NCBI GenBank assembly: GCA_013407085.1
Contig: JACCGJ010025996.1
Location: forward strand, 23,761-87,760
DNA: 64,000 nucleotides
Source: Atriophallophorus winterbourni
Taxonomy: Eukaryota; Platyhelminthes; Trematoda; Plagiorchiida; Microphallidae
Direction: 5' to 3'
Shown here: piece after piece, positions 1 through 64,000 of the stretch
Numbering within the stretch: position 1 is the first letter of the stretch
Layout of the letters: each line of letters opens with the position of its first letter
Made by a program: the position numbers and the translations under genes
Notes under the pieces: generated by a model
Databases searched by the model: none
The model's input: only the letters and a program-made list of their open reading frames with translations
What the model was told of the DNA's origin: nothing

Positions 1-115
1 AATATGTTGTTAATGTTTGTGACTACGCATCCGTGCTAAACCCTTAGAAATATTCACAAAGCTGATCACGGCAGTCCATTATGGAAGCACTGGACACTAG
101 TTTTATTTTAGGTGA
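1..115 (+). repeat. Dispersed repeat, copy 1 of 3
   Basis: Matches 49203-49320 (ATGTTGTT, GACTAC.CATCCGTGC, ATTCACAAA, ATGGAAGCACTGGAC). A third, shorter copy lies at 49624-49712. Family not recognised. Confidence 0.6.
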
Positions 116-149
116 AGCAAAAAGCTTAACAATAACCATATGATTTCGA

Positions 150-484
150 GTAATGTAGAGAACGAAATATAAAATCTCTCAACAATCAAACAGTCACCTA
201 CCGCATGGTTAGTCATATACACATCCCGTTTGGAAGCGAAAACCGCAACAGATTCTGAGCGTTTGATTCCGTCAGGCAAAATGTTCCAAGTTAAACTATT
301 TCTTACCGAGAAAAAATTACTACCAATTTTCAATCGAGAATGCGGAATGCCTAAATCCTTTGTATTTTTTCGTGTTCCAGCAAGGCCACTGGTCTTTTGC
401 AAGTGTTTGAAGAATTGGTTTTTAGTATGCAAGATTTTGAATTCGAACAGGAGTTCACGCCGGATCTGTCAGTGTTCACTTTGA
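150..484 (-). pseudogene. CR1-like LINE ORF2, C-terminal relic
   Basis: The - strand reads a tail typical of CR1-like LINE ORF2: EFKILHTKN, then NFFSVRN...TWNILPDGIK, close to the usual NFFS-RV-N-WN-LP motif after the RT thumb. No other ORF2 part is present. Old fragment upstream of the first visible micro-exon. Confidence 0.6.
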
Positions 485-1408
485 CATGCACTAGATACAT
501 AGCGAACCCTCAGGAAATCAACGTTGTTAATAAATGATACAACTTCCTGCGTTAGGACGTTATCACAGTTTGCATGTACTTTACACAACATTCGAACAGA
601 AACGATATTCTGAATCCCCAGGGATATTGCCTGCGTATGTAAATTTTGATTGAAACTTCAAAACTTGGATTTTTTAGGATTCACCTTGATCAAAGTTGGA
701 ACTCTAGCGAGTTAGAAAATAAATCCAAAAGTATAAGAGCACAAATGTTTGCGTTTGCACAACACGTCACATATAGGAATGCTTACTCTAAAACAACAGA
801 CAAGCTTCATCCTGAAAAGTATACAATTTGTATGGCTATAATATTTCTCCGACTAGTCACGAAACCTGTTTTGAATTTTCGATTAGAACACACTATGAAA
901 TTTAGTTGCTAAATATAAACATTATTGAGTACTGACTATTCTAATTTAGTTCGCGCCCAAATCAAATTATCCGTATTTGAGCCCTCATGTTGTGTTGATT
1001 TTCTTCGACTAAACTCCAGTAGTGATCTCAACTAGGGGAACGGCGAGCGTTGAATCCATTTCTATGCAGAACAGGGTCGTATATATCGGAGAATATGTGT
1101 ATCGCAAAATCCTCACATGACCGAATTCTAACAATAGTTACCGAAATCCTGTATTAAATTAACAGTGATAAAAGTGCACACAAGCAATCCTGTCCCATGC
1201 TACAATAAGAAGATGTGTACCTGCCTAATGGGTTGCAATTTCCTGACAATTAATAGAATATGAAAATTTGCTTCATATATCCTATCGGAATAAGCAGCCA
1301 ATCGAAATATGTTCGAATATTACGGTAGAAAAATTTAGTCTGCCTGATACGAAAATTTACGTGCAATGAAATTAGGTTGGTTAAACAGAGATTTATGTAT
1401 TTTTTCAG
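485..1408. other. Unassigned DNA upstream of first visible exon
   Basis: AT-rich sequence. I looked for a signal-peptide exon ending in a donor and found none. An 88-codon frame at 646-912 (+) resembles nothing I recognise and is probably chance. Confidence 0.4.
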
Positions 1409-1429
1409 CCAAAATTAAACAAGATACAA
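1409..1429 (+). CDS. Micro-exon, 21 nt
   Basis: A strong acceptor (TATTTTTTCAG) and the donor GTAAGG flank 21 nt reading xKIKQDT in the common phase. It is the first exon visible. No upstream donor with an ATG exon was found in 1-1408, so the gene starts outside the window. Confidence 0.7.
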
Positions 1430-2779
1430 GTAAGGTTTTATTCTGTTATTTGAGCGTGAACCGAACAGTTTTGATATATATATTAAAAAATAGTTGTTGT
1501 GTGTAAGCGCTGGGGATTTGAGCACTGCAACGGCTGTCTATTACCGTTGATTTGATCGATTGTTTTGAATCAAGTGTGTGGATCGTACATGCAAAGGTTG
1601 GTTATGTCAATCTGATCGCCAGGTGGATCCCGGTATAAATTTGTTTACCACATTTTCACTTTCTTGAAGCATACTGGAAATAATCTTATTGTCTCCAGCT
1701 AAGGAGGACAAACAGCTAGAAACCGGTAGTGGTGCGTATGTAAGGGGCTGTTAGCCATTATGTAACTGTTAACTCCTGAACCTGCTATTCAGTCGGTGTT
1801 CGCCGAGCGTACATTCCTTATTCTGGAAGTTATGACATCATGCTAGATGGCACCGTTCGCTGGATTTCTTGAGACGTTCCGGAAAGCACGCGCCATAAAG
1901 GTGAATAAACATGAACTAGCGATGGTTAGGCTGAAGTTTGTTTACTCTCATTGTAAAGCTCGCTGTTTTGCGATTTTGGAGATGTATCAAACGAAAGCTT
2001 TTTCAAATCTAAACAAATAGGGCTAGCACGATAAATCCCTCAACACAATTTTCAACTTTCTAGCTTCTTTTCAATTCTGCTTGAATATATATCGGTTCTG
2101 CTAGAAACGTTTTGTAAAAGAACAAAGTCGTCTTTGATTTGCATAATCAATAGAACTGTTTCTTGCTCGCTATTTGTAACAAATTCATATTGAAGTCATT
2201 TTATGTGCAACTTTCAGCGACACCGGAATTAAAAGGTGAGTTCGTCTTGATAAATACTACTTTTTGAATTTATCAAACTAAGCAATTACCATTCATTCTG
2301 GAGATTCACAAATATGAATTCCAAAATTACAATGCATAAATTCTTGCACATAAACAATTTACCTCAAATCATATCATTCAAAATGGTTCTGTCCGAGGAT
2401 AAAACAATACTTTGGACGCGAATCAGTTATGCAGATGACTGTGAGGAACTGCAAATATATTTTCAAAACGTGTCGGATTGGGCTACTATGAATGATCTGA
2501 CTTTCAACATACGGGAAATCTAGATGGTACATATTGGAAAGGAAGTCTCCTGGACATATCGATAATAAACTGAAAATGTGGCTCGGAGCTCGTTGGGGAA
2601 CGGCCATGAAGTACAGATTAAGGGAAACATGAAGAAGACGATTTCCTTCTATTATATAACTACTGTAGGAGAATGGTCATCTTCAGGTTTCCCTTAATCC
2701 GTATTTCATGGTCTTTTTCCAAAGAGCTCCGAGCCAAATTTCAGTTTCTCATATATAGTATATAATATATAGAGATATA

Positions 2780-2827
<48 letters not shown>

Positions 2828-2843
2828 TAGTATTATATATAGA

Positions 2844-2879
<36 letters not shown>

Positions 2880-3862
2880 GTAATGTATGTATGTATATAA
2901 ATGTGTGTATATGTAATGTAATATTGCCATCTGGCTTCCAAATTTAACGGATTGTATATTGTTTGTATACTGTTCAGCTGTTACAAAGCCCACTGAACCT
3001 AATCCCATTGTCTCCAGCTAATACGGAAAAACAGCTGGAAACCGGTAGTGGTGTATGAGTAAGGAGATGTGAGCCATTATGCAACTGTTAACTTCTGAAC
3101 CTGCTATTCCGTGGGTGTTCGCCGAGCGTACATTCCTTATTCTGGAAGTTATGACATCATGCTAGATGGCACCGTTCGCTGGATTTCTTGAGACGTTCCG
3201 GAAAGCACGCGCCATAAAGGTGAATAAACATGAACTAGCGATGGTTGGGCTGATGTTTGTGTACTCTCATCGTAAAGCTCGCTGTTTTGCGATTTTGAGG
3301 ATGTACCAAACGAAAGCTATTTCAAATCTAAACAAATAGGGCTTGCACGATAAATCCTTCAACACAATTTTCAACTTTCTAGTTTATTTTCAATTCTGCG
3401 GGAATATATATCGGCTCTGCTAGAAACGTTTTGTAAAAGAACAAAGTCATCTTTGATTTGCATAATCAATAGAACTGTTTGTTGCTCGCTATTTGTAACA
3501 ATTTCATATTGAAGTTATTTTATTTGCAACTTTTAGTGACAATGGAAGTGAAAGGTGAGTCCATATTGATAAAATCTTCTTTTTGGAATTATCACATTAA
3601 AAAATTACCATTCATTCTGGCGAATCACAAATATGAGTTCCAAAATTACGTTATTAAAATCTTTCACTTGAACGATTTACCTCAATTCATATCAGCTAGA
3701 AAAGCTAGATGCTGCACTTTGACAACAATGTTGCTGGACATATCGATAACAAACTAAAAATGTGGTTCGGAGGTCGTTGGAAAACGACCATGAAGTACGG
3801 ATTAAGAAAATCTGAAGAAGTATATATATACTTGAAGTGAATCGTCTTTTTCTAGCTTTCTC

Positions 3863-3926
<64 letters not shown>

Positions 3927-6900
3927 TACATACCAGCAGGTTGGTCGGGATCGTTCGAAGAATATTTGGAAGATTCTCACTGGTTACGATATCGAGGATA
4001 ATAAACGTCAATTTGCACACAGCGTTGGAGTATGCGGCTCCTTGGCTAAGAAACTTCATTTCTCACTTTGAATAATTTTATTAATGAGCAGGAAATTTAG
4101 TTAGTACACCAAAGATTGATGTTCCGTACACCGAAAGATTGCGACGTCTGGGTCTATGTGACTTCACCCAATGGTGTATAAGACGTGATATTATTCTGCC
4201 ATATAGAATTGTGTCCAGCAAAGGAAATCAACTCATACAATTGTTTGAAGTGCGTGATGAGAAACTGAAACGTGTTCATTGCCTCATATCTTTATTTCTT
4301 AAGATCCCGTGTTGACAGTCAGCCCGATGTTTTCGCCATACCTGCAAGATTTCTTTGGAATTCCCTATGTGTGGTTGGCGATTCTTGCCCAGCGATATTT
4401 TAATCGAAATTGAACAACATTAGTGATCCTATTATTTTAAATAATATACTCGTCTCATAATGTTGTTTTCCTCTAACGGTTGATGTCTACCATGGATGTA
4501 ATTTAAACATTCGCATGATATTTTTATGTTCCACAATTTCTTAAATGACTGAACATTCCGATTTTGGAGGAAGAATCTCTCTCGCAGCGCTTGCAGCTTT
4601 AGGCAGTACTTCGTTGATCGGAGTATGTGTTTGCATATCTTTATGCTGGAGATAAACTGATGTGTTTTTTTCTTGACCAAATTGGAAAATTTTGATGCTG
4701 TCCCCACTGCTTTCTCGATTAAATCGCATCGGAGCGAGAACATATTATCGACCACTTTTTGAATTTTATCCAAAACAAGTAGATTTATTTTTGTTGAAGA
4801 AATTCCGATTTTTCCATATACGAATTCATTGTTCATGATTTAACCATAGCTACTCGCGGTTGCTTTTAATCTACTGTGACCGAACTTATCCATGCATACA
4901 CTATTCTGGTTTTCTGTTTATACTGTCATGATTTTGATTTATTCTAGCGCATTGGTAAAAAGGGCGAGTCACGGGCAATTAAAAGACACAGAAATCTTGT
5001 CTATTATCAAGCACAAGAGCACAAAGCACATAAATGATCGGCAAATACTCAGAAAACCCACAAACGTTCATTTGAGTAATTAGTTTGTCAAATGTATTTC
5101 AAAAGAAACCAACCGAATGACCTTGTTGGCGTTAAATAAAAACAGGTGATTTATAACTTTTCTGAAACTAGCAACAAAAATGTCTTGTTTCCGGATATTT
5201 TTGCTTGATTGCTCTGGGAGACGTTTTCTACTGATGCGGCTTTGGTCATGTGAATGTTGTTGGCGAAGATTTGGATAGGAAGCTCAGAGTGAACTGTTGG
5301 CTCTTCACTCAGTCTACCACAAACTGATTGCTTGCGTTCTTTCGTGTTTGATATTGACAGAAATAAATTGCTGCAACATCATCTAGTGAACAAAATGCTT
5401 CTCGCTGAATTCGCTTTAGCGGAAACAAAATAGCGACGGGTTGAACAGAACTGACTGGCGAGAAATGATATGAACTGATAAAGTATTGACAAACCGTGCT
5501 GATTCGACGTGAATTTCCCTTCGGCTCACATAGGTTGTTGAAGGATGTACATCACAAGCGCATGTTGGTTTCATCCTGTACAACCTTTCATATCACCAAA
5601 CATTCCTAAATGTGGGGAAAATTCTCACCCTCATCACTCTCAGCGAAACGCAGTACTCATTAAATCCGTGAAAGTTGGACGCTGACAGCGTGATCTACAA
5701 TCAACTTCAACATGATACTTTACACAGCTATTTATTCGAATCGGTAATAAGCAGGAAATGTACAACAAACCACTACATTCAAACAAAAAAATCACAGACT
5801 GATGCCACTGAATCCGCAATGGGTTACATGCAATTTGTCATCATTCGGTATGGACAGTAAGATTAGGTAGAGTGCCTGCGATGCGTTTATATACGTCCAA
5901 TATATGGTGGTGCTCACATCCTTTCTTACGCTGCATTGTATTTGTCTATTTTTATACAGATTTTCCATTTAAATTTGGTACGTTTTTTTAATCAATATTT
6001 TATCAATATCAATGATACATCATTTCATAGAAAATACATATTATAATTTTGCATGTGCTTGGAGACTGTCTCGTTTTTGTCCGATAACGCAATACATTTT
6101 GTTGCTCACATCCTCTCAAACGAATTTTACCATTATCAGGTGAGCCTAGAAAAAATGAAAAATTGTTTAACAATGTTACAATTTGGGACCGGTGAATCCC
6201 AATTTTTATGTTCCAATGAAACTAATCTTCGTGTTTACAACATGACGGTGGCAAATATTCAGAAACTGCTGGTACTGCGCAAGTGTGGTGAGCAATGGTA
6301 CATACTGCTCGTAAAGAAACGTCATGAGTTCTTAAACAACAATCATTTTGTGATTCTGCTTTGTGGAAAACCATATTCAACAGTGAGAGTTTAATTAGTG
6401 ATCAAAACCTGAACCACTTCGTATTGTATAGGGCAGGCTAATTTAGTTTTGATGCGTTGTTCAAATCAAGACCAAATGGGATAACGTCAATCACGTTGTT
6501 TACACATGCTTCAGGCCACTCAATTCAAAACTAACCACCAGCCCTTCGCGTTACACTAAGGTCAACGCGTCCACACAAATGACTTCGATTGGTCAAACGC
6601 GTTTATTACACACAAGACAAAGAACAAACGACAGGCCCATCTTATACAGTAAATCATGTAACCACAACCGTGAACCAAAACATGTTTATCCCGGGAGTAA
6701 CTTCGATCTGATTTGGCAATCGATTTTATGGCAACTGGTATGCTACTAGGTTTAACACACGTTTCGTTTAACAAAAGTTGATAAATTGCATATCGTTCGG
6801 TCGTAGCTGAGAATGTCCATCTTCTTATACTACTGAAGATGATGTTGCTTCAAGTGTTCGAATGCAATCATTTCCAAAACACGACATATTATGACACCTC

Positions 6901-9900
6901 TTCTTCCTCTCCTGTTGTACCAAAGGGTAATGTTCAGTATATCGGAATTAGCACTAAGCTTGAGGATACTTCGTACTAAGACAACACAATAAAAGTTAAT
7001 TTTCGTTCAAATTTAATTAAACATAAGAACATTGTCCTCATAAAGTTCAATTCTTCCGTCTACAGAGGACTTCCAACATGGAGAACACTTAACAAGTAAG
7101 TACCAGTTCAGAATGTACGATGATTTTTATTTTGAATACAAAGTTTCCTCACAATTCGATTTTCAAATTGTCATTTTCACTCTTGTATACATGGTATATC
7201 CAAGCATAACACGTGATGCTATCTGAAATGTGAAAACTGTTTGTGCTACCTGTAATCCATTTTAACTCTTTTCATCTTTTTAGCTATGAAATATGATCGC
7301 GGTAATTATGAATAGCATGCATTTTATGTTTTCGCAAAAATAACAATTCACCTATTTTTACAGATTTCATTGTCGATCGACCGATCGATCGACTTAATAA
7401 TGAGACCATTTTTCCAAAATGACTTGTAGAACAATCATTTTCACGCATATTTTCTATCTTATGGATTATTGAAGAAGAGTTCTTCTCTATGTCGAGTTGA
7501 TTTTTGGCGGTCGACATTTGGGATGTACGCAATTGCGTAACGTTTGGATAATCGTTTTGAAACCTGTCGACATTTACCATACAAGTTCAGACATACTTTC
7601 TCTAGACCGCTCAGTTTGAAGGCACTGTGCGAGGCGTCACCTGCGAACTGTTAGGGATCAGATACTGCATTTCACTGTTGAAGGTATCCACGACATCTGG
7701 AAAATACCGCCGATCGACTGATTGATACAAATTGCAATGCGCGATAGCAAATGGAACTGTTCCATCATGTGAGACGCTAAGGATCATGAATTCCCGTGCG
7801 CTTGCAATGCACATCCATGGTCATCTGCGGAAGGTAATTTGCAAGAGCGTAACATTCAAAATTATAGGAATTATTCTATCCGTAACCTAGTCCACTATCT
7901 AGTTGATCTAATTATTTGAATTTTAAAATAAAATCACTTTCAAATTTTCGGCAATAATTTTACCTGAAATGTTTGATATCCATGATAATAACAAAAATTG
8001 ACACACTTTTCCCTTTTCGTGAAATGACGCTTCATACTATGCTCAAAATTAAACAGTCAGGAGTCAGTTCTTCTCAACTCGTCTGATCTATGTTATGAGC
8101 TAGCATATCTATCTTACAACCGTCATTATACCGTGATTTTGAACTTCCGAATTTTCTGCCGTTGCTTTAAGAATAAGACATTTAGGCGGTATTGAACAGC
8201 ACATTATTTTGAAATCCATCAGTTCCTCGAGTTCATTAAACATCGTTTAAACATCGTGTTTCGTGTTACGAACCCTAATCAACAGTGGCTCAAAATAGTT
8301 TTGTTTATTTGTGTGATAAAACATGACCTAGCAAAATTATGCGATAGTATTTCAATGAAATAAACGTTCTCTTGATACCAGCTTCAGAATTCGATAAAGT
8401 ATCTTACTCTGTTCATGCACCATGTGTTCAACATATGACCTACGAAGGAAATGTATTACGTATGATCATACGAAAAGCATCATATTTATTCCAACTGTCT
8501 GCATGTAAACCCAACAGACACCGGGGTTCGAAAAGATCATATTCACACTTTTGTTGTCATTACGATTATTTATATCACTGTGTTCGACAGGTTATCCGCA
8601 AGATATATGTAAAAATAAAATAAAACAAGCTGAGAGATGGAGATATAATTCCTTGGTTGACTAATTGGTCTGCTTCACGCTGGCAGTCAGCCCGCAGATG
8701 GCGCATGCCGTAAAGGTTTTCATTAGTGACTGAAGTTGCTCTTATGATTAAGCTATATTGGCTCTATCACGTGACTATGTAGATATCTACAGTTTTGAAA
8801 CTCGGGCGTGTTCTGCACATACAATCATATTGTGAGGGGCAATGTGATTACGTTGATTGCACCTGTTTCAAGGTCCAACGTTAATCACGCACCCCAGATA
8901 GTCACACAGTTGACTATTGGCTTAATTCATCACAGGTACCAAACTTTCCAACGCTATTTACGTGTTTACTGTGCACATGACAACAAACATCGTACACCTA
9001 CCTCAGGTCGACAAAGCACGTCAACACTACACTGTCCTCAATATGTCCATGCAGGATTTTGTTTTCAACAGATTTGTTAATCCATTTCATGCAAACTTGT
9101 TCGATTCAATTTTAATTTTTACTGTATAAAAATCATATGGTTTTACTAAAATATCATGGAATAATAAGGAAACTACGAATAATATAACAAGCATTAACGG
9201 GTTTTGATTTGCTTACTGAGCAGTTTAAGATTCAGGTAAAAATCCAAAGTGTAGAAATTGTTTTCGTTTGGACTTGTAGATACATAGGATCAGAATGTGC
9301 AGTTATGGGTCAAAAAGCCATCAAGATTTCACCTAAACATAGGTTTATTTAGTGCGAATACAACATATTCGGGTAGATTGTTTCGCGTAAATTAATAACG
9401 CACCTCAAAAGCTATTCTGCAGTCAAGTCGTGAGTAAGGAACAATTATAGTTAACGTTTGAGCTCTTGTCTTATGCAAGCAACCTGTAATAATTAATCAT
9501 TGTAAAGGGTGATTTGCAGTAGTCAAACATTATAAACCAAAATAAAATTCCTCAGAAGACGAAGGCGTGGATGATTGAATGATATTATGGTTGAGATTCG
9601 CACATTGTATGATTTCCACGTGTGTATAGCGAAACATTTAGTAGCTTCATGGTAATTTCTTTCAAATTCGCAACATATCTCTAAAGCTATGACGACTATG
9701 TTTGAAATGTTTTGTGAGTCTGATGCACATATTCATTATTCGAAGAATTGTCTTTTTGCGAACCACATGAAAATCTTCTTTAGATGGAGACTTTTTGTGA
9801 CGTTTTCCGGTAGACGGAGAAGCAGTGGCTCGACATCCAAAGACTGTTGCTTATGAGCGCGTATAAGTCCTTCTTTTCCATCATGAACGCAAGTCTGTGT

Positions 9901-12900
9901 GCACCAAGAGAATATTCGAAGTCCACATAGTTTCCAAGTCTCAACATATGACGCCTTTGTAAGATGAGGAATTCAAGCACGAAACATGCTCTACTTGTAC
10001 AAACGAAGTTGAAAATATACATATAGTTTGATAACGAGTTGCCCTTTTTTAACTCCTTCTGGTTCCGATGGTATGGTCGCTCAAATCGTTACCAAACAAT
10101 ACATTCGAAACACGTATTTCCGTTTTACTATTGTTGTATCGGCGCTTCTTTCTCTACGCTTGCGTCAGAAGTTGGTATTCTGCCTATCTGACGCCGCAAT
10201 TTGATGAATTTGTACTTGTAATAAAATTACATTTTGTAAGCAACTTGAGCTCAGAATATATATAAAACAGCATAAGCTCAAGCATTGTTTCAGCTATGAA
10301 ATATTTCGCTGAATAATGAATCTATGTTGTGTTTGTTTATTTAATGCTTGAAACTAGTAAATGCATGTAATGCGTACCAATTACCGGATATATTCCAAAT
10401 GTATTTCATGTTTTTTAGGCGAAAGTAATTTTATATTCGAAGGTATTTTTTTCTCATTTAAAGTCACACAAATATCGTTTCATCATGCTCACATGTCAAA
10501 GTTGTTAATTCTATCAAAAGAATGATGTGCATTTGTATAGAAAATTTATCCGCATTGTGTTTTGGCGCAACTTTATGAATAATCTGCGATCGCATTAACA
10601 AACAAAACTTAACACGCGCAACTTAGTATTTATATGTTTAATTCTTAACGATCTTGACCTAATCAAAACTTCTTCAATGACTGAAACAAAGTACGATCAT
10701 CACCAATCGCTTGCATTTCAATCGCATAAACACAAACGATTGGTTTCGTGCTGTTTGCAGTCATCAAGTAGGGATAGTAGGATCAGGATTCGTATGCGTT
10801 CGAACAGTAGATGAGTAGTAAACTAGACTTAATCTCGTATGCCACAATATTCCGAAAGGGAATCAAATAAATTCCAATGGAACTTGCATACCTGAACTCC
10901 ATACGTAAAGCTAACAGTTCTAATCGTTAGAGAAAGTGAAAGTAAAGGCATAATTTCACTTCCACTATTTATAAATGATAGAATATTTACATAAAATTCG
11001 ACCAACTATACATCAAAAACGAAACTAGAAATAAGTGTTCTCCATGCATCATGAATAATTTATTAACATTCTATATAAATAATTTTTATTTCACAGTTAC
11101 ATTCAAAGACGGCAAGGACACAAGTGAGACATTTTAAAAAATCATTGATTAGAATCAAACTTTGATTTTGCGCTAGTTTTGAATAAATTCACTCAATTAA
11201 TAATATTTCACAACTTATTACTATACTTTGTGCTTTGTTCTGATGTACATCCATTTTAAATGGAGTTTTCGTGAGTGGTACGAACATTACATAGCTGGGC
11301 GTTAGGTGTTTGATTTGAACGAGTTACACTGCCAGATTTTTTGAACATCCAGTCTGTAGACCGTCCATACGTTTTTCGATCGACTAAATTCTCAATGATT
11401 GCAAAAATTCCACGTTAACCATAAGCACCAAGTGGGGCATTACATCTGTTACTCTGAAAACGCTTTAAAAGGAAAGGTTTAATGCGTGTATGTGTACAGG
11501 AGGGTTACCGCCCAAAACGCCTGGATCGAATGTGACCTAATGTGTTAGCGAAATTTGCTCTCACCCGCAAGTCATTTTATTCAGAGACCAAATTGATTTT
11601 TAAAAATAATTTCAGAATGGTCTAATATGATGATTTAGGTTGGAGAAGAAATGTTTCCCAACACTAGATTTTATGTTTTGCGACAACTCATCAGAACTGC
11701 ATACTTTGCATCAGGTCGGAATCTTAACCATGACCATCATAATTGGAGAACTACAATTTACGTCATGAGCTACTATCCGCCAGACTTGCCCATTTGAGTA
11801 TCGTCATATGCCCGGCCAGTCGAGAACTGCTCTAAAGACGTTTAACTACCGCCCTTTTGACGGAACGTTGCACTGGTATCAACTTGCTAAACGGTCCTGA
11901 TTTGCAAGAATAAGATCAAACAGCATGCATTTGCAGCATGTCTGTTATTTATGGAAACATATTTTGTATCCGAATGCATATCCCATGAGATTAAGGAAGT
12001 CATTCCAATCGAGACTAAATGAAGTATTCGATCCGAACGTCTATATCCCTTTGAGTTTAATCATTGAACACTCTCTATTTGAAATAAAATTCGTCACACC
12101 TTGTTTCTTGTTCCAAGGTCAGTAGCGTAACATCTCACACCGAGTTATCAATGTGTCAGCCGTGATCCAAATCTGATTTCCACCACAAAAGAGAACGTCA
12201 ATTCGTCAAATATTCGTTACGCACATGACGATGGAACGCATTCAGATAGGTTAACCACTTGTCTACTGACGGTGACTCAAGTTACCTCAAACAAGCAGTC
12301 CATTGCTCAGTAGCTTACGTCGGTACCTTTAGTCACCATCGGAGTGCAAGTTTCGTGTTTTCTTTAGCCATAACTAAGTAGAAAAACACAAAAATATCAT
12401 ACAATACTTATATCCAATTACCGTAGACAAAGGGTAAAACTTATTCGAATCAACTATGAGCTAGAGGTTTGTAAAAACGTTCTCTGTTCTGGCTGTCACT
12501 TCGCTTAGACAATAAGCACGATGACGTGTCTGCTGATCGCATTCTAACTCCCGCCAAGTTGACCGACTGAGATGACGAATTGCTGCCGCTTTTTTGTTCT
12601 ATTTGCTTATCGGCTTTTTTGAAAAAGTATTTCGTTAATTCATTTAAAGCATTAGAGATGCACTCACATCTTATCTCCACTATACTGCATTTAGAAGCGG
12701 ATCTTCATTTGTAAATTTCGAATAGATAACAATAATTACGCAAATGAATTGTTTGAGACAAATTGGGACGGCAAGAAATCACGGGGCACATATCATATCT
12801 ATATTGGTATTTAGTTGATTGGCTTCACAAGCACCCATAACTAGGGCTTAGGAGGTATAGACAGAACGATCACGATAAGCAGGCGTTGAAATAATGAAGA

Positions 12901-15900
12901 ACTGGCAAACAAAGTTAGAATATTATAGTCACAGATGGATAGAGCTAGCACGAACAGTCTGTTTAAATATTATTTTAATTTTGTGTATTTGAGAACACTG
13001 ATCACAATTGATTTTTCATAGACACGGTGACGTTTGGTAAGTTCTAAGTAGAATTTGCATTTAAATTATGAATTTAGTTACCATAGTGATGTACCATAAT
13101 ATATGAATATATGAATGTGAGTATATGATAGTGGCCTTGCAATTAGCTGGAAAAAAATTGGACGTAACATTTCATAGTGATTCATACGCTGAATGTTTAA
13201 AAGTCCGTTGGTGCATTTCAGCTAGAAATTACAAGGTTAATGTATGGTGAAAGATTTTCAAAAGTCTTTTTATATAATAAAATGTATGTTATCATGCGGG
13301 TAAAATCTACTCATGTGCAAGTTGACCGCTTGTTGAGAATGCGTTTTTCATGTTTGAAACTACTCATTAGTAAAACGCCATTCGGAATATTCACAAATTT
13401 GATCACATCTAACAAAACGATAAATCTGATCAAAAGTTGCACTTATTTGAACTTCATTAGCGTGCGAGTTTCACTCTCGACCCTTGCCTTCCTATTCACA
13501 ATAACTACGACCTAGGCTACCGTACAAGTCTGTTGAATAATTTTTTATCAAGTTTGTTACAAACATTTACCAATTAATCAGAGGTTGATTGGCATGTTAG
13601 ATGTAGTTAACCATGAAACAATTTGACAAGTTTTATAACAAAATAATCTTCGGAATTGCAATTACACCGTTTTCTTTTGTACTCAAACCACAATTGAAAA
13701 TATAATCATCATTTCATTTCGGATTTATCGAAAATGTTTAGAAAGGACTTAACGATTTCATTATTCGCATCGAGTAATTAACAGTTTCGAGTCAATTGAA
13801 GACCATTTGCTGAAAGATGCAACATGTTGCGTGTTACTTTGCGTGTTACTTTACTACTTTGTCGGCGTAAATGAGCTTCATGATATACATTCAAGAGGCT
13901 TACTTTTAATCATTTTTAAATGGAGAGAAATCAAAAGTCCGTTTCAAAGAAACTGAACGAAAAATTCAGAATTGCCTACATGTTTAAAAAATATGCTGAT
14001 TACCGTGTTTCTTCAGTAGAAGCAACCAAAATCTTTGGTGTGTAAATATGTAGTCTAAAATCATTTACTGCTTCGATTGAGCAACTTGATAAATGCGCAG
14101 TCACAAAAACTCACGCGTTTGATCTATAATCGGTCACTTCAAATACGTTTCAAATGATCTATACCTGGACAATTTTATCAAAATCTGATTACATTCAGTG
14201 CATAAATCTGGTTACCGGATGCGGTCATCCCAAATCTGCTGCCTGCCACCTGAAGTACTCAGGTTCGCTACAACGGGCGAAATAACGTTTTCATAAATTC
14301 CATTCAGAAATTTGATCATTTAATATTCAGTACTGCATCTACTTACTCACGCAATGGAACAAACAGCACTGCGTCTGTCCCAAGAAAATTCCTTTTGCGT
14401 ACCTACGTGCGAAACTTACAACATTGGCAAAATACGTATTCTGCCACCAATTACTGCATACCAAAATATAGCTAACATCAAGTAAAATGAAAGAATAATG
14501 TGAAACCCCGAAATGCGAGAAAACGTGAAATCAAAATGTTGCAAATCATAGAAGATGAACTGTCAGGGGGACATCAATATTTAAAAAATGGGAGAGTGAT
14601 AAAAATCTGATAGGGTATTTAATCGTGATTATAATTTTTTATATACGCATATTTTATCATGACGAAGACAAGATAATGGGTTTTATAATAATTAAATTGA
14701 ATGTGTTGATTATTTTTGTATTTAGATAAGCCAAAAAAAGGTAAACTGTTAACTTAGATATATATCTTACAAGAAATAATTTTATCATCTTACCTAATTG
14801 GAATAATTGTGAAGATTGATGAAAAATACCGAAATGGAATTCCTTTGCTTTTATCAAACTATTCGCTGAAAATATGAGACATTTTTAATCAAATTTTATT
14901 TCTCATCCATTGCTGTAGCCCGTAGAGTGCAATGCATTATAGATTATATAAATTCCGATCAACAGATACGATGTCAATTTGACCCATTAATTCTCATCAC
15001 CACATACGGAACACATATTACTCGAAAGTTTGGCCGTACCAACTTTATCCATCACTGGAATACGCACCCAACTTGTTTACCATTCTTTCACTGTTTCATG
15101 CGCATTCAGATCTTGGTTTTACTGTCACTACTTGATGAGTGCAAACAGCACGAAACCAATAGTGGGGAGTGTGTTTTTGATGTAAATGCATGCAATTGCG
15201 AAACCTTTTTACTAATGTATTCATAGGGAATTTGGATTGAGGGCATTTTATGAAATACACATTCATGAAACTAGCGTATGGACAGAAAATGCTTATTTCC
15301 GGCAGTCTAGTCAGTTGTGCTGTTAGAAATGTTTGAACGTATGACCCCGCAATGCAAAGAAATTTGAGTGAAATCGGTTAGAGTAGTATTTGGGTAACGT
15401 TTCACTCCTGACACAGAAGCTTCGTCAGACCCTGGAGTTTTGTTTTATGAGAGCATATCATAAGTTTGAGAGAGTACTGTCCATATGAAATTGATGCTAC
15501 CCCTTATTATCTGTATTGGGTTTAGGAGAATTTCAGTTTGTTGAGTCGCGCCTATTATTGATAATAATAAATTTCAAGGACGAACTTTGTCGCTCGGCTC
15601 TGCGGATTTTTACAAATGCAGAATATATTGTATTGAGCTAAGGGTCCCATGCATGCATCGTCTAATTAATACGGAGATTACAGTTTAAGCTGTACTATAA
15701 TATCATCGGTGAATCTCATGTTCGGCTAAAATTTTAAGATAGTTATTTATTTGATTTTTTTAAATTTGAGTATTTTCAATGCTTGGTTTTTTGATAAAGG
15801 TTTCAAGTTGAAGTTCAATGAACCCACTTTGCAACACGGTAAGTTGAGTTAAATGCTGATAGACTAAATGATCACGACAATATAAAGTCATTAATTATAT

Positions 15901-18900
15901 ACGTCATTATTTACTCGATTTTTCCAGTTGGTACTGCAACATTCAGAACATGTGAGTTTTATCTGATGAACCACCTTCCCTTTTTTAAATGATTGTATAT
16001 GTGTTTAAAAGATCGTGTCTCATTCATCAACTTCATTGTTTACATAATTTCAGTGGACCCTGTTGAAAGTAAGATCATTTTTAACACAATGATTAACCAA
16101 TAATCTAAATCTTGTAATTTTCAAAATTATCAATTTAATGTCGTAATATCTGGAATCATTTATCCACTGCCCTAAATAGGGATTGGTGTTGAGACCAAAA
16201 GTCAAGGCCTATGTGCTTTTGAAATGTCTTAATTTGAGGATTTCTAATGGGTTAAAATTGGTATGTTAAATGTTTCCACTAGCTTGTGCCGTCAGCTCGC
16301 CCTGTGAAAAGCTTCAGGAGTCATACTCAGCGAATCTTCCCTATGAGACTCCAGGTTAAACTAATTGCAGCCATTTGTATTTTCATGTTGTACTCCTTTC
16401 CTGTGCCCTAATATTCAAAATATATCAGCACATATATGCACTGAATTTCTTTAGTGTTATGGAATCAAATTTCTTCATGGACACAGGTGTCTTCCGTATT
16501 GACTTAATATGGCGTGCATCTTCGCTTATCAATTGGCTTGATACTTGCATTTTCTGTTCGCCAAAGTAATATCGATATTAGCATGATAAGAACGAAGCCA
16601 AGCTCAAAGGTGATATGAAATCAGGAAATCGGTCATTTAAAAGACCGCATTTGCGATACAAATACTTTTTGCCTAAGCGATATAAAATCTGTCGGAATTG
16701 ACCCATTGGAGTGGAGTGGACACATTGAGCGATGAATGTGCTAGGCACGGGTCAAAGCGTACATTTTGATAGCGTAGATGTGATGAGACGGGGTATGAAA
16801 ACTTGGAGTGAAAAACTTCACGCCGAGACTGAGACGAATGCTGTTTATATGATTAATAAGGCAGATATTTCACAAATCTGGCGTTCAATATATTGTGGTG
16901 CTCATATCCCCATCCCTGGCGTTCAGTTTTGCAGCAGATAATGATAAACCTGCTTAACACCTAAGGTGCACTTGGATTACGTAATCACTGGGTCAGCGTA
17001 ATCTGTTCGCACACAAAATAAACTAGATAGGGGTAAACGCAAAATTTAAAGTGAGCGATCACTCGTCCTGATCTCGCCTATATATCATAGAGAACTCAGA
17101 ATTGGTCAAGAAATTGCCATTTAAGCCTGAACGCTGTTTGTACCGACAAACTCAGTCTGACGAAGCCCAGGTCTTCAGTAGCGGAACGTTACCCGAAAAA
17201 CCTGCTGTAAACTATTTATTGCTAAAATTATTTTCATGATTATGAACTCCTGATTGGTCTCGAATATTTTTAAGTACATTTTCAAAGTTAAATCCGTGTA
17301 TGATTTTCAGAGTTTGATAAATGGAAAATGTGTTCTGTTGTCCACTTGTCAAATACACGAAGACATTGTTAGATGAAGAACGTCGAATTTTTCTCTGAAA
17401 CTTCGTGTAAATCACGTCAAATATTCTTCTAAAAAATCGAATCGTGTCAATTACAATTTACTACACCATCTATCTTCAGAAACATTTCACTGTGAAACAG
17501 TAATCTAGCATATAATGCAACGTTTATTTTTTTAATGATTCAGTCACCAATAGCAAAAAACCCGTGAACAGTAAGTTGATGATTCCTTTATTGCAATAAA
17601 ATGTTTAGCCATTATTTTGAGAAACTACTAAAAACATTCACTCAAACCCGATAAACATTATATAGACGCGTCTTCTTTGTATTTGACAATTTATGTATTT
17701 TCACAGTTATGCTGAGCCAAAGCAATGTCGTGCATTGTAAGTTGAAAAACTAGTCTATGCCGTAAAACTATGTTTCAGAACTGCTCAAAAGTTGAATATT
17801 CACGTATCAAAATATCGATTGCGTAAAGTGAAACCTTATAATGAATATGGAAACGTTGTGGGATTAGTGAACAATCTGAGATGTTCGTTCATGATATATC
17901 AATATTGACACAATCCCTTATGGTACAGGGCATTAGAATGAGAAGAATAATAATCGGGATACGCAAATTGTATAATATCAAACGAGATCTGTTTTATTTC
18001 TTGATCGGGTCAATAGGGTACCGTAAAAATGATGATGGTGCACGATTTAAGTGTGCTCGTTAAATTAAGTAAAATTAATTAGATCAATGTAATTAATTAA
18101 TTAATCAATGTGTTGCTCACATCCTTCACACTTACACACCACTGTCTGTTTTCCGTCATCAGATGGAAACAGTAGTATTAGTTTGGGTGTGCCTTGAAAC
18201 TTTGTTTACCACATATCCACTGTTTCAAGGCTCACGAAACCTAAAGTTACTGTATCCAACTAATGACGTCAAATAGCCGGAACCCGGTAGTGTTGGGTAA
18301 GTGCGTGTTATGTGAGCAACACATTATATTGGTCATCCATAAGCTCCTTGAGTGCTCGGACAAGAATCATTATGTGGTTCTGTGTTTGGAAACCGTGGTT
18401 CGTTGCAACAGTGTCATTCCAGTAATCAGACCAAATTTTTTGTTACATATTTTGCACATTATGGTTTAGTTAACGCAAGTTGTTTTCCACAGCTCAGCGT
18501 AAATTAATCGCGGACAGGCTGTTTGATAGCTAAAATTGTGATTCTCTGTCGCCATGTTAATGAAAAAAACTTTCAATTCTTAGATTGCTTTGTCTTGAAA
18601 AATGTCCTGCATTCTCTTAGGTGCATCTCGATAACTCCTCTTATACCAGGCTGTGGTTAGTTTGAAAGTGGTTATTTTTAAGAAAGTAAACCTCGAAATC
18701 GTGTATAAAATATCTGATAAAATCAAAATGAATCCAAAAACAACTGTAATTGAATTATACATTCTTAACACATGCAGTAGGATTTGCACATGTGCAAACT
18801 GTTTTTTAACCTTATATCGCTCATTTACCACGATTTTTTGCTTTCACAGTCTTTTATCGTAAGCTACCTCAATTTTGTTTCAAATGATTCATTGTTTTTG

Positions 18901-21900
18901 TGAAAACACATTTTAGTAATCAATGTACAACGGCTTATAAGGCTTAATATTTTCAAATATTTGAATAGCTTATCTACGTGATAATCCATGATACTTGGTG
19001 CGCGTTTATCTGGTCCCGGAAAATTCGTTGGATAAATTCGGTGGATGTCGACCATGGATGTACATTATAACCGCATGAGGTTTTCACGGCAAAAGGTGTC
19101 GAATGTATAAACAGTCAGATTATTGTGTAACAAACTCTCGCATCAATAGCCAGTACTCATACGATTGGCAGCAGTTGCATATTAACGGTGTGATATACGA
19201 TTAACAAACATGAGCAGAATATTCACTTCCCATGATTGCAAACGATGGTTTACAAAGTGAGAGGCTAATAGCAAGTTCTTCCCAACACCAAGGGCAAATT
19301 TCAAGAGCTTCCATTTCTCGTTTGCGTACGTCTTTCTTCCGCAAGTTTGTTCTGCCCGAGATTTCAGATTTCAATCCACCATTTTTTATATCTTTTCGAA
19401 TATGATCGTTTTTAATTCAGTACACAAGAATCATCTACCGTATGCGGCGCTATCTTAGTATCATAAAGATGCTCTGTACACAAGCTTCAGAAAGCACTTT
19501 AGGATTCAAACTGTCTCATTCAAAATATGTTCAAGCTCCAGCGGATTCTCCTTTAATGGAAATCATTTAATTTACGTTCGTGTCTTGCGTGGATGGTCCA
19601 GATTTCACTGCCGTACAGCAAAGAATTTAGTACGCACAATTAGTTTTCCACAATCTTTGTCTTCACAGTCAAGTTTAAATTTCCCCGGGCACGAGAGTTT
19701 AGTCGGGAAAAATATCAGCTGCTCTGCTTATCCGCTTATCAATCTCATTTTCTATACATTATGGTTCGACAGTGAAACATTGAGCATATACTCCCCTGAT
19801 TTTGTTTATCCTCTCTCTAAACTTCATTAATCTGTCAAGGACAGTGTGACAAAAGCAGTGTTGCTATTCAATGTTTTCACGGAGCATGTCACATCTAATT
19901 TTCAATACCGCCAACACTTTTTTTTGTCCTGCCTGTCTAACCGATACAGTTATTCGGCTGCGGAACGTAGTTCACGCCCTCACCGTGTAACTCACATGAT
20001 CCTACAGAATGATGTGTTTCGCTGTACGCGTTGCGGGCGAGATGTTTCCTCCTGAATCGGACTGCTCAGTCATTCGAAATGCAGCGGAGAATAAAAACCA
20101 CGTGCGTCTATGAATTAGATTCATGGTCGAGATCGACCGAAGAAGAACAAAAGAAGAACGGCTGCAGTTGAAAGAACCACAGCGTTCAACACGGAATAAA
20201 GGAAATACATTAGAATTTAATTGACGAATTAGCATTTCTATTCATTAAAATATATCTCAGTGACTAATACGACGTTTGTGCTAATCTAGTGACGTGATCA
20301 AGAAACAAATTTTAAATATTATGCGTGACTTAATTCATCAAAAATTATTTTCATTTTTAGCAAACTTTAAAAAATCCCCGATTAGTAAGTATAAAAATAA
20401 AAGAACATTTTTGTTGAATTGACATAGGCTGTTTGGAATACGTGAACCAGATGTGCCACGAATTATTAGTATCAAACACTCGTGAAGTTTATATTTTGAA
20501 AGGAAATCCTATTTTGTTATAAAAATCATACCACTAGCAGTGCATTCGAAGGTTTCCCAAAAGCTTGAAAATTCTTTGCTCACTTGTGACGAATTGCAGT
20601 TTTGCATCAGCAAAACTGTAAGTTCAACATGTGTTACTTTAACGCGCAAAATGGAAAGAAATCATTTTCAATGTAGCTCGAAATCTTGTGTAATTCACGA
20701 TTCACCGTGTTTGAAAAACGGTTTTACCCCATGGTTAGGTGCATTTTTTCAATTTGTATAACATACATAATGTGGTATCAGAGACTCAGCCTTTTCATTT
20801 GTTTCTTCTACGCTCGCACTTAAGGATTTATTTGCATGATTTTATATTCTAAACATTTGTAAAATATTTTTCAAAAGCTGCGGGATCCAATCTTGCTATG
20901 TGTGTTCCGTGATCAGGTATACGTAGTTTTCGATTTCTGTTCGCAGTGTCCCAGATGAAAAGATTAAGAAAGTCAATCGCAGCATATCCAGAATCACACT
21001 TATACATGATCTAACATTGAAAAACGTTTGCATATCATGACAACAGTTTTCATTTGAAACTTGGTCCCGCTCATATTGCTTTGATTAAATAGACAGGCAG
21101 ATTAGAAGTCTCGTCTATTTGCGGCTCATTGCATTTTTTGAAATTTCAATCGTAGCATATTCATAATCGATCTTTCATACAAAGAATCTACACAATTCGC
21201 GTCAGATTCTACCCACGTACAAATTTTTAAAGTTTCTGAAATGAAACAGATTTTAGTGTGTCTTTTATTTAGACAAGGATATAAACTAGTCAAAGTGTTC
21301 TTTTTCTATTTCACTTTAAGTCGGACTGTGCAACATACTCTTAGTCACGGGGGCGTTACTAGCTGTAATCAACTCATGGAAGAACGATTAATACACATGC
21401 TCTTTCATAAAAAGGATAGCGATCTGGATCATTATGCTGATGATAAATCTACTTGGAGATTCGAATAAATCATGAGTGACAATCTAATCCAAAATATATT
21501 ACCAAGATCACACAAAATAGAAAACAAATCAATGTTATCATTTGGGAGATCATTGAATACGATGCACAAAATCTGTTGAGGAATGATGAATAAAGATTAC
21601 ACCGACAAATCACGAAGACTGTTAGTCGACCGGTAATGCGTAAGAGATCACGTTGTAAGGAACACAGCTAAGAAGAATCGAAGTGTGTAAGGGGTTATGA
21701 AATGTTTACGAATAAATTTAGTGTGAACACCGACAAAAGGAATTCGACAACAAGATAATCTCATCAATTCTGAACTATAACGAATGAATACTCATCATGA
21801 ATGATATTTATGGTGATCCTGTGGTTGTTATTATGTACATATATGAAATAAATTGCAATTTATAATATGTATTTTTCAGATATGCTTTTAAATCAATATT

Positions 21901-24329
21901 AATCCTGCGGTATTTCCGTACACCCTCAGATGTCATGTGTACCAGTGAGTTTACTGTTACTTCAATAAAGTAAAAGCATAAAAAAATTAAGCCTTACAAT
22001 ATGTTGAGTAAAGCGAACAGCGATTCTATTTTCTGTCCTAAATTTCGAAACAGTGCAAAACTGTTACGTTTTTAAATTTCAGCAATAAATAATGACGTCG
22101 AGCTCTTAGATCAGAATAGACGACATATTTTTGACTTTTGTGGATTGTTACAACAAAAATATACATAGTTGAAAATGTATGAGTGCATAGCATGTGAAGC
22201 GTAAGATAGATTCTAGAAGACGAAGACTGACGAAGAAAATTGAATAATTGATATTGACAAAATTCATATGGCTTTTCAATTACCAAAGCACAGTAAATAT
22301 TCTTACATAAAAAGCAATGTCGGGTATAGCACCTACCATGAGTCAATACAGAGGTGTAGTTAAATCGTTTTGCAACAAAAGTGTTTCCAAATGTCGAATG
22401 GATGTTTTGACGCTGGGAGCGGTGACAATGCTTTCGTGGAGAGCATTCCTAAAGGAAACAGACACGCACACAATCAACATCTCGGCGACAGCTAATGAGG
22501 GAATGTTGAATTTCAATTCAATTCAACTTAATGGTCTAAAAAGCAAATAGCTTTACGAAAATCACAGGATAATATGGGAATTACAAATAAAATAGTAAGT
22601 AAAAACGGGATTTGTTTGCTAACTGATAAGTTCAGGAATCACAAAAAATACAAAGGGCAGAATTTGTTTTCAACCGGTTGAATAGGTTGAAAGGTCGACT
22701 AGTAGCATCGTGTATGTTGTGACTCACGGTATTCGAATAAATGATTTAAAGAATGATATGGCAAATATAATTTTTCTATATAAGTATCATATCACACCGA
22801 AGGCTTAGTTGAAGAGAGTTGGAGAGTCTCCGTTTTGCAATCGTTTTTCGTACGTTAGTTTCTCGAAGCCACTTACTAGTTTGGTTGCACGATGGTATAT
22901 TTTATAAACCAATAGTACATTGTTTGTTTAATCAGGGAGTCCGAGCTTGCTAAGCAAGCTCAATAATTGAAGTTAACTAAGTTTTAAAGATTGTGGGCGA
23001 ATTGCCAGGCGAGAAGGTTTCGAAAATTATCTGCAGAATAACTAGATTCTTGATAGTTTGCTTGTGGATGACCTCAAAATTGATGCTGTTCTTTAGGCTA
23101 CCGCATACCCAGACTCAAAGATTTCTTTTTGACTCGGTCCAGCTCAAAATCATTTTTTTACAATAACGGCTTTTGTAGTAGTGGAAAGTGATCAACTTGG
23201 CCCAACGTTTAAGAAAACTAGATAAACATATTATGTTGATTGTTAAAAGCAACAAGGTTGTTCAATGTGTAAAAAGTGAAACGTTGGAACATTGGAAATA
23301 TACATAGCCGATTCAGAGACACTGCTCACACAAAAAGAAGATTCGTGAAAGAATACATTTTCGAGACTTTCAGATGATCAAAATCGCAAAGTTTGAGTTT
23401 AATATTCGTGCGAATAATGTGCATTTGTATTTAGACTTACAGATATCCGCATTAAACACGCAGCATTAAGCTTTCTCGAATTATTGACAAAGCGTTGATG
23501 GATTGCACCCGTAAATTGCAATGAAAAATAATAATATTGTTGATGGTGTACACAAGCTTCCGAATTTAGAAGAAGTGGAATTCGTTTGACATATTAAATG
23601 AAGTCCTAAATTTATTACAATCCAAAAGGATGTCTTATGTATTATTATCTGAACTGGCGAGGAAATGTTAATCTTGGTTGGCATGGCAAGTTGCAAGCAA
23701 GCGGTCATGCTGATGTCGCTCTACTCGTGTACAGGTTGAATTAATGTTCGATTCGCGGTGTATGCACCGCGTTTCTTTGTGTCTGCGCCCAATCTTCTGA
23801 AGATTTAGTTGCATTTCAAGTCCCACACATCCTCATCATTATATGTATTAATTAAATAATGGTCCCACGGCAGTGACGCCTTCGGGATATGCTACCCTGT
23901 AATGCCGACCATAATGATGAACATAATGTTGATTAGTTTGACGATTTATACATTTTGGAAGAGATATCTACTTCGATTAGTAAAGAACGATTAGCAGGCT
24001 ATTAGTAACTCATACTGAACTTGAGCTTTAACAGACGGAAACGATCACATCCCAAACAAGTTCAGCATAGAAATTCCAAAAGCTTTCTTGAAAGCATTAC
24101 AAACTTTCCGTTAATGCAAATGGACCAATCAAAAGCCTATTGTTTACTTGATTGGCTCTCAAATGTCTTTTAAATAATTCTACGTGAAATCAATTATTAA
24201 ATGTGAAATTATCTCTTGAACAGAAGGAAAGAAATGCACCGGTCTCTTGATTGGTAAGTTTCCAAATTTACTTAGCATTGATGCATATACAATGTTAGAT
24301 TTTGTGTTAAGTTTTCCGGTGATAAATTA

Positions 24330-24377
<48 letters not shown>

Positions 24378-26409
24378 TGTTGTAAAATAGTGCTCTTGAA
24401 AATAAGAACTAAGTTTAAATAGACAAATGTGCTTCTTCGTCAAGCACTCAAATAGACCACAGATTACCTTTACGTGCGTTCGTAGGTGCTAACATAGTTT
24501 TGGATGATAATCTGCAACTTTCTCAACTTCGATCAATGTTTGGAGGCATGGGATATTTCAGATATTAAACAAGCTTACTGATCCATAAGTTAAGCCAGCC
24601 ACACAAAAGTTAAAAGTAATTAATGTTACTTTGAATTAGGTCCTATGGAAGGTACAAACATTTATTGGTATATCCAGGTGCTCACACACCCCGCAGTTGC
24701 ACACGACAGCTTCTTCCTTGTTATTCATAATCATCAGTTGGAGACGGTAAGTTCAGATTCAGTGAGACTTGACACAGTGGTAAAGTGGTAAACAAACGTA
24801 TACTTGAATGGTACTATTGAATATGGTTCTTGCAACCAACCACGGTGGTCAAAGAGAAAATCACAAAGTGTTGTTCTGAAACCGTGCGCTCATTTTAACA
24901 ACGGAATTGGACGACAGAATTTGATACTTCTCCGCAGTTTTCTTTACACCTGATTTAAATGACGATACGTTACAAAATTATTGTTGCAAATAAATTTGTC
25001 TGCTAAAGGAAATCTGCTAAGAGACTTGTTCCGAGAGTGTAGGCAGAAAGTGACACTCGGACAAATCCTTCCATTCACATCTGAAACTCGAATATTGTTT
25101 TTCGGTGCCGTTTAAATCGTGTGTGGCATATTTTTGTGTAATCCCTCATCTAACCTGTGGTGGACTCTTTTTGCGTGACCGTATTTATAGCTTAATTAGA
25201 TTTATAAATGCAAACAAACATTATTTCGTCAGACATATATGTGATATACTCTACTCGGTATATATTATGCTTACAATTTCAATTCTAACTTAAACCTGTG
25301 ATGTTTAAAATTGTTATCATTTTCAAACATAAATCCTTGAATACTTGTATATTTTATCTTATATGTATTTAATTATTGTAAAATGAACTAAATAAATACA
25401 CAAAATATTCCTACTATATGCTCAATGTTACCATTGTTTGAAAACTCAAAGAATCAAAGCTCGTTTGCCTCACTAAAAGATGATAAAACAACTAATCGTG
25501 ATAATAATTGTGCTAGGAATGTGAGGAGAAAAATCGTGGACAATTCAATGATTTATTTTGCCCGCTGCATCATCGCTCATTGGACCATACTCATGTCTTC
25601 ATCTCCTGGATCAAGTTAAAATTAAACGAAATTGAACAAAAACTTGAAGGCACAGAATCGCTTGAACCGTGTTTGTGGTTGGGCAACTGACATTGACTAT
25701 AAGCAAACTGCACGAAAGCACAATAATGTTTGAGCAAAAAACATCTCCCATTACATCTGTCATATATTTAGAAGCTTCTGTGTTAGCCTTCTTTTGTCAA
25801 AGTTGGACATGAATGTTTCATCCTAGACATCTATTCGAATGACTAAACAAACCGATTCACAAAGAGAAATATCTCCTCTAGTGCTCTCAGTAACAGGCAG
25901 TATTCGGTTGATCGATTTTATTTTCACGTTGATAGCGTGAGATTCGCAGTACCTGCTATTCCGCAACTTACAAATGACGCTTCACAAAGTGCGAGCAACA
26001 TAGGCGGTCATGAACAAGTTATTCGTAACTCGTGTGCGCAATTCCAAGATTTTAAATATCGTTTTCGCAAGTGTTGTTTTACACCACATGCGGTTCGCAA
26101 CATCAAAGAACAAATATTATATTAATAAGTATATGTATCATACGAATGGCATAAGTATCATTTAAATGGAACGTTGTCGGATTTTGCCGTCAGAAGTAGC
26201 TAGAGTTTAAAATCAAATCAATTTGCATTAGGTTACTACGTCATAATTAATTGATGCAACCGATAAAGTAATATTGAAATAATTGATATCTTTCTATGAT
26301 TTCCATAAATATTGTCAAATATTAAAATCCTATTAACAATGAGGCGTTTTTTCAACCGCTTTGCTAACAGAACCAATCAGAATCGGTAAGTATGAAATTA
26401 TATCTATTT

Positions 26410-26449
<40 letters not shown>

Positions 26450-29400
26450 CGAGCAAAGTTGAGATAAGTTATCGAGTACCAATCGGCTTAGTACTGACTA
26501 TCGCTAAGAACGAACGCGATATCAGTGGAAGATGCGATTCAATCGAGCTGTTCAGATGGTGGTGCGTGAGATCATCACGCAATTGTGGTGTCATCTACAT
26601 CGAACGAAGGATCCTTATGTACATCTTGATCTCAGATATCAAGTTTTCTTTTGACGTTGTGCAAATTTCAACAGAATAAGTAGAAGTTTCAACATTTTGT
26701 TTCATGAAGTTGATGTATATTTGACCGATATTCATTGACACAGAAAGTTTCTTCAAACATTATTCTTTCATTTTTAATTTGTCGTCGCTTACTACAGGTA
26801 CAATCAGAGATCGTAAGTGCAGATTTATAACCTGTGATCAGCAACGAGGATATGTATTTTGTGTATTATTATATTATTATTATTATATTTGCACAATCTG
26901 ATACAGATATAGTGCCGTTCAACATAAACAATGAGATGTACAAAGCGAGAAGGGGGGTACAAAGCGTTGTCATCGGCATCGTTGAACGTAGGCATGATAC
27001 TACCCGGTTGCCTACACCGAAGTAGGGGAGATTTCGTTTATGGGGTCCCACCCCGAGCCATTACCCACAAGGCAGTGGAGCGAGAGAGGTTCGCACCTAT
27101 CGGTGGCCGGTGACCGACGAAACGGTTCATACGCCCTTTTCTGGGAATCTCCTGTTCGGAGCCCGATAACCCCGTTGATAGGTTGGTGACTTCAGTTTTT
27201 GCCTGTGCACCATACAATGTCCTTGGATAGGACAAGGGGCAGTGACTTTTGGAGCGGCGAGTCACATCCGCCGCGTCGTGATGTCATCATTGGATTTTTG
27301 TGGCTTTTTATAGGGAGAACGCTTGCCAGGCGAAAACCCACCACACCCTCAGACACCACCGCCGAACCTTTCGCTGAGCTCAGAGAACCGAGCCCACCCA
27401 GCTGGCACCACGTGGAGGTATTTCGGCAAGCCAGCCTATGTATTTTGTGTGCTAAATGCCGTCACTATAAAATTGATTATTCACTTTCCAATTGTATTTA
27501 TGATTACTCTGTGCGCTTGTGTGACATATCAGTTGACATTGCGTCACCAACAGCTTATTTTAGATGGTTTCTGCAGTGTTTTCTGAAGATGATATACGGA
27601 GCATGTTAACCCTCATAAGGCATCGCCGTCTATGGTGACTTGGTAACGTCTAATAAGTGGAAAGTTATCATATTCCAAAAGATTTGCTCTATAGTTAGTT
27701 GAAGTTAGGAAGTCGACTATTGGGCAGACGGCATTGCGGTGCAAAAACGTTAGACTAAGAGTAATGTTAGCTCGTGCCTTTGATTATACAAGTTGGAAAG
27801 AACTTGCTCTTGAGCGCTCACTTTTGAGGCATTGTGAAACGTCATTTTCAAACTGAGAAGGTTTAACACAGATCACACCGCTGGTCTGCAACTGACACCA
27901 TTTGACGGATTACTACCTATCATTGCGCGCGCTTCGGGATAGATTGTTTCTCCCAAATCGGCTAATTTAGTCATTTGAAGAACTATGGAGCATGAAACCT
28001 TCATGCGCTTGTGATGTATGGCTGGCGTTGACTGAAGATTCTAACAACAGGAACATCTAAGCTACTCCAACCTGCCTAAAAGTCGTTTTCTTGTGTCAGC
28101 TTTTATCTATCCATTTTCGGTTTCAAGTCCGAAGTAGTGAAATTCTCGTGAACGGCATCAATGCTTGCGTAAAATAGCGAGGAGTTTGAATCGCTAGACT
28201 CTGATATTAGAAGCAAAATTCCAATGCAAATCCTACGTATTACAGGCTGTCAACTGGATTGTTAATAATTGTTACTAATGTCTGATTGCTACATTTGCGT
28301 ATCGATCGCTAAGTTTATAGTATCAGGTCTTGCGTGATACAGTTTAGCGAAGTCAAGTTATACGCAGTTTTCTGGGTTCGAAGACGAGCAACATATTGAA
28401 TAACTGCGTCACCGTCGTCTTTGAAATTGGAGTAATAAGGTGACTGTCAAAAGCACGTGTTCTTGTTCCAAAAAATAGGGCAACATTTAAAAGTGTTTCA
28501 AGGAAAATGGATGCAATTAATACTGGATAAACTGGTTTTTTCACGGAGAAACACAATTCGAACAAAGTTATAAGTTACATGCAGATCCTGATCCTACTGC
28601 CCCTACCTGATGAGTATAAACAGCCGTAAACCGGTCGTGGGCTGTGCGTGTGATGGAAATGCATGCAAATTAGCTTTATTGTTACATTATTGATATTTTG
28701 TAAAATTAAACTAGACATTCGCTTAGTACAGAATGTTCTAACACTGGATCAATTGCCTCTTGTAGAACATGATTGAGTAGCACACGTTTCAGAATTCACT
28801 ATCGTCGTTTAGGATATGTGTCCTCAGAAATCAATAACCAAGCGTGAACAGGGTTCATAAGCTTTGTGAAGTATCGGTAAACCTTTGACGTGAGCTAAAT
28901 TGGCGTTCAACAAAGCTGAAATGCAATAATTTCACGTAGGAAATTTGAGAGCTAGTGGTAACGCGTACAAATAAATGCGGCGAAGCAGACATAAAGCGCC
29001 ATTTTCGAAAATGGATAGATATTATAAACAGTTTGATGCACAAAATAGCCGTATTTGCACACCCCTCTATCACACACACGTCTACAAATGATTTTGTGCT
29101 GTTTTTACTCATCAGGCAGTATCTGTACGACCAGAAACAGTGAATAACTGGTGTCTATTTAAGTCATTGATTGATATGCTGAAATGAGCGATTTGTTCAA
29201 TCACGCATACGCACGTTAACAGGTTTGAAAGAATATCTGTAGTTGCGTGTTCTTTGTACAAACTATTTCACAATCGCTTTCATGATGCTTGCAATCATGT
29301 TCAGTTCTCGAATTGATCATTAAAACCAAGGATGAAGCAACTTTAACTCATTTAACAATCCGGAGAACGAAAGTTTGATAATAACCTTGTTTGATCCGCA

Positions 29401-32400
29401 CTGCAAATCGAATATTCACACAAGCAACACATAGAGACTTGCGGCATTGAGGCCGTTGTTTAATTCGTATACAATGAATAAACAGTACAATGTGAGTATA
29501 TAATATTGGAGTGGTTGGTAAAAAAGCCACAGATGTATACTAACATATTTAAGACCAAAGTACGCTATCATCTGAATGGATAAGTTTTAACCGTTTTCTC
29601 TCACTTGGTAATCTTTAAGGAGAGCGTGTCGTTGACCCGTTCACATTCCAATACGAATCGTATAGATCGTACTCAACATTGAAGTATGAAACATCGTGTA
29701 ATCATAAAACCCTGGCTAGTGACACAAGTATTTGTAATACAATGAGAGTGTTCAATTTTATCTATCCATCGATTTTCTGCCATTGCTACCAAGTTCGAAG
29801 TCACTAACACGATTCATTTAATGCTCCTTTCCGCAGAATCTGGTGAACGCGACTACCTCGGTGAGCTTCGTTTATTGTCTCACATTTAATGCAATTTTAT
29901 AAACGAATTATAATTAAAACGAGAATGGAATTGAACTGGACTTTTTCTTCAACATGAACTAAATTCAAACGCGAAGTGCAATAGTGATGAGTGTTAATCA
30001 CGAGCTTTAAAATGATATGAAGTTCTCCGCACGTCAACACAACTCAATTGCGAACATGTAATGTTTCGGGTTTCGGGGTGTTGGTTTGCGAACATTTCGA
30101 GCGACAACATATGTGGAAGTATGAAACGACTGGCAATGTCATCCGCAATCACACGGTATGCAATTAGTCAATGTCCGTCAAACGTACCGGTCGGCACGAA
30201 ATCGACTTACAAACACATCGAAGTGACAACCGGGACAGACATGTTGAGGATCCGTGTTGTGATTGTTTTTTTGCCCAAGTAACTGGCGTGTGTTTTGTGA
30301 TTGGTCTTGTGCTAAATAAACGCCTCTTGTGTAGTGGGTGAACCTGATTACCGTTGGACAAGTTGACCTCTGGTGTGGATCGGGTGCCCAAGTACAAGTG
30401 GCTGTGAAACGCGGGGGCTAACTTGGCTATTGTTGGACAAATGAAACATAAATGAGCCAATTGGCGACCTGCCCATTGTTAACTTAAAATGAGAAGAAGC
30501 AATCATTTGCGGCCTCACTACCCCACCCGCTACAATATGATGCGTTTTACTTTATCGGGTAGTACCTCACCCGCTACAATATGATACGTTTTTCTCTATC
30601 GTGTAGTAGATTTGTACCTAAAACACTTTATGTTTTTTATTACTTGAACAGTTTCAGACGCAATGAGTAAGCAAGGAGTGTCAAATATCGAGCTATCATT
30701 TTCCTATGTTTTATGCCTTGTGTTTGATTCTTTGATTTAACGGTAATATGGGATAGCTACTCTCAAGCCGATTAGGAAGATGCAATTAAAATTATTTTAA
30801 ATGGTTTGTGTGCTAACCTGATTTTTTGATGTTTGCTTGTTCATCCATCATGAAAGTGTTTGGACGCTGAAACCAAGAACTGTCTCATGATGTTTCCTAA
30901 TATGCATGGACATTTCAACAATTTCAGATGAAATAATTTTCGTTTGAATCATTGAACGGTCGCCAGTGCACGTTGGAATTATGTGTATTTCCCATTTTCT
31001 TTGAAATATTAGAATTCTAAATTTCAAGGAATTAGAGTTATGAAAGCTATCGCTCGATAGCTTAAGACGAATACGGAATGGATATAAACATAAACAATGT
31101 AAGTAAGGCACATAAAATTTACTTAAGCACGTAAATGAATGGCTCAGAATCAACCGCTAGGTCTCCCAGTTCTCTTCGATGAACGAATATTCGAGAGATG
31201 TACAACTACTTGTTGTACTGCGTATAAAATCTTGATGGTGATCTGTGTTCTCCGGCTTTTCATTACTACGTACGACTCGGTTTGTTTTCTACCCACAAAT
31301 AGCCGTACAAGGCTTGCCGTTCTCAATCGATATTGTGTGATAAATATCATATCATTTACATGTTTTAACGCTGACACGGTTTCCAAAACTCTTCACAATT
31401 TCTCTAAACCTACGGGTGCACTGATTTCCTTTCAAATTTTGAAGCCGGCAGCGAACAGAACTATTTCAGATGTGATGAGTGTGGTTAATCGTTCATGCAT
31501 AGCAAAGATCTAAACGAACTGTGTGCAGATAATTGCTGAAACGCGATGTTGGTTACACTCAATTTAGTCGACAGTTTGTTTACTCTAACATTTGCGTGTG
31601 AATCTCATAAGTATTAGCACAACCACGAAAGCAATAGTCCACCTGTACTTTGTACCTCTGCTTTTGTAGAAGCATATTGTGAATGATTTTATCAAAATCT
31701 CTCGATATGTTCACATGGTGGATATTTGTTTGTGGATAACTATATCCAACCCTTTCGTCCAACGCTGTAAGAACATATCTCAAGGTGCATCACTGTGTTT
31801 GAACTTCATGCTGCCATGGCGAAAATATATGAAAAGTGCGAAATCATGTTTTCGGAAACTACAAGTTTCATAGAATTTACAATCACAGGCATCACTATAA
31901 CGACTACGATGCAATTCAGATTGTATTGATTCACTGACTGAATGGAGTGTTAGTATGTTTCAGTCATTTTTTCATACATTGCTAATGTTAACTTTACGCC
32001 CAAGTACGATGATGGAAAGAGATGAACTATTTTTTCTGATAGCTGACCCGGCGCAGGATTCGAAACTGAGTAGGGCAATTGCAAGAAGCTTGTACCATTT
32101 GGTGCGTCCCCAAATCTCTAAGCATTGCAGGCACCCGACGTCGGACATCTATCTCCCATGTGGAAATTGACCCCGTCAGGTCGACACATCTGATATCGAC
32201 GGTAAAACAGTGTCAAATGTCTCCATACCATTGCTCCGCAATTATTATTATTATTATTACTATTATTATTGTACGAAGTTTCTTCCTTGAGAACTATTTG
32301 AATGTGGTGTTCCATCAAACAATATTCAATGGATTGCATCCCAATTCGAAGGTCATCTCCAATATATGGTGGTGAATGGCAAAAGATCACATGCAATACC

Positions 32401-35400
32401 GATTCCTCGTGGTGTCCTGCAGGGTACAGGTTAAGATTCTCGGGTTTATATGACGTAAATAAATATGAAATTTTTCTTTTGTTAACAAAATTTGTTTCCT
32501 AAACATGAAATATGTTTAAAAAACATTATTGAATTTGTCTTTCCAGAAGAGGATAAAAGTAAATGGAGTATTTCTAAAATATTGAATTTCCTCAAAAAAT
32601 CAAATATACATTCTTGTTTGATATACCAATAGCTCCACTTAAAACTGTGTATAAGCATTGATTTGACCCAGGATACGATGCTTTCCATTTGATCGATATT
32701 TATCCCGGTGCATAATAGGTTATGGACTGTAGTAGTGAGATATGTGGAATTCTCAAAACTGGTTATTCTAGGATTCATTGATTAAATAATTTAATGTTAA
32801 AACCTTATTACTTTACAACACCACATTATTAGGATATGAATAAAAATGTGAAAATATAATAGTATAAAATGAGTAGAGTTTATCAAATGTAACGCTCACA
32901 AATGATGTTCTTTTGTATATATAAGACCTAGTTTGCTTTAAACATCGCCAAGCAAGGAGAGCACACCACCAATTAAATAAGGGAATGCTAAAGAATTATA
33001 GTACGTACGGCAAAACAATGGGATGTAAAGTGATAAGCTATTGCCACGTGACATTTTCTCATCACAATCTTAAAACATGTGCCTATGTGGATGTCCTTTG
33101 GTAGATCCAAGTCTATAGATACGAATAATAGCGCGCCGTATTCGCCTTTATGTAAAGTCTCATAGTCGGTTAGTTCGCAATCTGTCGATGTGCGAAACGT
33201 TGCAAAGACCCGTCACTGTCTTTGCTGCTCTGTGATAGATATTTCATTGAATACAGCTATATATTTAGCAGCCAAGGACCCAGACTTCAAACTTATAATT
33301 CATCGTACGGCGAATATAGATGTTCATTAACCTCGGTAGGGTAACCAGCGAGAATCGTCCTAATATTCTTTGAATTATATGTCATAATCTCTTGCCATGT
33401 CGATATTTGTAGGATACGCTCACGCGTATGCGGTATTTATCAGAGCAAAGGCCCCCGATTATCCCTTGTTCCCGAATATGAAATTGCACTTAACATCAGG
33501 TGCATTTAGTATAGCATTGAAATAATGGAAAATATATGAAGATTATTATGAATAGTTTCAAAGTTGAGTTTTTGTCTACCCTCCCTTTATACTACTTCTG
33601 CATTTGCTGTATATAGAAAATCCTTAAGCTCGTCAATGCAGATTTGTTGTCTACCATTAAACTTTTCAAATTTTCCAAGTCAATTGCTTTCATCGTTTGA
33701 CAAAATTTACTTGATTTTTAACACAGGGTGTGCCATCGGTCAATGTGAGTCTTAGTTAAACTGTTTTTATATCACCATCGATCGATAGATAACAATATCA
33801 AGTCATTACAACGCCTCTGAACGTAATCCAACCCTACATTCATGATCTAAAAATTCGTAGTGATAAGTAGCAGTTAGCTTCTGTTAGTATAATAATTATT
33901 CATTTGAGAGCAAGAAATAATTCATAAACATTTTGAATTGTCACAGTGCGCAGGTGCAGTTAAATCATTTGTATGTATGTGCAAATTTTGAATTATTATC
34001 TCACGGCTGGGGCAGTAACAATATTTGCAAAAACGAAAGGCAGGTAGGAGATAAACGTAAATGGCGATAGTCTAAACGGGTATAAATTCTTTGCAGTTTG
34101 GTAGAAAACTTCTGAAATCTTTTAACAAACGGGATTGAGAGGATCAACCTTTGCAATCGTTCCGGTTAAATTAGGCTTTGGAAACCACTGACAAGTTTAA
34201 TTCCAATATCTGTAAATTTGTGGAAATCTCCTTGCAACTAACTGAAAAGGAATTGACCTGAATTTTCTAACACCAGGTTGTTACTATATGAATAAAAATG
34301 TGAAAATATAATAGTATAAAAAGAGTAGGGTATATCAAATCTAAGGCTCACGGATGATGTTCGTTTGCATATATAAGTCCTAGTCTTCTGTCAGAGAAGC
34401 CGTGTATGTGGGCGAGCGATGCCTTTATCTGTGCATATATTCGCCATAATAACCCCTTGGTTATTGTAATCATTCTATGAACTACCATTCGGTGGCATAG
34501 AATTTCCACCGTAGGCTGCATAGTTCGAGTCAAGTGCAGATATTGTGGAGCGTTAATTGGGAGCGTTCAAATGATATGCAAAATGGAATCTTTTGACACA
34601 ACACAGGTGTAGGAAACGCCGGAACTACCGATGATGATAATGGAAAAACCCGTATAAATCTGAATACGAAAGGATTGTATCAGAATGCTTCAAGCGACAA
34701 GATCTTTGAAAACCAGAAAAGATGGATAAGGTCTGACGTTATCGAACGATATGCAATTGGTAATGGTCGATCAAATGAACCAAGTTCAGCCTGGTATTTA
34801 AGTGATCCGATCGGAACGAAATCGATTGACAATTCAGATTGAAGTGAGAACCGGTGTGTTCGGGACAGTGTTGCGCTTGCTAAATGTGCCTATGTAAGAT
34901 GCGCTTGCGTGGTATTTTGGTTGTCACGTGCGTATTGAATGCCAATGTATGGTGTGATTAGGGATTAGCGTTGGATAGAAGAAGAAGAAGAAGGAGAAAA
35001 AGAAGAAGAAAAAAAAGAAGAAGAAGAAGAAGAAGAAATGGCTTTATTCGAATACACGAATTTTCAGCGATTCAATTAATTCGACCACACGTAATGAAAT
35101 GAACATATTAAAAAAATACATGTCTAATAAAGATGATCCCACTTCAGCTATTATACTGTCAGTTTCTTCCTCAAATCGAGAATAACTTTTGTATGATCAA
35201 CCCAATATCGAGCCAGGTAGGTAATGAAAGAATTTTTGAATTTCTCAGTTCTTGCATACGGGACGATATGCTCACTACGCGTAGCTGGGAACGATCTGCA
35301 AGCCATAAGGACCTCATTCAGTGGGTGTGCATTATCAGACGATATGACTCTGACCAATCTGTCACATTCACGAAAGTGGCGTTCGACGATCATATCACGA

Positions 35401-38336
35401 AATAACTCGATAGAGGAAGAGCTCAATCTTGAAATTAATTTGATTCCTCTTCTGATCATCAAAAACTCCTTTTCGAAAAGACCAGGAAAAATATAGGGGA
35501 TGCGTAGATTAAAATTTGAACAATGCAAGTAAAAACAAAACATCTAACTACATCAGGAGGAACAGTTGAAGAACGCAGACGTAAGGCGTAAAATGATAAC
35601 CTTCTAACCTTCAAGTACTGTGCAGTCACATGATCGGTCCATTTGAGACTCTGTGATAAAATGTCGCCAAGATACTTAGAGCATGCGCTTCTGCTGAAGT
35701 TCGAGCCATTGAAGGAAATCGTGGGAATTCCTTGAATCAGAGTTTTACGACGCTGACCAGCTATGTTTGAAAATATTACCTCTTTGCATTTTTGAGGGTT
35801 TAACGATAAGCCGAGCGAGGATGACCACTGGCCAATGTTATTTATAATAAATTCAGTTGTAGGAGAGTCAGCAAATCTATGGTGGTCAAAAACAACATCA
35901 ATGTCATCAGCATATTTTAGAATAAGAGTGGAATGAAAGCAAGGAAGATCAGAAATGTAGATAGAAAAATAAGAAGGGGAAAGTATTGCGCCTTGTAGAA
36001 CACCGCGAGAAATCGTTACAGAATTGGACACTTTGCCATTCACGGCAGTATACTGCACGCGGTCCTCAAAATAGGACGCTATCCAGTGAACTAGGTTCAG
36101 GGGTACACCACAATCATGAAGATTTTGAGCAAAGAACTTCTGATAACACTGTTGAAAGCGTTCGTGTAATCAAGAAGACAAACCTGTACCACTTTTGATT
36201 TTGAATCCAATGACCGGGATACATGGTCAGTTAGCAACGCGAGTGCGTCTACTGTCGAACGATTTTTGCGGTACGCGAACTGATGCGAATCTTCTACCTG
36301 ACAACTCGAAACAAGTCGTCGTAGCACTATACTCTCCAGTACTTTGAGTAGCTGCGACGTACACGCAATGGGGCGGTACTTCCCAGGATAATTTTTGGGA
36401 TTGGTGTAATACGTACCGGCTTCCAACTGTCAGGAAAATACTTCTCTCAATGCATCTGTTGAAGATAGAAGAGATCGGCGAAGAAAGTTCACGTGCGCAT
36501 TCTTTCAGCAAAAGAGGGGAAAGATTATCGGGGCCTGCAGCCTTTGAGCGGGATAGAGCGAAAATTGACTGCATAACTTCCACGGAGCTTGTAAAAGTCG
36601 GAGTTAAGAAAGAGGATGGGGGTAAAACAAAATCAGGGATTTCTTGGGTTCCATCAGGTGAAGATAAAAAAGATTCATTTAATGAATTTATATCAGGGAT
36701 AAAGGGAAGTATCTTCCTGTCTTCGCCACACAAACCTTTGAGCGCCCTCCTTAATTGGCGACTGTTAATTGTTTTCAAAATTGATTTTACATAAATATCT
36801 CGCATGCGTTGAATCTCAAGCTTGATTATTGAAGACAGTTGAGAGACAGCGTGACGATCAAGATTTTTGAAAGCCTTTCCCTTCAGTCTTCGGAGGCGCT
36901 TCAATTTATTGGAGGAAAAACAATCAGGTCGAACAAAAGTAGTTTACTGTGGACAACATATATCGAAGAAAAAGTTTAGATAGGATGTAAAAACATCACA
37001 TTCGAGGGAAACGTAGGGTTCGTTAAAAATGCGGGAGTCAGTGTCGCTTAGCATGGTCCTCAGCGCTGAAATATTTTCAGCTTCACAGGTCCTACTGGTC
37101 ACTTTTCGCCCGATTCTGAGAGTCATGTAACTATGCCCCATAGTTCCGTAGATTTTAGGGAGTATTGATGTCACACAGTGATCAGAATTTCCAATCGGCG
37201 CTGATTTACAGACATGAAAAATTTGTGGCGCATTAATGAAAGCGTAATCCTGGTTGATGTCAATCGAGAATTGGGTGTGAAACGCAAGGAAGGTGACGTA
37301 GTTACCGTCGCATCGAGCGCGGTCGAAGACCGTGTGTACAAAACGTACTGGACATTATCACATGATACAAGGATTGACTTAAATTCACGAAGCTTAATCG
37401 TCCTCATCATTCATCATTTGACTAGGTATGTATGACACATTTTCTGACTTGTCTGAGTTGATTGCTACCCGAAAGGGTTACGCGATATCAATGCATCGTG
37501 TTACAAAAGCGTGTGTGATTGTTTGACCCCATTTGTCTTTCTCACTATTAACGGTATCTAGCAATAATAACCGCACCAATAGCTGGGTCTATACGTGGAA
37601 TTATGTAGACTGAATTCACGAGGGAGCAGCTACAGCTATTGGCTGCTGAACGCAGATCATGCCGCCGGCGTGTAACTGAAACCCTAAAACAGATTTTTGA
37701 CTTTCGTTGCCAGCGCTGCGGAAGAGATTGTTCGTTCCGAATCGGACTGTTTAGTCATTCAAAAAACTGTAAAACATGAAAACATCATGCGATTTTGATG
37801 TAATCCATGGTCGACATCGACAGAAGGAGGCCAACAAAAACAGTACAACTAAAGACTACTTATTAATATTCTGAGAAAACGATACAACAATTTGAGAGAT
37901 TCTTCAAAAATCGAATGATATGATAGCGACTATGATGCTTAATTTACTAGTAAGCTACTCTTTAAAATTTCTTCAAAATGACAGACAGAATCAATGGAAT
38001 AGAAGAGATAATTTTATTTTTTATTCATCTCAGATATTGTGTGTCTTCAAAAAATGCATTCAAAATAATCATCATTCTACCCGAAAATTTAGTTTCTTAC
38101 AACGAGGAAACAAAACAATGTAAGTTATGTTATAAATTAGAAAACTATTTGCTGAATAAAAGTTGTTCCATGCAAAACAATGTCTATAATATCTACTGTC
38201 TATCTACTGTATACTACAATGTATCTATCTATCGGCCTATCTATCTGTCTATCTATCTATCTATTTATCTATTTATCTATCTATCTATCTATCTCTATCT
38301 ATCTTTCTATCTCTCTATCAATCAATCATTCAATCC

Positions 38337-38382
<46 letters not shown>

Positions 38383-38455
38383 ATATCTATCTCTCTATCT
38401 ATCTATCTATCTATCTATCTCTCTATATCTATCTATCTATCTATCTATCTCTCTA

Positions 38456-38506
<51 letters not shown>

Positions 38507-38551
38507 ATATATATATATCTATATATCTATCTATCTATCTATCTATCTCTC

Positions 38552-38618
<67 letters not shown>

Positions 38619-41600
38619 TTATCTATCTACCTATTTATCTATCAATTTATTTTTGCATTAGCTGCTCCAAGGAAAACTCTGAGTATTGCGAGGTTAAGAA
38701 GAAAATAAATATTGCTCAATTTGAGTGAGAATCGGAGTATTCAATAGATAATCAATACTGTTTGGCCCTCATGAGAGTAATGTTTTGAATTGTCACAGAA
38801 ACACAGTTTGCAAAGCACCAGGTAACGATTGTAGCACGAGTGCTGAGAGATCAACGCGGTCTAACCAAATTACCGTAATTGCACTCGCATTAAAAATCTG
38901 AGTATTTAATAGACTAGGTACACGTATGATAGGATTGAATGTCAAGAAGCGTTAGACACTTGCGCACTAATTATCATCATTTTACTATTAAGGTATTTCA
39001 GTGTTAGAACTTATATAGCCCCATGAGCTACGAATAGTTATCAGGGAAATATTATTGATTACTCCGTTATGCGCTGTGTGTGTGTTTGTGCATCATGAAA
39101 ATGCATCATCATGCACGGACGATGGAAGAAATTGGTCGTATCAGTCTTATCCAACAATGGCCTAATTAAAATGAACTAAGTTTTTCTGTTCACGCAATTT
39201 TTAAAAATGTGCGGTTATGATCTCAATATCCTCAGTTGATGAGTGCAAACAGCACGAATCCATGCGTGAGGTGATTACATGATGGAAATGAGTGCAAATA
39301 CGGCTACTCGTCTAAGCCCATGAGTTTTCGTGAGCACGTGTGGTTGAAAAGAAGTGTCATGCTAGCATTATCTATCAGTGACGTAAAAGCCAAAACAGGG
39401 TTTACCTTTCCTTCACTGTTTCAATGCATGCGAATCCCGATCGCATTGTCCCTACCTTTTGGGTACAAACAGCCCAAAACCGGTCGTTCGTTGTATTTGA
39501 TCGAAATACGTTGGAATACGGATTTATTATTTCATACTCTTATTTTTAAATAATCAATTTAGCTGTACCGAAAAAGAGACGGAACTGATTGATTGGGACA
39601 AAATTTGTTTAGAAAAACAAACCGAAATAAAGTTTGCAATGAATCGGTTATAGTAAGTTTTTGGTAACGTTTCGCTTCTGAACACAGAAGCTTCGTCAGA
39701 ACAAGAGTGTCGGTACGAACAGTATTCAGGTATAAATGGCATTCTCTTGATCAATCCTGAGTTCACTAAGCTACACAGGGAAGATCAAGATAATTGATCA
39801 CTGACTGCGTGTAGTTCGAGGTGAGTTTACTTTTATTAGTTCGCTAAGCGGATGGTTTTCGATACGCAGTATCTTTCAAGTCAGAATCAGGTCGATCCTC
39901 ATTCGTCTTCGTATAAAATCACACAAACCAAGGATGGCCATTTGCTCTTGATACGGGACCCGCTGCATCCCTTCAACTAACTTTGTAGCTTTGTGGTGTA
40001 TTGGATCCATGATCTCGATGTCTTTACGCAACCACGTTTCCCAGGCTGGGATCGAATAATCCATCGTTGGATGGATGTAAGTATTTAAAATATGAAGAAT
40101 TGTTTTGCGTGAGAACCGTCCGAAAATTATTCTCAGGAATCCTAATATACCACATGCCCGATTAAACACTTTTCTACAATGCATATTCGGTTTCAGGTTA
40201 TTAGTAATCCAAATTCCGAGGTCCTTTTCAGCGGTGGTGCAATTCAGGATATCGTGGCCTAGATGGTATGTGTATTCGCAGTTACGGCCAAGCTGTAACA
40301 AATGACATTTAGGTAGGCTGAAAGGCATTTGATTCTCTAGAGACCAGCGATACAGAGCATCCAATTACTTTTGCAGCATTAAACAATCTTCAGTAGATCG
40401 GATTTGCTTCCATATTTTAATGTCATCTGCAAAAAAACGAGCTTGCATCGCACTATTTCAGGTATATCATTTATATATAAGAGGAAAAGAATAGGTCCGA
40501 GCACTGAACCTTGAGGCACCCCGCTCGTGACATCGATACTTTTCGACAATACTCCGTCAATGCGAACTCGCTCGTGCCGACCGGTCAGATAATCTGTTAG
40601 CCACGATAGTAAGTTACCTGTTATTCCATACCGCACTAGCTTTTGCAGAAGCAAGCTGTGGTCGACCTTGTCAAAAGCCTTTGAAATATCAATATAAAAA
40701 GCATGTACCGTATAGCCTTGATCAAGCGACATCGTCCAATCATTTAGTGTGATCAGTAAATTCGAAAGACAGGATCTGGTCCGGCAGAACCCGTGTTGTG
40801 CTGCTGACAAAACACCTCGTGCTTCAAGCTGACCCACAAGACATTCAGATATAATGCGCTCCATAATTCTTAAAATACATGGTAGCATCGTTATGGGTCT
40901 GTAATTTGCTGCGTCAGAACGACTGTTACTTTTGTAAATTGGTGTTACCACACCTGCTTTCGAAGCCAAAGGTACACAACCTTCACCAAGACTCTGGATG
41001 AAAACCGCAGCTAAGCTATTTGAAAGCTCTCTATAAGACACATGAAGAATTGCTGGGGAAATATTTCCTCCCCGGGAGATTTCTTTGTATTTAATCGACG
41101 TAAGTGTCGCTATACAACACCAGTTGATCGATCACGGGCTCGGTTAGTGGTTCTACAGTGTTTGATAATTCATGATGCAATGATTGCTTTTTAGGGCAGT
41201 AGACTTGAGAGTAAAAGCACGCAAGCGCATCCGCCGTCTCTTGGACTGTGACAGTCAAACCTTCTTCTGTCATGATCGGGAAAACACCTGGTTCAAATTT
41301 GATTCTGTCATTCACAATTTTGTACAATAGTTTTGGATTCGCTTCCATTCGTTCCACCATATGTTGCTGGTACTGTTTTTTGTCCTGCCGAATTAGGGTG
41401 GTGACTCTGTTACGTATTCTGCAAAATTGTAACCAAGATGTAGGGGTGACGTTATTGCAATGAGTAACCCAAGCACGCCTTTTCAATAAAATCGATTTTC
41501 TAGCTCTGCTGCAAACAAAGAAACGGAGGGTGTGGACATCTTTCCTCTGAATATATCGAGAGTTCGACTGGATTTGCATCTGAAGGTAGTTTATCAGAGA

Positions 41601-44600
41601 GTAATATTGTGTATTTGAGTCACTAGAATCAAGTTGAACATCATTCAGCTCACAAAGTGCTTTCATGAGTCTCCAAAAGTCGACTCTACCTATGATTTTA
41701 GATTCCTCACTGTGTCTCGATGCACTGCAGACATAATCGAACACGAACATCACATGGTCACTACGTCCCAATGGAGCTTCATAGTGTACTAATTCAATAT
41801 CTGATTCGTGATAAGTCGAAACTAGGTCCAGAAAAGAGGGCCGGCCTGTCCCTCGCATTCGTGTGTGGTTGCAAAAGTGATTGTACAGGGGGACTAGATC
41901 AAATACTTCTTGACATTTGTGTTCCAGTGAGTTAATTGGGTGTTGATTTCTCGAGTATAGCTGCGGGAGGTTGAAATCTCCCATAATCAATATTTGAGCA
42001 TGTGGCCGAAGACGGAACCGAAACTGATTTGATTTTGAATGTGACTGGCAATCTCAAATTTTCCCATCAAAGTTTGACGTCCCCCTTATTCGTATTGAAA
42101 TTCTGTGTTTCAACTATTTTGATTAACTGAAAATTCGTTTTAACGAATAAAGTTCTCTTCTTCTTCTTCTATCTTGATCTCTCCTATGTAGCATTGTGAA
42201 CTCAGGATTGGTCAAGAGAATTCCATTTATACCTGAACACTGTTCGTACCGACACCCTTGGTTTGACGAAGCTTCTGTGGTCAGATGCGAAACGTTACCA
42301 AAAACTTACTATAACCGATTCATTGCAAACTTTATTTTCATGATTATGGACTCCCGATCGGTTTCGAATATTTTCAAATACTTAACAAACCGAAATATTT
42401 TCTAATATTGCATTACATTTGCACTTTACTGTTCGATTCAGTGACATTGTGTTAAATCTCTTTAGGTTGGTATTTAACACGCGGCAAGGATTACAAAGGT
42501 ACATATCATTTCAAATATTTTTTTTACAATATGATCGTTAATTTAAAATATTTTCATTGTTCCGGACATGTTAATTTTTTTAGATGGCACTGAGCCGATG
42601 AGTATGTCTTTTTTTATAAATTTCTTTCATATTTTGTTGAATACAGAATAAAGTCATCCGTCTTACTGAACAAAAAAACATATGTTTTGGGTGTTACGAA
42701 TTAAAAATTCATTTATTCGCAAAATTATATATATCGCACATTTTTAATACCCTGATATCGTTCGTATTGTACGATAAACTTTGCAGACTAACCTTCAGAT
42801 CATCTTTCAGCAGATATAATATTTGCTTCAATTTTGACAAAATTCGATAACGTGTTATGTTTTGTGCAACATGTTATTGTGCTAGGGAGATCAATTACGC
42901 TTGTCCAACTAGAGTATAGAAACATTATTCAGAGCACAGTGTGAGCCCTTGTCTAATGCGAGCTCCGTAAATTTACTAAGTATTGATAAAGTTGATTCAT
43001 GATAGTATTAATATTCTCAACCAAAATTAAATACCTTCGGGGACGACGACGTGGATAATCAAAAACGTTTAGGGTTGTGATTCGCTCATTGTAAATTTTC
43101 GACTGAGTCCAAAGACAAGCTTAGTAGCTCAATGGTATATTCTTCGCAAAGTCGCAACATCTGTTTTAAGCCATCGCGAATCCACTTGAACTGCATAATC
43201 CATCGTGGGTCTCACAGAATTACTTATTATACGGAAGTTGTCTGTTTTTAGAACGTCCAAAGAAATATCTTTAAAAATGAGCATTTTTGTTATGTTTTCT
43301 GATAGAAAAATTTGCGTTGTCTTGGCATCCCTAGAGTGTCACTTACCCGCACACCCAAGTCTTTTTGATTCTCTGTTCCACGGCCATTTATTAATCCATA
43401 ATTTTACAATTACGTTGCTATCTCAAGACTTCCGCTGACCAATGGTTCACAATAATTCTTATTTAACACTTAAATGTGTCAATATGTGAAACAAATATTG
43501 CGTTCGATATTTTTTCTTGAACTGGAAGACAATTTGATGATATCCACACAAAACTATTTTTAGATTTCACAGGTTAGTTCCCTATTATGTATATACTGAA
43601 CGATACCTGATGATGGTTATATTGATTTCTGTTCGAAGACAGTAAAGAGTATTCGTGTAATTCTATCGTAAACCGATTTTTTATTTGGCAGCTATTGAAC
43701 ACTCCTAATGCAGATGGTTAAGAAAATGCTGGATTCCAAAAATTTACAATAGAGAAAGCAATCAGATATGCAATAAATACAGGATGACGAGTCATAGAAA
43801 CGGACGGCATATATCCCGCCATCCCTGAGTTAACCGGGGTTTTCGCATAAATGCATTGATGTTTAACGCATTCCAAACGCAATTTTCTATTGTAATTGGG
43901 ATAACCAACGCATTTTATTTAAACAAATGATTAAGAGATTTTCGGGGTGACTTGGTGTCATTATGTATAGGTCGGCGTTTAGCATTTGCTTGGACATTTG
44001 CCCATGTGATGACGCAATCTTTGCGACCAACATTGTTGCAAAACCCTATGAAGTAATTCAATATAGATAATTCATAATAGCTTGGAGTAACATGATAACA
44101 ACAAGAACTTACGTGTTGACTATCTTTGTTGGTGGTTCGTGTTGAAACGCAAGAAAATCCTGTTTGAGTTTACCCGTTCATCGGACAGTGAAATGTTTTC
44201 TGAATTAAAATTTCCTTAAGTCCTTACTGATGCAGCAGGCGCGTTAGGGGTGCGTTCCGAGGATATTAAAGCCTATAAACTATAGGTCGAATAATGATAT
44301 TTACTCAAGGGGACTTCGAAGAACGAGAAGAATATTTTTATCAACATTGTGAGCCTTCGATTCTTTGCGAAGTTCTAAACAAACTGTGGCTTTCTCGACT
44401 ATCACGTGAGTCAATAAATATAAGTGTGGCTAGATCTGCGGATTAAAATTATAAATAAAACGATTAATTTTGAGAACACGAGAATAAAAAGTTGTTAAAG
44501 CACTGGTGGTTCCTTGAGAGGAATGATTTAATTCATTGACAACTTTGCAGAGTTGCTCAGGAATTCTTGCGGAAAAGAGAGACGTGATGCAACCTGACTT

Positions 44601-47526
44601 CTCATACAGTTAACGTAACACAATTTCGTAGCCAACCAAATTGCTTCCAACCCAAGAATCAGAAGATTAGATTCAATTAAGGAGAGAATTCAGGAAGTCA
44701 CTTATTAGCTCTGCTCTGGATAATGAACCAGTGGCTAATGCCATCTTTGCGGCGTAATCAACCTTTCAAACTACTAACGCGCTGTGTCACGAAACCATAA
44801 TTGTTCAATTTTGGGATAGTGTTAGTTAAAGATTTAAAGATGAAATTTGTTGATCAATTTCTCACTAAAAACATAATGAACTGGAGCGCAGAATAACCTG
44901 ACCATCTCCACCACGTTAGATTCAGATGTCGAAACATGTTCATGAGTAGATGCTTACACAAGGCGTTGTGGGATTCATGTATGATACGGATTGCGGCAGG
45001 TTCCGATCATGATTCACGTTTGTGTGTGCTTTTCTGGCATGAAAATAATAAACATTTGACTAAAATAACATTTGCAGTCGGTTTATAAATCCACATGCAT
45101 ATATATGTGAATAATAAACTTTTCGAACTTGTTCAAACAACTAAAAGCTGACAAGAAAGTGACAATTCGTAAGTGATTTAGCTGTATCAACTTTGATCTT
45201 TTCTGAATTTTTAACAAAGCAGTTCTCAAATTTAACAAAACTCAACCGAACTTACGGAAATTATGCAATGGACAAACTCAATCACTTGTTAACTTAACTC
45301 AACTATGTATGACGGTCATGATGATCACCTTCTGTTAATGTCAACCTGGATGTACAGTAATCCTTGGAACAGTAGAAAACTGGTAAACATGAGTAATGCA
45401 AAAAATCACTCCAAGGAAGTATATAAACAAATTTCACGATAATGCAGCAAGGATAAGCTGTTGTTTTTGACCTCCTTCGGTCGATGTCGACCATGGATGT
45501 GCTTCGCAGACGTATGCTGGTTTTATGCTACACGGCGTTTCGAATGACTTAACAGTCTGATTCGGTGGGAACAACCGATCTCACAGGACTCGTAGCGATG
45601 GGCAATAACCAATCGTTCAGTGTCATTTGCACGCCGGCGGCGAGAACTTTGTTCAGCAGCAAAAATTGGGCATGACGTTTTAAACAGTGCCTCCAAAGTG
45701 TGTAGTCAATGGCAAGTTTATTCCTATTCGTAGGGTCAATGCAAATGGATTTCATCTCTATTTTTGAAAAACTTTCACCGCAAGTGCACTCCACCCACAA
45801 AACGACTTTCTGCTTTTAACTCACCATAAATTCGATTTTTGGGATAATGACCATTTACAATACTCTACACATAGCCTAGCCATCGTAGACAACGCTGTCG
45901 TAGTACGTTAAACATGCTCTCTATACCAGCCTGTGAAAGCACTCCAGCATTAGTCACTTTGTCCATCCACAATATATTCAATATACGGAGGATGCTTCGT
46001 AAATCTAAAGCGTTCAGCTTCCGTTCGTGTTTTGCCTAGATGGTCCACGTCTCACTGCCCTAAAGTCAAGCATTTACCACGCACACGCTCTGAACCATCA
46101 TCTTGGTCGCCACGGTCAATTTGCGGTTGTCCGAATGGCAGCATGTTAAGTCAGGACGTCCAGCTCTTTTAACGGCATCCCAATCCCCGTATTGAATGGA
46201 GTTTAAGGAGGTGGAATACCTCACGTCAATCCAGGTACACACCCATATCCTTTCCGAACGTCCATTACGTTGTTGGCACCGGCTTCTATAACACCCGATG
46301 TGACTATAAACATATCGTTCAGCATTGTATACCAAATTGCGGACATGTTGCCAATGATAATCACGCTCACCTAAGAATCTCGCAACACAAAAGAATGCTT
46401 ATTTGTAATACGCGTTTATTACACACGTTCAAAAGAACAAAGCATGTATTCCATCTCATGAGTTCGCTTGTTGCATTTGCTTTGAGCCGAAGGATGATGT
46501 TCTGCGTCATACATAGAATGTTCTGATTGAATTTCTATTCCCTGACTAATTTAGCGCACTAAAAGCTAATTCAGTATACCCAGCCGGGCGTAGTTGTTAT
46601 TCAGAGAGATTTCGCTGTTTTTGATTGTTTGGTATTGAATACCTTGTTTGGAACATGATGGCCGTAATTTTAGGGGAACATAACGGTCCTCAGATGAATC
46701 TTTTGCATTTGTATGAAAGTATATTAAGGACAGGGGTTAGATAAAGTTTTTCGAGTAAATTCAAGGCCTTTATATGCTCTTCGTTGACTGTTGAGTTGGG
46801 TGTGATCCATTCGATAAAAAGGCAAATTTTCTGTTCCAGAATATCAATGCTCCGCTACAAAAGGTTCGTTATAAAAAATTTGATCGATATTTTTTACAGC
46901 AAAACCGTAATTCAATGGCTTTTGAGAAAATCGGAAAGCAACGACATTTTCTCTTACTGTTTTATTCCGACTAGTATTACCTTCGGAGCAACTAAATGTT
47001 CAATTAATTACACTGAAATGGCTTCCATTATTTTCACATGTGTCCAGTCGATAATTGGGACCCACGCAATTAACACGTCAATATTATTCATTTTCTTGCG
47101 AGTTTGCATTTAAATTCACACAGCTTTGTATCAGATTCTGGGAAATATTCACAATGTTGACAATGTCTGCCTGACACAGAAACCATAGAAATCGCGTTTT
47201 GCAGTTATTAGAAGGCACAACATTCATATTAACCTCCAGAGCCATAATGTAAAGGGTGTAGAGGGTCACGTCAGGTCGATTGAACTCAAATCTCGGTCCC
47301 TGTTACGTAGTCTGAGCATGCTTAATGATAATCGACTTCACATTAATTAAGTCAACCCCACTCCTCGACGACGTGCAACTGACGCCGATCGACTGAACTC
47401 TGCCTATCGTTGTGAGAGCTGCGGGAGAGATTTTCACTCCCGAATCGGACGGCTTAGTCATTCGAAGAGCTGTGAAACATGAAACAAATCACCCGATTGT
47501 GATGGTCGACATCGACAGAAGGAGAT

Positions 47527-47558
<32 letters not shown>

Positions 47559-50500
47559 AGAACAACGAATCCCACAACACATGCAAAGCCAGTTGATCAA
47601 ACGGTTACATGATAAAAGCAAAACAGTTTACTACCTTGTAGATCTGTAAATGACATAAATACCAGGCAGTCAATAACTTTTCGTTTTTAGTTGTCTTTTC
47701 GATTTGATTTCTTTATCGATTTCGTGCCAAATGTTTCACTTCAAGCGCTCAAATTCCTGGTTTCGTTTGACTGAACATGATTAATTTTATAGCATTCGAT
47801 ACCGACTGGCATTGGTCATATTCTTATGCTTCCGAGAATATTTTTGTTTTAAGTGTAAACATCCCATCATTCATAAACCCACATTATCCCGGGTTGGCTT
47901 CTGACTATTCAACGCTTGCGGCTGTTGTATTGAGTCGGATGTTCGTGTTAGTTTCGACAGATATTCAATAGGTAATTGTGAACCTAAACACACAATAACA
48001 TCTAAAAGTAAGAGGACCTTTCAAACCATCGTGAAATAATAAGCAGTATTCGTTTGGATGAGAAAACAAACAGTATCAGGTCAGTTCCTCCGATCGGACA
48101 CACTGTAGCCTAAGACCGTTGAACCTAACAGGCTTTCAATTGTATCTACTCATGAGTAGCAGCATCGTCGAAATATTTACGATAATTATCACGACTGCGA
48201 CATGGGGCTACAAATCGCGATTCATTGTTCAACCGGCACCAAGAAATTTTTCATTTTCCATTTATTCAACCGATTCGCTCATTTTATAGGCATTTTATTT
48301 GCTGAATGCGATGTTGATAATGTAAGTATCCCTTTCATATTAAACTAAAAAGTAAATTTAAACCGGTAAAAAATTATCAAACGGAATTTTCAATACTGGA
48401 AACCGCTTTATTTCGTTTGTATGATTTGTTTTATTGAAAACCCTTGAGAATAGGTTTGTTTTCTCAAAATAGACCTCTTTAAATGAATATAAATCTCTAA
48501 GTAACATATTGGATCAATTTGTCCGAAATTTGCTAGTTTGCTCTAGTAGCTGCTGCTCAATAAGTGAGAGTTGAAACATTTGCAGATGAATTTTTAGGGG
48601 AGGCTGATTCCCAACTAAACTTAAATACAGCTACATGTTTCAAGGTTCTTTCCCCAGCATTCAGCAATTGTGAAAAACGTTTCAGTTATTATTTATAGTG
48701 TGTTAGATGACTAAAACGTTAAATTGAACATTTTCTGAGGCAACAGTGTTTACTTTAGCATGCCTACTGTCATGGAGAATCAAGCAATCGTTCAATTTCC
48801 CATCTGTTAGCCAAACTATTCTCATTGCCTCCAGAGGAATACTTGAAACAGCTGAAGCAGGAAGTGATGCATAATCCCAGCGGGTTTGAACACTCCATAA
48901 ACGAATTACCTAAGCGCATTCTAATTAAACATGCACTACATAATGAATCCAAATTAAAAATGTTTTTTTTTGTTTTACATACGATATTATGTCGGTTTCA
49001 ATCAGCCAGAATTCCTATTCAGTCTTACATAGTTGTTTGGCCACGTCTGAGACAGGTGGAGCGACGAAAGTAACAAATGCTTTTACCTCATACAACGTGC
49101 ACAGCAGGCGACCAAGTCATACATATTTGGAAATACTACTCACGATGATATATGTGGATTTTTAAAATGTTCAAAAAAAAACCAGAATCTTTTAGGCGGT
49201 ATTTGAAGAATATGTTGTTTATATTTATGACTACTCATCCGTGCCAAGCCCATCGAACTATTCACAAAATTCATCACGGCGGCCTATAATGGAAGCACTG
49301 GACTCGAGTTTCGCTCTTAGTTGAGCACATCAGCAGTGCATTTCTTCCGCTTCAAGTGGGACTCCAACCACCGACTATCACCATTTTAGTCCCACTCTTT
49401 AACAACCTGGGCTACCGTCCACCGTTTGATCGATCGCAATTAAGGGTTTATGAACTGTTCTCCAGACTGGCACATTTGAGTAGCTTTGTTCGCCTGACAA
49501 GTTCAAAAAGAGCCAGCAAGATCTGTTGTGGTCACCCAACCGAACATATCTCCGTGTCAGGACATCCCATCTCATACAGTGTAATCTAACACTGATTAGA
49601 TCTGATGGGCATTGTTGTTTAAGCGGTGTTTGAAGAATGTGTTGTTTATATTTGTGACTACTCATCGGTGCCAAGCCCATCGAACTATTCACAAAGTTGA
49701 TCACGACGGTCTAAAACATTTGCTACTTGATTAGCAGTCACTCATTAATTCTGTATTTAACCAAACCTAGTTAACAGACTGGCTGGAAGTAAAATTGTTC
49801 CGAGTGGGGAGATAAAACCGGAAATGATTGAGTCAGGTCATTACAGGCCTACGAGCGGTGGCTGACAAACATTTGGCCTCCTGTCGAATCAGTCGGGTCA
49901 TCAGTTCAACAACGACCACGTTACCCCACTTACTTACTCACTTTTACTTTTGTGCGACTATCTCATCCTGGAGGATGAGTCGGCTTGGTTGACGTCACAG
50001 ATTGCAACCACTCATGATCGGCGATTAGAAGCCAGATCCGCGCATATTCTAAGCCAGGCCCGGTCCCACGTGCGCCATCCGTAAACCGATCCTAGACCAA
50101 CAGCTCCACATCCGATCTCACGGTGTCGAGCCAATTCTTCACTTGTCCTCCGCTACGACAACGCCATCCTGCGCAGGGTGTTGGCGATAGTTTCACCCTG
50201 GTTAGTTCAGCGTCCGAGCGTCTCAGGATGTAGCCATACTATCTCTGTCGGTGTTGTCGCAATATCGAACTCAGGCGAGGGTTATCAAATGAACTATGGG
50301 GAACGTCGTCATTCGTTTCTCGCTCATCCCATCGAACACTAAGGATGCGTCGGAGACACCAGCGATCGAAAACCTCTAGTTACCACACCCGCGCTTCAGA
50401 GCCAATTCAAGATTGCACCCGATTCATCGCTGAGGCCAACCGCGTGTACCCACGAGCCCACAATCACTTTGTGATTCTGTGTCTAAACATCGTGGTTCGT

Positions 50501-53313
50501 TGTACAAGCAAAACTTTGTTTAACACTTTAACACTGTTTCAAGTCTCACTAAAGCTGATCTTACTGTCTCCACCTGACGATGGCAAACAGCCAGAAATCG
50601 TTAGTGGTTTGTAAGGGACAGGGATGTGAGCAACACATTACTTTGGTCATCCATAAGCGCCTTGCGTGCTTGACCAAGAATCACATTGTGATTCTGTGTC
50701 TGAACATCGTGGTTCGTTGTACGAACCCTATATAACAGTGGCATACAAGTATAACATTGTTCACCAATTTACCACTATTTCAAGGCTCACTGAACCTGAT
50801 CTTACTGTCTCCAAACAGCCAGAAACACATATCTTATAAGGTGCAACTCAAACAACCACAACACTGTTCTGAACTATGTCTGTCCAGGTTGTCACTTCGA
50901 TCTGGTTTGTCTTTGATTCTCGTGACAGCCGGTACGCTTCAAGACGTCCTGACTCTGGGCTTGTTTAACCGACCTCGACGAAGTTTCACATGTCTTTTAA
51001 CGTTCTCCATGTGTGCATGCTTTCGAAGATGTTTTCGCTTGAACGCTTCTATTATAATCTTCCTCGTACCTCCACAATATCATGTCGCCACGAGGAATAC
51101 GAAAAGCGAGTGGCGCGTATGTGATCAATTTGAAACCATGTCATTTCCATTTATTTGATTGGTTTACTTGATTACATTGTGTTGGTCTTTCTTTCATAGC
51201 ATGGGTGTGCTAGGATGGCTGTCAATTGTTTGAGGCAATAACTTATAATTTGCTTCCGTTGACTTAAATTAATCTCGCTGTCTTTACAATATGGGTGAAT
51301 GCATGTGGTGTATGTGATGGAACGAAATTTAAAACAATTATTCATCATTTTGCATGACTGAACTGACGATCTGATTTCCCATGATATTTACCTTGAAACA
51401 TTATTCCGTTTTTGCAGAATAAAATTGAGGTTTACAAACGTAAGTCTATTTTTGAAATTGAAATAACATTAATTAAACCGTTTAACAGCATTCTGGAAAT
51501 CGTGTTTTAATTCCTTTTTTATGATTTTATGCACAATACATGAGATTGAAGCATCAATTTGATTAACCTAACCAAGATTACCTTTAATGCAAAAATGAAG
51601 GACCTAACGAATTATCATAGAATTATCAATTGTACGTATCACTCAGAACATTATCGCGTGTATCGTACGTCAAGCTAGACCATTTGGATTATTTTTATAT
51701 ACATTAAGCCAAACAATGCCATACTGCAAATATTTTCATTTGCATTTTCATAGCACAGACACATCCCACGCTTTCGTTCTGTTCGCGCTGATCAAGTGGG
51801 AACAGTACGATCAGGATTCGCTAGCCTTGAAATCTTATATTCCATACCTAATTACCGTTATTTACCTTATTGCAAAGATGGATTAGCAGGCTTCATTGAT
51901 GACTCCATTCATGTTATCCCTAGGATATTTTTGGAGACAAGATAGTTGAAGAATATTGTCTATCCAACTTCCTAACTACAACTATCGTAATGGGTCCAAG
52001 GGTATCTTCATCGTCACCTTACGTTTGACAGCGGAGTCTTCATTTACGCACCGTTGCTAATAACGTGTGGTGTAAGGATTGAGAAATCTGTCTTTTAAAG
52101 GCTTTGTACAAATCAAGTTGGTAATTGCCGATAAAATTAAATTTGAGGAATTATTCCACTGAATCTGCGAAGTTGGATACTCCAACCTTTATTTATAACA
52201 AATCATTTTGCAATTAACGGTAGATTATGCTATCAATAAAATCGATACTATATGATCCCATATAAATTCATACAAACACAGAAGTGCGTCATGGCAACAC
52301 CTAAGCCTTGACTTCGTTTCAATTTTCGTTTCAATAGCGGAGTAGACGAAGACGAAAGGATGATCAGTTTGAGATCTATGTGCTCTTATCTGCTCCCGTT
52401 TTTACAGCGAAATAGCTGATACGTAGTGTATATCAGATATACAAAGTACCATAAAATATTAATACGTAAAATTAAAGTAACAAATGAATTACGCTTAAAA
52501 TAGATTTTCGATGTATACACGATAGAGAAACGATCATTTGATGGCGAATCATTCAATTAAGTCACATTTTTCGAACGCGTCACGGCAGATTGTTCTATGC
52601 CAAGTAAAACAGGCACAGGCAGAATAAAAATTACGCTTGTAGTTTAAGATCCAGCACGTTCCAAGTTCAATAGGTCTTTCTGGGTTCGAATCACGCGTTT
52701 ATTCCACTTTTATAAAATTTACATTAAGCTGGCCCATGCTATGGCAAGTGTGCAGCGACGTTTTGGAAAGAGAAGCAATAAACTCGGCATTAGCTCTACG
52801 AGTTGGGAGTAAACGTGTTGTTGATGGTGCCCTTTGCAGATACTGTGTGCTAGATAGTGCTCGCAGCGGCCAACTATACTTCACATCGTCAGCGTAAAAA
52901 GCGGCCAAGCAGTCGAGTACTGTCTATCGTTACGAGCGCTGCGAGAGAGAGATTGTTTCTCACGTAACTAAATGTTTGATTGTTTCAAACTCCGTAAAGC
53001 GTACAACCAACATGCGCTTGTGATGTACATTTATTTTCAACCTCGATCAAATGGAGCCCAATGACGACGACGACAACAGCAACGAGTGGTAATGGCAAAC
53101 ATTGTCGTTTTGAAGCGTGCGGATCGATTTCTAAATTAAAGATTATTGTAAAAGCCAATCTTATCGCAATCTTCCAGTGTATTATTTTTGATTTGTTGAA
53201 AAGAGCTAACTGCTCCATCAATTTTCATGTTTACCCGAGCGCTATGAATAATCTTTGAAATAAACATGCATCTTCACAAATCAATTTACACTGCACTTGA
53301 ATTTTCAGAATAA
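1409..53313 (+). CDS. Candidate micro-exon gene (multi-exon; 5' end outside window)
   Basis: Span of a spliced gene; exons are listed separately. Seen directly: about 30 short segments preceded by an AG acceptor, usually with a T-rich tract, and followed by GTAAG, GTGAG or a similar donor. Lengths run 6-39 nt and are multiples of 3, except a 32/22 nt pair that sums to 54. All are open in the same phase (2 nt + codons + 1 nt), and several have stops in the other frames. The first exons found were picked on splice sites alone; weaker ones were also filtered by phase. Joined coding length is about 630 nt, ending Q-stop at 53311-53313 with AATAAA at 53346. The joined protein has at least five Cys and an N-F-T sequon, so it is probably secreted or surface exposed. 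Established knowledge: schistosome MEGs have this architecture, usually encode secreted proteins and are alternatively spliced. Inference: this is such a gene. No family is recognised, and no start codon or signal peptide is in the window. Confidence 0.8.
1691..1735 (+). ncRNA. Degenerate hammerhead-ribozyme SINE core, copy A
   Basis: GTCTCCAG, then CTAAGGAG in place of CTGATGAG, the loop base pattern ACAAACAG, GAAACC and GGTAGTGG. Core positions are mutated, so it is probably inactive. Confidence 0.5.
2218..2235 (+). CDS. Micro-exon, 18 nt (tandem-duplicated, copy 1)
   Basis: Acceptor GCAACTTTCAG and donor GTGAGT. With the A of the previous exon it reads TTPELK. It lies in a ~1 kb segment duplicated at 3010-3870. 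Confidence 0.75.
2395..2545 (+). pseudogene. CR1-like RT fragment (YADD)
   Basis: Reads YADDCEELQIYFQNVSDWA, then NDLTFNI and, after a stop, MVHIGK. This is the RT active-site block and the following Trp-Ala...Leu-F-N region of CR1-like ORF2. Short relic, no flanking ORF2. Confidence 0.6.
2572..2746. repeat. Imperfect long inverted repeat (hairpin)
   Basis: GTGGCTCGGAGCTCGTTG..CATGAAGTA.AGATTAAGGGAAAC at 2579-2629 is mirrored by GTTTCCCTTAATCCGTATTTCATGG..AGAGCTCCGAGCCA at 2685-2736. A single arm recurs at 3760-3812, so it may be a foldback element. Confidence 0.6.
2755..2876. repeat. (TA)n microsatellite
   Basis: Interrupted TA dinucleotide run at the foldback edge. Confidence 0.9.
3010..3054 (+). 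ncRNA. Degenerate hammerhead-ribozyme SINE core, copy B
   Basis: Copy of A from the tandem duplication: GTCTCCAG, CTAATACG, AAACAG, GGAAACCGGTAGTGGT. The conserved CTGATGA is lost. Confidence 0.45.
3537..3554 (+). CDS. Micro-exon, 18 nt (tandem-duplicated, copy 2)
   Basis: Acceptor GCAACTTTTAG and donor GTGAGT. It reads VTMEVK in phase; the zero frame opens with TGA, so only the common phase works. It differs from copy 1 at 5 of 18 bases, all changing the amino acid, while much of the flanking duplicated sequence is near identical. Confidence 0.75.
3866..3926. repeat. (TA)n microsatellite
   Basis: TA run at the matching place in duplication copy 2. Confidence 0.9.
4100..4415 (+). pseudogene. 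CR1-like LINE ORF2, C-terminal relic
   Basis: Reads VPYTERLRRLGLCDFTQWCI, matching the Pro-Tyr-x-Glu-Arg-x-x-x-Leu region after the RT, then IRRDIIL. In another frame it reads FAIPARFLWNSLCVVG. Frames break near 4310. No intact element. Confidence 0.65.
4440..4840 (-). pseudogene. RTE-like LINE C-terminal zinc-finger relic
   Basis: The - strand contains CKRCERDSSSKIGMFSHLRN followed by C-G-T-stop, a form of the CxxC...RIG..SH.R.C finger that ends RTE-like ORF2 proteins. The conserved 3'UTR block with CCATGGTAGACATC follows. The same block recurs at seven places in the window. Confidence 0.65.
4841..5959. other. Intronic DNA, nothing recognised
   Basis: No splice-flanked phase-1 segment and no LINE similarity seen. 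Short open frames look random. Confidence 0.4.
5960..5977 (+). CDS. Possible micro-exon, 18 nt
   Basis: Acceptor CTATTTTTATACAG and donor GTACGT, a weaker donor. It reads DFPFKF in phase. Accepted partly because length and phase fit; it could be an AT-rich coincidence or an optional exon. Confidence 0.4.
5978..7065. other. Intronic DNA with degraded repeat pieces
   Basis: 6095-6375 shares phrases with the hammerhead SINE unit (GCTCACATCCT, TTTGTGATTCTG). 6590-6620 (CGCGTTTATTACACAC) recurs near 46405, probably a LINE 3' end on the - strand. Confidence 0.4.
7066..7095 (+). CDS. Micro-exon, 30 nt
   Basis: Acceptor CTTCCGTCTACAG and donor GTAAGT. It reads EDFQHGEHLT in the common phase; another frame has a TAA. 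Confidence 0.8.
7096..9180. other. Intronic DNA, nothing recognised
   Basis: An open - strand frame at 7611-7814 is followed by a short CATCCATGGTC motif shared with the RTE 3'UTR, but I could not assign it. 7374-7392 is a short (GATC)n palindromic run. Confidence 0.4.
9190..9790. repeat. Dispersed repeat, related to 42900-43200
   Basis: Shared phrases in the same order: CTTGTCTTATGC/CTTGTCTAATGC, GACGAAGGCGTGGATGATT/GACGACGACGTGGATAATC, GATTCGC.CATTGTA, TAGTAGCT.CATGGTA, TCGCAACAT. No coding capacity recognised. Confidence 0.6.
10419..10424 (+). CDS. Possible micro-exon, 6 nt
   Basis: A very strong acceptor (ATGTTTTTTAG) is followed by GCGAAA and the donor GTAATT. It would add S-E. Exons of 6 nt are known in schistosome MEGs, but six bases carry little evidence. 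Confidence 0.3.
11097..11123 (+). CDS. Micro-exon, 27 nt
   Basis: Acceptor TTTTTATTTCACAG and donor GTGAGA. It reads ITFKDGKDT in the common phase. Confidence 0.8.
13022..13036 (+). CDS. Micro-exon, 15 nt
   Basis: Acceptor GATTTTTCATAG and donor GTAAGT. It reads NTVTF in phase. Confidence 0.75.
14017..14037 (+). CDS. Likely micro-exon, 21 nt (NAGNAG acceptor)
   Basis: Acceptor GTGTTTCTTCAG is followed directly by TAG, giving a CAG-TAG tandem acceptor, and the donor is the weaker GTGTGT. The 21-nt form reads VEATKIF; use of the second AG gives 18 nt. Both keep phase. Confidence 0.5.
14726..14740 (+). CDS. Likely micro-exon, 15 nt
   Basis: Acceptor TTTTTGTATTTAG and donor GTAAAC. It reads DKPKK in phase. 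Confidence 0.55.
15050..15200 (+). ncRNA. Hammerhead-ribozyme SINE core, copy C
   Basis: ACTGTCACTACTTGATGAG, stem GTGC, loop AAACA, GCAC, GAAACC, then AATAGTGGGG. Stem II is a perfect 4 bp and the GAAA is intact, but the first C of CTGATGA is T. Confidence 0.6.
15393..15430 (-). repeat. CTGACGA...GAAACG motif repeat (R), copy 1
   Basis: The - strand reads GTCTGACGAAGCTTCTGTG, then a partly complementary arm, GTGAAACGTTACCC. Conserved with three other copies in the window. Confidence 0.5.
15800..15838 (+). CDS. Micro-exon, 39 nt
   Basis: Acceptor TTTTTTGATAAAG and donor GTAAGT. It reads GFKLKFNEPTLQH, the longest exon seen. Two later AGs inside it would give 31 or 25 nt and break phase, so the first AG was chosen. 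Confidence 0.75.
15928..15951 (+). CDS. Micro-exon, 24 nt
   Basis: Acceptor GATTTTTCCAG and donor GTGAGT. It reads VGTATFRT. The intron before it is only 89 nt, the shortest in the gene. Confidence 0.85.
16054..16068 (+). CDS. Micro-exon, 15 nt
   Basis: Acceptor TACATAATTTCAG and donor GTAAGA. It reads LDPVE. The preceding intron is about 100 nt. Confidence 0.8.
17080..17290 (+). repeat. R repeat, copy 2
   Basis: GAACTCAGAATTGGTCAAG, GTCTGACGAAG, GCGGAACGTTACCCG, then TTTTCATGATTATGAACTCC. Closely matches 42185-42380. Confidence 0.7.
17544..17570 (+). CDS. Micro-exon, 27 nt
   Basis: Acceptor TTTTTTAATGATTCAG and donor GTAAGT. It reads ITNSKKPVN in the common phase. Confidence 0.8.
17707..17736 (+). 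CDS. Micro-exon, 30 nt
   Basis: Acceptor TGTATTTTCACAG and donor GTAAGT. It reads IMLSQSNVVH. The intron before it is 136 nt. Confidence 0.85.
18100..18480 (+). ncRNA. Degenerate hammerhead SINE unit, copy D
   Basis: Contains TTTACCACATATCCACTGTTTCAAGGCTCAC, then ACTGTATCCAACTAATGACG, AAATAGCC, GGAACCCGGTAGTG and TGAGCAACACATTA. The order matches the unit at 50560-50640. The core is mutated. Confidence 0.5.
18850..18858 (+). CDS. Micro-exon, 9 nt
   Basis: A strong acceptor (TTTTTTGCTTTCACAG) and the donor GTAAGC surround nine bases reading FFY. Confidence 0.65.
19020..19690 (-). pseudogene. RTE-like LINE relic (3' part)
   Basis: The - strand 3' end carries the block CCATGGTCGACATCCACC. Further upstream it has GTGAAATCTGGACCATCC, equivalent to the SETWTI region. 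Many stops. Parallel to the clearer copy at 45480-46430. Confidence 0.5.
19980..20190 (+). pseudogene. RTE-like terminal zinc-finger relic
   Basis: Reads FRCTRCGRDVSS, stop, IGLLSHSK: the CxxCGRD...IG..SHSK finger with one stop. Eroded 3'UTR follows. Confidence 0.6.
20361..20384 (+). CDS. Micro-exon, 24 nt
   Basis: Acceptor TTTTCATTTTTAG and donor GTAAGT. It reads PNFKKSPI. Confidence 0.8.
20600..20617 (+). CDS. Doubtful micro-exon, 18 nt, inside a perfect hairpin
   Basis: CAG acceptor and GTAAGT donor in correct phase (ILHQQN), but the pyrimidine tract is poor. The acceptor AG and donor G sit in the arms of a perfect 9-bp inverted repeat (20597-20618, loop ATCA). It may be chance or an optional exon. 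Confidence 0.3.
21330..21770 (+). pseudogene. CR1-like RT relic
   Basis: HYADDKSTWR, then after stops NKSMLSFGRSLNT and later KNRSV, stop, GVMK, matching the F-x-D-D, N-K-(C/S)-..-L..G and N-R-..-GV(M/L)K landmarks of CR1 RT and thumb. Multiple stops and frameshifts. Confidence 0.55.
21930..21944 (+). CDS. Likely micro-exon, 15 nt (Cys)
   Basis: Acceptor GTACACCCTCAG and donor GTGAGT. It reads NVMCT. A stronger-looking acceptor ends at 21879, but that would give 65 nt and break phase. Confidence 0.55.
22317..23110. repeat. Dispersed non-coding repeat, related to 33940-34260
   Basis: Shared motifs: AGGTG.AGTTAAATC, AACGGGATT, TTTGCAATCGTT and G.AGCCACT. Family unknown. Confidence 0.45.
23111..24223. 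other. Intronic DNA, nothing recognised
   Basis: No phase-compatible exon or LINE similarity seen. GC is higher around 23740-23900, without a recognisable family. Confidence 0.35.
24224..24253 (+). CDS. Micro-exon, 30 nt (Cys)
   Basis: Acceptor TATCTCTTGAACAG and donor GTAAGT. It reads KGKKCTGLLI. Confidence 0.8.
24332..24377. repeat. (TA)n microsatellite
   Basis: Nearly uninterrupted TA run shortly after the exon at 24224-24253. Confidence 0.9.
24640..26370. other. Intronic DNA with a SINE-like fragment
   Basis: 24680-24800 shares phrases with 18113-18215 (GCTCACA, CATCAG.TGGA.AC, GTTTACC) and belongs to the hammerhead SINE unit. The rest is unrecognised AT-rich sequence. Confidence 0.4.
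26371..26385 (+). CDS. Micro-exon, 15 nt
   Basis: Acceptor GCTTTGCTAACAG and donor GTAAGT. It reads EPIRI. It shares an 8-base core (CAATCAGA) with the next exon. Confidence 0.7.
26408..26447. repeat. (TA)n microsatellite
   Basis: TA run between the two CAATCAGA micro-exons. Confidence 0.9.
26798..26812 (+). CDS. Micro-exon, 15 nt
   Basis: Acceptor TCGCTTACTACAG and donor GTAAGT. It reads GTIRD. Same length and phase as the exon 412 bp upstream, with a shared CAATCAGA core, so possibly an exon duplicate. Confidence 0.7.
26865..27436 (-). mobile_element. GC-rich retroposon with intact target-site duplication
   Basis: Perfect 14-bp direct repeats TATGTATTTTGTGT flank the insert (26851-26864 and 27437-27450). 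The left edge is an ATT-rich run, which on the - strand is a 3' (AAT)n tail, so the element lies on the - strand. The interior is clearly GC-richer than its surroundings. No RT motif is seen; it is either a SINE or a 5'-truncated LINE end. The intact duplication indicates recent insertion. It sits in the intron after the exon at 26798. Confidence 0.75.
27451..29836. other. Intronic DNA
   Basis: Apart from the hammerhead core at 28594, no recognisable gene or element. Confidence 0.35.
28594..28660 (+). ncRNA. Hammerhead-ribozyme SINE core, copy E
   Basis: CCCCTAC, CTGATGAG intact, loop AAACAGCC, G-T-AAAC (one inserted T), then CGGTC followed by GTGGGC. Stem I can pair CCTAC with GTGGG, and GGTC is a good cleavage site. 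Stem II is mutated. Confidence 0.6.
29837..29860 (+). CDS. Micro-exon, 24 nt
   Basis: Acceptor GCTCCTTTCCGCAG and donor GTGAGC. It reads QSGERDYL. Confidence 0.8.
30060..30370. repeat. Dispersed repeat, related to 34740-34980
   Basis: Shared phrases: TATGCAATT.GT, GTCAAA, GTCGGNACGAAATCGA, GAAGTGA. No protein motif recognised. Confidence 0.45.
30652..30666 (+). CDS. Micro-exon, 15 or 9 nt (alternative acceptors)
   Basis: Two acceptors six bases apart (GAACAG and TTTCAG) share the donor GTAAGC. The long form reads VSDAM and the short form (30658-30666) DAM. Both keep phase. Confidence 0.65.
   Translation, partial: FQTQ
30667..32220. other. Intronic DNA, nothing recognised
   Basis: Open frames of up to 124 codons (31139-31513) show no family feature and are overlapped by - strand frames. 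No exon boundary fits the gene's phase. Confidence 0.35.
32245..32271. repeat. (ATT)n microsatellite
   Basis: Short ATT run immediately 5' of an RT relic. Confidence 0.85.
32272..32430 (+). pseudogene. CR1/jockey-like RT fragment (GVLQG)
   Basis: Reads LQYMVVNGKRSHAI, then PIPRGVLQGT. This matches the MQYTAVNGKVSN...ISRGVLQGA region of the LINE at 35151-37410. Short relic of that family. Confidence 0.6.
32815..32942 (+). repeat. Direct repeat pair, copy 1
   Basis: ATATGAATAAAAATGTGAAA, ATATAATAGTATAAAA and GCATATATAAG-like segments match 34270-34385 closely. Confidence 0.75.
33727..33744 (+). CDS. Micro-exon, 18 nt (Cys)
   Basis: Acceptor GATTTTTAACACAG and donor GTGAGT. It reads RCAIGQ. 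It lies between two copies of a ~125-bp direct repeat (32815 and 34270). Confidence 0.75.
34270..34390 (+). repeat. Direct repeat pair, copy 2
   Basis: Second copy of 32815-32942, about 1.46 kb downstream; the exon at 33727 lies between them. Confidence 0.75.
34978..37420 (-). mobile_element. CR1/jockey-like LINE A, 5'-truncated
   Basis: On the - strand: the C-terminal part of an endonuclease (IGNSDHC near 37180), linker, RT, thumb and a 3'UTR. It ends with CGAATAAAG, then a (TTC)n tail, seen on + as (GAA)n at 34978-35036. The same 3' end occurs at 42110-42165. The reading frame is broken several times, so it is not autonomous. Confidence 0.8.
35151..37410 (-). pseudogene. LINE A ORF2 (EN remnant + reverse transcriptase), broken
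   Basis: Reading 5' to 3' on the - strand: endonuclease tail (37410-36944), with a stop before the linker; RT fingers SKAAGPDNLSPLLLKE (36904-36227); a one-base frame change into PDSWKPVRITPIPKI; another into YRPIACTSQLLKVLES and CLLDYTNAFNSV (36426-36097); then ISRGVLQGAILSP and the catalytic YADDIDVV (36058-35459); then C-terminal segments to 35151. The Asp pair of the active site is intact, but at least four frame breaks make it a pseudogene. Confidence 0.8.
37421..37640. other. Intronic DNA between LINE A and RTE relic
   Basis: Nothing recognised. Confidence 0.35.
37641..37860 (+). pseudogene. RTE-like terminal zinc finger and 3' end
   Basis: Reads CQRCGRDCSFRIGLFSHSKN followed by C-K-T-stop, the intact CxxCGRxC...RIGL.SHSK.C finger. 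The 3'UTR CCATGGTCGACATCGACAG and an AACAAAAACA tail follow. The upstream ORF is missing, consistent with extreme 5' truncation. Confidence 0.75.
38093..38119 (+). CDS. Micro-exon, 27 nt
   Basis: The acceptor is AAAATTTAG after a C/T-rich stretch; the donor is GTAAGT. It reads FSYNEETKQ. An alternative acceptor at 38033 would give 86 nt with a stop. The TCTA microsatellite begins about 100 bp downstream in the intron. Confidence 0.7.
38218..38650. repeat. (TCTA)n microsatellite, ~430 bp
   Basis: Long TCTA tetranucleotide array with TTTA and TCTC variants. The long open frames over it encode only Leu/Ser/Ile/Tyr repeats and are artefacts. It starts ~100 bp after a micro-exon. Confidence 0.95.
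38760..39200. other. Intronic DNA, repeat fragment
   Basis: AATTGTCACAG..GCACCAGGTAACGATTG resembles part of 33930-33970. Otherwise nothing recognised. Confidence 0.35.
39221..39272 (+). ncRNA. Hammerhead SINE core, copy F (tandem pair, unit 1)
   Basis: CTCAGTTGATGAG, stem GTGC, loop AAACA, GCAC, then GAATCC. Stem II is intact; the C of CTGATGA and one A of GAAA are mutated. Confidence 0.55.
39443..39492 (+). ncRNA. Hammerhead SINE core, copy G (tandem pair, unit 2)
   Basis: GTCCCTAC, CTTTTGGGT, ACAAACAGCCC, AAAACCGGTCGTTCG. It lies about 220 bp after copy F and retains ACCGGTC around the expected cleavage site; the catalytic CTGATGA is lost. Confidence 0.5.
39570..39790 (-). repeat. R repeat, copy 3 (LINE B 3' side)
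   Basis: - strand: GAACTCAGGATTGATCAAG, TTCTGACGAAGCTTCTG, loop TGTT, CAGAAGCGAAACGTTACC, ATAACCGATTCATTGCAAAC. The stem GCTTCTG/CAGAAGC is a perfect 7 bp. Inverted relative to copy 4 at 42185. Confidence 0.75.
39876..41995 (-). pseudogene. CR1-like LINE B ORF2 (partial EN + RT), broken
   Basis: - strand. Starts inside the endonuclease at GDFNLPQ and includes SFLDLV and GRSDH. Then a linker (41990-41091), a decayed junction, RT with YRPITMLPCILRIMERI, YIDISKAFDKVDHSLLL and SGVPQGSVLGPILF (41041-40379). A one-base loss in a T homopolymer shifts the frame just before FADDIKIWKQIR, and one stop follows (QK-stop-LD). The thumb and C-terminal part (40364-39876) ends with VPYQEQMAILGLCDFIRR. The 5' half and ORF1 are absent. 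It is not the same subfamily as LINE A. Confidence 0.8.
42005..42166 (+). mobile_element. LINE A-type 3' end, opposite orientation
   Basis: Ends ACTGAAAATTCGTTTTAACG, then AATAAAG and a (TTC)n tail, matching the LINE A terminus (34978-35080 read on -). It abuts the truncated 5' side of LINE B. Confidence 0.65.
42175..42400 (+). repeat. R repeat, copy 4
   Basis: GTGAACTCAGGATTGGTCAA, TTTGACGAAGCTTCTG, CAGATGCGAAACGTTACC, ATAACCGATTCATTGCAAAC, TTTTCATGATTATGGACTCC. It ends 66 bp before the exon at 42466. Confidence 0.75.
42466..42498 (+). CDS. Micro-exon, 33 nt (Cys)
   Basis: Acceptor AAATCTCTTTAG and donor GTACAT. In the common phase it reads CWYLTRGKDYK; the zero frame has a TAA. Confidence 0.7.
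42584..42601 (+). CDS. Micro-exon, 18 nt
   Basis: A strong acceptor (TTAATTTTTTTAG) and the donor GTATGT surround 18 nt reading DGTEPM. The intron before it is 85 nt. Confidence 0.7.
   Translation: MALSR
42900..43210. repeat. Dispersed repeat, related to 9410-9700
   Basis: Ordered matches to the copy near 9.5 kb; no protein motif. Confidence 0.6.
43564..43572 (+). CDS. Possible micro-exon, 9 nt (N-glycosylation sequon)
   Basis: Acceptor AACTATTTTTAG and donor GTTAGT. It reads NFT, an N-x-T sequon whose Asn codon is split across the splice junction. Confidence 0.45.
43573..45147. other. Intronic DNA
   Basis: Only the doubtful exon at 44373 noted; nothing else recognised. Confidence 0.35.
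44373..44405 (+). CDS. Doubtful micro-exon, 33 nt
   Basis: Acceptor TTCTTTGCGAAG and donor GTGAGT. It is open in phase (VLNKLWLSRLS), but the AAG acceptor is weak. Confidence 0.3.
45148..45168 (+). CDS. Likely micro-exon, 21 nt
   Basis: The acceptor ACAACTAAAAG is weak; the donor GTAAGT is strong. Only the common phase is open (ADKKVTI); the other two frames contain TGA. Confidence 0.5.
45470..46440 (-). pseudogene. RTE-like LINE ORF2 C-terminal relic
   Basis: - strand, with stops: ATKMMVQSVCVVNA, GSETWTI, AKHERKLNALDLRSILRI, DKVTNAGVLSQAGI, LRQRCLRWLGYV, then the terminal zinc-finger remnant HRIRLLSHSK and the 3'UTR CCATGGTCGACATCGACC. The landmark order (SETWT, RLRW-LGH, terminal finger) is that of RTE-like ORF2 after the RT domain. 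The RT itself is missing. Confidence 0.75.
46441..47330. other. Intronic DNA, nothing recognised
   Basis: A 109-codon frame at 46784-47113 (+) shows no recognisable feature. Confidence 0.35.
47331..47576 (+). pseudogene. RTE-like terminal zinc finger with (CAA)n tail
   Basis: Reads RRRATDADRLNSAYR, then CESCGRDFHSRIGRLSHSKS and C-E-T-stop: an intact terminal finger. The 3'UTR ATGGTCGACATCGACAGAAG and a (CAA)n tail (47528-47572) follow. The best-preserved 3' end of this family here. Confidence 0.8.
47577..49200. other. Intronic DNA
   Basis: Contains the 32-nt exon at 48290. A phase-open 36-nt segment at 47972-48007 has weak splice sites and was not called. Nothing else recognised. Confidence 0.35.
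48290..48321 (+). CDS. Micro-exon, 32 nt (phase-changing; Cys)
   Basis: Acceptor GCTCATTTTATAG and donor GTAAGT. It enters in the common phase and ends on a codon boundary, reading RILFAECDVDN. Its asymmetric length is compensated by the 22-nt exon at 51418. Confidence 0.7.
49203..49320 (+). repeat. Dispersed repeat, copy 2 of 3
   Basis: TTTGAAGAATATGTTGTTTA, CATCCGTGCCAAGCCCATCG, ATGGAAGCACTGGAC. Matches 1-115 and 49624-49712. Confidence 0.75.
49624..49712 (+). repeat. Dispersed repeat, copy 3 of 3
   Basis: Direct repeat of 49203-49292, about 421 bp downstream, so the pair brackets a short segment like small terminal repeats. Confidence 0.75.
49840..50450. repeat. GC-rich dispersed element, unidentified
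   Basis: Clearly higher GC than its surroundings, with CTTACTTACTCAC followed by phrases such as GGCTTGGTTGACGTCACAG. It looks like transposon-derived UTR, but no coding motif was seen. Confidence 0.4.
50460..50850 (+). ncRNA. Tandem hammerhead SINE units, copies H and I
   Basis: Copy H (50560-50612): GTCTCCAC, CTGACGA, stem TGGC/GCCA, GAAA, TCGTTA, GTGG. Stem I can pair CCAC with GTGG. Copy I (around 50793) has the same lead-in TGATCTTACTGTCTCC but a deletion of the catalytic strand. The units are about 233 bp apart and both include TGTGATTCTGTGTCT.AACAT and CGTGGTTCGTTGTAC. Confidence 0.65.
50851..52690. other. Intronic DNA
   Basis: Apart from the exon at 51418, no element recognised. Confidence 0.35.
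51418..51439 (+). CDS. Micro-exon, 22 nt (restores phase)
   Basis: Acceptor TTCCGTTTTTGCAG and donor GTAAGT. It starts on a codon boundary (NKIEVYK) and leaves one base. With the 32-nt exon it totals 54 nt, so the two must be spliced together. Confidence 0.7.
52699..53075. pseudogene. LINE-derived fragments (unclassified frame plus RTE finger relic)
   Basis: A - strand frame (52699-52908, AAFYADDVKYSW...) has no recognisable RT context, so its YADD may be chance. On +, 52920-52995 keeps parts of the RTE finger (YRYERCERE, SH, remnants), followed by an eroded 3'UTR. Confidence 0.45.
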
Positions 53314-53375
53314 CGTTTGGAAGGATTTGTTTTCTGCAATGACAAAATAAATTGTCGCATGCATTCTTATGCTTT
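53309..53375 (+). CDS. Candidate terminal exon with 3'UTR
   Basis: After the acceptor CTTGAATTTTCAG, the carried C plus AA gives Q and the next codon is TAA (53311-53313). AATAAA lies at 53346-53351 and a T-rich tract follows. The 3' end is approximate. A stop is common after any AG, so support rests on polyA signal, phase and position. Confidence 0.45.
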
Positions 53376-53489
53376 TTTGCTCTGGATTCAGTAAGCTGGG
53401 GAACTAAATCACATGGGATTGCTAGGCGGATATGAATATAGGTTTCAAGACTACTGCCAAATGCACTAGTCAGTTTTTGAAAAATTAAA

Positions 53490-53770
53490 GGGAGTGTTTG
53501 TATCCGGTTCTGGTACAGCGGTTAGACCCCATAGTGTGGCGAATGCTTTCATATGAATTCGCGGTCCACATTGTCGAAGGCTTTCTCAAAATCTATGAAG
53601 TTGAGGCAAAGAGGCGATTGCCATTCAATGCTTTGTTCAATTATTATGCGGGGGGTCGCAATTTGGTCGATACCAGAATTTTGTTTTTTGAAGTGCGATT
53701 GCTCTGGCCGTTACACTTGATCGATAGCGTCGCGCAAACGCAGAAGGATGATGCACGTAAGTACTTTACT
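53490..53770 (-). pseudogene. RTE-like RT fragment, inverted part
   Basis: The - strand reads IDQIATPRIIIEQSIEWQSP, then LCLNFIDFEKAFDNVDR, the block with the first catalytic Asp of an RTE-like RT. The next RT block lies on the opposite strand just to the right. Confidence 0.75.
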
Positions 53771-53794
53771 AGGAACTGAGAGCAGCATTATTTA

Positions 53795-54180
53795 ATACAT
53801 TATTATTCAAAGGTGTCCCGCAAAATTACGGTGAAATACTTCGGGCGATTTATTCTGGGTGTACAATATCCTGTCAGTCACCTTTACTACGGTTAGTGGT
53901 GTTCGAGAAAGATTTCCGATTTCTCCATTTTCGTTCTCTTTTGTAATTCACGCTATAATGGACGCATGTAATGCAGGCGCACCGACACCGGTTATTCAGA
54001 TTGGCCGCGACAAGAAACTTCTTGATTTAGATTATGTCGACGACGTGGTTCTACTCTCCGATTTCTATGCGGATTCTCAGTCTACTTTAGACTGACTATT
54101 TAGTATCATACCATCCTTTCATATGCGCTTTGCACCTTTCAAGTGCCAAGATCTGTTACATGATATTGATACGATCGAAA
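53795..54180 (+). pseudogene. RTE-like RT fragment, downstream part
   Basis: The + strand reads NYGEILRAIYSGC, then in a second frame VSGVRERFPISPFSFSFVIH and KKLLDLDYVDDVVLLS. These are the next RT blocks, including the Y-x-D-D active site (here YVDD). Interrupted by a frameshift and then a stop at 54093. Confidence 0.75.
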
Positions 54181-54499
54181 CAGCGCTAATACTCAATATT
54201 GATTAACTTGCGACTTCAGACTATTTTACCCCTTCGGGTAGTTGCATTATGAATAACGGGTGTTTGTATAACGAACATTATTGGCGAACATTGTTTGGTT
54301 TCCATTCCGCGTCAGTTCTTTGACTTTCCGGGATTGTAATACGGGCTCAACCCTCATGCAATTGACATCAAAAAAATCTTATCATTCCCTCCATTTTCCA
54401 ATTATTTCAATTTAACTTCGGAGATTTTATGAAATTTTCTTTAATCACACCAACCAACATTCCGAAGAATTCAATTTATATGTTTATAAAATCCACGGA

Positions 54500-56775
54500 G
54501 AACACCGGAAGTGTAACTTACCTCCGTTAACTTCGTCATGTTTATTACGGTCAGTTAGGACATCTTCAATTCAATTAAGAACGCGTCCTTTTTTACATTG
54601 ATCACGGATATTGAGCAGTAGGCTTTTTAATTAAATAATTTCAAATGCCTTACTGAAATCAATAACTTAAATGACTATGGGTAGCCCGCACTGAAGAGCT
54701 CGAATGCGCATACTCGTTTGACAATGCCGTACTTCAAGTATTTTGGTGACCTACCACAGTTTATGGATTGACAAAGATGAGCGCCAACTTTTCTTGTATA
54801 ATACCTGAACCATTTTTTGCGAGATCAGAATTTCAGGCATTCCAACTCTTCTCTCATTAAGCAGAGAAATTCTGTATGCCTCTCACGTATATACCGATCT
54901 ATACCGAGGCTTACCGTTCTTCTTCAGATTTAGTCAAGGCTAACATAGATATCAAGAGGGTCCCCTTTGCGAAGCATCGGTTCTACGTTTAATCTATGCA
55001 AACAAGCGTTCCGACAATGAATTAGCTTTTTTCAAAAGATGATTTTCGTGATACTACATTTGTTATCTATTTAGGTAGTGCACTTGTTACTGCTAACTTT
55101 GTTGGCCTTATAATCCTCTGCCAATCCGCCGGCAGAGATAATCCGTCTTAGCGCTTTTTTATACATGCATTGACGGATAGTGCCATGAAACAATCAATGG
55201 CGCGTGACTTTTAAGCAATTTGATTTTGCATTGAAATATCAAACAACACATATCGTCATTCATTGATGATGGATGTGGATAGTTAATCGAGTCATCAAAC
55301 GTGATTAGACACCTTGTGTGAAATTTCTAGTAGTTTTTCCATAAATTTGATAGTATTCTCGGTTGAAAACCTCTATTCCAAACGAACCATACGTAGCAGT
55401 GATCAATGCGGTTAATAGGGTTTACGATAGATAGATTCGTAACATCAAACATTATTGATATGATAACGAAATCCAATTTCGAATGGTGATGTCTAACGTA
55501 TATCCACATGGAATTGTCTACAATCAACACTTAAGTAAGTTCCAAAATCGGATCTAAAAATTCTTGTTTGAACTGTTCAACCCTCACGAATAAATATACA
55601 CTGTTAATATCTGCGAATCGAGATATCAAATAAGGACACAGTAGAAAGTGCTACCATGCCGTTTAATTTGAAAACATATCTCAGGAACATAAGCAAAAGC
55701 TGAGCGGTAATTTTTCCCAAGTTCGGTATCCCCAGAGCCAGATTTCAACATGCACTATATGTTTCCAACATTTCCAGCATCACGTTGAAACCTTGCCGTC
55801 ACTTCCAAAATAGGGTGATCTTAAAAGTTTACAGCAACACTACCGGCAGAACTTGAAGCTACTCTGTCAATTCTTGCCAAGTCAGAAATAATGATAACAT
55901 CTCTCCTCCCGTTGATTAAACAGCTTCAAAAAATTGATTATATGAATCACGTGCTGTTGCTGAAGTCATATCTCAGCCATGTCCCGGATTTGCTAACAAG
56001 CATTCACCATAACCAAGCATCCATTTCGGCAATCCAAATTTGGTTTTCTTGAGACTGAAGATCGAACTGCAATTTCATTATTAGGCATTCAGCTTACCAC
56101 ATAATTCTTAGCCTCTATCTTAGACAATCGTTGGGCCATGCTAGCAAAGCTCGGATCACAGGGTAGACCCTAAAACGTCACGTTTGCATAAATTTTATCT
56201 ATCCCGATCTCTGAGAACTCCGTGTTGGGAGCGAGCAATGTGTAAATTCATAAATGTTGTTGCATCATCGGCACAAATACAATTTTGTGAACGGTTTGTA
56301 ATCGCAGAAGATAATGGCACGCAAGCCTGATACACCGATGAGTGGTGTTTGTTCTCCGCGGAGGTTCAGTTATTTTTTACCAGTACTTCGTCTAGCCCTT
56401 TATTGGTTTTCGTTTTCAAGCATTCTACCTCCGTGCTTAATAATTGATGGCGGAAGGCATGTATTGCATACCGTGCAAATAATATTGCATGATGTTTTCT
56501 GAAGATATCGATATATCTATGACCTCAAACCTCTACACAACATAGGCAATCACTTAAAACATATTTTACACTGAACAGTTGTTGCGTTATTGGCAACCTG
56601 TTTGGAGCACAAAAGAAAAAACTCCCTATAGCGAACTGTAGGGTCCATATAATCGAAGGTCTACCTTGCAGTCGATTTTGTATTATTAAAATCTACAGAC
56701 TTTAGTGTCATGATCATGTGCAAAGAGGTTAATGATCGAATAATTATGCATCGTTTCGAAAGAAGCAATCATCCA
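54500..56775 (-). mobile_element. Eroded CR1-like LINE copy (same family as LINE C)
   Basis: Aligns by eye, with deletions, to the LINE at 56790-60920. 54520-54830 matches the RT region near 57860-58370, 55300-55560 the endonuclease region near 58970-59210, and 55690-56060 ORF2 start and ORF1. 56150-56640 matches the PHD-like finger part near 60240-60740. Its 5' end lies at about 56775 (AGGTCAACGTGG on -). No open frame survives. Confidence 0.75.
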
Positions 56776-56888
56776 CGTTGACCTTCGATTCCTCTTCTTC
56801 TTCTTCTTATACTTGATAGACGACAGGGGGTCAAACCCTTGTAAGCCGCATCTCTTTATATCAGCAACATAGTTCAGGAGAACCTCAG

Positions 56889-59733
56889 TTGAAGAAATCC
56901 TGTCCAGTGTTGTTCAGCTTCGCCATGATTACAGGCAATACCTTATCCAAATGTTGCTTGAATTGGTTTTCAGAGCTCGCTGAGATAACCTCTTCCAGAA
57001 GCGCATTCCACAATTTAAAATTTTATGTTGAGAGCGTGAATCCCTGTGGTAGGCGTAGTGTCCTTCGCTTTTGAAGCTTTAGAACATGGCTACGGGTTCT
57101 TGAGTCCGTCACGAGAGGGAAAAACTCGCGCAGCTCGTCACCATATGCTCCCAGTAATATGCGACGAGTTATCAGAACGTCGTAGCGCACACGCCAAATA
57201 CTGAGCGACATTAGGGTGAGGCGTTGAGCTCTTTCCACATAAGGAATTGATTTCAATCCTTGTACTCGTTTCGTCGCCCGCCTTTGCAATTTTTCCAACT
57301 GGTTACCTTCTCCATTAGTTTGAGGATAGGAGGCTGGCAAGCAATATTCAAAAACTGGTCTCACGTATGTGGAATAAAGAATGCGAAACATTTTGGAGTA
57401 ATCGCTGAAAACGACCGACTAATAGCCCACCATGCGCGGTTTGCAGCAGCAGCTTTTCTGTACGTATCCTCCTTCGATTTAAGCGTCCGAGTTACAATTG
57501 TACTTAGGTCAAGTTCAGTATCAACCCACTTCAGTTGATGATCCCCGAGGAAGTACGCACCTTCAGGCGTGCTTGGCCCTAAAAGCATTACAGCGCATTT
57601 CTGTCGGTTTACAGGAAGCTGCCATTTTACCGTCCAATCAAGCAATTTGTTCAATTCGTTCTGAAAAATGGTATTATCAGCAGAAGAGCTTACTGTACCC
57701 CAAACTTTCAGATCATCCGCGAAAAGTAGACAATTCGTATTTAATGAGTCGGGGAGGTCATTAACATATACTTTAAAAAGTAACGGGCCGAGAACAGATC
57801 CTTGCGGAACCCCGGAAGTTGGACGTGTAACCTGCGATTTAACTCCGTTAACCTCGACCTGTGTATAACGGTCAACAAGGAAGTCTTCAATCCAAGTTAG
57901 AACAGGTCCCTTTACACCACGAGCACGGAGCTTGAGCAATAGACGTTGAAATGGAACACGGTCAAAAGCCTTACTGAAGTCAATGAAGGCAGTGACTACC
58001 GGGTGACCCAGATCAAGTTCAGCACACCAGTGCTCGCGAGCAGTGATGAGATTGGATGAGCATGATCGTCTTGGCGTGAAACCATGTTGAGCAGATGTTA
58101 ACTGACTGGTTGTAAGGAGAAAATCTTCAATCTGTTTCTTCAGCAGTCGTTCCAGAGTCTTCACAACTACCGAAGTGAGGGTAACCGGTCGGTAGTTAGC
58201 CGGATCACTGGTTTCACCGCCCTTATACATTGGTTTGACAATGCCGTACTTCCAATCTTTAGGTAACCTACCATACCTCAGGGATAAATTGAAGATTAGC
58301 GCCAGTGGTTTATGTATGATACTCGCCAATACCTTTAAAAGAATTGGGTGTATATCGTCCGGGCCAGGTGGTGAGTGTACATCGAGTCGTTCTAGTAAAT
58401 ACTGCACCATCTCTGGCGAGATCGAGATATCCGGCATTTCGGCGTTGCTCTCATGAAGCAGAGGAATGGGCAACGTCTCCTCCGTGTAAACCGAATTGTA
58501 CTGAGCGGCGAGAAGAACTGCTTTACGTTCATCTTCATGTTCAGTCGAACCTCCCATATGCCTCAAGCAAGGTACTCGTTGAGAAGCTTTCGTTCTACGT
58601 CTTATGTACGCAAACAAGCGTTTCGGCATCGAGTTGGCTTCGTCCACCAAGCGAGTTTCATAGTTCTGCCTTTTTTCTCTTTTGAGGTAGGTGCACTTGT
58701 TGCGGATAACTTTGTAGGTTACATAGTCATCGGTGCATCCACTAGAACAAAACTTCCGCCATAACCGCTTTCTTACCTTCATGTATTTACGGATAACGTT
58801 ATCAAACCACGGCGGTCCCTTAGCGGGGGATCTTCCATTCATCCATGGGGCATGATTTTCAAGCGATCTTATTTTACCCAAAAAGTCCAACCAACAGATA
58901 TCAACATTCGTAGATAGAGGGAGTGACCAGTCCATCGAGTTTGCAGACGTGATTAGACTCGTTGTGTCTAATTTCCAGTAGTTTCTCCGGGCATGCGTAC
59001 GTATTCTCGGTTGAAGACCCCGATTCCAAACGAACCATAAAGAACAGTGATCGCTGCAGCCAATGGGGGTCTCAATAGACAGATTCGTAACATCAGAGAA
59101 TCTAGGTGTGACCACCAAATCCAATATCGAAGGAACTTGCCCGACGCATATCCTCGTAGGATCGTTTACATTCTGCACCAGATTCAGCTCCAAAATCGTA
59201 TCTAGGAATTCTCGTTGGAACGGTTCACCCCTCGAAACTAAATCCGCCCAGTTTATATCAGGAGCATTCAGGTCTCCAAGAACGATACAGTCACCAGTGA
59301 TACCATACCGTTTGATTTGATCACATAACACAGGAACGTAAGCGCCAGGTGAGCGGTAAATGACCCCAAGTGATGCAGCTCCAGAGCTAGACTTCACCTT
59401 ACACCAGAGGCTTTCGGCATTTCCAGCATCATTTTGAAACCTTTCCAATACTTCCACAATCAGGTGCTCTTTAAAGTATACGGCAACGCCACCGGCAGAT
59501 CTCGAAGCTACTCTGTCACTTCTGAAAAGCGTATAGTGTGGTAGCGCGCACTCCATATCAGATATATCCATTGTTAACCACGATTCCGTAACAGCAATGA
59601 TATCTGGCTGTCGCCGACAGGCAATTTCACTAACCTCATCAAGTTTATTGCGTAGACTTCTCGCATTGAAAAGCAATACTCGAAATCGCTTCACAGAATG
59701 ATTAACTGGGGTTGAATTGACAGCGGCTTCCAA
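56889..59733 (-). pseudogene. LINE C ORF2 (endonuclease + reverse transcriptase), nearly intact
   Basis: A 790-codon open frame (59733-57361) continues to 56889 after a frameshift. Residues ~17-235 are an APE-type endonuclease: FNARS, TESW (E50), VIYRSPG, GDLNAPD (D154, N156) and SDHC (D228, H229). Residues ~455-760 are the RT: YRPVTLTS, AFIDFSKAFDRV, SGVPQGSVLGP and FADD (671-674). A single-base loss near 57390 turns PKMFRILYSTYVRP into PKCFAFF. The restored frame carries VFEYCLPASYPQ and SIPYVERAQRLTLM, then one TAA (57021) before NFKLWNALLEE. It ends GQDFFN-stop at 56889. Every catalytic residue I can place is present. Confidence 0.85.
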
Positions 59734-60844
59734 CGAATGTGCGGCCTCCTCCTCACTACCCGAAAATCCACAATATGGAGATCAACCTCGCCAGCTTCCC
59801 TGCGTGCTCGCAATTCTTGGGTAGCTGTTTTCATTTTGATTTTATCTTCAGGAGATAGGTCGCGTAGTATCTTGAATGGCTCACCCTTAAGACGATGAGC
59901 GCGTCTTGGTACCATCTGGACTTGCTCATCTGAAGCTAAAACAATTTTCAGCGACCGCAGTTTATCATCCCTCTTCTTCCGGCCAAGTCGGAATGCAGAA
60001 ATGATGGTAAATCCTTCCTCTCCTTGATCAAGAAGCTTTCAAAAGGTTGATTGTAGGAATGTTCGCTCTTGCTGTAAGCGTATTTCAGCCATGTTCCCGG
60101 TTTGCTCAGGAACATTTACCATAATAAGCCATCGCTTCCGAGAATCCAAAAGTGGCTTCTTTGAGACCGGAGTTCTAAAAGCATTATCAGAAGTAGGTAC
60201 TTCTTCCACTACATTTAGCTGAGCCTCTATTTTGCTCAATCGCCGTGACAAAAGTCATAGCCCGGATCACTGTGTAGACCCTTCGACGTCACATCTGCAT
60301 AAGTCTTATTACTTCCTGACTGTTGAGCAAACGGTGTTGAAGGCGAGCAAACGTCCAGTTCCTGCACGTTCAATGGATCCTCGATACTAATACCATTTTG
60401 TAAACGGCTTATAGTCGAGGAAGCGAATGGCATGCAAGTTTTCTCCACAGATAGGTGGTGTCTATCCTCAGCTGAGGTTGGGTCAATGTTTATGTCACCT
60501 CCAACAAGCACTTTAGCGGCTTTATTAGATGCAGCTACGACTTTATTCTGACTACTTCCGTGCTCAACACTTAATGGTGGAAGGCATATCTTACATACAG
60601 TCCGAATAACATCGCATGATATAATCTGAAGCCACTGATACGTCTCTGGCTTCATTCCTGCGCATCGAATATGCATCCATTTGAGACATATTTCACATTG
60701 TACTGCTTTTGCATTATCAGCAACCTGTTTAGCGCATACCAGACAAGAGTCGCCCGAGCGAGCAGCGGGGCACCGATTCCCTTGCATCTTCGTGACAGTA
60801 TGTGCTGTATTATCTACTTTTGCAGATTTTCTAGTCATAACCAT
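59691..60844 (-). pseudogene. LINE C ORF1 (PHD-like finger, coiled coil, RRM-like), frameshifted
   Basis: ORF1 proteins of CR1-like LINEs bind the element RNA. The first segment (60844-60236) has a C4HC3-type PHD-like finger in its first ~100 residues: CLVC, QCEIC, MHIRC, VCKIC. The second (60251-60039) starts RRLSKIEAQL, a short helical stretch, then KRWLIMVNVPEQ. The third (59915-59691) has PRRAHRLKGEPFKILRDLSP and a basic KTATQELRARREAGE, the end of an RRM-like module. Two frame breaks separate the parts. The end overlaps the start of ORF2. Confidence 0.75.
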
Positions 60845-60951
60845 GTTGAAATCCGGTGAAAATCAAATAAATACAAACCAAAGGATTCGTAAGAAGCAAA
60901 ATACCACGTTGACCTTGAATTCAAAGGACTCTGTGTTACTTACGAATCAAT

Positions 60952-61556
60952 CCTGGTAGTGGCGGGTGTTTTCAAGCACACCTCCGAAAGAATCTGGGCA
61001 CACGTTTCGACTTGGTGGACTATCGCCCTGTGATACTGATACTCATACTGATACTGAATTATACTTAATATATATATATATACTATTATTATCTATATAT
61101 ATATATATCAAAAGTTAACTTTCTTCACCCTTGGTAACTTTACCATCCTTTCGTAAGCAGCAAAATGTCAAAAATTTCCGTTGAATAAGGTCATTTATAA
61201 TTTATTTTATCCGTACACATTGAAACCTGATCATGTTTGCATGCCTTGGTTTACCAAGAATATAGTAATTATTATTATTTATATATATATGATATATAAT
61301 ATATTCTATATATACTATATCCATATATATATTCAATTACTTAACACCACCTGTCTGACGATATTTATAAAGCGCCAAACGGCCGTGTTTTCACACCGAA
61401 AGCCGCGCCATATAAATCTCGCGAAGTGCTAGCCTTGAGAATTAAGTATAATTCAGTATCATTATGAGTATCAGTATCACAGGGCGATAGTCCACCAAGT
61501 CGAAACGAGTGCCCAGATTCTTTCGGAGGTGTGCTTGAAAACACCCGCCACTACCA
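60952..61556. repeat. Long inverted repeat, 117-bp arms
   Basis: Arms 60952-61068 and 61440-61556 are reverse complements with only about three mismatches (GTAGTGGCGGGTGTTTTCAA ... GATACTGATACT ... GAATTATACTTAA). The loop of about 370 bp includes TA repeats. GATACT repeats at the inner ends look like two LINE 3' tails facing each other. Confidence 0.8.
61069..61439. repeat. Loop of inverted repeat with (TA)n runs
   Basis: TA-rich runs at 61066-61108 and 61272-61333. No gene recognised. Confidence 0.7.
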
Positions 61557-61840
61557 AGATCTTGTCTCAATATGTAGGTGATGATATAGCAACAATCTGA
61601 CATTAGAGTTAATGGCGGCTTCGTCGCCGGACGACATAATGAATACAAAATGAATGGAAAAAATTTAAAAGCGGGCTCACCAGTTTGTGGCGGATAAGCC
61701 GAGCGTTACGTTAATGAGAATTGTTATAAGTGTTGTGAATTAATATAAGCGTATGAAATTATGTATAAATATATATATGTGGTCCACTCGGATTATTGCT
61801 AACAATGTATTTGACCCGTGTTATTTCTTCAGCGGGATAA

Positions 61841-63835
61841 TTGCTCGTCGTAGATGGAACAAGCAGTGAATTACCGAAAAGGGGAGAAATATTCTGGGTC
61901 AGTAATCTGAAACACGTCAAGCAACGCAACAAGCCACAGTGGTGGACACCTGCGATGCGACGAGTGATTAGAATGAGGGACCGTGCCTGGAAAAATTACA
62001 AAGCTTCTCAGACACAACGGTCCTGGACAAGGTATAACATGGTCAGAAATAAGGCTGTGGGAATCCAATGCAAAGCAAAACGTGACTTTGAATCACGGTT
62101 GACACGCAATATAAAGCGATGCCCAAAGCGTTACTATAGTTATGCCCAATCCAAAGGCAAAACGCGCGATTGGATTGGCAACCTTCAGTAGGAAAACGGA
62201 ACTCAAATAGTTTCAGATTCAGAAAAGGCTTCGGCCTTTCTCGAACATTTCCAGTCTGTTCAGAGGCTTGATCGCCAAATAGATCCGCCTAACATGCCAG
62301 TCATCAAAAGCCCTGATATCGTCACTCCAGTTGAGGAGTTATTTTTCACTGATGATGAGGTTAAACTTGCTCTTGCAGCAACTAACCCCCATAAATCAGC
62401 TGGTCCAGACGACATTTACCCTCAAATTATAAAGAACCTGGCGCCAATACTGGCAGATCCTATGGGTCTTAATTTAACGCTCCCTTGCAACATGGATATA
62501 TTCCGAGTATTTGGAAGCTGGATTATGTGATCCCGATACATAAAGGTGGCAGTCGATCCTCAGTTTGTAAGTACAGACCTGTAAGTCTCACTAGAATCCT
62601 GTGTAAAATCCTGGAGAAACTTATTGAAGATAGGATCTGTCACCATCTAGTTGATTACTCGTTGCTGAACTCTGCTCAGCACGGCTTCCTTAAAGGGAAG
62701 TCGTGCCTAACAAACCTCTTATGTTTTCTTAACGAGGTTACCAAGAGGCTAGATAAAGGCCAACAAGTTGAAGATTTTTACTTGGACTTTTGCAAGGCCT
62801 TTGATTCCGTAAACCACAGATTGCTTGCAGACAAACTTGGTTATATGGGTATCGATGGCCTTCTGAAGAAATGGATAATAGGATTCTTAAGCAATAGATT
62901 CTTTCGTGTCAGGATAGGAAATAGGTATTCGTCGAAAGTAAAAGTTAGTGGAGTCCCACAGGGTTCCGTACTCGGACCGCTACTTTTCCTCATTTTTATC
63001 GATGATTTGGCAGCGTCGCTCAAATGTCCCTGCAGATGATGTCAAGCTTATCGGATCACTGGATGAACAGGATCTTCTTGAGGATGTAGAAAAGGTCATC
63101 ATGTGGTCTGCTACATGGGATCTACCAGTTAACTTCACTAAAAGCTATCTCTTGTCTAAAGTCATTAGGAAGCTAGAGGTTGCTGGTCCAGATGGTATAC
63201 TTGAAATAAATGGGGTGCCGAAAGTTCATGACTTAGGTATAGAAGTTTCAGGGGACTTTAAATGGGCTGATCAATGCGCAGCTGCTGCACAACGCGCTAG
63301 GAGAGAGCTTTTTCGCCTACGATCAGTTTTATCCTGCAGGTCCCCAGAGGTTTTCATACCATTATACAAAGCGGTCGTCAGACCACATCTCGAGTATTGC
63401 GTTCAAGCATGGTCACCTTATTTGGAAAAAGATATTGCCAAGCTGGAAGGTGTTCAACGTTTAGCTACTCGTATGATTTTTGGGCAATCGGGTAGGCCGT
63501 ATCAGGAACGATTGCTGAGTCTAGAGCTCTTCTTACTGAAAAGGAGGAGGCTACGTGGGGACCTGATTGAAACCTTCAAAATCATGTCAAGTTTCAGTTC
63601 TATTCATCTCAGTGAATTGTACGCTCTGGCGCCAAGTGTGGGTACTCGAGGCTATCCATTAAAACTGGCCAAGCGACATGTCAGGTCAAATGTTCGTAAG
63701 TTCTTCTTTAGTGAGAGGGTAGTAAATTACTGGAATCGACTTCCTAAAGATGTTTTTTGTTCTACTTCAGTAGGGGGTTCCAAGAATAGACTAGACTCTG
63801 TGTGGCCTTCATTATTTCCTGATTTTTATCCGTAA
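61841..63835 (+). pseudogene. CR1-like LINE D ORF2 (linker + RT), EN missing
   Basis: + strand. Begins in the EN-RT linker (PQWWTPAMRRVIRMRDRAWK), with a TAG at 62189. The frame resumes through SAGPDDIYPQIIKNLAP. A frameshift near 62500 leads to IPSIWKLDYVIPIHKGG, YRPVSLTRILCKILEKL, FYLDFCKAFDSVNHRLL and SGVPQGSVLGPLLFL. A small deletion at ~63030 removes the residue before ADDVKLIGSL. The thumb and C-terminus (SPEVFIPLYKAVVRPHLEYC, RPYQERLLSLELFLLKRRRL, FFFSERVVNYWNRLPKDV) end at 63835. The Asp pair is present; the endonuclease and ORF1 are absent. Confidence 0.85.
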
Positions 63836-64000
63836 GGGAATAGTTGGTATGATTGTGGTGGTTCAGGCTACGTGAAATTACAATATGTATGTAAAAAGTA
63901 AAAAGGTAACCACTCACAATAATTCTTCGATTGAATTGGAAACGATTCTCCCCAGCTTGGCAATTGACTATTCGGGTCCAAACGTCAAAGTATTATCACC
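63836..64000 (+). other. Probable LINE D 3'UTR, runs to window end
   Basis: Sequence directly after the ORF2 stop. No microsatellite tail is reached, so the 3' end of the element is uncertain. Confidence 0.4.

Follow-up and report, generated by a model that had tools for sequence, protein, structure and literature searches.

What kind of gene, if any, is encoded by a stretch of DNA in which tiny splice-flanked open segments recur over more than 50 kb? We addressed this question for a 64-kb stretch, called the window throughout, which corresponds to C15785:23761-87760 of a 537-Mb assembly. The answer that we reach is that the window very probably carries most of one member of a micro-exon gene (MEG) family in a digenean fluke, its exons being predicted. 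The best explanation overall, to which we assign a probability of roughly 0.85, is that of a MEG family member with host-driven change of its cassettes and with symmetric exons that could be skipped.

The splice-site weight matrix behind our exon model was trained on exons of the gene copy in the window (G1) itself, and the controls that count are those in which AG-exon-GT segments were scored with a generic consensus, set by hand from general knowledge. With this generic consensus, the strong candidates in the whole window were distributed by length modulo 3 (0:1:2) as 28:8:6 on the plus strand and as 11:11:5 on the minus strand. When the best candidate of 6-39 nt per cluster was taken from the plus strand of the first 53.3 kb (1-53.3 kb), 23 of 28 were divisible by three (binomial p 1.5e-7), and all 23 were open in one common phase (the other two phases had 13 and 16 open). 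The same scan of the minus strand returned 16 candidates, eight divisible by three and seven open in that phase. Masking of repeats, for which the mask was drawn by hand from repeat searches after the candidates were known, left 26 candidates on the plus strand (22/2/2 by length modulo 3, with 22/22 open in one phase) and 13 on the minus strand (6/5/2, six open). Among 40 unmasked Markov-1 sequences, open multiples of three averaged 2.9 and reached a maximum of 6. Because the minus-strand counts are small, it is the Markov control and the paralogous genes described below that carry weight. The predicted exons of G1 are the following, with positions counted in the window unless the contig is named.

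C15785:13841-13901, plus strand: exon 1, signal-peptide exon, 61 nt (hydrophobicity and donor score)
C15785:13983-14003, plus strand: exon 2, micro-exon (scan of upstream sequence)
C15785:16406-16426, plus strand: exon 3, micro-exon (scan of upstream sequence)
C15785:20196-20234, plus strand: exon 4, micro-exon (scan of upstream sequence)
C15785:23007-23036, plus strand: exon 5, micro-exon (scan of upstream sequence)
1409..1429, plus strand: exon 6, internal micro-exon, 21 nt, phase 1 (splice scoring, paralogs)
1667..3694, plus strand: tandem duplication carrying the exon pair 2218/3537; copies 1667-2376 and 2986-3694, 89%
2218..2235, plus strand: micro-exon, 18 nt, tandem duplicate of 3537 (splice scoring, paralogs)
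3537..3554, plus strand: micro-exon, 18 nt, duplicated in tandem with 2218; G3 has one copy only
5960..5977, plus strand: micro-exon, 18 nt (splice scoring, paralogs)
7066..7095, plus strand: micro-exon, 30 nt (splice scoring, paralogs)
7284..7301, plus strand: micro-exon, 18 nt (splice scoring, paralogs)
10419..10442, plus strand: micro-exon, 24 nt, weak donor gtattttt (recognised via paralogs)
11097..11123, plus strand: micro-exon, 27 nt (splice scoring, paralogs)
13022..13036, plus strand: micro-exon, 15 nt (splice scoring, paralogs)
14017..14037, plus strand: micro-exon, 21 nt; in G2 17 nt with an in-frame stop
14726..14740, plus strand: micro-exon, 15 nt (splice scoring, paralogs)
15928..15951, plus strand: micro-exon, 24 nt; G2 version 30 nt
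16054..16068, plus strand: micro-exon, 15 nt; four of four whole-codon residues changed in each paralog
17544..17570, plus strand: micro-exon, 27 nt; G2 version 28 nt
17707..17736, plus strand: micro-exon, 30 nt (splice scoring, paralogs)
18850..18858, plus strand: micro-exon, 9 nt (splice scoring, paralogs)
20361..20384, plus strand: micro-exon, 24 nt; donor GT lost in G3
21930..21944, plus strand: micro-exon, 15 nt, conserved Cys (splice scoring, paralogs)
24224..24253, plus strand: micro-exon, 30 nt, conserved Cys; G2 version 24 nt
26798..26812, plus strand: micro-exon, 15 nt (splice scoring, paralogs)
29837..29860, plus strand: micro-exon, 24 nt (splice scoring, paralogs)
30652..30666, plus strand: micro-exon, 15 nt; donor is GC in G2
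32547..32558, plus strand: micro-exon, 12 nt (splice scoring, paralogs)
33727..33744, plus strand: micro-exon, 18 nt with a conserved Cys; no difference among G1, G2 and G3
42584..42601, plus strand: micro-exon, 18 nt; no G2 counterpart found, fourfold in tandem in G3
48290..48321, plus strand: exon, 32 nt, phase 1 to phase 0, conserved Cys
51418..51439, plus strand: exon, 22 nt, phase 0 to phase 1
53309..53313, plus strand: terminal exon, coding part; completes the last codon, then TAA

All but one of the 22 masked-scan candidates are exons of this final model, the remaining one (10419) having been found with the right acceptor and the wrong donor; exons 14726, 32547 and 42584 were missed by the generic scan. 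Several other candidates were set aside. Those at 1699, 3018, 24738 and 39236 lie inside a dispersed repeat that occurs many times in the window and were dropped from the model, those at 8793 and 20600 do not hold up in the single paralog in which they have a match, and the one at 18493 fails in both. At 24738 and 39236 the splice dinucleotides and the open frame are kept in both paralogs; as these stretches are 95-96% identical between paralogs (83% for 24738 in one of them), they are too similar to decide, which leaves the two unproven but not disproved, and they could be exons derived from the repeat.

Taken together, window and upstream contig sequence give a gene of 33 predicted exons and 63,233 bp whose reading frame runs uninterrupted from ATG through 243 codons to TAA. 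It starts at C15785:13841, 9.9 kb 5' of the window, and ends at window position 53313, with an AATAAA at 53346, 3' of the TAA. Between the 61-nt signal-peptide exon and the stop exon lie 31 internal exons of 9-39 nt, of which 29 are symmetric, that is, multiples of three flanked by phase 1 introns. The window itself holds 27 internal exons (9-32 nt) and the stop exon in a single reading frame. Thus, the roughly thirty tiny exons in one phase that the initial annotation had proposed are borne out by the bias in length and phase, by the controls and by two paralogs, and its statement that all lengths are multiples of three in one phase stands for the 29 symmetric exons and falls for 48290-48321 (32 nt) and 51418-51439 (22 nt), which are non-multiples of three complementary in phase (1 to 0 to 1). 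Other figures had to be corrected. The gene had been taken to extend over 1409..53313, but its start lies outside the window, with five exons upstream; its coding DNA in the window amounts to about 0.56 kb rather than 0.63 kb; and the window encodes four Cys instead of at least five, since the fifth came from the repeat-derived candidate 39236, now left out. The whole gene does have five, because an upstream exon contributes one.

The signal-peptide exon that the initial annotation had expected upstream was found once the upstream contig sequence was extracted. It is a 61-nt exon that begins with ATG, encodes a predicted hydrophobic leader and lies 81 nt 5' of the first upstream micro-exon; TATATAA occurs about 40 nt 5' of its ATG. 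The signal peptide was called from hydrophobicity only, and the exon from hydrophobicity and donor score, but the leader peptide is the same in three genes, and the exon differs at 1, 1 and 0 of 61 nt in the three pairs. Farther upstream of G1, C15785:1-12000 holds tandem units of about 4.7 kb, 94-99% alike and with starts 4701 and 4704 nt apart, that contain reverse-transcriptase fragments, and a similar array lies 5' of the leader exon of one paralog, G3.

The paralogs provide the independent test. Two full ones, G2 on the minus strand of C14303 and G3 on the plus strand of C2386, are colinear with G1 across the gene, and each contains 30 of its 31 internal exons. The exon-flanking AG is kept in 30/30 and 30/30 cases and the GT in 29/30 and 29/30, one GC donor in G2 and one GT lost in G3 being the exceptions, against a baseline of 65-74% for AG/GT dinucleotides in the flanking introns. 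Four Cys are common to all three genes. Although 5' and middle probes of G1 detect three loci only in the assembly, three 3'-end probes also match C14303:129502-147135 on the minus strand (at 147.1, 132.4 and 129.5 kb), where another copy, arranged in tandem with G2, is represented by its 3' part; the 5' part of this copy would lie towards or beyond the contig end. The family thus has at least four copies, two of them in tandem on C14303, with about thirty exons of 9 to 42 nt. Around the equivalent of window 42500-42775, G3 carries four tandem copies of the exon 42584 region, which encode the same exon peptide.

This architecture is that of a MEG. As described in PMC5825161, PMC4015677 and PMC4699917, MEGs have a signal peptide, devote about 75-80% of their coding region to symmetric exons of 6-36 nt and generate variants through exon skipping; MEGs are also reported in tapeworms, with a numerical definition (PMC7653826). 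G1 falls within that definition with its 33 predicted exons, 29 micro-exons and a run of 29. Its symmetric internal exons, excluding the 39-nt one, account for 573 of 732 nt (78%), in agreement with the figure of about 80% in PMC5825161. The first exon encodes a predicted signal peptide, the same in all three genes, and the host, judged by the COX1 of the assembly, belongs to the Platyhelminthes.

How might such a gene work? We propose that the short, promoter-proximal leader exon provides secretion, as predicted, and that the mature part of this small protein would be built from thirty exchangeable cassettes of 2-13 residues that subdivide its surface, with the four shared Cys holding the fold. 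Since exon boundaries follow the first codon base, almost any cassette could be lost, gained, extended by codons or duplicated with the remainder of the protein left intact. Selection at the host interface, where MEGs are characteristically expressed in gland or epithelium and to which this protein may be exported if the MEG literature is a guide, would alter the cassettes while the introns drift at the ordinary rate, and skipping of any of the 29 symmetric exons could yield further variants in frame. The structural and comparative features of this scheme, namely the chain of predicted exons, its conservation in paralogs, the leader, the gain and loss of cassettes and the duplication of exons, are shown from the sequence.

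Judging from exon lengths alone, 29 of the 31 internal exons could be skipped without loss of frame, and we consider the chance that G1 regularly skips exons, by analogy with known MEGs, to be about even. The strongest competing view, which has a real though lesser chance of being right, holds that all exons are always spliced in, the cassettes being an inherited architecture and diversity arising only through gene duplication and sequence change. Indeed, shared Cys or strong conservation mark exons 21930, 24224, 33727, 48290 and 51418, pointing to a folded domain that depends on every one of these, and skipping either the 32-nt or the 22-nt exon by itself would break the frame. The symmetry of 29 of 31 internal exons speaks against constitutive splicing, as does the exon skipping that PMC4015677 reports for the Schistosoma mansoni genes MEG-1, MEG-2 and MEG-3.

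Alignable introns in all three genes offered a reference for the rate of exon change. Exons differed at 169/638, 213/648 and 170/623 positions (0.27-0.33) in the three pairs, which are not independent of one another, and the unfiltered flanking introns at 1109/7861, 1226/7859 and 1090/7677 (0.14-0.16). Divergence in the exons is therefore about double that in the adjoining introns, while exon order, phase and splice sites are kept. The intron comparison was done in three ways, with filtered flanks, with unfiltered flanks and with matched windows free of gaps. After removal of poorly aligned flanks, 23/30, 28/30 and 26/29 exons exceeded their own flanks; 19/25, 26/29 and 22/25 exceeded the mean of matched gap-free intron windows, although only 7/25, 14/29 and 10/25 individually exceeded 95% of such windows. 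Variable columns in the three-way alignment made up 189/489 in exons versus 1287/6155 in introns (Fisher p 1.2e-17). Duplicated exons within single genes behaved in the same manner: the exon differed at 5/18 positions versus 41/382 in the flank within G1 (p 0.044), and at 7/18 versus 47/377 within G2 (p 0.006). Coding pieces that outpace the DNA around them are what one would expect of proteins engaged in an arms race with a host.

The faster change of the exons is observed directly, and we infer selection from it. Codon tests by themselves do not prove positive selection: NG86 dN/dS was 1.52, 0.89 and 1.38 for the three pairs, and in none was pN confidently above pS (bootstrap P(pN<=pS) 0.063, 0.694 and 0.089). 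One could instead attribute the divergence to a locally raised rate, through hypermutation or conversion from other copies, rather than to host-driven selection. This explanation draws on the NG86 silent divergence of exons (pS 0.188, 0.352 and 0.222), which is above that of introns in all three pairs, and on the 5, 16 and 12 codons with three differences, where 2.3, 6.3 and 3.2 are expected binomially. Against it, four-fold sites, counted in codons whose first two bases agree, changed in 2/26, 7/28 and 5/34 cases, a total of 14/88 that is near the intron rate; this suggests, on small numbers, that multiply changed codons inflate the NG86 silent estimate. Moreover, the two intron bases adjoining exons are near-invariant (0.000 and 0.011) and the ordinary intron rate prevails beyond them, so the divergence drops to the intron level or lower at the very edge of the exon. 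The signal-peptide exon is unchanged and some exons, such as 33727, are identical in the three genes. We thus regard a raised rate as improbable and host-driven diversification, judged from sequence divergence, as the probable cause. A special form of the former idea, that short cassettes are rewritten by locally raised mutation or by conversion among a larger pool of copies within an alignable intron scaffold, is a long shot, but if true it would make the set of about thirty cassettes a means by which surface variation evolves, over and above what splicing offers.

That the exons are relics of a decaying or non-coding family is very unlikely, although G2 lends this notion some substance with its 17-nt exon containing a stop, its 28-nt exon, its GC donor and one exon for which no counterpart was found, and G3 has lost the GT of one donor. 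Two G2 exons break the frame, where the intron indel rate predicts 4.0, and two others change length in frame (24 to 30 and 30 to 24). Because of these exons and the single non-GT donor in each of G2 and G3, not every copy need be functional. In contrast, G1 is open through all 33 exons, and between G1 and G3 no frame-breaking length change occurs in 648 exon nt, where the intron indel rate predicts 4.1; the sole length change, from 39 to 42, is in frame. Conserved splice sites and a conserved signal peptide likewise argue against decay and for a coding MEG.

Database searches recovered no recognised family, in keeping with the earlier view of a micro-exon gene of a family that was not recognised. 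A partial query of 186 aa, of limited sensitivity because the N-terminus and exon 10419 were missing from it and the doubtful exon 39236 was still part of it, was searched against a protein database that includes nr and UniRef entries; 19 candidates shared words with it, and none appeared at E up to 10. The same partial query gave no sequence match to named MEG families. Scans with Rfam and for tRNAs yielded 0 hits each, NCBIfam returned 0 families for the joined piece, and Pfam and PDB returned solely a sub-threshold phosphatase lookalike. On the basis of these searches, in which no relative was recognised, the predicted MEG family is new. Elsewhere in the window, at 57361-59781 on the minus strand, a LINE element contributes an 806-aa reading frame for endonuclease and reverse transcriptase, which matched 49 proteins at E up to 1e-10 among 8000 scored, the best being 53% identical.

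The lookalike raises the thought of a conserved enzyme, for example one with a tyrosine-phosphatase-like domain, cut into micro-exons. Residues 102-128 of the joined piece match Pfam Y_phosphatase2 (E 0.0057, 16.7 bits) and PDB 6byf appears at E 1.5, but the Pfam score falls short of the curated threshold (27 bits), the phosphatase loop lacks its arginine, and G2 and G3 do not retain the glycine and TG residues that match, which makes an enzyme scarcely credible. The weak P-loop likeness to tyrosine phosphatases spans window exons 20361-30666 read together.

The identity of the host comes from the COX1 gene of the assembly, which reads through 543 codons without a stop under the flatworm mitochondrial code. 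Among the best 120 of 8000 matches, the closest was Prosthogonimus cuneatus (79%), a member of the Microphalloidea in the Xiphidiata, followed by other digeneans at about 70% and below and by Schistosoma at 63-65%. Because its COX1 is nearest to Prosthogonimus, the host is a digenean but not a schistosome, contrary to the schistosome-type host that the initial annotation had in mind; that the window contig comes from the same animal as COX1 rests on the assembly. Further COX1-like stretches occur on contigs C4746, C4859, C8922, C10138, C11485, C15234 and others; most have standard-code stops and are possibly nuclear mitochondrial copies or foreign DNA.

In the literature that we could search, mostly beyond subscription journals and in part only, we found no paper on MEGs in Microphalloidea, no comparison of MEG exons with their own introns and no paper with the phrase that exons evolve faster than introns; the genome paper on Atriophallophorus winterbourni does not use the term 'micro-exon' in its main text. 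Most knowledge of MEGs comes from blood flukes, and little is understood of what they do. A complete comparison of three genes in a fluke far from schistosomes, in which each gene brings some 60 kb of alignable intron as an internal neutral reference, makes the long-standing idea of MEG evolution under host pressure testable exon by exon. The same approach is usable in other flatworm genomes, where gene finders miss MEGs.

The last contender, an aphid bicycle gene or a member of some other insect effector family built in this way, is close to refuted by the digenean COX1 of the assembly unless the contig is a contaminant, even though a structure-only bicycle classifier with coefficients from PMC9168663 gave a logit of 18.36, far over the cut-off. 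Because the architecture is shared, such a classifier trained on aphids cannot separate MEG from bicycle genes. We know of no sequence shared between bicycle genes and G1, and the likeness is one of architecture, not kinship, which points to convergence. Like G1, bicycle genes are split into numerous very small internal exons, of which almost all begin at codon position 2, and like the G1 family they are rapidly changing putative effectors; they are typified by two CYC motifs, belong to a different phylum and average about 17 exons versus 33 (PMC9168663).

SmVAL6, a VAL gene with a MEG-like tail, resembles G1 in having many exons, 38 in all, among them a series of small symmetric ones (PMC4350168 and PMC4015677), but it has conserved SCP-domain exons, whereas no Pfam domain was found in the joined piece of G1. 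From schistosome MEGs, G1 differs in having no sequence relative detectable with the partial query and in its host, a digenean near Prosthogonimus rather than a blood fluke; compared with the MEGs described there, its signal-peptide exon of 61 nt and the coding part of its last exon are also short. In schistosome MEGs, PMC4350168 finds dN/dS to be higher in the mature part than in the signal peptide (it exceeds 1 in three families) and records an enrichment of transposable elements around the genes, and both patterns fit the G1 family. The MEGs of schistosomes and tapeworms, as these reports describe them, share with it runs of symmetric exons, a 5' signal peptide, a small protein and paralogs, together with a conserved signal peptide, a fast-evolving mature part and transposable elements nearby.
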